Source: Microcaldota archaeon (GTDB taxonomy: Archaea; Micrarchaeota; Micrarchaeia; Micrarchaeales; CABMGC01). Taken from it: 42,563 nt of DNA. Position 1 is the first letter of the stretch; the number at the start of each line of letters is the position of its first letter. This document shows, in pieces, positions 1 through 42,563 of the stretch. The notes under the pieces are model-generated. The model had not been told where the DNA came from. It saw only the letters and a list, made by a program, of their open reading frames with translations, and did not search any database. The DNA lies in assembly GCA_027345185.1 (NCBI GenBank), contig DAHWIK010000049.1, positions 1 to 42,563 of the forward strand, in the 5' to 3' direction. Both the position numbers and the translations under genes were made by a program.

Positions 1-103
1 TTTATATCAAATTTCTGATCCATTAAACCATATTTCTGGTGGTTTTTGCTTCGAATTTTTGAAAATTTGCCTCCAAACACATAAAATACGTCCTTCAAAC
101 TTA

Positions 104-131
104 TTCTAATTGAAAATGGGGTCAATTAGAA
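104..131. repeat. 10-bp perfect inverted repeat upstream of the pilin promoter
   Basis: TTCTAATTGA at 104-113 and its exact reverse complement TCAATTAGAA at 122-131 are separated by 8 nt. It lies about 40 bp upstream of the TATA box of the pilin gene in an AT-rich stretch (1-170) in which I see no gene. It could be an operator, or a hairpin ending transcription of a gene left of the window. It has no U-tract, which slightly favours an operator. The role is inference. Confidence 0.5.
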
Positions 132-170
132 ATACCCGACTTATGCCCCACACTCGCATATTCCGAAAGA

Positions 171-180
171 TATTTAAATA
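171..180 (+). promoter_or_regulatory. TATA box of the pilin gene
   Basis: The sequence TATTTAAATA fits the archaeal TATA consensus, with purine-rich CGAAAG just upstream as a possible BRE. Transcription would start near 200-205. That lies downstream of the ATG at 186, so the ATG at 216 is the better start for the pilin. Confidence 0.6.
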
Positions 181-215
181 AGCTAATGCATACAATATTC
201 AGAAAAGTTGAGAAT

Positions 216-596
216 ATGGCATCGATAAACCGATACTACCTGTTGATACTGTCTTTGGTGAGCATGCTCGTTCTGCCGCTTGCAACTGCGCAGACCCCGG
301 CCACCTCGAACAACGCGGCCTCTTCAGTGATAAGCTCAAGCCTGTGCGGAATAATAACGACGATTCAGGACGTGGTCGGAGTAATAGCGCTAGCGCTCTT
401 CATACTCGGAGGCGCGTTCTATGCAGTGGCTCACATGCTCCCTGCAGCAGGAAACCTAAAAGGCAACCTTCAGGGCTGGTCATTGGGTATGATCGTCGGA
501 GGGATAGTAGGCCTCGTGATCGTAATTATTGCGCCAAGCGTAATAAGCATGATAACAAGCACGAGTTCGAACATAGGATCACTTGGCTGCACGTGA
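216..596 (+). CDS. VirB2/TedC-like two-helix pilin precursor
   Basis: A 126-residue protein with the plan of type IV secretion pilins (VirB2/TrbC, and archaeal CedA1/TedC). Residues 1-25 are a signal peptide ending in a consensus ATA signal-peptidase I site. The mature protein has a short Ser/Thr/Asn-rich N-terminus, a first hydrophobic helix (about 45-72), a short basic loop with PAAGNLKGN, and a second glycine-rich helix (about 90-113). Cys44 and Cys125 lie just outside the two helices and could form a disulphide. The start at 216 was preferred over 186 because the TATA box would place the transcript start between them and because it gives a clean signal peptide. It is followed after 24 nt by a membrane glycosyltransferase. 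The family assignment rests on architecture, not on a sequence search; another small two-helix membrane protein cannot be excluded. Confidence 0.65.
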   Translation: MASINRYYLLILSLVSMLVLPLATAQTPATSNNAASSVISSSLCGIITTIQDVVGVIALALFILGGAFYAVAHMLPAAGNLKGNLQGWSLGMIVGGIVGLVIVIIAPSVISMITSTSSNIGSLGCT

Positions 597-620
597 TACC
601 TGAGATAGCCGGGACAGGAG

Positions 621-2531
621 ATGTCTCATTCGCTTCCTGCCAAGGCCATAGCTGAAAGGCCCAGTGGAAGCGCTGGGCGCAAGCCACTGCCGCTTTACGG
701 CGCAGATCCTAGAAACCTTGCCTTATCATTCATTTTATTTCTGATAACCGTAGGCTACCTGCTTCCCGAGTACTCCGCTGCAGGTTCATGCCTTGTAATA
801 GTCTTCGCTGCACTCCTCATAATCTACACGATTGCATACGGTCTTGGCCTGCACAAGCCGGGCAGAAAAACCAGGGCTGCAACCGCAGCCTCATTCTACA
901 CATCAATACTGCTCTTCATTGTCGCCACTGCCCTTTACATAAGCCTCGGCCAGGCATCCATAGTAAACTTTTTCCAGCTCCAGTACGTTGTATCATACCT
1001 TGTGATGTTCCTGCTCCTCTTCTTCATCCTGCAGCTGTATTTCTACACCAAGGACAGGCGCATAAAGCTCTCCGTCATAGCCATAGTAGTCATACTTGTA
1101 GCGATATATTTCACCCCACATTTTATAAATTACCAGACCGATGACGAGGTCGTTATAGGCTACTACGCAGTGAAGAACCTTTTCAACGGAGTAAATCCGT
1201 ATACGGTGTCCATATCCAATGTCCTGTACAACCTGCACAGCTCAATCGGCACGAGTCTGACAATAACCACCAACGGAAGCATAATAGGCGTTCTCGACTA
1301 TCCGGCACTGTACTTCCTGGTGCAGGTGCCGTTTTACCTTCTGCTGAACCCGCTGCCGCAGGACCTTACGGGCAGCTTCATACACGCCGAGGGATTTGTC
1401 TTCGTGCTTCTCTTCCTCCTCGCGTACATGCTGATCGCAGCGGATAGGACAAGCACAGGCTCCAAATACCTGGTCTACATAGCGCTCGGATTATTCACCC
1501 TATACCTATCATCGATGATAACCTTCCTGATGCTTGCGCTCGTGCTCATCCTGTATTCGGGGATAGGGAAGAGGCATTCATGGCTCTTCCTCGGCCTGGC
1601 GCTCTCGCTCCAAGAGCAGCTCTGGATAATAGTGCTCCTATTTATAGCATACACGTTCAACACTTACGGCGCGAAGAGGGGGCTCAGGGAGCTTGCAGGG
1701 GCCCTTGCCGTATTCATGATAATAAACAGCTACTTCATAATAAGCAGCCCGTCAGGCTACCTGAACAACTTCCTGGAGATAACCTCTGCGATACAGCCAA
1801 GCGGGCTCTCCCCAATAGGATACATCATCGCAACTAGCTTCAACGTGCCTCTCCATGCCTTTACCTACATCTTCCTGGGCTCGATACTGCTGGCGCTGGT
1901 GATCTCGCTGTACGTGAATGACAGGAAGTTGATACTGCTCTTCAGCGTAATTCCATTCCTATTCCTAGGGCATGCTCTCCAGATCTACTACCTGCTCCCA
2001 ATAGTCGCGTTCGTCCTGGTTGCTGACGTCAAGGTAAAGGAGAGTGCGGGCAACTGGCTGAGAACCATGATTGCAGGGTCGCAAGCCGCAAGATGCGCCT
2101 ATGCATCTTTACTTCTAGTCTCGCTGCTCCTTATCCTTGCAGTATCTGTCTATGCGCACAACTCATATTCCTCAGGGTTCGGGATGTCAGCAGACAACAT
2201 ATCCATAACAAGGTCAAACAGCACCACGCTCACATACCACGCATATCTCTCCTACAATTACAGGAACGCAACGCCAATGTACCTGCTGATAGAGATAGAT
2301 GCGAACAGCACAGGCAAGTACTTTGGGGTCTTCAACTACAGCATAATAAAGGGCAGCCAGATATGCGGATTCCCGTGCTCAGTGAACCCAAACAGGATAA
2401 TCCTGCCAAGCACGGGAAGCTACAGCCTCACTGCAACTATTCCTGCGAACATACATACTCCGGCATACATATCGGCAGTGCTATCGAACAACGAATACTA
2501 TTTCAGGACGCAGCCGCTCCTGTACCGCTAG
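621..2531 (+). CDS. GT-C-type polytopic membrane glycosyltransferase
   Basis: A 636-residue protein with roughly 11-13 hydrophobic segments up to about residue 525, then a beta-rich outside domain of about 110 residues with several NxS/T sites and a CGFPC cysteine pair. After the first helices a large loop carries a TDDEVVIGYYA stretch (about 173-183), then FNGVNPYT and DYPALYFLVQ (about 225-235). Acidic residues in the first outer loop followed by a Y-x-A-x-x-L-x-x-G-x-N-P-Y pattern are typical of lipid-phosphate-sugar-dependent GT-C enzymes (GT39/GT83/GT87-like). It would transfer a sugar from a polyprenyl-phosphate donor on the outer membrane face. It is 24 nt downstream of the pilin gene and probably co-transcribed, so pilin or surface-protein glycosylation is a reasonable inference. 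Donor and acceptor cannot be read from the sequence. Confidence 0.7.
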   Translation: MSHSLPAKAIAERPSGSAGRKPLPLYGADPRNLALSFILFLITVGYLLPEYSAAGSCLVIVFAALLIIYTIAYGLGLHKPGRKTRAATAASFYTSILLFIVATALYISLGQASIVNFFQLQYVVSYLVMFLLLFFILQLYFYTKDRRIKLSVIAIVVILVAIYFTPHFINYQTDDEVVIGYYAVKNLFNGVNPYTVSISNVLYNLHSSIGTSLTITTNGSIIGVLDYPALYFLVQVPFYLLLNPLPQDLTGSFIHAEGFVFVLLFLLAYMLIAADRTSTGSKYLVYIALGLFTLYLSSMITFLMLALVLILYSGIGKRHSWLFLGLALSLQEQLWIIVLLFIAYTFNTYGAKRGLRELAGALAVFMIINSYFIISSPSGYLNNFLEITSAIQPSGLSPIGYIIATSFNVPLHAFTYIFLGSILLALVISLYVNDRKLILLFSVIPFLFLGHALQIYYLLPIVAFVLVADVKVKESAGNWLRTMIAGSQAARCAYASLLLVSLLLILAVSVYAHNSYSSGFGMSADNISITRSNSTTLTYHAYLSYNYRNATPMYLLIEIDANSTGKYFGVFNYSIIKGSQICGFPCSVNPNRIILPSTGSYSLTATIPANIHTPAYISAVLSNNEYYFRTQPLLYR

Positions 2532-2566
2532 AAATCCAAGCCTGGCTGGAATGATGTTAAAGAAAA

Positions 2567-2989
2567 TCAGGCGTGATCTTTGACGATCTTCCTTACCTCC
2601 CTGCCGAAGTCCCTCAGGTCGCCCATGTCATGCGACTGCTCGAAGACCTCCTTGTCATAATTCGAGTCTATGTATGCATGGACAAGGCTGTTCCTAAGCT
2701 TTCTCCTGTTGTCTATCTTCTCGACAAGGTTCTTGCCCAGTCTGTCTTTTAATCCGTCCAAAACCGATTCATCGTCACCGGAGAGCTTCAGCTCCAGACC
2801 CTTGTACAGCAGTGCGGATATGTCCAGCTCAAGGTCGCTTATCAGCTGGAGGTGCCTCTCAACCGCGCTCTTCAAAATGGAATCTGATTTAAGGTATGAC
2901 TTCAAATCCTTTGGCGCGAATCCCTCAAGCCTCTCCTTGTACTGCTCCAGATCGGTGAGCTTTCTGTTTATCCTTTCCGCGTCAAGCAT
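2567..2989 (-). CDS. hepT: HepT-like HEPN ribonuclease toxin
   Basis: A 140-residue all-helical protein of the HepT (DUF86-type) HEPN family. The catalytic Rx4HxY motif is intact as RNSLVHAY (Arg99, His104, Tyr106). In characterised pairs this protein is an RNA-cleaving toxin, and the motif tyrosine is AMPylated by the partner nucleotidyltransferase to silence it. Its gene starts 4 nt after the mntA-like gene, the usual antitoxin-toxin arrangement. The N-terminal part (MLDAERINRKLTDLEQYKERL) and length fit the family. The role in plasmid maintenance or phage defence is known for the family but untested here. Confidence 0.85.
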   Translation of the reverse strand: MLDAERINRKLTDLEQYKERLEGFAPKDLKSYLKSDSILKSAVERHLQLISDLELDISALLYKGLELKLSGDDESVLDGLKDRLGKNLVEKIDNRRKLRNSLVHAYIDSNYDKEVFEQSHDMGDLRDFGREVRKIVKDHA

Positions 2990-2993
2990 GTAA

Positions 2994-3509
2994 TCACTTG
3001 TTCAACATCAGATTAAACCTGTGCCTGAATTCAGACCAATGGTCCATTACGCCAAGGCTGTAATCATAAAGTCTTGGCCTGTCCCTTGCATAGAGCACTT
3101 CCGCTTCATTCAGCACCCTGCTCTGCAGGTCTATGGGCATGTCGTTCAGTATGGAAACGTCAAAAAGCCTCTCCTCCTCGCTGAGCGATGCGCCTGCATA
3201 CCGCGCAAGCTCCTTGAAATGGTCTGCGCCTTCGCCTAGCAGTATGGCAAGGTCAACATCTCCATAATCAGGCATCTTCCGAGCGTAGCTTCCGAAAAGC
3301 AGCACTGCAAGTACATTTTCATCGCTTCTTGCTTCATCCAAGATGCGTTTAATCCCCTTCTTTATCATGCTCCTCTTTGCAAGCCACTGGACTATTGCCT
3401 CTTCAACAGCACTGCTTATGGATCCCCTCCCGTATCCGAAGCGCTCCATAGCCTCCTCCCTGAGCCTGCTGTCGACTGCATCGTCTATGTAGATTTTGGT
3501 TTCTGCCAT
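2994..3509 (-). CDS. mntA: RHH-MNT fusion nucleotidyltransferase antitoxin (MntA-like)
   Basis: A 171-residue protein with two parts. Residues about 1-45 read as a ribbon-helix-helix-like DNA-binding unit: a short strand ETKIYIDDAV, then two helices ending EEAIVQWLAKR. Residues about 50-171 are a minimal nucleotidyltransferase, with the Pol-beta signature GSYAR (Gly73-Ser74) followed by DVDLAIL, where Asp84 and Asp86 would bind metal. MntA enzymes AMPylate HepT and neutralise it. The usual MntA is about 100-140 residues and lacks a DNA-binding head, so the extension is the odd feature; it could let the antitoxin repress its own promoter, where a 6-bp inverted repeat overlaps the TATA box. The RHH assignment is by eye. 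Confidence 0.78.
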   Translation of the reverse strand: MAETKIYIDDAVDSRLREEAMERFGYGRGSISSAVEEAIVQWLAKRSMIKKGIKRILDEARSDENVLAVLLFGSYARKMPDYGDVDLAILLGEGADHFKELARYAGASLSEEERLFDVSILNDMPIDLQSRVLNEAEVLYARDRPRLYDYSLGVMDHWSEFRHRFNLMLNK

Positions 3510-3527
3510 ATTAATCCCTTTATCCCT

Positions 3528-3544
3528 AAAGATATTTAATCTTT
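3528..3544 (-). promoter_or_regulatory. Promoter/operator of the mntA-hepT pair
   Basis: On the minus strand the gene is preceded by a TATA-like TTAAATAT about 25 nt before its ATG, implying a near-leaderless transcript. The TATA core is enclosed by a perfect inverted repeat AAAGAT-N5-ATCTTT (3528-3533 and 3539-3544). A repressor there, possibly the RHH part of MntA, would block TBP binding. Repression is inference. Confidence 0.5.
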
Positions 3545-3588
3545 TCTATAAGTTTACTCCTAAAGGCTCATATATCAGAAAAATCAAC

Positions 3589-3674
3589 TACCCAACTGCA
3601 AGCAGTGGGGTATGATGTACTGCAAGACTGTTGCAGTTTCGATCTTAGTATCCCAACCCCAAGGGGTTGGGGTA
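3589..3674. repeat. Cluster of three consecutive hairpins
   Basis: Three inverted repeats lie head to tail. At 3589-3612 TACCCAACTGC pairs across an AA loop with GCAGTGGGGTA (one mismatch). At 3619-3637 ACTGCAA pairs with TTGCAGT across 5 nt. At 3649-3674 TATCCCAACCCC pairs across an AA loop with its complement (one G-T pair). The outer hairpins share a TAYCCCAA...GGGGTA frame and the AA loop, so they look like copies of one unit. This fits terminal hairpins of a small IS200/IS605-derived (MITE-like) element, or a terminator array; no transposase is attached. Confidence 0.6.
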
Positions 3675-3876
3675 TATCTTGCCTGTAATAAAACCTATTA
3701 GGTCAATTGAAGCTGAAAGGAGAGTTGAAGCGCTCCAGGAGATTCAAAGACACCGGCAGGAACATGAATACTACCTGCATGAACAGGAATCCAAGAACGC
3801 CGCAGAAATAAGAGAAGCAACTCGGCTGCAAAGAGAGTATTATGAGGAGCAAAGAATAAACATGCGATCACCTTAG
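3667..3876 (+). CDS. Possible small charged helical protein
   Basis: A 69-codon frame from a TTG, with another TTG at 3679. The product is almost a single Glu/Arg/Gln-rich amphipathic helix (AERRVEALQEIQRHRQEHEY and onward), possibly a coiled coil, with no membrane segment and no family I recognise. The proposed start lies inside the third hairpin of the repeat cluster, and no clear ribosome site is visible. It may be a spurious frame or a leftover of a mobile element. The stretch 3877-4013 after it holds no gene I can support. Confidence 0.25.
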   Translation: MGYILPVIKPIRSIEAERRVEALQEIQRHRQEHEYYLHEQESKNAAEIREATRLQREYYEEQRINMRSP

Positions 3877-4013
3877 AGTGAAGGCATGTAAACTACAACT
3901 ACATAATTAGAGACAAGAAATGCTCTTTGATCAGTTCACAAAGCAAATTCCAAAAGCCGGATAACCAGGCATATCTTTTTTAACTTTCAATTCCAATAAA
4001 AACCGGTGCATTT

Positions 4014-4748
4014 TTGGCCGGAGTGCTGCAAGAGTCGTATGAAGTATACCGCGAGAAGCTGAGTCTCGCATTGATATTCTCCATACCATTCATAATAGCA
4101 TTCGCGATACCGCTTCTTGCCCCACTTCCTACCTACATCACAGCAGGTGCGATATTCCTCAGGAGTGCAAGCATATTCGTGAACGGAAACATAAGCCTTC
4201 TCAGTCTTGTGGTCATAACCATATCAACAATCTTTTCTCTTCTCTTCCTGAGCTTCGCATTCGTTCTCATAAGCCTGCTTGTCAAGTCAAAAAGGACCCA
4301 TTCTAAGGTCGGATTGAGGGCATTCAAGAACATAGAGACATACATAGGCAGGGTATTCGCGATATTTCTGTTATATACAATTGCAATAGTATTCGCCAAC
4401 ATCCTAGGATATTTCATAGGCATATCAGCGCTTCTTACCGGGATTGTCGGGTTCTTCCTGTTCGCCATCCTATTCTATGCGCCAAGCGCCGTTGTTGTTG
4501 ATGACAAGAAGCTCTGGAGGGCGGTCAGGGACAGCGCAAGGCTTGTGGTACATGAGCCGCAGTACTTCCTGATGTGGCTAGTGCTCATAACTGTGATCAT
4601 ATCTGTGGTCGACGCAGTATGCATATTCGTCTTCAGCAACTGGGCAGGATACATAGTGCTTGTGCTGAACTCACTCTTCATAGTGCCGTATTTCGTCATA
4701 TTCCAGGCCGAGGCGTACATGAACAGGTTCAGGCTGTTAAGGCACTGA
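4014..4748 (+). CDS. Six-helix conserved archaeal-type membrane protein
   Basis: A 244-residue integral membrane protein from a TTG start, with about six hydrophobic segments (about 17-36, 40-55, 60-85, 112-160 as a pair, 180-200, 205-232). Between the helix pairs are two short charged loops, VKSKRTHSKVGLRAFKNIE and VVDDKKLWRAVRDSARLVVHEPQ. The second resembles the loop 'PA-V-V-D-x-K-x-x-x-A-x-R-x-S' seen in a widespread archaeal/bacterial membrane family of unknown function (YciC/DUF7847-like). I do not recognise a reaction. A T-rich TATA-like stretch ends about 30 nt upstream, fitting a near-leaderless message. It precedes the VirB6-like array on the same strand but is separated from it by 187 nt with a separate promoter, so membership in that system is uncertain. 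Confidence 0.65.
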   Translation: MAGVLQESYEVYREKLSLALIFSIPFIIAFAIPLLAPLPTYITAGAIFLRSASIFVNGNISLLSLVVITISTIFSLLFLSFAFVLISLLVKSKRTHSKVGLRAFKNIETYIGRVFAIFLLYTIAIVFANILGYFIGISALLTGIVGFFLFAILFYAPSAVVVDDKKLWRAVRDSARLVVHEPQYFLMWLVLITVIISVVDAVCIFVFSNWAGYIVLVLNSLFIVPYFVIFQAEAYMNRFRLLRH

Positions 4749-4895
4749 CGTTTGCTTCTCCTGCCAATGGCCGGTTTATTCTATATAGTGGTGGAGCAGG
4801 GATAAGAAGATGTGGGCAGGTCATTATTGTGCGTTGCTAACTCAAATCCTTGGAAAAGGCACGGCGGTGCCATCAAAAGCAACTGACACAAAAAA

Positions 4896-4903
4896 TTTAT
4901 AAA
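4896..4903 (+). promoter_or_regulatory. TATA box in front of the six-gene membrane array
   Basis: TTTATAAA lies 40 nt before the ATG at 4936, in the 187-nt gap after the preceding gene, so transcription would begin about 10 nt before the start codon. The array genes that follow are separated by 9 nt or less up to 12549, so this is the probable promoter of all six. Just upstream, GGCAC-GGCG-GTGCC (about 4859-4872) forms a small hairpin that may end the previous transcript. Confidence 0.6.
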
Positions 4904-4935
4904 GATTTTTAAGCCTCTGTGAATCAAGTATATCC

Positions 4936-6189
4936 ATGCGCATGAAGGCTTTGGGGCTGTTGGGTTTTCTCCTACTCTTATTACCGAATATAATAAATGC
5001 AAGTGCACCGTTGCCTGCACCGTTGCCTCCGGTATGCCAACCAGGCTTCAATTGGGGCAGCATATCAATTTCAAGCAGCGGAACAGGGCTGGAACTTGCG
5101 CTTTTGGCCCTTACCATATCCTTCGATGTCGTTGCCATAGCGTTTGCATTGAGCAGGCTGTTCCCGAACACTGGCATAAGGAACTGGCTGCAGACCGAAT
5201 ACTGGGAGATAGCAAAGACCGCTATAATAATAGTGGTCATATTCGCAGGAATAACATTCATAGGCAATCTGTCCTATCTGCTTGTGCCAAGTGCAGTATC
5301 TGGACCTGTCACGCTTAATAACAATGTGGCCGACCTAACTCCTCTCATACATGGCGCCGAAGGATACCTGTGCAACGTAAATTCCCAATTGGTCAATACC
5401 TGGGAGGAGTTCGGCATAATTTCCGCAGGTACCGGTTTCTGGTCAACGCTTCAGGTAGGATTCTACATTCCAATCCCTGCGCTAGGCCCATACCTTGCAT
5501 TTTACGACGGGATAGACTTCCTTCCATTTGCTAACTGGCTGCTCCAGACAGGGAACTTCTTCATCGCCCCATACGGGTCGATAATAAATGACCTCATCAA
5601 CTTCGTATTGTTCCCGTTCTCCTCAATTACGCTCGGACTGATAACCACGCTTCCCTCCCTGGCCTATGTCGGATTGACCTTCTTCATACCTCTGGGACTG
5701 GTATTCAGGGCGTTTCCGTTCATAAGGGGCATAGGCGGAACAATAATAGCAATAGGCCTGGCTCTGTGCCTGGTTCTGCCCTCGGTTTTTATACTGTTTA
5801 ACTATGAGGTCACCTCTGTATTATCGAACACCCTTCCCATCATCCAGCCCGCTCCTTCGACTGTAAACCTCGTCGTATCAAGCTGCACAGGAGTCCTGCC
5901 AAGCATAATCGGAGATGTTGCATGTACCGGGATAAACCTGTTGCTTAGCTCGATTAATTCCGTGGCAGGATTCACGCAATCAATATGGTATGCCCTGCCG
6001 GTCTTCCAGACAAATGCCATATACACCTACATGGACAGGATAATGAGATACGGCATTTACATCATAATGCAGCTGCTCCTATTCGTGATCGACCTGATGA
6101 TAATGTATCCCCTTGTTGATGGACTGGCAAAGTCAATGGGAGGCACAATCAGGCTATCAATAGGAGGAAAGCTGAGACTTGCAAGCTGA
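4936..6189 (+). CDS. VirB6/CedA-like polytopic membrane protein, array member 1
   Basis: A 417-residue protein with a signal peptide (about 1-22), a short proline-rich outside segment (PLPAPLPP), and about eight membrane segments. It shows the two marks found in all six consecutive proteins. After the first mature helix comes an amphipathic stretch SRLFPNTGIRNWLQTEYWE leading into the next helix. In the middle comes GLVFRAFPFIRGIGG (Arg258), ending in a glycine pair that opens a long helix with a proline (LCLVLPSVF). Topology, length and operon setting resemble VirB6/TrbL/CedA channel proteins of type IV secretion and archaeal DNA-import machines. Cysteines 35, 130, 312 and 325 lie in or near outside loops. 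First gene of a run in which the next starts 5 nt downstream. Remote assignment; a structure comparison would decide. Confidence 0.6.
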   Translation: MRMKALGLLGFLLLLLPNIINASAPLPAPLPPVCQPGFNWGSISISSSGTGLELALLALTISFDVVAIAFALSRLFPNTGIRNWLQTEYWEIAKTAIIIVVIFAGITFIGNLSYLLVPSAVSGPVTLNNNVADLTPLIHGAEGYLCNVNSQLVNTWEEFGIISAGTGFWSTLQVGFYIPIPALGPYLAFYDGIDFLPFANWLLQTGNFFIAPYGSIINDLINFVLFPFSSITLGLITTLPSLAYVGLTFFIPLGLVFRAFPFIRGIGGTIIAIGLALCLVLPSVFILFNYEVTSVLSNTLPIIQPAPSTVNLVVSSCTGVLPSIIGDVACTGINLLLSSINSVAGFTQSIWYALPVFQTNAIYTYMDRIMRYGIYIIMQLLLFVIDLMIMYPLVDGLAKSMGGTIRLSIGGKLRLAS

Positions 6190-6194
6190 TCAAC

Positions 6195-7403
6195 ATGTTA
6201 TCCATCCTACTATCCACTACTGGCACAATCCCATCAACATGCGTATTCGGAGGCACTCCGACGGCAACCGGATCCCTAAATACCGGAGGCTGGATACAGA
6301 TAAACCTGCTTGTCATACTGCTTTCATTCTCCGTATGCGCAATGCTTTACTCGCTAAGCGGAGTCTTCCCTGCATCGATGCGGGAGAAGATGAAGGGCGC
6401 AGCAAGGTACGAATCACTCCAGGGCATAATAAGCATAATGATAATACTAATACTCATAGCATTCTCATCTGCAACATGCCAGATAGGGCAGGCGATTGTC
6501 ACCTCTTCGACCCAGATAACCCAGACCACATACCAGAACCCCCTCCAGTACTCGGAGGCCTACATAGGCAACCTCATGTTCACAAAAGGACTTGGGTTAT
6601 TCACACAGATATATTCAGAGTCGGTCCTGATCGCAGTAAGCGCAAACATCGCAAGTACTGTCGAGGAGTTCCTTACGGAGCTTACAATAAACCCGTACCT
6701 GTCCCTTTCATTCAGTCCAGGCATGATCAATGCGCTTTTCGGATTCAGCGGAGCCCTTGCTGCTTCATTCCTGCCGCTAATAATAGTGGCATTCGGAGTG
6801 CTATTCATAATATACCTTATCTTGCCGCTTATAGCCTCTCTGGCCCTGACAGTAATCGTTCCCCTTGCGCTGGTGATGCGTTCAATCCCTTTTGCCGGCC
6901 CGAAGCTCAGGGAATCCTCTGATACATTCCTCTCGCTTGCCATAGGTTTCTACTTCATATTGCCACTTGCACTGCTTATGAACAGCTACATAGTCACATG
7001 GATCTACTGCACAGGCCCAACGACTTTATGCAATCCGTATCAGCAATACACTTCAGTCTACCAGCTTGGCTCAATACCCACAAGTGCATTATTTAGCCAG
7101 TCTGCGCAGGGCATATCTTCTGGCGGACCGCTAAGCGCCCTTGCCCTTCCGACATCGTTCTTTTCATCCTCAGTATCGAACCAAGGGGGCTTCTTTTCTG
7201 TGCTGAGCCAGATCCTGCAGATCATGTTCGAGATACCAAAGTTCATAATTGCTGACGGGCTCAAGACTGCAGAGTACGTGTTTGAAGGCGTATTTCTTGT
7301 GGGGCTTGACCTTGCCATAACCCTTGCGTTTTCGCAGGGCCTTACAAAAGGGCTTAATTCAGTTGGCAAGGTAATAGGAGTTGGACCATTTTGGAGCGGA
7401 TAG
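6195..7403 (+). CDS. VirB6/CedA-like polytopic membrane protein, array member 2
   Basis: A 402-residue membrane protein starting at an ATG preceded by a GCTGAT ribosome site that overlaps the end of member 1. It lacks a clear cleavable signal peptide; a short cysteine-containing outside N-terminus leads to the first helix. The shared amphipathic stretch is SGVFPASMREKMKGAARYES. The central motif is degenerate: LVMRSIPFAGPKLRES (Arg229), without the glycine pair present in the others. A long outside loop (about 270-330) contains ITCT-type cysteines and many Ser/Gly. The C-terminus ends in two hydrophobic segments and a GLTKGLNSVGK loop. Probably part of the same membrane complex as its neighbours, either as a subunit of a hetero-oligomeric channel or as a functional variant; this cannot be told from sequence. 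Confidence 0.6.
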   Translation: MLSILLSTTGTIPSTCVFGGTPTATGSLNTGGWIQINLLVILLSFSVCAMLYSLSGVFPASMREKMKGAARYESLQGIISIMIILILIAFSSATCQIGQAIVTSSTQITQTTYQNPLQYSEAYIGNLMFTKGLGLFTQIYSESVLIAVSANIASTVEEFLTELTINPYLSLSFSPGMINALFGFSGALAASFLPLIIVAFGVLFIIYLILPLIASLALTVIVPLALVMRSIPFAGPKLRESSDTFLSLAIGFYFILPLALLMNSYIVTWIYCTGPTTLCNPYQQYTSVYQLGSIPTSALFSQSAQGISSGGPLSALALPTSFFSSSVSNQGGFFSVLSQILQIMFEIPKFIIADGLKTAEYVFEGVFLVGLDLAITLAFSQGLTKGLNSVGKVIGVGPFWSG

Positions 7404-7406
7404 TGC

Positions 7407-9101
7407 ATGAGATACAAAACAATATACCTTATTTTTGCAGTGTCTCTATTTTCGCTAGCCTATTCCGCCGCTCCTACAATAGTTGCTCCATACTCAGCAT
7501 TCACAGATTGGGCTCCGATCATAGTAGTTGCAGCCCTTCTCAGCGCCATGCTTGCCGGAGTCTACTATATGATCGGCTACCTGCTAAACAATCCAAGGAT
7601 AAGGGCCTCCGCCATATCCGAACTGGAGCAGGCTGCAGGGAGCGTGCTGCTAGTAATCATAATAATAGGGGTGCTCTACATGCTAGGCACAACCGACTTC
7701 AGCTTCGGCTCATTCCTCGGATCCAGCGGAGTTTCATCCATATCAAATATATGCAGCACCTATCTCAATCCGCCTAATCTCAATCCGCCTAGCGGCAACG
7801 CGTTTCCAGCATATCTTGAAAGCAACTTTTATGATCCACATTCCACTCCGGCCAACCTCCCCGAGCCGACCACAGCAGTCTGCCAGTACCTCATAGGCGC
7901 ACCGCAAAACAGGGTTAATCCAGCAGATCCGATAACCTCCAAGATAGATTACGGCCTTGCAGCAACATACGTGATAATAGCCAACATGACAAACCAGTCG
8001 GTGTACGAACTAAATGCACTGTACAATCTTGACAGCTTAATCTTCTTCCTCAGGAACCTGAATCCAGACGTGGGGTTCTGCGCGCCTGCCACATGCGTTG
8101 ACCCTGCAGCCCCGTCCGGAGTAAATCTGCAGCTTAGCTACAAGCCATACCAGGGATACGTATTCCAGAGGGCGATAATGCCTTCAATAGTGACGCAGGG
8201 TACCCTCACACTATACATGGAGACACTCGAGCTGGTAGTGATAATAATGCTGCTCATATTCTGGCCGTATATGCTTGGAATAGGGATAGTCCTAAGGACC
8301 ATCCCGTTCACCAGAAGGGCAGGGGGTTTCATAATTGCAGCCACCATAGTCGGAGTAATAATACTGCCTACAGTATTTCTGCTAGAATACAGCGCCCTGA
8401 ATAATCTCCAATCGCAGCCTTTTGTCGGAGCAAGTCAGATACCAGGCATAGCGCTTTGCGGCTTCAGTCCGGTTCCATCAAGCACACCTAACAACGTGCT
8501 ATGGTGCTACACAACAGCAAACACGCTCCAGACCAGCTACATATACAAGGGTACGCAGCCGGCAAGGTATCCTGCCACGATCCCGGCCTGCACAGGAGCA
8601 CTTTCAGCCTCAAATGGTGAGTACCCATCCGGAGAAAACCCATATAGCAACATTCCATCCTGCTTCGCTAAAAGGGATGTGAGCTTCTATTCCTATCCAG
8701 ACGCAGTAGGGATAATAAGCTTATATACCTGCTATCCAAATGATCCCACCGGAACCATAATTCCTACTGAATTCGATATAATATCAAGTGCGCTGGTCCA
8801 AAGCGCATTGCTTCCAGTCACAGGCCTTCTAGCCTTAATCTCAAATTCCGGAAACCTGCAGGCAAATCCTCTGGTGGATTTCTTCCTAGGGCAGTCTGTG
8901 GGGGGCAGCTGCCTGTCAAAAGTAGGGCCGCACAATGTTGCCGCTGCACTGACATCACTGGTAAACATGTACGGACTTATAACAGTCTCAGCGTTCATAA
9001 TACCTATACTCAATTTCTTGATCCTGTTATCTGCCATGACTGGCATATCTTCGCTTATAGGCGGAGAAACCACAATAATCGGCCTGAGCAGGTTCATATG
9101 A
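7407..9101 (+). CDS. VirB6/CedA-like polytopic membrane protein, array member 3 (largest)
   Basis: At 564 residues this is the longest array member. It has a signal peptide (about 1-20), a helix, then the shared stretch IGYLLNNPRIRASAISELEQ followed by the next helix. The central motif is IVLRTIPFTRRAGG (Arg297), in best consensus form. The extra length comes from two outside loops: about 110-260, starting with a tandem 15-nt duplication (LNPPNLNPPSG, near 7764-7793), and about 335-450, rich in Pro, Ser, Asn and Cys. The many cysteines and absence of charged repeats suggest disulphide-stabilised surface loops. It starts 3 nt after member 2. If these proteins form a channel, this one most likely contributes the outside cap; that is inference. 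Confidence 0.6.
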   Translation: MRYKTIYLIFAVSLFSLAYSAAPTIVAPYSAFTDWAPIIVVAALLSAMLAGVYYMIGYLLNNPRIRASAISELEQAAGSVLLVIIIIGVLYMLGTTDFSFGSFLGSSGVSSISNICSTYLNPPNLNPPSGNAFPAYLESNFYDPHSTPANLPEPTTAVCQYLIGAPQNRVNPADPITSKIDYGLAATYVIIANMTNQSVYELNALYNLDSLIFFLRNLNPDVGFCAPATCVDPAAPSGVNLQLSYKPYQGYVFQRAIMPSIVTQGTLTLYMETLELVVIIMLLIFWPYMLGIGIVLRTIPFTRRAGGFIIAATIVGVIILPTVFLLEYSALNNLQSQPFVGASQIPGIALCGFSPVPSSTPNNVLWCYTTANTLQTSYIYKGTQPARYPATIPACTGALSASNGEYPSGENPYSNIPSCFAKRDVSFYSYPDAVGIISLYTCYPNDPTGTIIPTEFDIISSALVQSALLPVTGLLALISNSGNLQANPLVDFFLGQSVGGSCLSKVGPHNVAAALTSLVNMYGLITVSAFIIPILNFLILLSAMTGISSLIGGETTIIGLSRFI

Positions 9102-10322
9102 GTGACCAAAATGAATTATAAATTTATTTTATTGTGTTCGTTGACCATTCTCTCCATAGCGGGGCCGGCTGTCCTCTCCGCGTCAAGCACCATACCAAAT
9201 CCTGTGTCAAGCGCCATACCAAATCCCGTAATAAACTGCGCTGCGCTATTCCAGTCATCTAAAAACCAGTACCTGCCGGTGCTTGCAGGAATAACCGGAT
9301 ACGGCTCGATAATATCTGTAGCACTGCTGATAATACTGGTCGTGCTGATGGTCAGCGGGATTGCGTATGCGTTTGGCTTCGCATTCCACGTAGATTCTCT
9401 TCTCAACTTTGCGAAAACAGAATTCCTAGAGTCTACTGCAAACCTCGTTATAATAGCAGCAGTGGGGGTGCTTATTGCATTTGCTGCAGGTCCATTATAC
9501 TTTTTCGCCAATCTAGCATCCCTGCAAAGCGGAATAAGCGGCGTGCCTGCTTCTGGCTCGTCTTATACTTTGTATGCAAACCTTTGCGGCGACATACAGA
9601 ACAACATCATAGTGCCTGGCCTTTCCAACTGGTTCGGCGTCTTCCTTAACCTATACATAACCAACTTTTTTGCAGTAGGCGCTCCTCCCAATGGAGGATT
9701 GACCATACACATGATGCCTAACGGCTTCGGGATTGCATTCTCACCCTTCCAGGGCATGTCTGTTGTGACTGCGCTGCTGTGGGACGAACAGCTGACATAT
9801 TTCGGAACAGTGTTCATGGGCATGTTCATAATCGTGCTTTTATTCATGGTCTACTTCCTCTTCCCGATATTCTTCTATGTTGGAATAGCCCTAAGGTCAT
9901 TCCCATGGACTAGGCCTGCAGGAGGCTCGCTCATAGCCCTGTTCATAGCATTTTACGTTATATTCCCAGCGCTGATGTATCCATTCCTTGTAGGCAACAG
10001 CGTTAATGGGGCAGTGAATCCGAACGGGGGCAAGGGCTTCTGCAGCAACAGCCAGTTCAGCAGCCAGTTCGGCAACATGTGCAACAGCGGAAGCCTCCTT
10101 ACCACAACGTTCACAAAGTACGCGTCACTGATAAACTTTGATTTCGGCGATCTTTACTACGCCCAAGTGTATGGATTCATAAACGGCATAGAGCAGGTGG
10201 GCATAAGCATGGTGGGTTTAATAATAGCCTTGATCATCTCATATGAATTGGTGGAAAAGATTGGAGGCCTTCTGGGCTCCCCATCATTGCAGGGAAGCAG
10301 GGCGCTGAGTAGGATATTATGA
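9102..10322 (+). CDS. VirB6/CedA-like polytopic membrane protein, array member 4
   Basis: A 406-residue protein read from a GTG directly after the stop of member 3; the ATG at 9111, with AGTGA just before it, is an equally good start. It has a signal peptide (about 1-27), then an outside segment with an eight-residue tandem duplication (TIPNPVSSAIPNPV). The shared amphipathic stretch is FHVDSLLNFAKTEFLESTAN and the central motif is IALRSFPWTRPAGG (Arg265), followed by the long helix FIAFYVIFPALMYP. A Gly/Ser/Asn/Cys-rich outside loop (about 300-335) precedes the last helices. Topology and motifs match the other five. Its stop codon overlaps the next start (ATGA), implying coupled translation. 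Confidence 0.6.
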   Translation: MTKMNYKFILLCSLTILSIAGPAVLSASSTIPNPVSSAIPNPVINCAALFQSSKNQYLPVLAGITGYGSIISVALLIILVVLMVSGIAYAFGFAFHVDSLLNFAKTEFLESTANLVIIAAVGVLIAFAAGPLYFFANLASLQSGISGVPASGSSYTLYANLCGDIQNNIIVPGLSNWFGVFLNLYITNFFAVGAPPNGGLTIHMMPNGFGIAFSPFQGMSVVTALLWDEQLTYFGTVFMGMFIIVLLFMVYFLFPIFFYVGIALRSFPWTRPAGGSLIALFIAFYVIFPALMYPFLVGNSVNGAVNPNGGKGFCSNSQFSSQFGNMCNSGSLLTTTFTKYASLINFDFGDLYYAQVYGFINGIEQVGISMVGLIIALIISYELVEKIGGLLGSPSLQGSRALSRIL

Positions 10323-11443
10323 TAAATAATCTATTGTTAGCTGCATGCACTGCTCCAACAAACAGCGTGACCTGTTTCCTTGGCGCCGGCTCAAACATAT
10401 GGTTCCCTATAATACTGCTGACAACGCTTGCAATAATCGCGGTCATAGCAGTAATATACCAACTGAGCCCACTGCTCGGCAGGAATGACATAAAGGTATG
10501 GGCTCGTGCAAAAATTTATGACTGTTTCATAACGATAATATTTGCAATAATATTCTTGTCGTTCTCCACTATAGTGCTCACAACAAGCCCTGTAAGCGCA
10601 TTCTCCTCCCTAGGAATAGTCCCAAACGCATGCAATCCGAGCGTATCTGGAAACAACCCTACCTCTTCAAACATAGCTGACATATATGGACTCTCAGACT
10701 GCGAGTTTTACACATTCAATCAGGCTGCCGCATCCTTCACGCAGTCAATGTTCGTGCTTGCAATCATTGGAGGCATAAATCCCAGCGCAACCGTGTCAAC
10801 TCCGTCGCCCTTCCCAATAAGCCCTGCCACTGGCTCTGGCGTCGGATTCAGCTTCCAGTTTCAACTGTTTCCCATAGTAATAGTGCACCAATACATAGTG
10901 CCGTACATGCAGGCATACTTTACAGCAGTGCTGGTGTCACAGCTCCTCCAGATAGTGCTGAATTCGTCTGCGATCCTGTTCTCGATATTCATGATACTGG
11001 GACTGATTGCAAGGTCTTTCGGCATAACAAAGAGCTTCGGCGGAGCTATGATAGCATTCGGGCTAGGCCTCGGATTCATATATCCTTTGATGGCAAGCCT
11101 TACTTATGGCTTCATGGACACCGCAATACAGAATGCCGCATGCGTGCTTTCCGGAACTCCTACCACAACGCCGCAGCTGACGACCTGCGGCGCATCCATA
11201 GGAAGCATGGCGTCTGTGCTTTTTGTCGGAATGCTCTCGGTTCCTATAAACTCAATATTCAATGGGCTGTTCTCCTTCGCTTCAAAGCTTACGCCTCTTG
11301 TAGTTTACGGCGGCTTCGTGGCAGCCGGGCTATTGCTGATCCCATTGCTAAATCTCATAGTTGTCGATGCGTTCATTGTTGACTTTTCAAAGGCGATAGG
11401 CGAAAGGATGGATCTCTTCTCCCTGCTTACAAGAATGTTATAG
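10319..11443 (+). CDS. VirB6/CedA-like polytopic membrane protein, array member 5
   Basis: A 374-residue protein whose ATG overlaps the previous stop by four bases. There is no obvious cleavable signal peptide; a short outside N-terminus with two cysteines (CTAPTNSVTC) precedes helix 1. The shared stretch is SPLLGRNDIKVWARAKIYDC. The central motif is diverged to LIARSFGITKSFGG (Arg232, glycine pair kept, Pro replaced). Outside loops contain cysteine pairs near 102/121 and 279/293. The end of the protein is hydrophobic, with a DFSKAIGERMD loop before the C-terminus. Same role expected as for the neighbours; the most diverged member in motif 2 after member 2. Confidence 0.58.
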   Translation: MINNLLLAACTAPTNSVTCFLGAGSNIWFPIILLTTLAIIAVIAVIYQLSPLLGRNDIKVWARAKIYDCFITIIFAIIFLSFSTIVLTTSPVSAFSSLGIVPNACNPSVSGNNPTSSNIADIYGLSDCEFYTFNQAAASFTQSMFVLAIIGGINPSATVSTPSPFPISPATGSGVGFSFQFQLFPIVIVHQYIVPYMQAYFTAVLVSQLLQIVLNSSAILFSIFMILGLIARSFGITKSFGGAMIAFGLGLGFIYPLMASLTYGFMDTAIQNAACVLSGTPTTTPQLTTCGASIGSMASVLFVGMLSVPINSIFNGLFSFASKLTPLVVYGGFVAAGLLLIPLLNLIVVDAFIVDFSKAIGERMDLFSLLTRML

Positions 11444-11451
11444 GTGCTAAT

Positions 11452-12549
11452 ATGAAATATAAACTTGCAATGCTTTCCATAATAATTGCAGTAATCATTG
11501 GCATTTTGCACTCCCAAACAATCCCGCTAGTCACCAACTACTGCAACACGGCCAGCGGCACAGGTTCGCCAGGAATAGTGGAAAACCTCGCTCCATGGTA
11601 CTGCACTTATTCAGACCCCATAATAAGCAATGAATGGGCGGAATATTTTCCTATAATGTTCATAGCAGTCACACTTTCCTATACGATAGCCGCAATGCTG
11701 TTCATGTTCGGCATAGCCTTGAGGAACGAGAGGCTAAGGACATTCGGCATGGGCGAACTGTATGAAGCCACGGCAAGCGCAATCATGGTAGTGATGTTCG
11801 GATTCATAGCCGCGGTAATGTTCGGCCTTCTGCCGTCAATAACCGTTGGTGCCATAAATCCCTATGACGCCTCACTGAACTATATTGCGTTGACAACCAA
11901 TACCACTTATTCTTCGATATCCAGCATATTCTACACTGCATCAGTCGATGACGCTTACGTATCCATGGACATAACAGGGTCCATTGCAGGCAGGGAGATA
12001 CCAAACGTGCTTCCCGTATTGACACTGCCATTCTTCTTCCTGTTTTACTGGCCTGCCTTCTCGATAATTACCTTCCTGTTCGAGGCGCTGATATCCCTGT
12101 ACACCCAATTCTACCTGATAGTGTTCTTCATGTACGCGGCGATACCTGTATTCCTGATTCCAGGGGTGATATTCAGGGCGCTGATACCAACCAGGAATGT
12201 AGGCGGGATGCTTATGGCCATGGCAATAGGATTCTATTTCATAATGCCTACCTTATTCGCGGTTGCATATTACTTCACCTCCACAAACATCCAGGCGCAG
12301 ATGTCCCAGGCAGAGAGTACAGTGAACGCATATGGCGGCGGTCCAAGCTCCCTTTATGCTGCAGCATCCCCAAACTCCCCTCTCGTGAACTCTCTGTCCA
12401 AGGCAGACAGCGCCATATCCTCCTACTGGCTCTCCATAGTCTTCTTTCCAGCGCTGATACTTGCCATGACCTACATGATGATAACACAGATAGCCGAGAT
12501 TTTGGGGGGCATGGGCAAGACCTCCTCGAAGCTGCGAGCGCTGGTGTAG
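11452..12549 (+). CDS. VirB6/CedA-like polytopic membrane protein, array member 6
   Basis: A 365-residue protein starting at an ATG preceded by AGGTGCT. The first 20-odd residues are a signal peptide or anchor, followed by a short outside segment with two cysteines (NYCNTA and WYCTY). The shared stretch is IALRNERLRTFGMGELYEAT and the central motif is VIFRALIPTRNVGG (Arg242), followed by the helix AIGFYFIMPTLF. The C-terminal cytosolic end is short and basic (GGMGKTSSKLRALV). It closes the uninterrupted six-gene run; the next gene has its own TATA box. Assigned to the VirB6/CedA-like group on topology, shared motifs and position. Confidence 0.6.
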   Translation: MKYKLAMLSIIIAVIIGILHSQTIPLVTNYCNTASGTGSPGIVENLAPWYCTYSDPIISNEWAEYFPIMFIAVTLSYTIAAMLFMFGIALRNERLRTFGMGELYEATASAIMVVMFGFIAAVMFGLLPSITVGAINPYDASLNYIALTTNTTYSSISSIFYTASVDDAYVSMDITGSIAGREIPNVLPVLTLPFFFLFYWPAFSIITFLFEALISLYTQFYLIVFFMYAAIPVFLIPGVIFRALIPTRNVGGMLMAMAIGFYFIMPTLFAVAYYFTSTNIQAQMSQAESTVNAYGGGPSSLYAAASPNSPLVNSLSKADSAISSYWLSIVFFPALILAMTYMMITQIAEILGGMGKTSSKLRALV

Positions 12550-12554
12550 ATGGG

Positions 12555-12563
12555 TATTTATAT
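12555..12563 (+). promoter_or_regulatory. TATA box of the basic LRV-repeat protein gene
   Basis: TATTTATAT is centred about 25 nt before the ATG at 12583, which would give a leaderless transcript for the gene that follows the six-member array. This suggests the array and the basic protein can be expressed separately. Confidence 0.5.
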
Positions 12564-12582
12564 CTGAAAATGCATAATAGAG

Positions 12583-14850
12583 ATGAGTGAGGGAGTGCTG
12601 GCTTTGATAATCGCTCTGCTGTTTTCGCTTGGCGCAATAAATGCGCTCATACCTATACTGATAATACTGATACTACTTGTTGCTGCGGCAGGGCTGAACA
12701 GGGGCTACAGCCTATTCAACTTCTTCGGGCTTGCCACGCTTGCAGGAATTAATCCAGGAGGAAAGGCATCAATAGCAGGAAAGACAGGATTCGGATTCGC
12801 AGGGTCAGGATTCGTCGGAGGGGGAGGCAGGCTGGGCTCCGCACTGGGTCTAGGGAGAAGGCTCAGGGCAAGGATAGGCAAAAGGGCGACAAGAGGCCTG
12901 GAGGCCGGAGCAATAATGGGGATGGCGACGGCTGGTAAGGGTGCCAAATCAAGGAGGCTGCCAGACGAGCAGGTATCTTTCAGGCATACTCCAATCACAG
13001 CGGCATACAGGAAAGTCCTAAAGCCCACAGGAAGGGCCGTATTCATGGATAAACCAAAAACAACAGCTAAAAAGGCCGCAGGAAAGATTGCCGGATCCAA
13101 GCTTGGCAAGGGTGTCAAAGGTGCATACAATGCAGTAAAACCAAAAAGGCTCAAGTCCAGCGAAGTCTCGATTATTCGCACTCCAATCACAGCAGCTACA
13201 AGGAGGATTGGAAATGCCAGACGTGCAATAACCAATCCGCCAAAAGGCACCATCAGAGATAAGATTAAGAATCCAGAGACAAAGGCAGGCAAGATCCTAA
13301 AGACTATGGGCAAGGCAGCTGCCGTATCTGTGGCCGGTACCCCTTTTGCAGGCGCAGCATATTTGACCATAAAAGCCGGCAAAGCCATGGGCGCTCGCCG
13401 TGGGGCTCTTCCAGGCACCGGTGCAGCTTCAGCTCAAGGAGCTCAAAAGAGACTTGAAGCTGAACATGCTTTGCTAGCTAAGCATCCTCACATAGCAAAA
13501 TTAAAAAGCGATTCAATGAAGATGGGCAAGGACATAGCATTCATAGCATCACCTGCATTGTTCGTGGCTTCAAGGGTAAAGGCTGCAGCAAGGAAACCGG
13601 GAGAAATCCGCGAAGGCGCGCGAGAAAATGCAACCAAACAGCTCCATAAGATTGAAAGCAGGTCAAAAGGAGGCTTGAGTACAGAAAGGGAGAGAGCTGT
13701 TGGAAATATGGAAAGGCAGGACACAATGGCTCATGGAAGGGCTCTTAAGGCTGCAAATGAATACCTGCAAAGCAAAAGCACCAGTAATCCAAATGTTAAG
13801 AGCATAGCAGACCTTACACCCAAGGAGCGCAGGGAAATGAGGAAGATTGTGACATCAGAATTGAAAAAGGCAGACATAAAGAGCTATGGGGGAGGCACAA
13901 ACAGGACTATCTTCACTGCGGTTCCAAGAGGCGTAGCGAATCTAGTAAATGCAGGAAGGGAGGGCGGAGTAAAGGGGGTGGGCAGGAGAATACGTGAAAA
14001 CGTGGTCCATGCAGGAGAATCAAACGAGTCGATAGCAACCGCAAAGGTCGCAAGGGCCATACCAGACCTGATATTCATAGCAAAGGTAAGCAAAACTGAA
14101 GGCCGTGACGCCCTGGTGTCAGATGAGGCAAGGAAAGCTGCCGGGCTCAAGCCCTTTACCGACAGGCAGAAGGATATATTGATGGCTCACCAGGAGCTGG
14201 ATATCATGCATTCTAGAAATCCAGCTGCACTTAACCAGCACCTTGACAGGATAGACAGGGAGCTCGATGTGCTGACCAGGTCCAATCCAGTAGTGCTTGC
14301 CGAAGGCGCATCCGCAGCACCCAAACCAGGCCCCAAAGGCACTTCAAATGAAGACTTAATTAATGAACTTACGCAGCAGAAGGCATCAATAATTCAGCAC
14401 AAATTTGCAGATATTGAACCCGACAGACTGGCCAAATTGGCTGACCATCCTGATGAAAGAATAAGGGCGTCTGTTGCCCAGAACAAAAATACAGACGAAA
14501 AAACTTTGGTCAAGCTTGCCGAAGATAAGTCCGATGCAGTAAGGAATGCCGCACTGGGCAACGAGAGGATACCTATCGGCGAAGTCCGTAAAAAGATAGA
14601 AGAACATAAGGAGCGCCTTAATGCCCAGGAAGAAAGAGAAAAACAAGAAATTGAGAAGAGGCAGAGGGAGGAAATAGAAAAGAGCATCAAAGACTTAAAA
14701 TCTAGCATTAACGATCTGAACTCAAAGCTGATAAAGCACAAGGATGTAGATGAAAAGACCTTATCCGAGCTGGCTGATGATGCCGACAAGGGAGTAAGCA
14801 AAGCGGCAAAGGACAGGCTCAAGGAGAAATTCGGCAAGTCCGTCTCTTGA
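12583..14850 (+). CDS. Membrane-anchored, highly basic protein with C-terminal LRV repeats
   Basis: A 755-residue protein. Residues 4-40 form a helical hairpin in the membrane. The rest is predicted cytosolic: a Gly-rich linker (about 60-90), then several hundred residues very rich in Lys, Arg, Ala and Gly. A short motif occurs twice about 64 residues apart: DEQVSFRHTPITAAYRK (from about 128) and SSEVSIIRTPITAATRR (from about 192). Around 606-660 there are variant leucine-rich repeats, recognisable as LAKLADHPDERIRASVAQN followed by LVKLAEDKSDAVRNAALGN. A charged coiled coil (about 670-720) and a short half repeat end the protein. The basic body could bind DNA or the membrane surface on the inner side of the machine, and LRV repeats usually bind partners; both are inference. 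No known component matches it. Confidence 0.6.
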   Translation: MSEGVLALIIALLFSLGAINALIPILIILILLVAAAGLNRGYSLFNFFGLATLAGINPGGKASIAGKTGFGFAGSGFVGGGGRLGSALGLGRRLRARIGKRATRGLEAGAIMGMATAGKGAKSRRLPDEQVSFRHTPITAAYRKVLKPTGRAVFMDKPKTTAKKAAGKIAGSKLGKGVKGAYNAVKPKRLKSSEVSIIRTPITAATRRIGNARRAITNPPKGTIRDKIKNPETKAGKILKTMGKAAAVSVAGTPFAGAAYLTIKAGKAMGARRGALPGTGAASAQGAQKRLEAEHALLAKHPHIAKLKSDSMKMGKDIAFIASPALFVASRVKAAARKPGEIREGARENATKQLHKIESRSKGGLSTERERAVGNMERQDTMAHGRALKAANEYLQSKSTSNPNVKSIADLTPKERREMRKIVTSELKKADIKSYGGGTNRTIFTAVPRGVANLVNAGREGGVKGVGRRIRENVVHAGESNESIATAKVARAIPDLIFIAKVSKTEGRDALVSDEARKAAGLKPFTDRQKDILMAHQELDIMHSRNPAALNQHLDRIDRELDVLTRSNPVVLAEGASAAPKPGPKGTSNEDLINELTQQKASIIQHKFADIEPDRLAKLADHPDERIRASVAQNKNTDEKTLVKLAEDKSDAVRNAALGNERIPIGEVRKKIEEHKERLNAQEEREKQEIEKRQREEIEKSIKDLKSSINDLNSKLIKHKDVDEKTLSELADDADKGVSKAAKDRLKEKFGKSVS

Positions 14851-14904
14851 ACAATGCAGACTAGCAATCCATACGTAATGCTTTATAAGCTGGTTTTGCC
14901 AAGC

Positions 14905-14913
14905 TATTAAATA
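14905..14913 (+). promoter_or_regulatory. TATA box of the split-VirB4 operon
   Basis: TATTAAATA lies so that transcription would begin close to the GTG at 14936. A second TATA-like TTTATAAG sits at 14882-14889. The genes from 14936 to 18809 follow with gaps of 10 nt or less and probably form one unit. Confidence 0.5.
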
Positions 14914-14935
14914 GTTAAAGCGTCATATTTGTGCA

Positions 14936-15778
14936 GTGGTATGTTTGAATAGCGGAAGTCAGAGGCTTGTCTTTGCAGTAATCGCAGGAATCGGACTAGT
15001 CTGTGCAATCATAATGGGGCTTGTTCCAGCATCACTATCTCCGCTTGCACTAGTGCTTGCAGTGGTTGCACTTGTGGCCACGCTCGTGGCATATGCAACA
15101 AAGGACTATTTCTTCCTGTTCGACTCCATGCTGCACATGAAGAACATGACTGCAGTAATAGATGGCAATGACCCGTTCTACATGGCACCGAGCGGCGATG
15201 CGATTGTGGTGAGGCGTGGCGAGGAGGTCTATGCCACTGCGTTCGTAAAGGTGCCTATCTATAGCTCTTCCACTGAGATGGCTGACGAAGACAGATACAA
15301 TTTCTCGCTGCTTTTTGCACGCATGATAAGCATAAGCAAGACCCCAATGCGCGTATCATCGCAGCTTCATCCGATAAACAAGGACGATTACATAGCCAGG
15401 ATAAATGCCAAGCTTAACGAGTCCGAAGTAAGGTACAACACGCTTCAGGGAGACAAGACTGCTGACCCAAAGGCACTGGACAGGGTAAAGGGCGAAGTTA
15501 CCATGTGGAGAAACATGCTCGACAACGTCTCAAGGAGCAACTCACAGGAGCTTGAGGTCTATGCGAGCATCACTGCAATAGGCGGCTCTGAGGAAGAGGC
15601 GATAAACCTTGTTGCAATAAAGGCAGATGAAATAGCCGCCGGAATAAGCGCAACTCTTGGAATAACTGCCACAATTGTGACAGGGGACGAGATGCTCGTG
15701 TTCATAGAGCCCGACTACATGATACCTCCTACAACCATAAGCGAAGTAATGAAGTACAAGGGAATGCAAACAACGTGA
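14936..15778 (+). CDS. Membrane protein resembling the N-terminal part of VirB4/TraC, copy 1
   Basis: A 280-residue protein read from a GTG that coincides with the predicted transcript start (TTG at 14945 is an alternative). Two membrane helices (about 10-29 and 33-54) form an N-terminal hairpin. The cytosolic part begins with strand-rich sequence (DAIVVRRGEEVYATAFVKV), continues with PMRVSSQLHPINKDDYIARI, a charged helical hairpin (about 158-200), and ELEVYASITAIGGSEEEAIN. This order, with a 'begin-strand, Ile-x-Pro, long helical pair, ferredoxin-like strand-helix' plan, is that of the domain in front of the ATPase in VirB4/TraC proteins. Here it is a separate polypeptide; the ATPase gene is two genes downstream. 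It would anchor the ATPase at the membrane and link it to the channel. Confidence 0.6.
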   Translation: MVCLNSGSQRLVFAVIAGIGLVCAIIMGLVPASLSPLALVLAVVALVATLVAYATKDYFFLFDSMLHMKNMTAVIDGNDPFYMAPSGDAIVVRRGEEVYATAFVKVPIYSSSTEMADEDRYNFSLLFARMISISKTPMRVSSQLHPINKDDYIARINAKLNESEVRYNTLQGDKTADPKALDRVKGEVTMWRNMLDNVSRSNSQELEVYASITAIGGSEEEAINLVAIKADEIAAGISATLGITATIVTGDEMLVFIEPDYMIPPTTISEVMKYKGMQTT

Positions 15779-15782
15779 TCTG

Positions 15783-16604
15783 ATGGATGAAGACACGGTT
15801 ATCTATCTTTCAATCTCCATAATTATAATAGTCGTGGTAATTGCATCATCTGCGAAGTTCGGACTGGTAGGCACGTTAATGCTGATATTGTCTATTGTTG
15901 CGATCTTCCTGCTCCTTCTCCTTGCATTTGCTGATTTCCTAATAGTGCCCCTGTTCACAAAGATTCTGAACATCACCATGGTGCCTGCAAAGAACTTCAC
16001 CATAACCAGCGGACAGGATGCGGTCGTAAAATATTCCAATGGAATATATTATGCCACTGGCTACCTGACGGCAAATATCTACAACTACATCTTCGCAGCG
16101 GAGCGCGAGACAGAGGAGGGGCCAGAGCTCACTGCTGCCCCTGACAAGTGGGAAAAGGCGATAATGAACATACACTTCCCATTCAAGTTCAATATGATCG
16201 TGGCTTCCGAGGACATACAGAGATACAGGGACGAGCTCGAGACCAAGCGAGGCCTTCTAGAGTTCCAGTACTCAAAGGAGATGCAGTCAACAAATCCCAA
16301 TCCGATGGGCCTTGAGAATATGCAGAGGCAGATAAATGTCCTGCAGACAAGGATAGACAGGATAGGCGAGGGCGAGAAGCCTGTAAACAGCATAATGTAC
16401 GTAGAGTCCACGGCAGTGGGCGTCAGCCTCAAGGAGGCAAACGATGCGCTTGCCAACCAGCTAAGCGAACTCCAGACCATATTCAACGTATTCGACCTGA
16501 ACCTGACAAGGGTCATAGGCCGCGAGCTCTACCATCTCTTCAAGTTCAATTACCTTATACCCGGACTGAAAGAGCTCACATCCACCTTCGACGTGCAAAA
16601 GTGA
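15783..16604 (+). CDS. Membrane protein resembling the N-terminal part of VirB4/TraC, copy 2
   Basis: A 273-residue paralogue of the preceding protein, starting 4 nt after it with GTGATC as ribosome site. It has the same plan: two helices (about 7-22 and 27-55), a strand segment AVVKYSNGIYYATGYLTANI aligned with the corresponding part of copy 1, a helical hairpin (about 140-200, ERQ-rich), and a last domain VESTAVGVSLKEANDALANQ ending in a tyrosine-Leu/Met-Ile-Pro element (NYLIP here, DYMIP in copy 1). Two copies suggest a heteromeric ring or stacked layers under the ATPase. Their tandem arrangement directly before the ATPase supports the split-VirB4 reading. Confidence 0.6.
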   Translation: MDEDTVIYLSISIIIIVVVIASSAKFGLVGTLMLILSIVAIFLLLLLAFADFLIVPLFTKILNITMVPAKNFTITSGQDAVVKYSNGIYYATGYLTANIYNYIFAAERETEEGPELTAAPDKWEKAIMNIHFPFKFNMIVASEDIQRYRDELETKRGLLEFQYSKEMQSTNPNPMGLENMQRQINVLQTRIDRIGEGEKPVNSIMYVESTAVGVSLKEANDALANQLSELQTIFNVFDLNLTRVIGRELYHLFKFNYLIPGLKELTSTFDVQK

Positions 16605-16610
16605 CACACA

Positions 16611-18116
16611 ATGGGACTTCTCAAGATACAAAAAATAATGAGCAACGAGCTCGCAAAGAGGACATTCATCAGCAGGCCTCCTGAGCCTCCGTCCGACCTG
16701 CTTCTAAACGATCCCACGGATTCCATATTCATAGGGATAACCAGGAGATTCGGTGTGCCTTTCACATGGACCTTCAGCACACTTACCAATCCCCACATAT
16801 CTGTTGTGGGGATAACCGGATCAGGAAAGAGCTTCTTCGTCAAGACCTTCCTAATAAGGGCAAACTATGTCTGGGGCACAAACGCCATAATAATAGACTG
16901 GGCCGGGGAGTATAAGGGCTGGGTGAAGCAGAGCGGAGGCACAATAGTCTCATTCGGAAAGGGAGACTATCTGAACATAATGGACCTTGCAGGCACAAAG
17001 CCGATAGACAGGGTGAAGCAGATAATGAACTCGCTTGACATACTCACTGACATATCCAACTTCCCTGAACAGAGAAGGCTTACATCTGAGGCGCTTGAGC
17101 AGTCATATCTCAATGCAGGATTCATAATGTCAAGCGTGCCAGTAGGCGACAGGGATGCACCAACGCTTAAGGACGTCGCAAGGCTTCTTGAGGAGAAGAT
17201 GCAGGAAGGCACATACGAGTATCCTGCTGAGCTCGAGAACGCCATATACAGGCTAAGGCAGTTCTCAAGGGAGGGAGAGGATTATTTTGCGCAGAAGAGC
17301 ACCATTGACCTTGACAGGCTTATAACGTCAGGTCTTGTATCAATAGATCTTTCGGGTCTTCCTGACGAGAAGTTCAGGGCCCTTTGCGCACTGTTCATAC
17401 TCCAGACGCTTAAGGAGAAGATGAGGCTCGAGGGCTGGAGCGCGGCAAAGGGGCTCAAGGCGATAATAGTGCTGGACGAGGCATGGAAGGTTGCAAGCGA
17501 CGAGAGGAGCGACGCAATAACTATAATAAGGGAGGGAAGGAAGTACCAGTTCGGGCTCATAGTGGCATCACAGAATCCCACAGATATAAACGAGGCCATA
17601 TTTTCTAACGTCGGCACAAACATAATACTCAAGATAAAATTCCAGAAGTTCATGGACTACATACAGGGATCGCTGAACTTCTCGCAGTTCATAAGGGGCG
17701 AGATAAGCAAGCTTGGAGTCGGCCAGGCCGCTGTAGACCTGTCTTTCCAGACATCCGCGCAGTTCCCCTCTACATTCATAATAAACAGGATAGTCGGCGA
17801 GGTGCCTCTTGACGTATACACAATAACCCTTGCAGATCTTCTCAACGAACCAGAGCTAAGGGACCTGTCCATACAGAAGGAATACTCTTTCGAGAAGCCG
17901 TTCCTTAGGTCAAAGTTCATAGACAACAATATAAATACAGAAGCGATAGATAAGATATTAAGCGAGCTCGACGCGAAGAACAGGATTGTCGACCTGAGGG
18001 AATTCGTCAGGATCCTGCTCGGAGAGAAGCTGCCGAAGGATTCGGTGGTCTCGCTGCTGCGGAGCAGCGGGATATCCGACTCCCTGATAACAAGGGCATT
18101 CGGATACGGGGAATAG
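16611..18116 (+). CDS. HerA/VirB4-class secretion ATPase (ATPase half only)
   Basis: A 501-residue P-loop ATPase of the HerA-FtsK/VirB4 group. Walker A is GITGSGKS (67-74), with a DWAGEY segment downstream (about 98-103, the 'D-x-x-G-E-Y' of VirB4/HerA). Walker B is IIVLDEAW with Asp289 and Glu290, and the sensor-like ASQNP is at 319-323. In full-length VirB4 the P-loop lies several hundred residues into the protein; here it begins almost at once, so the VirB4 N-terminal domain is absent and is probably supplied by the two preceding genes. Residues 442-497 form a helical tail that recurs as the separate 98-residue product of the next gene. It would power substrate movement or pilus assembly as a hexamer. 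CedB of the crenarchaeal DNA-import system is of the same class. Chromosome-partition HerA with NurA is less likely: no nurA is nearby. Confidence 0.85.
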   Translation: MGLLKIQKIMSNELAKRTFISRPPEPPSDLLLNDPTDSIFIGITRRFGVPFTWTFSTLTNPHISVVGITGSGKSFFVKTFLIRANYVWGTNAIIIDWAGEYKGWVKQSGGTIVSFGKGDYLNIMDLAGTKPIDRVKQIMNSLDILTDISNFPEQRRLTSEALEQSYLNAGFIMSSVPVGDRDAPTLKDVARLLEEKMQEGTYEYPAELENAIYRLRQFSREGEDYFAQKSTIDLDRLITSGLVSIDLSGLPDEKFRALCALFILQTLKEKMRLEGWSAAKGLKAIIVLDEAWKVASDERSDAITIIREGRKYQFGLIVASQNPTDINEAIFSNVGTNIILKIKFQKFMDYIQGSLNFSQFIRGEISKLGVGQAAVDLSFQTSAQFPSTFIINRIVGEVPLDVYTITLADLLNEPELRDLSIQKEYSFEKPFLRSKFIDNNINTEAIDKILSELDAKNRIVDLREFVRILLGEKLPKDSVVSLLRSSGISDSLITRAFGYGE

Positions 18117-18124
18117 GTGCTGGA

Positions 18125-18421
18125 TTGTCCGGAACTTTCGCAATAAACAAGATAGAACTCAAGAGGATACTCTCAAGCTTCAAGGTCAGCGACAAGAACA
18201 TAGACTCCATACTTGCGCAGCTTGACAGGATGCACAGGCATGTCAACGTAATAATGTTCACCGGCATGCTTCAGAATGTTGGACTAAAGCACAACGAGAT
18301 AATAAACATGCTGAGGAGGGCGGGCATAGACGATGTTACGATATCCAACATATTCGACGTGCTTGAGGAGGAGAAGATAAGGAACACCTTCGGCAAGATG
18401 ATAGAGCTCAAGGTCGAGTGA
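18125..18421 (+). CDS. Stand-alone paralogue of the ATPase C-terminal tail
   Basis: A 98-residue helical protein from a TTG start, 8 nt after the ATPase gene. Its residues 22-77 align without gaps to residues 442-497 of the ATPase; by eye about 18 of 56 positions are identical, including I-D-x-I-L-x-x-L-D, a Phe, and L-R-x-x-G-I-x-D. Fusion or duplication of this tail next to its parent suggests that it binds the same partner surface, for example as a regulator, adaptor, or second layer on the ATPase. No known family is recognised. The unit resembles small helix-turn-helix-like tails but no DNA-binding claim is supported. Confidence 0.65.
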   Translation: MSGTFAINKIELKRILSSFKVSDKNIDSILAQLDRMHRHVNVIMFTGMLQNVGLKHNEIINMLRRAGIDDVTISNIFDVLEEEKIRNTFGKMIELKVE

Positions 18422-18425
18422 TAAT

Positions 18426-18809
18426 ATGGCAACGTACTGCATAATCTGCGGAAAACAGAAGAACGGGATAGCGATAAAGGATGACCGCATACTGGACGCG
18501 CTGCGCTGGTTCAAGAAGAACGTGACAAGGGACGAGAAGGGAAATAAGTTGGTCGTATGCAAGGAGGACTATCCTGCCTACAGGAAGAGGAGGGACAAGT
18601 ACACATCAAGGCAGACACTATATGTAGCGATAGGCGTGATATTCATGATATTGGGCCTGGCCGCCTCGCTATCCCTGTCAACATTGGCTCTTGGAGTACT
18701 GGTAATAGCAGTCCTTTACCTGCTCTCTCTGATCAATTACATCCCTGCGCTTGACATAAAGAAGGAGGATAAGGACGTGAAAGAGGGCAAAACCAAGCAC
18801 AAACAATAA
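18426..18809 (+). CDS. Small zinc-ribbon membrane protein
   Basis: A 127-residue protein with ATG preceded by GTGATAAT. The N-terminus carries CIICGK (Cys5, Cys8) and a later VVCKEDY (about Cys45), which with another ligand could bind zinc. Two membrane helices follow (about 66-88 and 90-110), and the tail is strongly charged (KKEDKDVKEGKTKHKQ). It sits 4 nt after the previous gene in the ATPase operon and probably belongs to the same inner-membrane assembly. Function unknown. Confidence 0.6.
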   Translation: MATYCIICGKQKNGIAIKDDRILDALRWFKKNVTRDEKGNKLVVCKEDYPAYRKRRDKYTSRQTLYVAIGVIFMILGLAASLSLSTLALGVLVIAVLYLLSLINYIPALDIKKEDKDVKEGKTKHKQ

Positions 18810-18844
18810 ATATGCCTAATATCAATAGGTTATGGTGGTAAGTT

Positions 18845-19585
18845 TTGCCCGATACTCAACCTTCAAACGACCAAAGCTCCCTGCATCCCAAGATCGAGGA
18901 ATTCTTGATAGAGGGAAAGCTGAACGGAACGCTTGATGACATATCAGTGCTTGGCAAGCTGCCATTCTATCTTATCAGCTCCGATGCGTCAGAGTTCACA
19001 ATGGTGAAGGTGGAGAGCAGGAACATAAACAAGAAGCCATATCTCTTCCATGTAATAAAGATAAGACCGGACAACATACTTGTCACGTACTCGCTGATTC
19101 CTGACACAAGCGTAAACCTAAGGCGGGCAGATGTATTGCGGGAGGTGTCAGCCGTGCTCTCAATGATATCCGACAAGTATACGATAAACCAGGCAAAGTT
19201 CATACAGTATGTTGACTCTGTGCTGGACAGTCTGATATCAGGGCTTTCGCAGACATATACTGCCTTGTACAATCGCTACGACTCTATGCTCACTGACTAC
19301 AGGGAGCTTAAGAGGCTGAACATAGAGATATCGGCGTCTAACAGGAACCTTACTCTGCAGTCAGCGCAGCTTACAGACGAAAACAAGACCCTGAAGGAAC
19401 AGCTGTCTGCCCTGCAGAAGTACAGCGACGAGTCGTTGATGGCACTTGTGGAGGAGTGGATAACCGTGCACAACAGCGCCATAGACGTTGTTGCATTCGC
19501 AAAGGAGCGCAACCTGTCACCTACAAGAGTGGAGCAGATACTGGACAAGATGGTATCCCTTGGCTACATAGAGCTAAAGAGTTAG
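18845..19585 (+). CDS. Coiled-coil protein with C-terminal winged-helix-like domain
   Basis: A 246-residue soluble protein starting at a TTG preceded by GGTGGTA. Residues about 15-120 are a mixed alpha/beta domain (FYLISSDASEFTMVKVESRN; FHVIKIRPDNILVTYSLIPD). Residues about 135-197 are a long coiled coil (LKRLNIEISASNRNLTLQSA and on). The last 45 residues read as a winged helix (VVAFAKERNLSPTRVEQILD). It follows the ATPase operon by 35 nt, and the small gene after it begins 8 nt downstream. It may be a scaffold or a regulator of the secretion cluster. I do not recognise the family. Confidence 0.6.
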   Translation: MPDTQPSNDQSSLHPKIEEFLIEGKLNGTLDDISVLGKLPFYLISSDASEFTMVKVESRNINKKPYLFHVIKIRPDNILVTYSLIPDTSVNLRRADVLREVSAVLSMISDKYTINQAKFIQYVDSVLDSLISGLSQTYTALYNRYDSMLTDYRELKRLNIEISASNRNLTLQSAQLTDENKTLKEQLSALQKYSDESLMALVEEWITVHNSAIDVVAFAKERNLSPTRVEQILDKMVSLGYIELKS

Positions 19586-19593
19586 CTGATCGC

Positions 19594-19752
19594 ATGACAA
19601 CATACCAGGTGAACATAAACAAGAAAGTCAGCAACGTAAAGGTATACACAATAAAGAGGAGCGTGAAGGGTGACACGAACCAGATCTCCAGGATAGTGGA
19701 GTCGCTCATACAGAAATACCTATTGAAAGAGAAGGCTGAAGATAATAAATAG
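19594..19752 (+). CDS. Small basic protein, possibly ribbon-helix-helix
   Basis: A 52-residue frame with ATG at 19594, filling most of the gap between its neighbours. The layout is a strand (NVKVYTIKRSV), then a helix with regular hydrophobic spacing (NQISRIVESLIQKYLLKEK). One strand plus one or two helices is compatible with a ribbon-helix-helix DNA-binding protein, but the second helix is not obvious. It is in the same direction and spacing as the adjoining genes and so is likely real. Alternative: a small structural subunit. Confidence 0.5.
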   Translation: MTTYQVNINKKVSNVKVYTIKRSVKGDTNQISRIVESLIQKYLLKEKAEDNK

Positions 19753-19763
19753 GGGTAAGCTTG

Positions 19764-22214
19764 ATGGCAAACGCAAAAAAGCCTGCAGACCCCTTCGAGG
19801 CCAGGCAAGAATCAGGAATCAAGCGCATTAGCAAGTCGCCATTCTCAAAGCTGTTTGCCGGTCACAAGACCCTTCTGGTTGCGGCAATACTCGCTGTTGC
19901 TGTTATCCTGCTTCTCCTATCCGGGATAATACTTTATGTACAGGGTGAGGTAAGGTCGATAACCCAGATCCCCAGCAACACATTAACCGGTCCCATCTAC
20001 GGCAGCCTCGCTCTCGGCGCGCATGGGATGCTCAATTACAACTATTCTAACCAGATCTTGGGGTATGCAAGGGTTCACTACTCAGAATCAAACGCCTCAA
20101 GCTCAGAACTTTCATTGACGATATACCCATCTGACCCATCGCAGAAGACATACCTGGTTAACGTAGATGGATACTGCGTCCAGTGCTTCATAGGCTCAAG
20201 CCTGCTTTCAGACCTGAATTCATCGATGCACACATACGGCCTCCTGCTCAACAGCTCAAGCCTCAACTTCATAGACATAAACAAGCTCTCATCGCTGCCT
20301 CCTGACGTAACTGTAATAATACCATCCGGACTCATGCCTAACATACTTCTTCCAAATGTCACTTACACTGAGAAGTGCACCAACTATGAGAACGTATCTA
20401 TCCTTGACCTGCTTAACAACGGTGACACTGTGATATATGTGGGCAGAAACTTCACCAGATCCGTATCATGCACAGGCCAGATCGCTGAGAACACAAACCA
20501 GGAGATATCTGCACTGCTTCCATTCTCCAACTTCACGAGCGGCAATTTCTCAAGAGGTCCGCTCTTCTTCGATAATCCGACGTTCTTTCTGGAACCTGGA
20601 AACAGCTTCGGAAAGGTCACCTCAGCGCACATACTGAACGGCACCCTTGTAGTCATGTCAAACTATCCTTCGGTCGGATGGAACAACAGCGTCAGCGAGC
20701 TTGCATCTGACCTGTCAAGGGTGCTGGAGTCAAGGTTCTGGATCACCCCGCTAGCATACGGGTCGCTTGCATTGCCAAGCCCGGGCAATTTCACGATATT
20801 CACAACCAATAAAACGATAAATTACTACCCATCTGTATCAACCGAGGTTAACAGTTCATACGCACTGCTCAGTCTAAATCTTTCAAACCAGAACAGTTTC
20901 CAGGAATTCGAGATACCCTTCAGATATACCCTTAGGCAGAACGGGCTGATAGGCATGCCTGCCATAGTCGGCCTATCCCAATCCGTACAGATAGACAGCC
21001 AAATATTCAATGCCACAAAAAGCGAAACGGTTGTGACCTATGTGCCGATACTGAACCGTAATTTCAGCGCCGTTCAGAACCCTGTGCGAATAGGCCAGAA
21101 CGGCGCGACAGAGATTATAACATATTCGTCATTCCTGCTTCCGAGCGGATATTACATAGCGCAGCTAGCCGACCAGCAGGGATCTGTATACTCCTCTGCG
21201 CTGTTCTACGTGGCAAACTCCACGATAGATGCGACATACCTCGACTTCAGGAACTCCTCGTTCTATTTCTCGGCCTCAAGCAACGGCCAGCCGATCAGCG
21301 GAGTAGATTACCAGATAAACATAAACAACGCGTATAACAGCAGCGGCGTGGTCAACGGCGGAACGATTCATTACTTGCTTCCTCAAGGTACGTCATTGAG
21401 CTACGGAAGCGGCCATTTCACTGTCAATATAATGGGAACCAGCTACCTGTTGCCATACAAGTATCAAAATGCGAACGCGGTCAACATACCTCCCCTATAC
21501 ATAGCCTTTGCAATAGCAGCAGTAGCGATAGTGGTGTTGAACAGGGTGCTAGTGCCTCCAAACATCGATGAGTACTACATTGACGTCCCAGACATAAGGC
21601 CTGCAAAGCTCGAGCACACCAGGGAGCCTGCGGACTCGATACTTTCTGTTTTCGACAAGGTGAATTCTTTTTACCACTGGCTGTACATGCCTCTGACCGC
21701 AGAGGAGATAAAATCAGGCATAAGCACCAACATAAAGTATGGGAATACACGAATGACCATAACGATAAGGAACACCTATGCAATACTCAACTCGCTTGTG
21801 GAAAAGGGACTGGTTCAGATGGCGGACGAATATTACGCTCCAACAAAATGGATAAAGGAATCAGGGTACAGCATGGAATATCTTGTGATATACCGCAAGC
21901 TGAAGGACTACTGCATAGCGAACGCAATGCTCATGACCGAGATGGGCGCCTCAAGCAGGGCAGATGTCATAGTGACCAACAAGGGTGCCCAAAACTACGT
22001 AAAGATATACTCATCGGATACCAAGGTAAAGGACATAGAGATAAGCCAGAAGATTAGGACCTTCCTGGTCTTCCTGGATGAGGAATCAAGGCTCAGCTTC
22101 ATGGACAAGCTGTACAAATCCTACAGCAACAACGCAGAGATACTGAAGATGTCGATAAACTACGGAAATGTAAGGCTGGTAGATTCAGGCGACCTCTCGG
22201 ATCTCAAGCTCTGA
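19764..22214 (+). CDS. Large bitopic surface protein with cytosolic C-terminal domain
   Basis: An 816-residue protein, ATG at 19764 (TTG at 19761 is an alternative). A cytosolic N-terminus of 35 residues precedes a membrane helix at about 37-58. Residues about 59-575 are outside: rich in Ser, Asn, Tyr, with many NxS/T sites and beta-type repeats; Cys-x-x-Cys (YCVQC) occurs once. A second helix lies at about 577-597. The last 219 residues are cytosolic and contain a winged-helix-like stretch (LTAEEIKSGISTNIKYGNTR; LNSLVEKGLVQMADEYYAPT). The layout would let it report between the cell surface and the inside, or attach the machine to the S-layer. It is the last gene of the cluster, convergent with top6B, 2 nt between stops. 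No known family recognised. Confidence 0.6.
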   Translation: MANAKKPADPFEARQESGIKRISKSPFSKLFAGHKTLLVAAILAVAVILLLLSGIILYVQGEVRSITQIPSNTLTGPIYGSLALGAHGMLNYNYSNQILGYARVHYSESNASSSELSLTIYPSDPSQKTYLVNVDGYCVQCFIGSSLLSDLNSSMHTYGLLLNSSSLNFIDINKLSSLPPDVTVIIPSGLMPNILLPNVTYTEKCTNYENVSILDLLNNGDTVIYVGRNFTRSVSCTGQIAENTNQEISALLPFSNFTSGNFSRGPLFFDNPTFFLEPGNSFGKVTSAHILNGTLVVMSNYPSVGWNNSVSELASDLSRVLESRFWITPLAYGSLALPSPGNFTIFTTNKTINYYPSVSTEVNSSYALLSLNLSNQNSFQEFEIPFRYTLRQNGLIGMPAIVGLSQSVQIDSQIFNATKSETVVTYVPILNRNFSAVQNPVRIGQNGATEIITYSSFLLPSGYYIAQLADQQGSVYSSALFYVANSTIDATYLDFRNSSFYFSASSNGQPISGVDYQININNAYNSSGVVNGGTIHYLLPQGTSLSYGSGHFTVNIMGTSYLLPYKYQNANAVNIPPLYIAFAIAAVAIVVLNRVLVPPNIDEYYIDVPDIRPAKLEHTREPADSILSVFDKVNSFYHWLYMPLTAEEIKSGISTNIKYGNTRMTITIRNTYAILNSLVEKGLVQMADEYYAPTKWIKESGYSMEYLVIYRKLKDYCIANAMLMTEMGASSRADVIVTNKGAQNYVKIYSSDTKVKDIEISQKIRTFLVFLDEESRLSFMDKLYKSYSNNAEILKMSINYGNVRLVDSGDLSDLKL

Positions 22215-22216
22215 GC

Positions 22217-23872
22217 CTACTCATCTTCATCTGCAGGCGCGTCTCCGACGTCCTCCTCCTCTTCGGCCTCAGCCTTTTCATCCATCTTTGCCTCTGCTTC
22301 AGCCTCCGCAGCAAGCAGCTTCTTGTACCTGCTGTCTATCAGGGCCTTGAGATTGGCTTCAATCTCGTCCTTCTTGACTCCTGTTATCTCGCTGAGGTTT
22401 TCAGAGAGCTGGCTTACGTACCTCATTATGGTGTTGTATTTTGATGCCTGGATTGACCGGTTCTTCTGGCCATGCATGTATCTCTGCAGGCCCCTGGCGC
22501 AGTCCATTACCGCTAACTTTATCTCCTCTATTATCTCGGCCTCCTGTGATATGGCCTGTTTTCCCACTCCAGAGTACGGTACATAGACGCTGGATACGTT
22601 GACAAGGACGCTTATGGGCTCCTGGTCGAACTCCTTTATCCCGTACCTCTTCCACTGTATGTCATTGACTGCGCTTGTTATTGCGCATACCGAACCGTCG
22701 AAAAGAAGCGGCACCTTGTTGGCGAACCTTATAAGCACCCCTTGGGTCCCGTTCTCGGTTGACTTCCCGGCGTTGCCTCCATAAGCTATTCCTGACTCCA
22801 CAACGAAGGGTATGCCTCCCCTGAATACCTTGGGTCTCCTCTCAGTTATGCTCATGAACTGCGGATTGAGTATGTTCTTTATCGTGGCATTTATCTGCGC
22901 CTCACCTATAGTGGAGAGCGAATCCAGGTCAGGCGAAATCCATTTTACCTGCTTGAAGGAATTGACCAGCTTCTCAGCCTCCTCCCAGGTCATCTTCTTC
23001 GGGTCCTTGTCGAAATCAAGCTCCTTCACCAGCGCTCGCAGCTCCTCGACTTTGTTCTGGCTTAGCCTTGAGAACGTGTCCACAAGGAACGACGAGACCT
23101 TCCTGCTATCGCTCGAGTGCGCGAATTCAAGGAGGTCATTCGTGCTTATGCCAAGAGGATGCGGCTTTGAGGGTTTTGGCTTGGTAGGCAGCTCCACCAC
23201 AGACCTTATGAAATTGTACGCCTTTCCCTCTGGGTCTATCAGGCGTATTGTAGCATGGGGGTTAGAGAGTGCGGTCCTCCTCAGGTACTCATACACCCCA
23301 TGGTCGCTGCTCTCATACTTCACCTCTCCAAACTCTCCGTATATGACAAGCCCCTTGAATGACTTGTCAATATCAACCATGTTGGTAATAAGCGGCTTGT
23401 TGGACTTTATGTCAATGCTCAGGTCGCATTCGTAAGCCGCTTTTCCCGTGCCTGATTTTATGTGTATGGCCTTTCCAGTTGTTATCAGCGAAAACAATGT
23501 GCAGCCCGAGCCGCCTATTCCCTGCTGACCCCTCTGCTGGACGTATCTGTGGAACTTTGTGCCTGAGAGCACAGTGGCAAGCACCCTGCCCATTATCTTT
23601 GAAGGTATGCCCGGTCCGTTGTCAGACACGCTAACCGAATACTTGCTCTCCGCGAGCTGCTTGACCTCTACCGCTATGTCTGGCAGTATATTCGCCTCCT
23701 CGCAGGCATCCAGGCTGTTAGTAACATATTCATGGACTACGGTGGTGAGCGACCTGACCTTTCCAGAGTATCCGAGCATCTGGCTGTTCTTCCTGAAGAA
23801 CTCCGATATGGAATTGGTCTTGAGCTCCTTGAATATCGTATCAGCGTCTATTACATTAGGCATGCAATTCAC
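22217..23872 (-). CDS. top6B: DNA topoisomerase VI subunit B
   Basis: A 551-residue type IIB topoisomerase subunit that binds ATP and, with subunit A, passes one duplex through another to relax and decatenate DNA. The GHKL ATPase motifs are intact: HEYVTNSLDA (Glu48, Asn52), SDNGPGIP (Asp84), and QQGIGGSG (117-123). The transducer domain follows, and the tail (about 515-551) is strongly acidic. Read from a GTG that overlaps the upstream KH gene by 17 nt; the in-frame ATG at codon 4 is a possible start. The usual partner top6A is not adjacent or elsewhere in the window. Confidence 0.95.
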   Translation of the reverse strand: MNCMPNVIDADTIFKELKTNSISEFFRKNSQMLGYSGKVRSLTTVVHEYVTNSLDACEEANILPDIAVEVKQLAESKYSVSVSDNGPGIPSKIMGRVLATVLSGTKFHRYVQQRGQQGIGGSGCTLFSLITTGKAIHIKSGTGKAAYECDLSIDIKSNKPLITNMVDIDKSFKGLVIYGEFGEVKYESSDHGVYEYLRRTALSNPHATIRLIDPEGKAYNFIRSVVELPTKPKPSKPHPLGISTNDLLEFAHSSDSRKVSSFLVDTFSRLSQNKVEELRALVKELDFDKDPKKMTWEEAEKLVNSFKQVKWISPDLDSLSTIGEAQINATIKNILNPQFMSITERRPKVFRGGIPFVVESGIAYGGNAGKSTENGTQGVLIRFANKVPLLFDGSVCAITSAVNDIQWKRYGIKEFDQEPISVLVNVSSVYVPYSGVGKQAISQEAEIIEEIKLAVMDCARGLQRYMHGQKNRSIQASKYNTIMRYVSQLSENLSEITGVKKDEIEANLKALIDSRYKKLLAAEAEAEAKMDEKAEAEEEEDVGDAPADEDE

Positions 23873-24374
23873 TCTTTATTATCTTCTGCTTCTCCTTGTC
23901 CATGACGATGTATGCGGTCTTGTGCATCCCGCCGTCGACCAGGACCTGTATCGCAGCGTTTGCCACCTTCAGCTCGTCAACGGTGCCTATGGTGCTTACA
24001 GTCCCGCCGAATACCGCGATGTCAGCCCCGCTCACCGACTCTATGTACTCCTTAGCGCGTCCCTCCTCACCTATTATCCTGGCCTTCACCCTCATAAGTT
24101 GATCCCTGCTCTTGAACAGGTCCTTCAGGTTTATCTGGTGGAAGAAGATGTCCTCGTTGAGAAGACGGAAGGCCTTGTTGAGCTCGAATCCTCTCGCGAA
24201 CGCCTGTATCACGTTCTTTGCGTTGTACTCGTCATAAGGCTCCCCCTCTATAGTTATCTCATTGTCTTTCAGCTCAAGCTTGCAGTTGAGTCTCTCCTTA
24301 AGCTTGTCAAGCGCCTTCTTGTCGAGCAGTGCAGCTCTTTTATTGGGGATAAGCAGGTGCTCCATATTTACCAT
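23856..24374 (-). CDS. Archaeal Dim2/Pno1-type KH-domain RNA-binding protein
   Basis: A 172-residue protein with two KH-type domains. The second carries IIGEEGRAKEYIESVSGADI (about 96-115), in which GEEG is the nucleic-acid-binding GxxG loop. The order and the 'VFGGTVSTIG' element match archaeal Dim2p/Krr1-like proteins that bind the 3' end region of 16S rRNA during small-subunit maturation. A TATA-like sequence lies about 30 nt upstream, giving a near-leaderless transcript; ATG at codon 4 is an alternative start. Overlaps top6B by 17 nt, so the two are probably co-translated. Confidence 0.85.
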   Translation of the reverse strand: MVNMEHLLIPNKRAALLDKKALDKLKERLNCKLELKDNEITIEGEPYDEYNAKNVIQAFARGFELNKAFRLLNEDIFFHQINLKDLFKSRDQLMRVKARIIGEEGRAKEYIESVSGADIAVFGGTVSTIGTVDELKVANAAIQVLVDGGMHKTAYIVMDKEKQKIIKSELHA

Positions 24375-24400
24375 TATGTAGGTATGTTCTTTTATATGTA

Positions 24401-24410
24401 ATATAAAATG
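24401..24410 (-). promoter_or_regulatory. TATA box of the KH-top6B operon
   Basis: Minus-strand CATTTTATAT lies about 27-36 nt before the start codon at 24374, fitting an archaeal promoter with a very short leader. Confidence 0.5.
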
Positions 24411-24436
24411 TCTATAAAGATATCGCTGAAATTAGG

Positions 24437-24901
24437 CTATCTCTTCCTCGAGTACACAACATATTCAAATTCAGCGAAGTCCTGCCTGCTCTCCACGTTC
24501 CAATCCGCAGGATCGATCTCCGGGAAAAATCTGTCCCCTTCGTAATCCTTCTTTATGTAGGATATGAACATCATATCAGCATAGGGCATCGCCAGCTCGA
24601 ATATGCTCTGCCCACCCAAGACGAAGGCGTCGCTGCCGTAAGCCCGTGACTTTTCCAGAGCCTCCTCAAACGTGCCGCAGAGCTCTGCTCCTTCTACCTG
24701 CACTGTCGACCTCGATATCACTATCTTGTTAAGTCCAGGAAGATTGCCTTTCATGGCCTCAAACGTCTTCCTTCCTAGTATAATGGTCTTGCCATTCACA
24801 AGCTTCCTGTAGTGCCTTGTCTCATCAGGTATGTTCCAAGGCAGCGAATCGCCGATTCCGATGACCCTGCCCCTTGTCATCGCAGCCACTATAGCTATCA
24901 T
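24437..24901 (-). CDS. folA: Dihydrofolate reductase
   Basis: A 154-residue enzyme that reduces dihydrofolate to tetrahydrofolate with NADPH. The family order is present: IVAAMTRGRVIGIGDSLPWN at the N-terminus, the catalytic acidic residue in IPDETRHY (Asp26-Glu27 area), GRKTFEAM, ISRS, and VLGGQSIFELAMPYAD. Length is normal for chromosomal DHFR. A strong GGAGGAGGG ribosome site precedes the ATG. With ThyA 2 kb away it completes a folate-dependent dTMP cycle, which many archaea lack. It sits just upstream of the KH-top6B pair but has a TATA-like stretch of its own. Confidence 0.95.
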   Translation of the reverse strand: MIAIVAAMTRGRVIGIGDSLPWNIPDETRHYRKLVNGKTIILGRKTFEAMKGNLPGLNKIVISRSTVQVEGAELCGTFEEALEKSRAYGSDAFVLGGQSIFELAMPYADMMFISYIKKDYEGDRFFPEIDPADWNVESRQDFAEFEYVVYSRKR

Positions 24902-25033
24902 TCCCTCCTCCTAATCTTATCTTGCCTATGTCTTTTTATATTTTAATGCCAAATTCGTATTGCTAACGACAGGCCAGAACGGATGCTTATCCTTATCATT
25001 TAAACAGTGGAAGTCCAGAAAGGAACAGAAAGC

Positions 25034-25041
25034 TTTAAATA
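25034..25041 (+). promoter_or_regulatory. TATA box of the winged-helix regulator gene
   Basis: TTTAAATA would set transcription start near 25064, directly at the left edge of an 11-bp repeat array. A second candidate TATA (GTATATAT, 25053-25060) would start inside the array. The gap 24902-25033 shows no other gene. Confidence 0.55.
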
Positions 25042-25066
25042 TCATTATTGTTGTATATATGATTCG

Positions 25067-25121
25067 TTCATGATTCTTCCATGATACCTTCTTGAAGGTT
25101 TCATGAAGGGCGCATGACTGC
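25067..25121 (+). repeat. Five phased 11-bp repeats in the leader of the regulator gene
   Basis: Five consecutive 11-nt units follow the pattern TTCATGANNNN: TTCATGATTCT, TCCATGATACC, TTCTTGAAGGT, TTCATGAAGGG, CGCATGACTGC. The CATGA core (CTTGA in unit 3) recurs at 25069, 25080, 25091, 25102 and 25113, exactly 11 nt apart, so all copies face about the same side of the helix. They lie between the TATA box and the start codon of a winged-helix protein. The most economical reading is an operator array for autorepression. Confidence 0.75.
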
Positions 25122-25133
25122 ATGGTGATTGGG

Positions 25134-25640
25134 ATGCCACTTGGGAAGGATCAAATAGAAGATGAATTAACCGAAATAAAGGAGAAGATAAAGGTGCTCT
25201 CCGAGCGAGGGGGGAGGATTCCTGATGAATCGTCGTCTCCTGGAGTTGCTGCTTACATAAAGTTTCTGGTAGAGGAGAGGGAGAGGACAAACAAGTTGAT
25301 TGTAGGCCTGACAGAGAAGGTTTCACAACTCGAGCAGAAGCTCAGCAGCGAGTACGAGCCGCAGGAAGCACAGCCGCTGACAGGCAGCCAGCTTGAGATA
25401 CCCCTATCTGAAGTTGATGCAAGGATACTTGATTTCATAGCAACAAGCGAGAAACAGATGGTCTGCGCTGATCAGATCAAGGAATTAATGAATTACAGGG
25501 GCAGGAATGCCGCTTGCGCCAGGCTTAATGCCATGTGCAAGATAGGATTGCTCCGAAAGGATCAGTTCGGTCACAAAGTTTACTACAGATTTGATGCTGG
25601 CAAGGCGACTAAAGCGCTAATCATATCACCTCCACAGTAG
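25134..25640 (+). CDS. Winged-helix transcription regulator with N-terminal coiled coil
   Basis: A 168-residue protein. The start at 25134 is chosen because the perfect ribosome site GGTGAT (25125-25130) sits 3 nt before it; a further in-frame ATG at 25122 overlaps that site. Residues about 5-30 and 48-75 form charged helices likely to dimerise. Residues about 90-165 are a winged-helix domain (VDARILDFIATSEKQMVCAD; RNAACARLNAMCKIGLLRKD; YYRF as the wing). It probably binds the phased repeats in its own leader. Target genes beyond itself are unknown. The gene is flanked by a hairpin terminator and is monocistronic. Confidence 0.75.
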   Translation: MPLGKDQIEDELTEIKEKIKVLSERGGRIPDESSSPGVAAYIKFLVEERERTNKLIVGLTEKVSQLEQKLSSEYEPQEAQPLTGSQLEIPLSEVDARILDFIATSEKQMVCADQIKELMNYRGRNAACARLNAMCKIGLLRKDQFGHKVYYRFDAGKATKALIISPPQ

Positions 25641-25648
25641 ACGAATGT

Positions 25649-25675
25649 GGCCCTCTTCCCCAGAGGGCCCTTTCT
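25649..25675 (+). terminator. Hairpin terminator after the winged-helix gene
   Basis: GGCCCTCT and AGAGGGCC form a perfect 8-bp stem with a 5-nt loop, followed by CTTTCT. It begins 9 nt after the stop codon. The pyrimidine tract is short, but the position and the strong stem fit transcription termination. Confidence 0.6.
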
Positions 25676-25965
25676 ATTACTAGTCCTCGTTGTGGTTGCG
25701 CTCCTGCCAGGTTTTCTCTATCAGCCTAGCTTCATGTCATATGCACTGCCAGACATGAACGGATAAAATCTACTAAACCAGTAGTTCTGAAAGCTCTCCA
25801 TTATAACCGATTCTTCGTGACTCCACATAACAGTATTGATGGTTAAACCAGTGCTGAGGCTGCAGGATTATATTTACCGCCCGGCCAAAACAAACTCAAA
25901 GGTCTCATCCGTTTAGCGATGGCGATCTAAGCTTATTTTAGTATGAAATTGGCCAATACAACACG
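25676..25965. other. Intergenic stretch without a recognisable gene
   Basis: Together with the flanking terminator and promoter this makes a 356-nt gap. I see no plausible coding frame, no tRNA-like fold and no convincing C/D box guide RNA; one TTGATGG...CTGA pair is too closely spaced. It may be regulatory or decayed sequence. Confidence 0.4.
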
Positions 25966-25975
25966 TTTATTAAAA
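25966..25975 (+). promoter_or_regulatory. TATA box of the DHH phosphoesterase gene
   Basis: TTTATTAAAA is centred about 26 nt before the ATG at 25997, predicting a leaderless message. Confidence 0.55.
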
Positions 25976-25996
25976 TTCAATCCCAATTAATAGTCT

Positions 25997-27037
25997 ATGA
26001 AAAATGTGATCGTGATTTCGCATGCAAGCGACATCGATGGGGTAGGCAGTGCAGCACTGATAAAGATGAAATATGGGGTGCCGACAAACCGCATTTTCTT
26101 TACCGATTACGCACCAGAAAGCCTTGAGGAGATATCCCGAAGCATAACGGAGATCCTAACAGACAATACAACCCTCTTCATAACAGATTTAGGAGTCAAT
26201 AAGAAAACCGTGCCTGTATTCTATAGCATACTCAAATCGGTTAAGGATGGTGGCGGAAAGATATTCTGGTTTGACCATCACCCATGGGCTAGCGATGCAG
26301 TCAAAAAACTTGCGCAGATGTGCGAGGTTTCTGTGCTTGGGGAGAATGAGTTTTTCTGTGCAACTGAGATAACAAGGAAGGAGCTGGGACTCAAGGACGA
26401 CTTCACAAAAAGATTTTGCAGGATAGTCCACTTCTCTGACTTTGCGATAAAGCCGAAGAGCAAGAGGGACTACGATCTTGTCGGGGCGTACGCTCTGAGC
26501 ATAGCACTATATCGCATGAGGAACCATGAAGGAAACCTTAGTTGCCTAAGGCATATGGTAGAGGTACTGTGCAGCAGAAAGATGCTTGACAAGAGGATAC
26601 GATCCGACGCAGACAGGTTTAGGAAGCTCAACGACAAGCACGTTGCAAATATGCTGAAGGACGTTTACCTTGGCGATGAGATAGCACTCGGATTCGGGGA
26701 AGACATACAGAAGACCTATGCATGCATGAAGCTCATAGAGAAGACCGGAAAGGATATCGGCATATATGTGAACCTCAGGGACAGGCGCGGACATATGAGA
26801 AGCATAAGGAACGACTGCACTGCGCTAGCTGTAAAATTCGGCGGAGGCGGACATCTGCATGCGTCCGGGTTCTCGCCCAACTTCAAGAAGTACAACAACT
26901 TCAGGTCAAGGCACGACAGGCAAAGGCTTCTCTCAGACATCGAGCTAGAGCTCAAGATGATCAAGAAAAGGATGCCTAATATCTGGCCTCAAAAATTGGT
27001 GAGTGAGAGCCCGGCCAAAGCTCCCCTGTTCGGATAA
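25997..27037 (+). CDS. DHH/DHHA1 family phosphoesterase
   Basis: A 346-residue protein of the DHH superfamily, metal-dependent phosphodiesterases acting on short RNAs, cyclic dinucleotides or single-stranded DNA. Metal-binding motifs are in order: HASDIDGVGSAAL (9-21), ITDLG (about 63-67), FDHHPW (about 91-96, the DHH signature). The C-terminal DHHA1 substrate domain ends with FGGGGHLHASGF (281-292). The spacing and size fit NrnA-like oligoribonucleases and their archaeal relatives better than RecJ, which is longer. A basic tail of about 45 residues follows. Substrate cannot be set from the sequence. Confidence 0.85.
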   Translation: MKNVIVISHASDIDGVGSAALIKMKYGVPTNRIFFTDYAPESLEEISRSITEILTDNTTLFITDLGVNKKTVPVFYSILKSVKDGGGKIFWFDHHPWASDAVKKLAQMCEVSVLGENEFFCATEITRKELGLKDDFTKRFCRIVHFSDFAIKPKSKRDYDLVGAYALSIALYRMRNHEGNLSCLRHMVEVLCSRKMLDKRIRSDADRFRKLNDKHVANMLKDVYLGDEIALGFGEDIQKTYACMKLIEKTGKDIGIYVNLRDRRGHMRSIRNDCTALAVKFGGGGHLHASGFSPNFKKYNNFRSRHDRQRLLSDIELELKMIKKRMPNIWPQKLVSESPAKAPLFG

Positions 27038-27071
27038 TCCAGCACAGATAGATTCAAACCTGAAATGGGCG

Positions 27072-27097
27072 TGCAGGCTACTTTTATAAAACCTGCA
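27072..27097 (+). promoter_or_regulatory. thyA promoter with inverted repeat around the TATA box
   Basis: CTTTTATAAA (27081-27090) lies about 40 nt before the thyA ATG. It is enclosed by TGCAGG (27072-27077) and the complementary CCTGCA (27092-27097), 14 nt apart. A dimeric regulator bound there would cover the TATA box. Confidence 0.5.
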
Positions 27098-27126
27098 GTC
27101 TCAGTATAGAATGTCCTGGGGATTAT

Positions 27127-28602
27127 ATGGATACAGACGAATGGCCCATTTACTATAAAGGGGAGCTTATCATAGGGAATCCTAAAAGCAACACGGCGAT
27201 ATGCACACTATGGACAAAGCGCGAACTGCTGGACGAAATACCCAAGGACAAGTTCTGTGTAATAGGCAACCTCTATTCTACATACGGGATAAATCCCATG
27301 CTGCGCAATATCCTTGCGAATCCAAGGATAAGGCACATATTCATATGCGGAGCAGATCTTACAAAAACTGGAGTCATCCTGATAGATTTTATAAATAATG
27401 GAATAGAGGCTGACTACAAGGTGAGCGGTTTTGATGCGTACATAGACCAGGGCTTTCCAAGGGCCGCTATAGATGAACTCAGGAAGAACATAACCGTCAT
27501 TGATATGCGGCCTGAAAAGAACATGAGCAAGCTGAAGTTCGAGATAATGCAGAAGCTGGACGAAGTCTCAAAGGAGGAAGGCACGTACATGGAGCCCATT
27601 CTGATTAAGGAAAAGGATGAAAGAGTGGAAAGCACATATGCCAACGACGCCGGATTCAGGGTGGATGGAAATTCGATCACCGGAACATGGCTAAAGGCGC
27701 TTGACATAATATTAAAGTTCGGGGAGATAAAAGATACAGAGTATAACATAAAGCAGAGGGAGATACTAGATCTTGTTGCAGTGATAAATGGCGATGAGGC
27801 TGCCCTTCCAGACTGGTCTCCAGTAAAGGAGGATGACCTTCAAAGATACTACGTTAACTTCTTCGGGAAGAAAAAGCCGCTTGGAGTTGAGTACACCTAT
27901 GGCGAAAGGCTGTTCAGCCTAAGCTACAGGCCCATGGGCAAGCCAGAAGCAAGCACGCTGGAAAACATGCACGATACAGTTGAGGAGGACCAGATAAAAG
28001 AGGCAGTGGACCGTCTCAGGAAAAATCCATATACAAGGAGGGCAATAGCTGTCACATGGAACCATGAATCTGATTCAAATTCCTCGTCGCCACCCTGCCT
28101 GGTCGAGGTTGCATGGAGCATAAAGAACGGGGCGCTCCACCAGACATCAACCTTCAGGAGCCACGACGTATTTGGTGGATGGCTCCTTAACGCATTTGCG
28201 CTCAGGAAACTACAGAAGGATATTGCAGGGCAGCTCAAAGTCGCAGTCGGTAGCATGGTAATAATGTCCATATCGGCGCACATATACCAGACCAACTTCG
28301 GGAAGGCAGAGTGGTTCGTAGAGCGATACTACAGGCACAAGGAGACCCAGTTCGAGGTTGACCCTAGGGGATTTTTCGTGATAGGCATAGAGAACGGAGA
28401 GATAGTTGTCCAGCACAGGGTGAACGACGGAAGAAAATCAAACTATGTTTTCAGTGGAAAGAAGGCGCAGCGCATCTATAGGCAGATAATGAATGAGAAT
28501 CTGGTATCAAAATTCGACCACGCCGCGTATCTAGGTCGTGAGCTTACAAGGGCAGAGTTCTGTATCAGCACAGGAACAGAATATGTGCAGGATGAGGCCT
28601 GA
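27127..28602 (+). CDS. thyA: Thymidylate synthase with N-terminal MtrA-like domain
   Basis: A 491-residue two-part protein. The C-terminal part (about 215-491) is thymidylate synthase, which methylates dUMP to dTMP using methylene-tetrahydrofolate: RRAIAVTWN, the catalytic cysteine in PPCLVEVAW (Cys324), RSHDVFGGWLLNAFALRKLQ, and the conserved late tyrosine/histidine (SAHIYQTNF). The N-terminal part (about 1-140) resembles subunit A of tetrahydromethanopterin S-methyltransferase/DUF4346: WPIYYKGELIIGNPKSNTAI, ICGAD, and FINNGI. This fusion occurs in other archaea; the role of the N-terminal domain is not settled. With DHFR it implies a tetrahydrofolate-type cofactor. Confidence 0.93.
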   Translation: MDTDEWPIYYKGELIIGNPKSNTAICTLWTKRELLDEIPKDKFCVIGNLYSTYGINPMLRNILANPRIRHIFICGADLTKTGVILIDFINNGIEADYKVSGFDAYIDQGFPRAAIDELRKNITVIDMRPEKNMSKLKFEIMQKLDEVSKEEGTYMEPILIKEKDERVESTYANDAGFRVDGNSITGTWLKALDIILKFGEIKDTEYNIKQREILDLVAVINGDEAALPDWSPVKEDDLQRYYVNFFGKKKPLGVEYTYGERLFSLSYRPMGKPEASTLENMHDTVEEDQIKEAVDRLRKNPYTRRAIAVTWNHESDSNSSSPPCLVEVAWSIKNGALHQTSTFRSHDVFGGWLLNAFALRKLQKDIAGQLKVAVGSMVIMSISAHIYQTNFGKAEWFVERYYRHKETQFEVDPRGFFVIGIENGEIVVQHRVNDGRKSNYVFSGKKAQRIYRQIMNENLVSKFDHAAYLGRELTRAEFCISTGTEYVQDEA

Positions 28603-28606
28603 AGCA

Positions 28607-29815
28607 TTAGCCGAGCATTCCGTATCCTGAAAGCCTCCATCTCTGGCTGAAGTTCCTCAGCACCGATATCTTTGCGTCCTTGTCTATGCACACTGTGTGC
28701 TTGAAATCTATGCTGAGCTTGTTCTTCCTTGCCTTCTTGACATACCCGATCACAGTTCCAGTTCCAACCCCAAGGAGCAGGGGCTCGCCTTCCCTGAAGG
28801 CCTGCTTAGGTATGTCGTTCCTGTTTAGCGATACAAATGCGAGCTCCGCAGACTGTATGGACTGGGGAAGCTTTCCTGCCAATCCGATTATCTGGCCCAC
28901 AAGGCCGTCGGCCTTTGTCAGTGCAGGATCGATCTCCGTGCCTATTGCTATGAGCCCTCCAGCCTGCGCCTCCTCAAGCTTATCCGTTCCTGCAGAGAGG
29001 CTGTCTATCTTAGTGTATATGGGTTCGTAGGATTCCCTCTTTGACTTGTCCTTTGCAGCATTTATGCCGGGCCTTATCTCCACCTCATCCCCTATCTTGA
29101 ACCTTCCGCGGATTATCGAGCCACCTATAACTCCTCCCTTTATGTCCTTTATTGAGACCCCCGGCCTGTTCACATCAAATGATCTTGCCACATACATTAC
29201 CGGGTCGGACTTGAGGTCCCGCTCAGGGAGCTTCAGCTTCACTATCTCTTCAAGAACAGCATCGACATTGACGTTCTTGTTTGCCATGACCGGCACTATT
29301 GGTGCGTTCTCTATCTTGCTCCCCTTAAGGAACTGCTTTATCTGCGCATGGTGCTGCCTTGCCTTGTCCCTTCCGACAACGTCTATCTTTGTCTGTACAA
29401 CAACCACCTTGTCTATGTTAAGCGCGTTTATTATCATCAGGTGCTCCTTGGTCTGCGGCATAGGGCACGGTTCCGATGCGGATATGACGAACATCGCAGC
29501 ATCTATTATGCTCGAGCCCGCGATAGCCGTAGCCATGAGGGTCTCGTGCCCTGGCGAATCCAGAAGCGAAATCCTCCTTACTGGAACAGAACTGCTTCCA
29601 TCACCGCATTTATCAGCAGTGGTGTAGGTCACTGCGTCCTTGCCCTCGCACCTGCTTATTGTGGCGTCGGCATAGCCCAGCTTTATCGTCATGCTCCTCT
29701 TTATGCTCTCGCTGTGCGTGTCAGTCCACTGGTGGGCTATGGCAAAGGTGAGCGTAGTCTTGCCGTGGTCCACATGGCCGAGCGTGCCTATATTGAATTC
29801 ACTTTGCGTTAGCAT
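28607..29815 (-). CDS. eif2g: Translation initiation factor 2, gamma subunit
   Basis: A 402-residue GTPase that carries initiator Met-tRNA to the small ribosomal subunit. G1 is GHVDHGKT (13-20), G3 DSPGHE, G4 TKID in place of NKxD; domains II and III follow with GGVIGGSIIRGRFKIGDEVE and the C-terminal RWRLSGYGMLG. The two cysteine pairs of the zinc knuckle are reduced to single cysteines (RCEG and KCGD), so this copy probably does not bind zinc there. Starts inside the end of the nudix gene (17-nt overlap) and is the last of a leftward run cdc48-rps6e-nudix-eif2g. Confidence 0.96.
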   Translation of the reverse strand: MLTQSEFNIGTLGHVDHGKTTLTFAIAHQWTDTHSESIKRSMTIKLGYADATISRCEGKDAVTYTTADKCGDGSSSVPVRRISLLDSPGHETLMATAIAGSSIIDAAMFVISASEPCPMPQTKEHLMIINALNIDKVVVVQTKIDVVGRDKARQHHAQIKQFLKGSKIENAPIVPVMANKNVNVDAVLEEIVKLKLPERDLKSDPVMYVARSFDVNRPGVSIKDIKGGVIGGSIIRGRFKIGDEVEIRPGINAAKDKSKRESYEPIYTKIDSLSAGTDKLEEAQAGGLIAIGTEIDPALTKADGLVGQIIGLAGKLPQSIQSAELAFVSLNRNDIPKQAFREGEPLLLGVGTGTVIGYVKKARKNKLSIDFKHTVCIDKDAKISVLRNFSQRWRLSGYGMLG

Positions 29816-30248
29816 AGAACCATTTATCCATAATTCTCCTGTTTACAAGCTGCAATATTGATCTCCGTGTATAAGTATTTAACTTTAGCTTCAATGAAGC
29901 TTTGGGCTTAACCCACATATAATCATACAGCTCCATGTTATCAAGCTTAACTTTTGCGCTCCTGGTTCTGCACAAAGCGTCTATGAATATAAAGTGCGCC
30001 TTCCTGTGGAAGGCCTTTGGATATATCGCCTCCTGTAAGTTTATCACCTTCACGAGCTTCACATCCAGTCCCGTCTCCTCCTTCGTCTCCCTCTTCACTG
30101 CCTTCCCTATGCTCTCCCCCATCTCTATATGGCCTCCAGGAACAGAGTAAAGTTCCGGCCACTTTTTTGACCTTACCAAAAGGAGGTCTCCATCATTGTT
30201 CAACACAAATGCCCCAACCACAGCTTCCGGGCAGCCAAATTTTTCCAT
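29799..30248 (-). CDS. NUDIX hydrolase
   Basis: A 149-residue protein with the complete Nudix box G-x5-E-x7-R-E-x2-E-E-x-G: GHIEMGE, SIGKAVK, RETKEETGL. NUDIX enzymes hydrolyse nucleoside diphosphates linked to another group, using Mg at the box glutamates. The frame is open further upstream, to 30356, but that would overlap the rps6e gene; the ATG at 30248 starts with the usual strand EAVVGAFVLN. Substrate unknown; candidates are oxidised dNTPs, ADP-ribose or Ap4A. Confidence 0.85.
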   Translation of the reverse strand: MEKFGCPEAVVGAFVLNNDGDLLLVRSKKWPELYSVPGGHIEMGESIGKAVKRETKEETGLDVKLVKVINLQEAIYPKAFHRKAHFIFIDALCRTRSAKVKLDNMELYDYMWVKPKASLKLKLNTYTRRSILQLVNRRIMDKWFYANAK

Positions 30249-30285
30249 CCCAATACCTATCCAATGACCTGTCACAGCGGGGCGC

Positions 30286-30684
30286 TTATGCTGCAGCCTC
30301 TGCCTTCTTCTCCTTTGGCTTGAAGAGCTCTTCGAGGGGTTTGGCCCCGTATTCAATTATCACGGTGTTGACCTGTGCAGTGTCTGTGCTTATCACGTTT
30401 CCCCTCACGCTCCGCCTGGATCTGAATCCCTTCTTAGGGTGCTTCATTCCAGGTCCGTTGCTTATTAGCGGCTTTGCCTTTCTTGTCCCGTCGACTTCAG
30501 GCCTTGAAGGCGATCCTGCCGAATCGCTGAGCCCGGTTATCCTGAGCTTGAATCCTGCAAGCCCCCCTACGGATCCGTCAACTACCTCGTTCATCTGTCT
30601 TCCCAACAGCAGTCCCTCCATATCCTTAGGGACGTCTACCTGGGCGGTTTTACCGGTTTTCGGGTCGGAAAATACTAGTTTCAT
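30286..30684 (-). CDS. rps6e: Ribosomal protein S6e
   Basis: A 132-residue small-subunit protein of the archaeal/eukaryotic S6e family. It begins MKLVFSDPKTGKTAQVDVPK, followed by LLLGRQMNEVVDG and GFKLRITGLSD, and the strongly conserved GTRKAKP and HPKKGFRSRRSVRGN. An Ala/Glu/Lys tail ends the protein. It follows cdc48 by 21 nt. Confidence 0.96.
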   Translation of the reverse strand: MKLVFSDPKTGKTAQVDVPKDMEGLLLGRQMNEVVDGSVGGLAGFKLRITGLSDSAGSPSRPEVDGTRKAKPLISNGPGMKHPKKGFRSRRSVRGNVISTDTAQVNTVIIEYGAKPLEELFKPKEKKAEAAA

Positions 30685-30705
30685 AAAATCATCTTAGCGT
30701 AAAAA

Positions 30706-32868
30706 TCATCTGTACATGCTCTGTGGCTCCTCCTTGAACCTGCTTATCCTCTCGGCAAGCTCCTTTGGAACTGCAGGGTGGACCTCCTCAAGCGCCTTCT
30801 TGAAATCAGAGGCGTTTACCACGTCTCGCTTGTGCCTTATGGCATTCATTCCCGCCTCCCTGCAGAGGTTCTCTATCTCTGCTCCTGTATAACTGTCAGT
30901 CGACCTTGCCAGCGCCTCTATCTCTACGTCCTTGTCAAGAGGCATCTTCTTTGTGTGGATGTTGAATATCTTTATCCGTGCACTGACGTCAGGCATCGGT
31001 ATGTCTATTATCTTGTCGAACCTTCCAGGCCTCAGAAGCGCAGGGTCTATATCCTCGGGTCGGTTTGTCGCTGCAAGTACCACTACGTTCTTGAGCTCCT
31101 GAAGTCCGTCCATCTCTGTCAGTAGCGTGTCCACGACCCTCTCAGAGACGTGCGAATCAACGCTGCCCTCTCCTCTCGAATGAGTAATCGAGTCTATTTC
31201 GTCTACGAATACTATGCACGGTGCAGCAAGCCTCGCCTTCCTGAATATCTCCCTCACGGTCTTTTCGCTCTCTCCAACGAACTTGCTGAGCACTTCAGGG
31301 CCCTTTATGGAAATGAAATTAGATTCCCGCTCAGTGGCAACTGCCTTGGCAAGAAGCGTCTTGCCTACTCCCGGCGGCCCTACAAGAAGCAGCCCTCTTA
31401 CAGGACGGATGCCCATCTTTTCAAAGGATTCCGGATGTGTAAGCGGAAGCTCTATCGACTCCTTCAGCTCATCCTTTACGCTTTCAAGCGCACCTATGTC
31501 GCTCCAGTGGACATTGGGCCTCTCAACGAATACCTCGCGCAATGCGCTTGGCTGTATGTTCCTCATAGCGTCAGCGAAGTTATCACGTGATACCTTGAGG
31601 TTCTCTAGCACTTCGCTTGGAATGGACTGCTTGTTTACTATTTTAGGCATCTCGGCCCTCAGCCTAGACATCGCAGCCTCCCTTACAAGCGCGCTGAGGT
31701 CTGCCCCGGTATAGCCATGTGTTACATTTGCAAGCTCATCCACCTTTACATCGTCTGTGAGCGGCATGTTCCTTGTGTGGATCTGGAGTATGATCTTTCT
31801 TGCGTCCCTGTTTGGCACCCCTATCTCTATCTCCCTGTCGAACCTTCCAGGCCTCCTCAGCGCAGGATCTATAGCATCTGGCCTGTTTGTGGCAGCGAGC
31901 ACTATGACCTGGCCGCGCTGTCCCATTCCATCCATAAGCGTAAGCAGCTGCGAGACCATCCTCCTCTCTACCTCGTTTGTCGATTCCTCCCTCTTTGGCG
32001 CTATTGCATCGATCTCGTCCATGAATATTATGGATGGCGACTTCTCATTTGCATTCTTGAATATCTCCCTTAGCTTCTCCTCACTCTCTCCAACGAACTT
32101 CGAGACGAGCTCCGGGCCTGATATCGATATGAAGTTGGCGTCGCTCTCGTTTGCCACTGCCTTTGCAAGAAGAGTCTTTCCGGTTCCAGGCGCCCCATAC
32201 AGCAGCACTCCCTTTGGCGGCTCTATTCCTAGCTTCTGGAAGAGCTCAGGATACCTGATCGGAAGCTCCACCATCTCCCGTATCTTCTGCTTTGCATCGT
32301 CAAGTCCTCCTATGTCTTCGTAGTGAACGTCGCCTATCTTCACAGACGATTCCGGAACAGGCTCGTTCCTGACCACGAAGTTAGTTGCGTTGCCTACCCT
32401 CACTATTCCATGCGGCAGGACCTGTATGACAACGAAGTTGAACACTATTCCGAACATGGGTATGGGCACAGAGTCTCCCTTTGCAAGAGGCCGTCCGTCA
32501 AGCCTTCTCTTGGCGTACTCAGCGAAATCGGGTGACAGCGGAGGCTTCTGTCCTGGCGGAGGCGCTATTACTACCCGTTCAGCATCCTTGACTACTGCCT
32601 TGGACACATATACCTTGTCACCTATTCCGACTCCAAGGTTCTGCCTGAGATAACCGTCGATCCTTATGAATCCTAGTCCCTCGTCGCTAGGATGCGCCTG
32701 CCATGCCACTGCCGCAGTGCTCTTCAGCTTGCCCTTTACCTCTATCACGTCACCAGTGCTGATGCTAAGCGACTGCCTCGACTTTGAGTCAATTCTGGCT
32801 ATGCTCCTACCGGAGTCCGTAACCAGCGCATCGGCAACTGTAAGTTCTATTGCGGTGGGCATGATCAT
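30706..32868 (-). CDS. cdc48: CDC48/VAT-type AAA+ unfoldase
   Basis: A 720-residue two-ring AAA+ ATPase that unfolds proteins, in archaea probably for the 20S proteasome. The N-domain (about 1-190) has the double-psi barrel and four-stranded part. D1 has Walker A GAPGTGKT and Walker [12 protein letters not shown]2 has GPPGVGKT and IVFVDEID; each has the arginine-finger segment RPGRFD. The protein ends Met-Tyr-Arg, matching the hydrophobic-Tyr-X motif that docks ATPases on the proteasome. The frame is open 15 codons further upstream; start 32868 (or ATG 32862) is chosen by alignment with [13 protein letters not shown]. Confidence 0.96.
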
Positions 32869-32936
32869 AAACCAAAAACACGTTTGCGTGCGAAATCTGA
32901 GAGAATAACGCACATATAGGCTTTAATAGAAAAAGT

Positions 32937-32945
32937 TATAAATAC
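32937..32945. promoter_or_regulatory. TATA box between cdc48 and rpl40e
   Basis: TTATAAATA reads as a TATA element on either strand. On the minus strand it would start the cdc48 transcript near 32912. A plus-strand transcript from here would cover 32963-33000, where I find no RNA gene. Confidence 0.4.
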
Positions 32946-33009
32946 CCTTGTGATCGCTTCGGCGTCCAGCTGCGCTACAAGTCGTCATTAAGTCAAAATA
33001 TGGACGTAT

Positions 33010-33017
33010 TTAAATAC
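33010..33017 (+). promoter_or_regulatory. TATA box of the rpl40e operon
   Basis: TTTAAATA implies transcription from about 33037. This rules out the longer reading of L40e from the ATG at 33000 and supports the ATG at 33066. Confidence 0.55.
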
Positions 33018-33065
33018 CTTTCTCAAGTAAAAGAATTGTCTATATACTTAGATTATGTGCCGATT

Positions 33066-33218
33066 ATGGGAAAGTTTCCGCTAGCAGACCAGGTCCTCAC
33101 CAGCATGGTGATATGCAGGAAGTGCAAGGCCAGGAACAAGGCCGGCATAGAGAAGTGCAGGAAGTGCGGATCGGCGTATCTTAGGCCCAAGAGAAAGGAC
33201 AAGAGGGTCAAGAAGTAA
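33066..33218 (+). CDS. rpl40e: Ribosomal protein L40e
   Basis: A 50-residue zinc-ribbon ribosomal protein of the large subunit. It has CRKCKARN and CRKCGSAYLRPK, giving four zinc ligands, and a basic tail KRKDKRVKK. The length matches archaeal L40e when read from 33066. It is followed after 28 nt by a small winged-helix gene. Confidence 0.93.
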   Translation: MGKFPLADQVLTSMVICRKCKARNKAGIEKCRKCGSAYLRPKRKDKRVKK

Positions 33219-33246
33219 TCCCAGACTCATGCTTTGAAGTGATTGT

Positions 33247-33462
33247 ATGGTAGATTTGAATCCAATAGAAAGCCTGGTAGTGCAGGCGATGAAGGACCTT
33301 GGGGCTACAAGCGACGAGAAGAAGAAGACCGCTGACGACATAGCCAAGAAGACAAACAGGCCGAAGAGCATGATAAGCAACGTTCTTGTCGAGCTGGACA
33401 GGAAGGGAGTAATAAAGAGAGTAGTAAGGGAGAAGGCCTCCGGATACTACGTTAAATCCTAA
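33247..33462 (+). CDS. Small winged-helix DNA-binding protein
   Basis: A 71-residue stand-alone winged helix: helix 1 in PIESLVVQAMKDLG, helix-turn-helix in TADDIAKKTNRPKSMISNVL, then a wing with KGVIKRVVREKASGYYV. A GTGATT site precedes the ATG. Likely an archaeal transcription regulator; target unknown. It is in the rpl40e unit, and the next gene begins 21 nt downstream. Confidence 0.75.
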   Translation: MVDLNPIESLVVQAMKDLGATSDEKKKTADDIAKKTNRPKSMISNVLVELDRKGVIKRVVREKASGYYVKS

Positions 33463-33483
33463 TTCTTGATTTAGCCGATTTCT

Positions 33484-34392
33484 ATGCCTGACAGCGGAGA
33501 CTCAATAGATTTCTTTGCAAGATACAAGGACTGGGTAGTAGCAAGAAGCATAAGCTGCACAGACTCCACCTCACCAAAGGAGGTCTCTGCATATCTCGTG
33601 GCAGTAAGGGACGATGTCGCTAACAGGGCATTCACAGTGCTTGGCATAGATATAAAATCACTAGATGCTTATTCTGAACAGCTCATAAAACCATTGGCCA
33701 AGGGCGACTATTCATCGCTTGTTGCCGCTTACAAATCCATAGGATCAAAAGAGGCTGAGACAGAGATAAGCAAGGCTGCGCAGGACAGGGAGGAATTGAA
33801 GCCCTTCGCAAAAGCCTACCTCTTAAGGTCTTCAGCCGCCAGGCTTGGGCTTTTGTGGCACATAACAAAAGAGAACAGGGCATTCGAAGGTAAGGCAGCA
33901 AGCCAGAAGTCAAGCACATCTGTGCCCTTCACATCTGAAGGCATATCTTTCATGGCAAAGTACAAAGACTGGATATCAATAAAGAAGCTATCCATACACG
34001 AAAATACAAAACCAGAGGAGGTTTCCGCCCACCTATCGTCAATAAGGATGGCAGCGGACAGGAAGACGGCCCAGATATTGGGTGTGAACACAGAGAATAT
34101 TGACATATATGCTTCTGCCGCTACCGAAAACATGAGAAAGAGTGCGGCAAACCTTGAGAAGATAACCGTTCTGCTATGCTCTCCAGAGGCAAAGAAGGAG
34201 ATAGATGCGGCATGCGGGGAAGACGCATCACTGAGGGACGCAGCAATAATCTATCTCTTCGGCAGGATGCTACAGAACATAAAGATAGACCTTGAGGTAA
34301 GCATAGACACGCTTATGGACATGTTCCCCGGACTGAAGATACCAAAGCCCAAGGGCAGGATGCCAGGTCAGAAGAAAAAGAAGAGTGGCTAA
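33484..34392 (+). CDS. Internally duplicated protein of unknown function
   Basis: A 302-residue helical protein made of two copies of a unit of about 125 residues. Copy 1 starts FFARYKDWVVARSISC and contains SPKEVSAYLVAVRDDVANRA and VLGIDIKSLDAY. Copy 2 starts FMAKYKDWISIKKLSI, with KPEEVSAHLSSIRMAADRKT and ILGVNTENIDIY. The tail is a short basic stretch (KPKGRMPGQKKKKSG). No catalytic motif is visible and I do not recognise the family. It is the last gene of the rpl40e run. Confidence 0.6.
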   Translation: MPDSGDSIDFFARYKDWVVARSISCTDSTSPKEVSAYLVAVRDDVANRAFTVLGIDIKSLDAYSEQLIKPLAKGDYSSLVAAYKSIGSKEAETEISKAAQDREELKPFAKAYLLRSSAARLGLLWHITKENRAFEGKAASQKSSTSVPFTSEGISFMAKYKDWISIKKLSIHENTKPEEVSAHLSSIRMAADRKTAQILGVNTENIDIYASAATENMRKSAANLEKITVLLCSPEAKKEIDAACGEDASLRDAAIIYLFGRMLQNIKIDLEVSIDTLMDMFPGLKIPKPKGRMPGQKKKKSG

Positions 34393-34414
34393 TCTTATCT
34401 ATGCGTGCGTAAAA

Positions 34415-34443
34415 CCTACGCCATTTAGGGGTTGGATATAAGC
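34415..34443 (+). mobile_element. IS200/IS605-type left end, copy 1
   Basis: This 29-nt segment matches 23 of 29 positions of the segment at 42449-42477, including the block CCATTTA-N-GGGTTGGAT. Both lie upstream of transposase-related coding sequence on the same strand, so I read them as element left ends with imperfect hairpins. Confidence 0.55.
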
Positions 34444-34451
34444 CCACCGCA

Positions 34452-34685
34452 ATGTGTATAAACATGAACAATGCAATAACTGTGGTCATCTTGAAAAAGG
34501 CATACAAATCCATGTCGTATCCTTCAAAGAAGGAACAGCACATCCTTAATCTGCAGACGTATCTTTCAAGGGAAATATATAATCTTTCCCTTCTAATGGC
34601 GCAGGAATACTTTAACAACGTGAGCGGAAAATCTCACGCGCTTTGGAGGCGGGAGGAGGTCACAAATCTAAACGTCTCATACTAA
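34452..34685 (+). pseudogene. tnpB: TnpB N-terminal remnant
   Basis: A 77-codon frame that reads like the first part of a TnpB/IS605 OrfB protein: KKAYKSMSYPSKKEQHILNL, then the helix LSREIYNLSLLMAQEYF. Such proteins are about 380-430 residues; here the frame ends after about 75 and the RuvC and zinc-finger parts are missing. It follows a left-end sequence by 8 nt and ends 5 nt before a tRNA gene. Probably a decayed element. Confidence 0.65.
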
Positions 34686-34690
34686 ATTGC

Positions 34691-34763
34691 GGGGGGTTAG
34701 GCTAGCTTGGTAGGCTTTGAGCTTTGGGAGTTCAAGACCCGTGTTCAAATCACGGACCCCCCG
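34691..34763 (+). tRNA. tRNA-Pro (anticodon UGG)
   Basis: A full cloverleaf can be drawn. Acceptor GGGGGGT (34691-34697) pairs with ACCCCCC (34756-34762). The D arm is GGCT/GGCT with two G-U pairs and a GG in the loop. The anticodon stem TGAGC/GTTCA has loop TTTGGGA, giving anticodon UGG. The T arm is CCGTG-TTCAAAT-CACGG. No CCA is encoded. The base after the acceptor stem is G. Confidence 0.92.
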
Positions 34764-34858
34764 TTCTACTTCTGGGGTATAGTATATAGAAGAGAAATGT
34801 CACCTTTTCTAAGATGTTTTTAGAGTCAAAAATGTCCAGATTTTTGTGCTTTCTAAGG

Positions 34859-35113
34859 TCACTCTGTGGGATGATGCGTTATCTGGTGATAGTTCTGTTG
34901 TGCGTTGTGCATTAGGTCAGTGAGAAATTTGTAGAATTCAGCTTCATTTTCCGAGGTGAGTTTCTTAAATCCGTGTTCATCAAAATAGCTCTGATGTTCT
35001 TTGCATAGATCAACCGTGTGCCTGCCCACACTTGTACTAAAGTTCATACGCAAGCTTATCAGTTTCACTACGTTATCGGTAGCTAAGCACACATCACATA
35101 TATTTGTTTTCAT
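34859..35113 (-). CDS. Small zinc-finger-like protein
   Basis: An 84-residue protein with CDVCLATD near the start (Cys6, Cys9) and LCKEH (about 37-41), a pattern suited to a treble-clef zinc site. GGTGTAG precedes the ATG. It is the last gene of the AT-rich leftward block that begins beyond 37.4 kb. No function can be given. Confidence 0.55.
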   Translation of the reverse strand: MKTNICDVCLATDNVVKLISLRMNFSTSVGRHTVDLCKEHQSYFDEHGFKKLTSENEAEFYKFLTDLMHNAQQNYHQITHHPTE

Positions 35114-35170
35114 ATTCTACACCTTTATGGAGCGTAATATCATGTTTTAGTTGCAACCCATAATCAGCAG

Positions 35171-36091
35171 TTACGCTGGCTTTCCGTGGCATTTCTTATA
35201 TTTCTGACCTGAACCACATGGGCATTGGTCGTTTCTGCCTACCTCTATCTTCTTACCTTTATCCATCCAGTATGTCTTGTTAGTCCAGTTCGGTTCTCTA
35301 ATAGCGTCTTCATCATCTTTATTGTCTTCATTGTCTTTTAGAGGGTGTGCCTTGCGATAAAGTGCATATTCCTTCTTAGATACAAAATTGTTCCAAAGGT
35401 ACTTTATATGTCGCAAACACTCTGGCTCCTCTGTCATGCTATTGTATATATCTTCAAGGTGTTCTATGTCAGTGAACCTATACTCTCCAGTATCTCTTAA
35501 TTTAGCAAACGATATAGCTTTATCAAAAAGCTCAGCGTCCTTTAAATCTGCCATATCCTGAAGAACTAGGAGAGGGAAACTATCGCTTACATATCTGTCC
35601 TCAAATAGCGTTTTGGAAATTTCTATGAGTTGTTTCTTGAATCCGCTGTTTAAAAATGCGATTGCGCATAGGGAATCATAGGATGCCATTCTAACATATT
35701 CATCATACTCGACATTTTTCGTTATATATACTAACTGATCAAAGTAGTCTTCGCCAAAGTTAGCCAATACAACAGATAGTTCTTCGGTTATAAAATCAGC
35801 TTCGTGCAATTCCGCAGTATGTCTGACCAACATCTCCTTTATGAGTTCAAATGATTCCTTGGTTTTTATTATGCCCAGTAGAGACATGGCATCAGTGTAA
35901 AAATCTGAATCTATCCATTCGCCTTTCCAGTACTCTGAATCGTTGAGATGTTTGCGAAGCTCTGAGACAGCGTCAGGCCTTGCAGCAATTTCCTTAAGTA
36001 ACTCTATTTCTATGTAAACTCCTTCCGCATCTATGTCATCCATCCTAAACGCTTCAACAAGTTCGGCAGTAGTTCCCTTTTTGTAATCCAC
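35171..36091 (-). CDS. Helical-repeat protein with C-terminal SEC-C zinc motif
   Basis: A 306-residue acidic protein. Residues about 1-235 are alpha-helical and look like HEAT-type repeats (AVSELRKHLND; DAMSLLGIIKTKESFELIKE; VVLANFGEDYFDQLVYI). The last 25 residues carry the SEC-C motif NDQCPCGSGQKYKKCHG, a zinc-binding element also found at the SecA C-terminus and in many stand-alone proteins of unknown function. The gene before it ends 4 nt upstream. Codon use is AT-rich relative to the core genes, in line with the rest of this block. Confidence 0.75.
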   Translation of the reverse strand: MDYKKGTTAELVEAFRMDDIDAEGVYIEIELLKEIAARPDAVSELRKHLNDSEYWKGEWIDSDFYTDAMSLLGIIKTKESFELIKEMLVRHTAELHEADFITEELSVVLANFGEDYFDQLVYITKNVEYDEYVRMASYDSLCAIAFLNSGFKKQLIEISKTLFEDRYVSDSFPLLVLQDMADLKDAELFDKAISFAKLRDTGEYRFTDIEHLEDIYNSMTEEPECLRHIKYLWNNFVSKKEYALYRKAHPLKDNEDNKDDEDAIREPNWTNKTYWMDKGKKIEVGRNDQCPCGSGQKYKKCHGKPA

Positions 36092-36095
36092 AATA

Positions 36096-36401
36096 TCATT
36101 CCTGTTCGATCAATTTCGTCTGCTTTTTAGCAGCAACGTCTTTCTTTCTTTTCACAAACTTATCATAACTCAATCTCGAATCCAATGCGCTAGCATACTG
36201 AAATTCATCAAAGCCAGCTACGGTATGGACACCATTTCCCCTAACGTCTAAGAAAGGTAGCCTATATTTTGCTATTGCAATTCGATTTCCTTCCCTAGCT
36301 GTATCTACCTCTTCAAAGAATATGTTGTTTTCTATGAGGTACTTGCGTGCCAGAGCAGACTGTCCTCCGTTGTCTGTATAAAGGGTCACTCTTCTTGCCA
36401 T
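36096..36401 (-). CDS. Glutaredoxin-like protein without active-site cysteines
   Basis: A 101-residue protein whose first 75 residues fit the glutaredoxin fold: strand VTLYTD, helix SALARKYLIENN, strand FFEEVD, then a RLPFLDV segment in place of the cis-proline TVP, and VAGFDEF for GG-[FY]-D. The redox CxxC is replaced by DNGGQS and the protein has no cysteine at all. It cannot act as a thiol reductase; a binding or structural role is likely. The tail is basic. It is in the leftward block, 5 nt from its downstream neighbour. Confidence 0.6.
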   Translation of the reverse strand: MARRVTLYTDNGGQSALARKYLIENNIFFEEVDTAREGNRIAIAKYRLPFLDVRGNGVHTVAGFDEFQYASALDSRLSYDKFVKRKKDVAAKKQTKLIEQE

Positions 36402-36409
36402 GCTACAAG

Positions 36410-37525
36410 CTATGGGGACGAAATATTTAACAGTTTCCTAATCGTCTTCTTTCTAAGCCTTATCAGCTCGTGGTTTCTGAGTTTCTTTCGTAGTCTAAGT
36501 AGTTGCCTTTTTGATAAACGTATATTTGCAGCTTGCTTATAGGTCATTTGCATTATGATACGTATTATTTCCTTGTTTTTAACACTGTTTTTGCCCTGTT
36601 TTAACACGTTTTTATCCGTTACTTTGTCATCGTAGATAACGTTATCGTCCTCTTGTACACCTATTATTTCGCTCTCTTCTAGGTTATTTGACTCTTTTCC
36701 AGTGTAAATAACGCTACCTACACGGAGATGTCTGCGTTTTAAGATACCTATACTGCCTTCGTACTTGGTTTCTTCGTGTTTTATATACTCAAAAAACATC
36801 TTGGATAATGGTTTCCAATAGAATTCAGTGTTATTTGTATATAGTTTACCCGTTATCTTGTCTATAAACGGTGTATAGATAATGGATGACAGGTTCTTTG
36901 TATATGGTATCATTGGTATGACAGGTTCGCCAGTAACGTTATCTACCTTATATCCAGTACCAATTATTATGAAATTGAAGGCCGTAACGTTGTAATACTT
37001 CATGAACTGGTTACGAATAAGAGGTGAACTGATAGATATCTGTGTTGCAACAGGTATCTTACCATACTTATCTGCTATATACTGATTCTTTATCTCACCA
37101 TTATCGTATCGTAGTATGTCTACCCAGAAATCATTTTCCCATCCTTTCGGCATACTGTATATATGTCCTATGGCACTGGATGAGCATTTCAGTATTTTTA
37201 TCTTGCCAGTAACGTTATCCTTCGTGTACAAACAGTATCTTTTAGCAGAAATACCAAAGAAAGTAACGTTATCCAAGGATATTTCTCCATCCTTATCCTT
37301 TACAGTCTCTACTTTGAACATAGCAAGGCGCCTATCGTATGGATTTAGGCCTTGTACAAGCTCTTGTAAACCTTTGACACGGCTAGGATCAACGAATATG
37401 CCGTCCGTGTCCATATATGCGTAATATCCATCAGTTTCCTTAAGGTAAGCTTCTGCCATAGCTAGTATTAACCTAGCACCAGAGGTAAGCCATGTGGCTA
37501 TGAGCGGATTAAACGCCTTGCCTTG
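36410..37525 (-). pseudogene. 5'-truncated family B DNA polymerase (palm-thumb part)
   Basis: The frame has an ATG at 37459 but is open upstream to a stop at 37526-37528, and that upstream part also reads as polymerase (FNPLIATWLTSGARLILAM). The catalytic motif C is YMDTDGIFV, with both aspartates of D-T-D. Next come FFGISAKRYCLY (the family's 'KKRY') and KGWENDFWVDIL. After about residue 180 the sequence diverges into a Lys/Arg-rich tail. The exonuclease domain and motif A (SLYPS) are missing, so no complete polymerase is coded. The gene is AT-rich. Probably a relic of a virus, plasmid or casposon-type element; a working C-terminal subunit of a split polymerase is less likely but possible. 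Confidence 0.7.
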
Positions 37526-37528
37526 TCA

Positions 37529-37791
37529 GCATTGGATTCCCGTTTGCCGTCCATAATATCAATATTCATCAAGACTTTTTATATCTATTCACGCTGCGCA
37601 TGCTGCTGAAGGCATAAGCACCACATGCTCGTCATATCTGCTATCTGTACGCCGAATACGATACGCTAAACACTACCAAAGCTTTATATAAAACGTCAAA
37701 TCAATACACAAGAAGTTGTATCATATATCAGAAACACATACCACTTGTTGTATTATCTGGTTTATAGATATCTGGTTCGAGTTTGAGGATT
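37529..37791. other. Intergenic region with candidate promoter for the cobalamin-domain gene
   Basis: No gene is seen. TTTATATA at 37683-37690 is a good plus-strand TATA box, which would give a leader of about 80 nt for the gene starting at 37792. The leader contains a loose repeat, TTGTATCAT near 37716 and TTGTATTAT near 37747. Confidence 0.4.
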
Positions 37792-40437
37792 ATGGGCGCC
37801 AAGCTGGTCAATGCTGTTTCAGCAGTGAATGTGGGGCGGCTCGATAAAGAAGCCAGTGCGCTGATGGCGCGCATGGACTCATTCTTATGCGCCGCTACGA
37901 CCCAGGACAGGGACGGCACAACAAACCAGCTGATAAACGGAGACCTGCGCAAGGAAGAGGAAAATCTGATAATCAGGGCTGCAGAATTTGTAGAATCCTG
38001 TTCTAACCGCATAATTGAAAATGCCGCAGCCTCGATTAAAAAAAATGAAATTGAGGAGATAAAACTCAGCTTAAAGGAGATGAATCCCCTAATAGCCGCC
38101 GAGCTTCTCTTTGCTGCCAATTATACCAAGGATATCTCTGCCCTTACGGGCAGGGAATTCATGGACAATCTGGGCAGGCTGGATACGTATGTTGCAAGTG
38201 CGCTCCTGTACGAGATAAGGCTTACCGGAAATGCAGAAATGCTTACGGACAAAAGGCTGTTTCAAAATGGTGCAGCGGAATTTTTCAACCAACTAGGCCC
38301 AGAGGCGGCTAGCGAATGGTTCAATTCAATCGGCAGGACTGGAAACATCTCGGCGCTGACAAGTGAAACTGCTCTTAGCATCGATGTGCTCACTGCCGTA
38401 AAAGGGAATGCAAACATCGCAAGCGAACTCTCGTATGCAATAGGCGATACGGGAAGTGCTGCACGCCTGACCAGCAGGGAATTCCTAGGCGTTTTGAAGG
38501 GGCTGGACTCCGATGTGGCCGCAGAGTACCTCTCTGCAATATGGTGCACTAAGCGGGTGGATGAGCTGACCAGCAGTGAAATAATGGGAATGATAAGCAG
38601 CGGCGAGGCTGATGTGTGGAAAGACATAGTGCGCCTATTCAAGAACGACGATCCAAGCGCAGCAAGGGTCATAATCTCAAAGGCCGATGGCAGCCAGCAT
38701 GACAGGGGAGTAAAGCTCATAGTGCAGTCACTGGTCAGTTCAGGTTTCGATGTCATCTACACAGGCAGCACGCAAAATCAGGAAGAGATAATCAACACTG
38801 CCATAAAAGAGAGAGCGAATGCAATAGGATTCAGCATTACCGGAGAAGCGTCCCAGAGTATGGCCGCTGATACAATGGCAATAGCCAAGCTGCGAGGGGT
38901 TAATGACATCTCTTTCTTTGCCGGAGGAATGATAAATCCAATCTTAGCCAATATACTGGAACAAAAGGGCGCAAGGCTGTTCATGCAGGGCTCTACCCTT
39001 GAGGATCTGGTAAATTTCCTAAAGGTTCCCAGAAACTGGGCTGTGCAGCAGGACCAGATCGGCATTTATGGTAATAAGCAGCTCTCAAAGTCAGCGCTGG
39101 GCTTTTTAGGCGGCAATGCCCTAAGCACAGAAACGATTGTAAATAATACGGTAACAGCTTCCGGAATGCCGTCCACATTCCTGATGAATATGCTCTTCAG
39201 GTTAAATGTTGCGCCAATGGTGCCTTTCTGGCTTTCTAATCCTGCGCTTTATCCCATGCAAGGGATAAGTCGGCAGCAACAACTGGACTATCAAAAGGCA
39301 ATAGAAATTGCGTCTCAAATGATCTTTGCCGACATCCAAGCAATGGCAACAGATGCAAAAACAGTATCGTCCACAGCAACAACCATAAACCTGGTTGGGG
39401 GATCATATGCAGCATTGGCGGACAATGTGGGTTCCTCTGCAACATTGGGGGAGCAGCTGGCCTGCAGCCGTGCGGTTGCTTATAGCCCAAGCTTCCAGAA
39501 AAATGCAACGTATAATATTGCAATAGGTGCTGTGATTCCTGGGGTGCCCTCGCCGTATACCGACACAACCCGGCTGGCTACTGTTGCATTGGCCCATGGC
39601 GCCTTTGCAGAAGATGTAACAACAAATGCAATCTCCACAGATATTCAAGGAAGCCTGTCCAGTATGAATTTCGGCTATCCTGCTCAATTAGTTTCAAAAG
39701 ATGCGATTGCACCATCACATGCGCAGTATCAATCCATACCAACTCCGGGCCGCGTCCAGCAAACTTATTCACACATGGTAATCGCAAGTTCAGCCGGTCA
39801 TATCAAACAGGAGAATATGGGTCAGGTCAGACCAGAAAATAGCCATATACGTGCAGCGCAAATCATAGTGCAATCCGGACCGGCAACACGGCTCATACTG
39901 CCAAATGCAATTAATGGCATTATCCTGCAAGCCATGGTTGGCGAAAAAATCCAAGATTATGCGGCAAGCAAGGTTTCTGCAACACGGATCAAAACAAATG
40001 CCATTTCATCAAAAACAGGCATATCCAAAGCCCAAAAACCGGAGGCGTTTATCGATACTAAAACCGAAAGCGAATCAGAGCCAAAGGAAATAGCTGCAAA
40101 ACATCTCAAAGCCCTTCAAGATATACTGAAAGACAATGCCATTATGTTGCCATTGGCCAATTCAGGTCCTTTTGGCTGGCCTAGCACAAGCATTCACGGA
40201 TACGAATCAAGGCAATCAACGAACCAGGGGCAGGCGCTATACGTGCGCACCGGCGACACCAAGCCAATGCAAGAATATCATGCGGGCATGCCATCATCAG
40301 GCAACCATTATGGAGAATTCCAGCACACAGGCGTAGCCGAAATCAGGCTCGGCCGGAATAACGGGTTAGGCATGTTCAGGAAAATACTAAATGCGCTTCT
40401 AAATACGGCAACATACTGCATAAAGCTGATTGCATAA
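37792..40437 (+). CDS. Large protein with helical repeats, a cobalamin-binding-like domain and a low-complexity tail
   Basis: An 881-residue protein (ATG at 37792; a TTG lies three codons upstream). Part 1 (about 85-285) has helical repeats of about 45 residues built on a TGN-x3-LT-x3-F pattern (GREFMDNLGRLD; TGNAEMLTDKRLF; TGNISALTSETAL; TGSAARLTSREFL). Part 2 (about 290-405) resembles the B12-binding domain of methylmalonyl-CoA mutase: DGSQHDRGVKLI with the cobalt-ligand-type His303, then GFDVIYTGSTQN, AIGFSITGEA and FFAGGMI. The first acidic residue of the D-x-H-x2-G motif is offset. Part 3 (about 410-881) is Ala/Ser/Thr/Gln-rich with little predicted order. Mutase catalytic chains are absent. 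A B12 sensor or sheltering protein is possible but not shown. Confidence 0.6.
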   Translation: MGAKLVNAVSAVNVGRLDKEASALMARMDSFLCAATTQDRDGTTNQLINGDLRKEEENLIIRAAEFVESCSNRIIENAAASIKKNEIEEIKLSLKEMNPLIAAELLFAANYTKDISALTGREFMDNLGRLDTYVASALLYEIRLTGNAEMLTDKRLFQNGAAEFFNQLGPEAASEWFNSIGRTGNISALTSETALSIDVLTAVKGNANIASELSYAIGDTGSAARLTSREFLGVLKGLDSDVAAEYLSAIWCTKRVDELTSSEIMGMISSGEADVWKDIVRLFKNDDPSAARVIISKADGSQHDRGVKLIVQSLVSSGFDVIYTGSTQNQEEIINTAIKERANAIGFSITGEASQSMAADTMAIAKLRGVNDISFFAGGMINPILANILEQKGARLFMQGSTLEDLVNFLKVPRNWAVQQDQIGIYGNKQLSKSALGFLGGNALSTETIVNNTVTASGMPSTFLMNMLFRLNVAPMVPFWLSNPALYPMQGISRQQQLDYQKAIEIASQMIFADIQAMATDAKTVSSTATTINLVGGSYAALADNVGSSATLGEQLACSRAVAYSPSFQKNATYNIAIGAVIPGVPSPYTDTTRLATVALAHGAFAEDVTTNAISTDIQGSLSSMNFGYPAQLVSKDAIAPSHAQYQSIPTPGRVQQTYSHMVIASSAGHIKQENMGQVRPENSHIRAAQIIVQSGPATRLILPNAINGIILQAMVGEKIQDYAASKVSATRIKTNAISSKTGISKAQKPEAFIDTKTESESEPKEIAAKHLKALQDILKDNAIMLPLANSGPFGWPSTSIHGYESRQSTNQGQALYVRTGDTKPMQEYHAGMPSSGNHYGEFQHTGVAEIRLGRNNGLGMFRKILNALLNTATYCIKLIA

Positions 40438-40440
40438 ATC

Positions 40441-40953
40441 AGGCTTCAGCTCCTTGGTCCATATAAATTATGGCAAGACAGGATTATAATCGATGCCGAT
40501 ATTGCGATTGGGAACCTCAAACGATTCAGTCCAAAAGGAAAGAAGTTCAATCGTGAAGTTATGGGTATTCCTTTCTTTACCTTCAAGAAGAACCCCAAAC
40601 CGATATGCTTTGACAAGGATATTACGCCGGATATCGTTGATGCGTTGCATACATCCAAGTTCTGTTCCCACTGCGGTGCTGTCGGGAAGGGACACAGCAC
40701 TGCAAATTATGCCTTGTTCAGGTGCAAGGAGTGCGGAGTTGTCGTGAACTCCGATAGAAATGCAGGTCTAAATGTTGCCATAAAATCCCTGTTGGAGCTA
40801 AGGAATTCTCCTAACCAAGAAACATTCCAGATTTCCAATAGGCGAGTCCCTGTAAACGGGCTCATTAGTCCGGATGCAGTTGTCGTACCGATTGTTGCTG
40901 TGCTGCATGTTTCTTCAACTTATGGAAAGCCCGCAGGCTTTAGCCGTGGGTAG
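40441..40953 (+). pseudogene. tnpB: TnpB C-terminal remnant
   Basis: An open frame with the last 170 residues of a TnpB protein: IAIGNLKRFSPKGKK at the second RuvC segment (Gly where Glu is expected in many TnpBs), the zinc finger FCSHCG and FRCKECG, and the third catalytic Asp in NSDRNAGLNVA. It is in the same frame as the preceding 881-residue gene, separated by that gene's stop codon. The N-terminal 200 residues and a start are missing. The stop lies within the element right end, as usual for tnpB. Confidence 0.8.
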
Positions 40954-40958
40954 TTCAC
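40926..40958 (+). mobile_element. IS200/IS605-type right end
   Basis: AAAGCC-CGCA-GGCTTT is a perfect 6-bp hairpin, followed by AGCCGTGGGTAGTTCAC, the usual form of archaeal IS605-family right ends, at the 3' end of the tnpB remnant. Such ends also encode the tnpB guide RNA. Confidence 0.75.
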
Positions 40959-41010
40959 CGAGATAGTGAACAGAGAATTCGAAGGCGCGTACTGGGAACT
41001 GAAGAAGTGA
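40954..41010 (+). other. Possible 3' tail of an interrupted gene
   Basis: Directly after the element right end, one frame reads FTEIVNREFEGAYWELKK and stops at 41008. It looks protein-like (alternating charged and aromatic residues) and may be the C-terminal end of a gene into which the element inserted. No matching N-terminal half is seen here. Confidence 0.25.
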
Positions 41011-42369
41011 TCAGAGGCTTTCAATGGCCTCTTCAAGCTCGTCGCTTGCCACTCCAAGCAGCTCCTTCAATCTCTTATCCGTCTTTGCTTCTGCGACAAC
41101 CTTTACCTTAGGTGTCGTATTTGACGCTCTTATTATGAACCAACCGTCCTCAGTCACTGCTTTTACCCCGTCTAGATTTATCGTCTTTACCCCTTTTGCC
41201 TCAAGGCTTTTTTTGACCTTTTCTATTGCCCTGAACTTATCCGAGTCTCCAATTTCAACCTCCTTGACCGCATTCTTGTATTTTGGAAGCCCTCCGAGCA
41301 GCTCGGAAAGCCTCTTTCCGGAATCTGAGATGAGCTTTGCCATCCATGCCGTCGCAAAGAACGCGTCGTCATAATGGTAGGTCTCCCTGAAGTATATGTG
41401 TCCCGAGAGCTCTCCGCCAATCCGCGCATTCTCGCCAAGCATCCTGGACTCTATCGCAGAATGCCCGACCCTTGTCACCAGCGGTATCCCTCCCTTTTTG
41501 TCTATTGTGTCAGCAACCGCGTCGCTGCAGCTTACATCATAGACCACTTTTTCCCCAGGCTCCAGCATGCTGTTAACAAACAGTGCCAATATCTTGTCTC
41601 CGTAGAACACCTCTCCATCATCGTCTACGAATATTGTCCTGTCTCCGTCACCGTCGAAAGCCACACCAAAATCAAGTCGCTTATCCTTGACGAGATTGCT
41701 CAGCTCCCCAAGCGTCTCAGGTTTAGGCTCCGGATTCCTTGAGGGGAACCTTCCGTCAGGAAAGTCATTTATTGCAGTCACCTCCATGCCCATCCGCGAC
41801 AGGATACCAGAAGCAAATTTTGAGCTCGCCCCGTTTCCCGGGTCTATCCCAATCCTAAGTCTTTTGCCAATCTTTATGTTGTCAATGACAAACTCTTCAT
41901 ATTCCTTCTTTACCGATGCCTCCTTGTCAATCTGCACACCAAGAGAAGCCTGGCGTGCAAAATTCCCTGACTTCATCAGGTCCCTTATCTCCTCAAGCCC
42001 CTCGCCGAGTCCTAGCACCTTTGCGTGGCGACTGCACAGCTTGAATCCGTTCCATTCAGGCGGGTTATGGCTTGCGCTTACAGCTACTCCCCCGTCAAGA
42101 TTGTAGTGTGCAACAGCAAAATAGAGCAGGGGCGTAGGTGCTATGCCTATGAACCAGACATCAAGCCCACTCTCCAGAAGACCGTCTATGAAGGGCCTCG
42201 CAAGCTTCCCGTTGCTTATCCTCACGTCCATGCTCACAGCCACTGTCTTTCCCCTGAGGAAGGCCGCGTACGCCTTTGCAGCAAGGCCTGCAAAACCCTC
42301 ATCTATGTCCCTTGGATATATCCCCCTTATGTCGTACGCCCTGAATACGCTATCGTCTAATTTGGCCAC
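41011..42369 (-). CDS. Phosphomannomutase/phosphoglucomutase
   Basis: A 452-residue alpha-D-phosphohexomutase that interconverts hexose 1- and 6-phosphates for glycan precursors. It begins with FRAYDIRG; the phosphoserine loop is SASHNPPEWNG, the Mg loop DGDGDR, the sugar-binding loop GGELSGHIYF, and the phosphate-binding RASNTTPKV. GTG at 42369 is chosen: a TATA box lies about 30 nt upstream and the family N-terminus begins there, whereas the ATG at 42420 lies upstream of that TATA box. It could supply sugar nucleotides for the surface glycosylation implied by the GT-C enzyme near 0.6 kb. Substrate preference is not decidable. Confidence 0.93.
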   Translation of the reverse strand: MAKLDDSVFRAYDIRGIYPRDIDEGFAGLAAKAYAAFLRGKTVAVSMDVRISNGKLARPFIDGLLESGLDVWFIGIAPTPLLYFAVAHYNLDGGVAVSASHNPPEWNGFKLCSRHAKVLGLGEGLEEIRDLMKSGNFARQASLGVQIDKEASVKKEYEEFVIDNIKIGKRLRIGIDPGNGASSKFASGILSRMGMEVTAINDFPDGRFPSRNPEPKPETLGELSNLVKDKRLDFGVAFDGDGDRTIFVDDDGEVFYGDKILALFVNSMLEPGEKVVYDVSCSDAVADTIDKKGGIPLVTRVGHSAIESRMLGENARIGGELSGHIYFRETYHYDDAFFATAWMAKLISDSGKRLSELLGGLPKYKNAVKEVEIGDSDKFRAIEKVKKSLEAKGVKTINLDGVKAVTEDGWFIIRASNTTPKVKVVAEAKTDKRLKELLGVASDELEEAIESL

Positions 42370-42395
42370 GCCTATCCATACATAATATCCGCAGA

Positions 42396-42406
42396 TAATA
42401 ATATAA
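42396..42406 (-). promoter_or_regulatory. TATA box of the phosphohexomutase gene
   Basis: Minus-strand TTATATTAT sits about 30 nt before the GTG at 42369, giving an almost leaderless transcript and deciding the start codon. Confidence 0.5.
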
Positions 42407-42448
42407 CCGATGCGTTTCATAGAATATTAACAACTCATAGCGGGAAAT

Positions 42449-42477
42449 CCCACACCATTTATGGGTTGGATGATAGC
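42449..42477 (+). mobile_element. IS200/IS605-type left end, copy 2
   Basis: Matches the segment at 34415-34443 at 23 of 29 positions. CCCA-CACCATTTA-TGGG forms a small hairpin. A tnpA gene starts 42 nt further on. Confidence 0.65.
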
Positions 42478-42519
42478 GAGGGTAAAAGTATTATATAAGA
42501 GTAGGTTCATATATTATGT

Positions 42520-42563
42520 ATGACAAAAGGATATGATAGTTCAGAAACTAGCGTGCACTTCAT
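42520..42563 (+). CDS. tnpA: IS200-type Y1 transposase TnpA, cut by the window end
   Basis: Only the first 14 residues are present (MTKGYDSSETSVHF). They match the usual start of IS200/IS605 TnpA, in which a '(S/T)-x-(H)-S-V-H/Y' segment leads into the first strand of the HUH nuclease. The left end just upstream supports this. The catalytic residues lie outside the window. Confidence 0.6.
   Translation, partial: MTKGYDSSETSVHF

Follow-up and report, generated by a model that had tools for sequence, protein, structure and literature searches.

The window analysed here, by which we mean the whole stretch of 42,563 nucleotides, is contig 47 of a 923-kb genome that is 83% complete. The genome belongs to the Micrarchaeota, for which the name Microcaldota is now also used; these are tiny archaea, and their cultured members live on other archaea. 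A reading of the letters alone (hereafter, the sequence-only reading) had placed a candidate type IV secretion or DNA-import machine at positions 216-22214, and all of the genes that it named were present there as long same-strand open reading frames on the forward strand. The features of this region are given below.

216..596, forward: pilin, probably of the VirB2/TedC type; precedes the array in 18 of 20 relatives
621..2531, forward: accessory protein with 12 transmembrane (TM) helices, adjoining the pilin; in the region of 9 of 20 relatives, no Pfam match
2567-3509, reverse: HepT/MNT toxin-antitoxin pair, an insert
4014..4748, forward: 7-TM protein between pilin and array, a conserved partner (18 of 20 relatives, and family f11 too)
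4936..6189, forward: array protein A1
6195..7403, forward: array protein A2; hhalign to pilin 92.5%, P 4.8e-7
7407..9101, forward: array protein A3, with the greatest mean length of the six
9102..10322, forward: array protein A4; hhalign to pilin 77%
10319..11443, forward: array protein A5
11452..12549, forward: array protein A6; AlphaFold2 model with pLDDT 79
12583..14850, forward: P755, genus-level accessory protein with one hydrophobic stretch, a Gly/Arg-rich basic tail and an LRV/HEAT-like repeat
14936..15778, forward: N1, two TM helices and a putative VirB4 N-terminal-domain-like part; paralog of N2
15783..16604, forward: N2, two TM helices and a predicted VirB4 N-terminal-domain fold; AlphaFold2 model with pLDDT 78
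16611..18116, forward: putative VirB4/Ced-class ATPase core without the N-terminal domain; Walker A GITGSGKS, Walker B IIVLDEAWK
18125..18421, forward: s98, the ATPase C-terminal domain as a stand-alone copy
18426..18809, forward: s127, core partner; Cys-containing conserved cytosolic head and two TM helices (41 of 41 loci)
18845..19585, forward: c246, core partner; cytosolic coiled coil and C-terminal winged-helix-like domain (38 of 41 loci)
19534..19752, forward: s72, a small open reading frame and a doubtful part (2 of 41 loci)
19761..22214, forward: E817, core partner; TM helix, extracellular domain of ~520 residues, TM helix and cytosolic domain of ~220 residues (38 of 41 loci)

The first gene encodes a signal peptide, which as read by eye ends in ATA before Q, followed by two hydrophobic helices. 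The protein carries a pair of cysteines at residues 44 and 125, and at least two cysteines were present in 26 of the 27 members of the pilin family, usually near the mature start and near the end. When searched alone, the window pilin matched TrbC/VirB2 at E=0.007, which is below the Pfam cut-off. At the family level, TrbC and T4SS_pilin were each matched by 14 of 26 orthologs (best E-values of 9.7e-8 and 1.8e-6, respectively), and the best match of the family profile among 177,635 PDB sequences was TrwL, the VirB2 protein of R388 (E=0.007). The earlier assignment of a VirB2/TedC-like pilin is borne out by these family matches, and the putative VirB2 type is well supported. In some relatives, pilin domains were found fused to big ectodomains. 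A type IV pilus or archaellum was rejected because the pilin is of VirB2 type and because neither an ATPase nor a platform gene of type IV pili was recognised in the locus.

The motor appears to be split between several genes. The ATPase matched P-loop_TraG at 2.6e-14, over the cut-off of that model, and its top models were CedD (9e-23), TraC (1.6e-18) and CedB (2.5e-18), with the VirB4 and HerA models next; its scores lay below every equivalog cut-off. It also matched the VirB4-like structure 4ag5 (1.7e-8), and VirB4/TraC-type matches were found in 4602 plasmid records. A phylogenetic tree gave it no firm placement between VirB4 and HerA. These matches agree with the proposed HerA/VirB4-class ATPase and assign the protein, as far as sequence can tell, to the VirB4 class, the signature subunit of the type IV secretion superfamily. 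The ATPase lacks the VirB4 N-terminal domain, and N1 and N2, which are paralogs, are the apparent source of it. By sequence profile, the N proteins gave no match to the VirB4 N-terminal domain. In a Foldseek search of 350,542 PDB chains with the N2 model, the nine best matches were all R388 TrwK/VirB4 chains, with modest E-values of 0.007-0.19 and probabilities of 1.00-0.82; we regard the unanimity of the nine predicted-fold matches as telling, outweighing the modest E-values. The VirB4 N-terminal domain would thus be carried by separate N proteins, as judged by fold only, and the two membrane proteins that the sequence-only reading had likened to the VirB4 N-terminal part are upheld by the N2 model and by the paralogy of N1. 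The two N-terminal TM helices of N1 and N2 could stand in place of VirB3. A weak lead equates N1 and N2 with the two VirB4 rings of R388, inner and outer; in other families, each ATPase has one N protein.

A survey of gene order in related genomes, which had been proposed as a check, covered regions of 26 kb in 20 relatives that belong to the same family or a sister family. The order A1-A6, N1, N2, ATPase, s98, s127 was kept in 19 of the 20, with the pilin upstream in 18, and co-occurrence was strong. With this co-occurrence, the family match of the pilin and the VirB4 N-domain fold, the sequence-only reading came through most of the outcomes that it had named as refuting. Because tight gene junctions of about -4 to +10 nt are repeated in 20-30 genomes, the gene set is far beyond chance; for the junctions within the array, this spacing is typical in 21-29 genomes. 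ATPase identity was 61-91% across the order and 81-91% to several of the nearest Candidatus Micrarchaeota MAGs. Of 215 genomes of the class Micrarchaeia, 188 have the ATPase (E up to 1e-40) and 194 the array family, and the array was absent too from 10 of 10 listed class-level genomes without the ATPase (f10, f13, f15 and part of f17). The machine is core to most of the class; a few families either lost it or never possessed it. The locus is flanked by housekeeping genes, and no match with a close pattern was found in the viral contigs searched. Of the unknown membrane proteins that had been counted in the region, the 7-TM protein at 4014..4748 proved to be a kept part, whereas the genes at 621-2531 and 12583-14850 are accessory and show no order-wide conservation. 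The 12-TM product of the former may be a glycosyltransferase that acts on surface proteins.

A search of 21 genomes, with positive controls, detected no VirD4; no relaxase was found among the proteins of the region, and no VirB5/8/9/10/11 was found. The absence of relaxase, VirD4, VirB11 and VirB8/9/10 had been noted, and it holds within the region for the relaxase and across the 21 genomes for VirD4. A conjugative plasmid or ICE was rejected on the lack of VirD4 in these genomes, the lack of a relaxase in the region and the core distribution.

Many genomes contain a solitary seventh array-like gene; where its surroundings were fetched, it lay within a compact cassette of pilin, A, N and ATPase genes. 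In the genome studied here, the cassette (L113) encodes a pilin of 126, an A protein of 342, an N protein of 240 and an ATPase of 365 aa. The cassette was also found in 'Ca. Mancarchaeum acidiphilum' Mia14 (L109) and in the genomes G075 (L111) and G098 (L131); in G098, an E817-like protein is added, and the cassette is the sole array-type locus found. In a tree, the cassette ATPases grouped with the main ATPases, apart from HerA and the ATPases of Sulfolobus plasmids (support 88, long branches). The same four families recur together in this cassette, which is independent evidence that the pilin, array, N and ATPase families are parts of one machine. One alternative is a membrane complex outside the type IV superfamily that is driven by a HerA-like ATPase, with the pilin and VirB4-domain matches arising by chance. 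The weak sequence scores of single window proteins speak for it; it is very improbable because the expected parts were matched three times independently within one operon and the four families return in the cassette. It is highly probable that the machine itself belongs to the type IV secretion superfamily.

Mia14 has the complete operon in addition to the cassette, a presence that also goes beyond the sequence-only reading. This archaeon grows in co-culture with Cuniculiplasma divulgatum (PMC5498576), and the passages of its description that we consulted name two type IV pilus systems, speculate on DNA exchange and contain no description of the present locus. In the open-licence literature, no earlier description of a type IV secretion system in Micrarchaeota was found.

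The array proteins A1-A6 (4936-12549) have 6-8 TM helices each and are mutual homologs by profile, with E-values of 1e-8 to 1e-70 in most pairs; in some of them the loops are large and variable. Profile searches of the array against Pfam and PDB gave no useful match, and a Foldseek search of PDB with the A6 model gave no significant match. Additionally, no homology was detected in profile comparisons with nine plasmid VirB6 proteins or, by hhalign, with proteins of Sulfolobus plasmids. The N-terminus of the array proteins was co-linear with most of the pilin: with order-level alignments, hhalign gave 82.6% (P 1e-5), and 47.7% (P 2e-4) after removal of the signal peptide; a reversed decoy gave 0.4%, and other membrane families gave up to 3%. 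The same comparison of N-terminus and pilin in a Sulfolobus plasmid pair likewise gave 85.7%. Beltran et al. reported that the N-terminus of CedA resembles the pilin CedA1 (PMC9905601), and the present likeness would be a CedA-like trait. It is suggestive and alignment-dependent, because a larger, quickly made alignment lowers the signal to 3% (P 0.014) and the solitary A proteins show none with the pilin. Thus, of the six VirB6/CedA-like proteins that had been claimed, the six polytopic mutual homologs stand, the VirB6 likeness found no backing from profiles or Foldseek, and the CedA-like trait appears only with some alignments. Two weak leads toward VirB6 are a P...T[RH] motif, read by eye, that the array proteins share with TrwI, and the view of P755 as a detached VirB6 tail.

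The number of array genes is constant. Exactly six A genes were found in every complete array in 15 families, also where the array is duplicated and distant from the ATPase; in most other families, the array is separate from the ATPase cluster and often present in two copies. Counts of open reading frames were 6+6 in 11 families (f3, f4, f5, f6, f7, f12, f14, f16, f18, f21 and f23) and 6 in f9 and f11, and the arrays short of six were truncated at contig ends. Beyond the first 20 regions, all 25 arrays fetched as DNA contained exactly six. The positions were compared by building one HMM per gene position with the tested family left out (the two families of the home order were left out together). 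With these models, 196 of the 210 proteins in 35 arrays fitted their own position best, compared with 35 expected by chance (1/6), and each array outside the home order read 1-2-3-4-5-6. The own-position fit and the constant order indicate that the six array subfamilies are ancient, ordered and non-interchangeable. The class-wide, ordered array of six, together with the compact four-gene cassette, is a strong new result that goes beyond the sequence-only reading.

The simplest mechanism would be an obligate heteromer that contains each subunit once, and A1-A6 probably form a hetero-hexamer. A heteromeric base of six subunits is not known to us from any type IV machine, and the array would show, in extreme form, how a homomeric channel might turn into an ordered heteromer. 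In known systems, the central ring of VirB4 has six subunits (PMC12857230). Bacterial VirB4 and VirB6 drive pilus assembly too (PMC12857230), and, together with the pilins fused to ectodomains, this would fit a purely adhesive or structural machine whose ATPase builds pili and lets no macromolecule pass. That reading is improbable, as six distinct polytopic proteins far exceed the known need of a pilus base.

Our preferred reading, to which we give a probability of roughly 55%, is a chromosomal, relaxase-less translocator derived from type IV secretion, with a split VirB4 and a six-subunit base, that exchanges large molecules. In such a machine, the motor would be a VirB4-type ATPase, with N1 and N2 as separate membrane proteins contributing its N-terminal domain in trans. 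The six array proteins would assemble into a single hetero-hexameric base or pore on top of the hexameric ATPase; on this base the pilin would build a tube, and the whole would be adapted to the single-membrane envelope of archaea. The partners c246, s127 and E817 may serve as coupling and surface-sensing parts. Neither E817 nor c246 matched a known family in Pfam or PDB, the C-terminus of c246 gave weak winged-helix-turn-helix matches, and a nuclease-like C-terminus of E817, in which the catalytic Lys is not visible, is a weak lead. The most likely use would be to exchange large molecules with a host or with neighbouring cells.

As for the cargo, DNA import is our best single guess, held tentatively, because of the analogy with Ced and Ted and the absence of VirD4 and ComEC. 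ComEC was absent from the 21 genomes searched, with positive controls, so DNA uptake, if any, would need another channel. The main rival, which we consider possible and somewhat less likely than DNA import, is that the same machine passes protein or mixed cytoplasm, as an effector injector or a host-docking symbiosis gate. It draws on the near-universal, core presence of the machine in a host-dependent lineage, on the missing VirD4, on the large variable loops of some array proteins and on the pilin-ectodomain fusions of some relatives. A similar role has been proposed for the relaxase-less systems of Patescibacteria and nanohaloarchaea, and one strain of Patescibacteria with a relaxase-poor type IV system cannot grow without its VirB6 and PrgI genes (PMC12102498). 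Moreover, cryo-ET of the micrarchaeon ARM-1 revealed host nanotubes docked at a 21-nm barrel in the symbiont envelope (PMC11329633). However, no effector or coupling protein was recognised, and the ATPase is nearest to DNA-transfer models. DNA exchange between kin cells for repair, as by Ced in Sulfolobales, rather than from hosts, would suit the Ced/Ted-like logic of ATPase and pilin and the winged-helix-like cytosolic partner; we consider it unlikely, given that for host-dependent cells the closest partner is the host.

A link between the present genes and the ARM-1 barrel is a hypothesis. The boldest form of the preferred reading, which we consider rather doubtful as a whole, is an obligate hetero-hexameric gate in which six fixed VirB6/CedA-like subunits sit over a six-fold VirB4 motor as a class-standard host-interface organelle, possibly the ARM-1 barrel. 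For the question of how DPANN archaea connect to their hosts and draw material from them, and of which proteins make up the tubes, filaments and docking barrels that have been observed, there is now a candidate gene set that comprises a pilin, a motor and a base of six subunits. This set makes the question testable; the few families from which the whole set is absent are natural knock-outs, and the cultured Mia14 has the set.

Finally, we compared the locus with known systems. The VirB system of R388 shares a VirB2 pilin, the fold of the VirB4 N-domain and a VirB4-type ATPase with the putative Micrarchaeota machine, whereas for the latter no VirB5/8/9/10/11, no VirD4 and, within the region, no relaxase was found, and the VirB6 of R388 is encoded by one gene and forms a homopentamer (PMC12857230). 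The rvh system of Rickettsiales is similar in having a set of diverged paralogs, there of VirB6 type, in a host-dependent lineage; it differs in having five VirB6 paralogs rather than six array proteins and in having VirB8-11/D4 (PMC2653234), and tests of homology between the array and VirB6 were negative here. The type IV systems of Patescibacteria and the VirB4/SPEARE genes of nanohaloarchaea likewise make up relaxase-poor systems, found in ultrasmall, host-dependent microbes. In contrast to the present locus, the former are MPF-FATA by VirB4 (PMC12102498), and in the latter the ATPases either are joined to giant adhesins or have an N-domain fused to them (PMC10266531).

The Ced system of Sulfolobales (CedA, CedA1, CedB, CedD and CedE) also combines a pilin, a polytopic protein and a VirB4/HerA-class ATPase without a relaxase. 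The function of the VirB4 N-domain is spread over more than one protein there as well, with CedB and CedD each carrying part of it (PMC11868833), and the N-terminus of CedA resembles the pilin (PMC9905601). There are one or two CedA-type proteins in Ced, in contrast to the six ordered array proteins of Micrarchaeota, in which the N-domain is wholly detached from the ATPase; s127, c246 and E817 are not described in Ced. The ATPase scored about 63-66 bits against the CedB equivalog cut-off of 700 and likewise did not reach the CedD cut-off, so by its defining sequence test the locus is not a member of Ced. Of the single-membrane import system of the Ced/Ted kind that had been suggested, the type IV-derived, non-conjugative character stands and membership in Ced does not. 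The Ted system of Thermoproteales (TedA, TedB and TedC) is alike in placing a VirB2-like pilin with a signal peptide beside a polytopic protein and a VirB4 ATPase. TedA and TedB are single genes, whereas the main locus of Micrarchaeota has the array of six and the split motor; the minimal gene set of Ted is that of the compact cassette.

Two insertions interrupt the main locus of the window, which encodes a predicted type IV secretion-type machine:

2567-3509, (-) strand: HepT/MNT-type toxin-antitoxin pair, inserted between the pilin gene and the genes of the membrane-protein array (A1-A6)
12583-14850, (+) strand: P755, an accessory protein encoded between the array gene A6 and N1, a VirB4 N-terminal-domain-like gene

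The HepT/MNT pair was absent from all other loci among the 41 compared, and insertion of P755 at the A6/N1 junction was found mainly within the genus. P755 is basic and Gly/Arg-rich, with a single hydrophobic stretch and a repeat-like C-terminus. Judged by eye, its N-terminal start resembled a VirB6 C-terminal tail.

Elsewhere in the window lie the following:

27127-28602, (+) strand: three-domain thymidylate synthase (MtrA-like, ThyA and DUF4346 in a single protein)
34690-37500: tRNA-Pro, then an AT-rich stretch with ORFs of unknown kind
37783-40437, (+) strand: 884-residue protein with a B12-binding domain (domain match), which had no family match beyond that domain
40561-40953, (+) strand: remnant carrying a zinc-finger domain of TnpB/Cas12f-like type (PF07282, 3e-9)

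The AT-rich stretch showed a GC content of 38-42% versus 48%, and 34690-37500 is likely an island.

In relatives, we found two-helix pilin-like domains, in some cases repeated, within large extracellular proteins of 436-1284 aa encoded immediately upstream of the pilin gene (loci L046, L054 and L061 of genomes G040, G059 and G054, respectively); these proteins are possibly pilus-borne adhesins. The ATPase locus of G033 was present on two contigs, C23 (L026) and C16 (L029), with equal identity to the window, reflecting either duplication or an assembly artefact. The single-contig genome G048 kept the ATPase cluster (C1:409800-435800; L051, L071) without the upstream array, whose genes were located elsewhere in the genome. 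The array was missing from families f10, f13, f15, f22, f24 and part of f17, the ATPase also being missing where listed, and these array-less lineages are usable as natural knock-outs.
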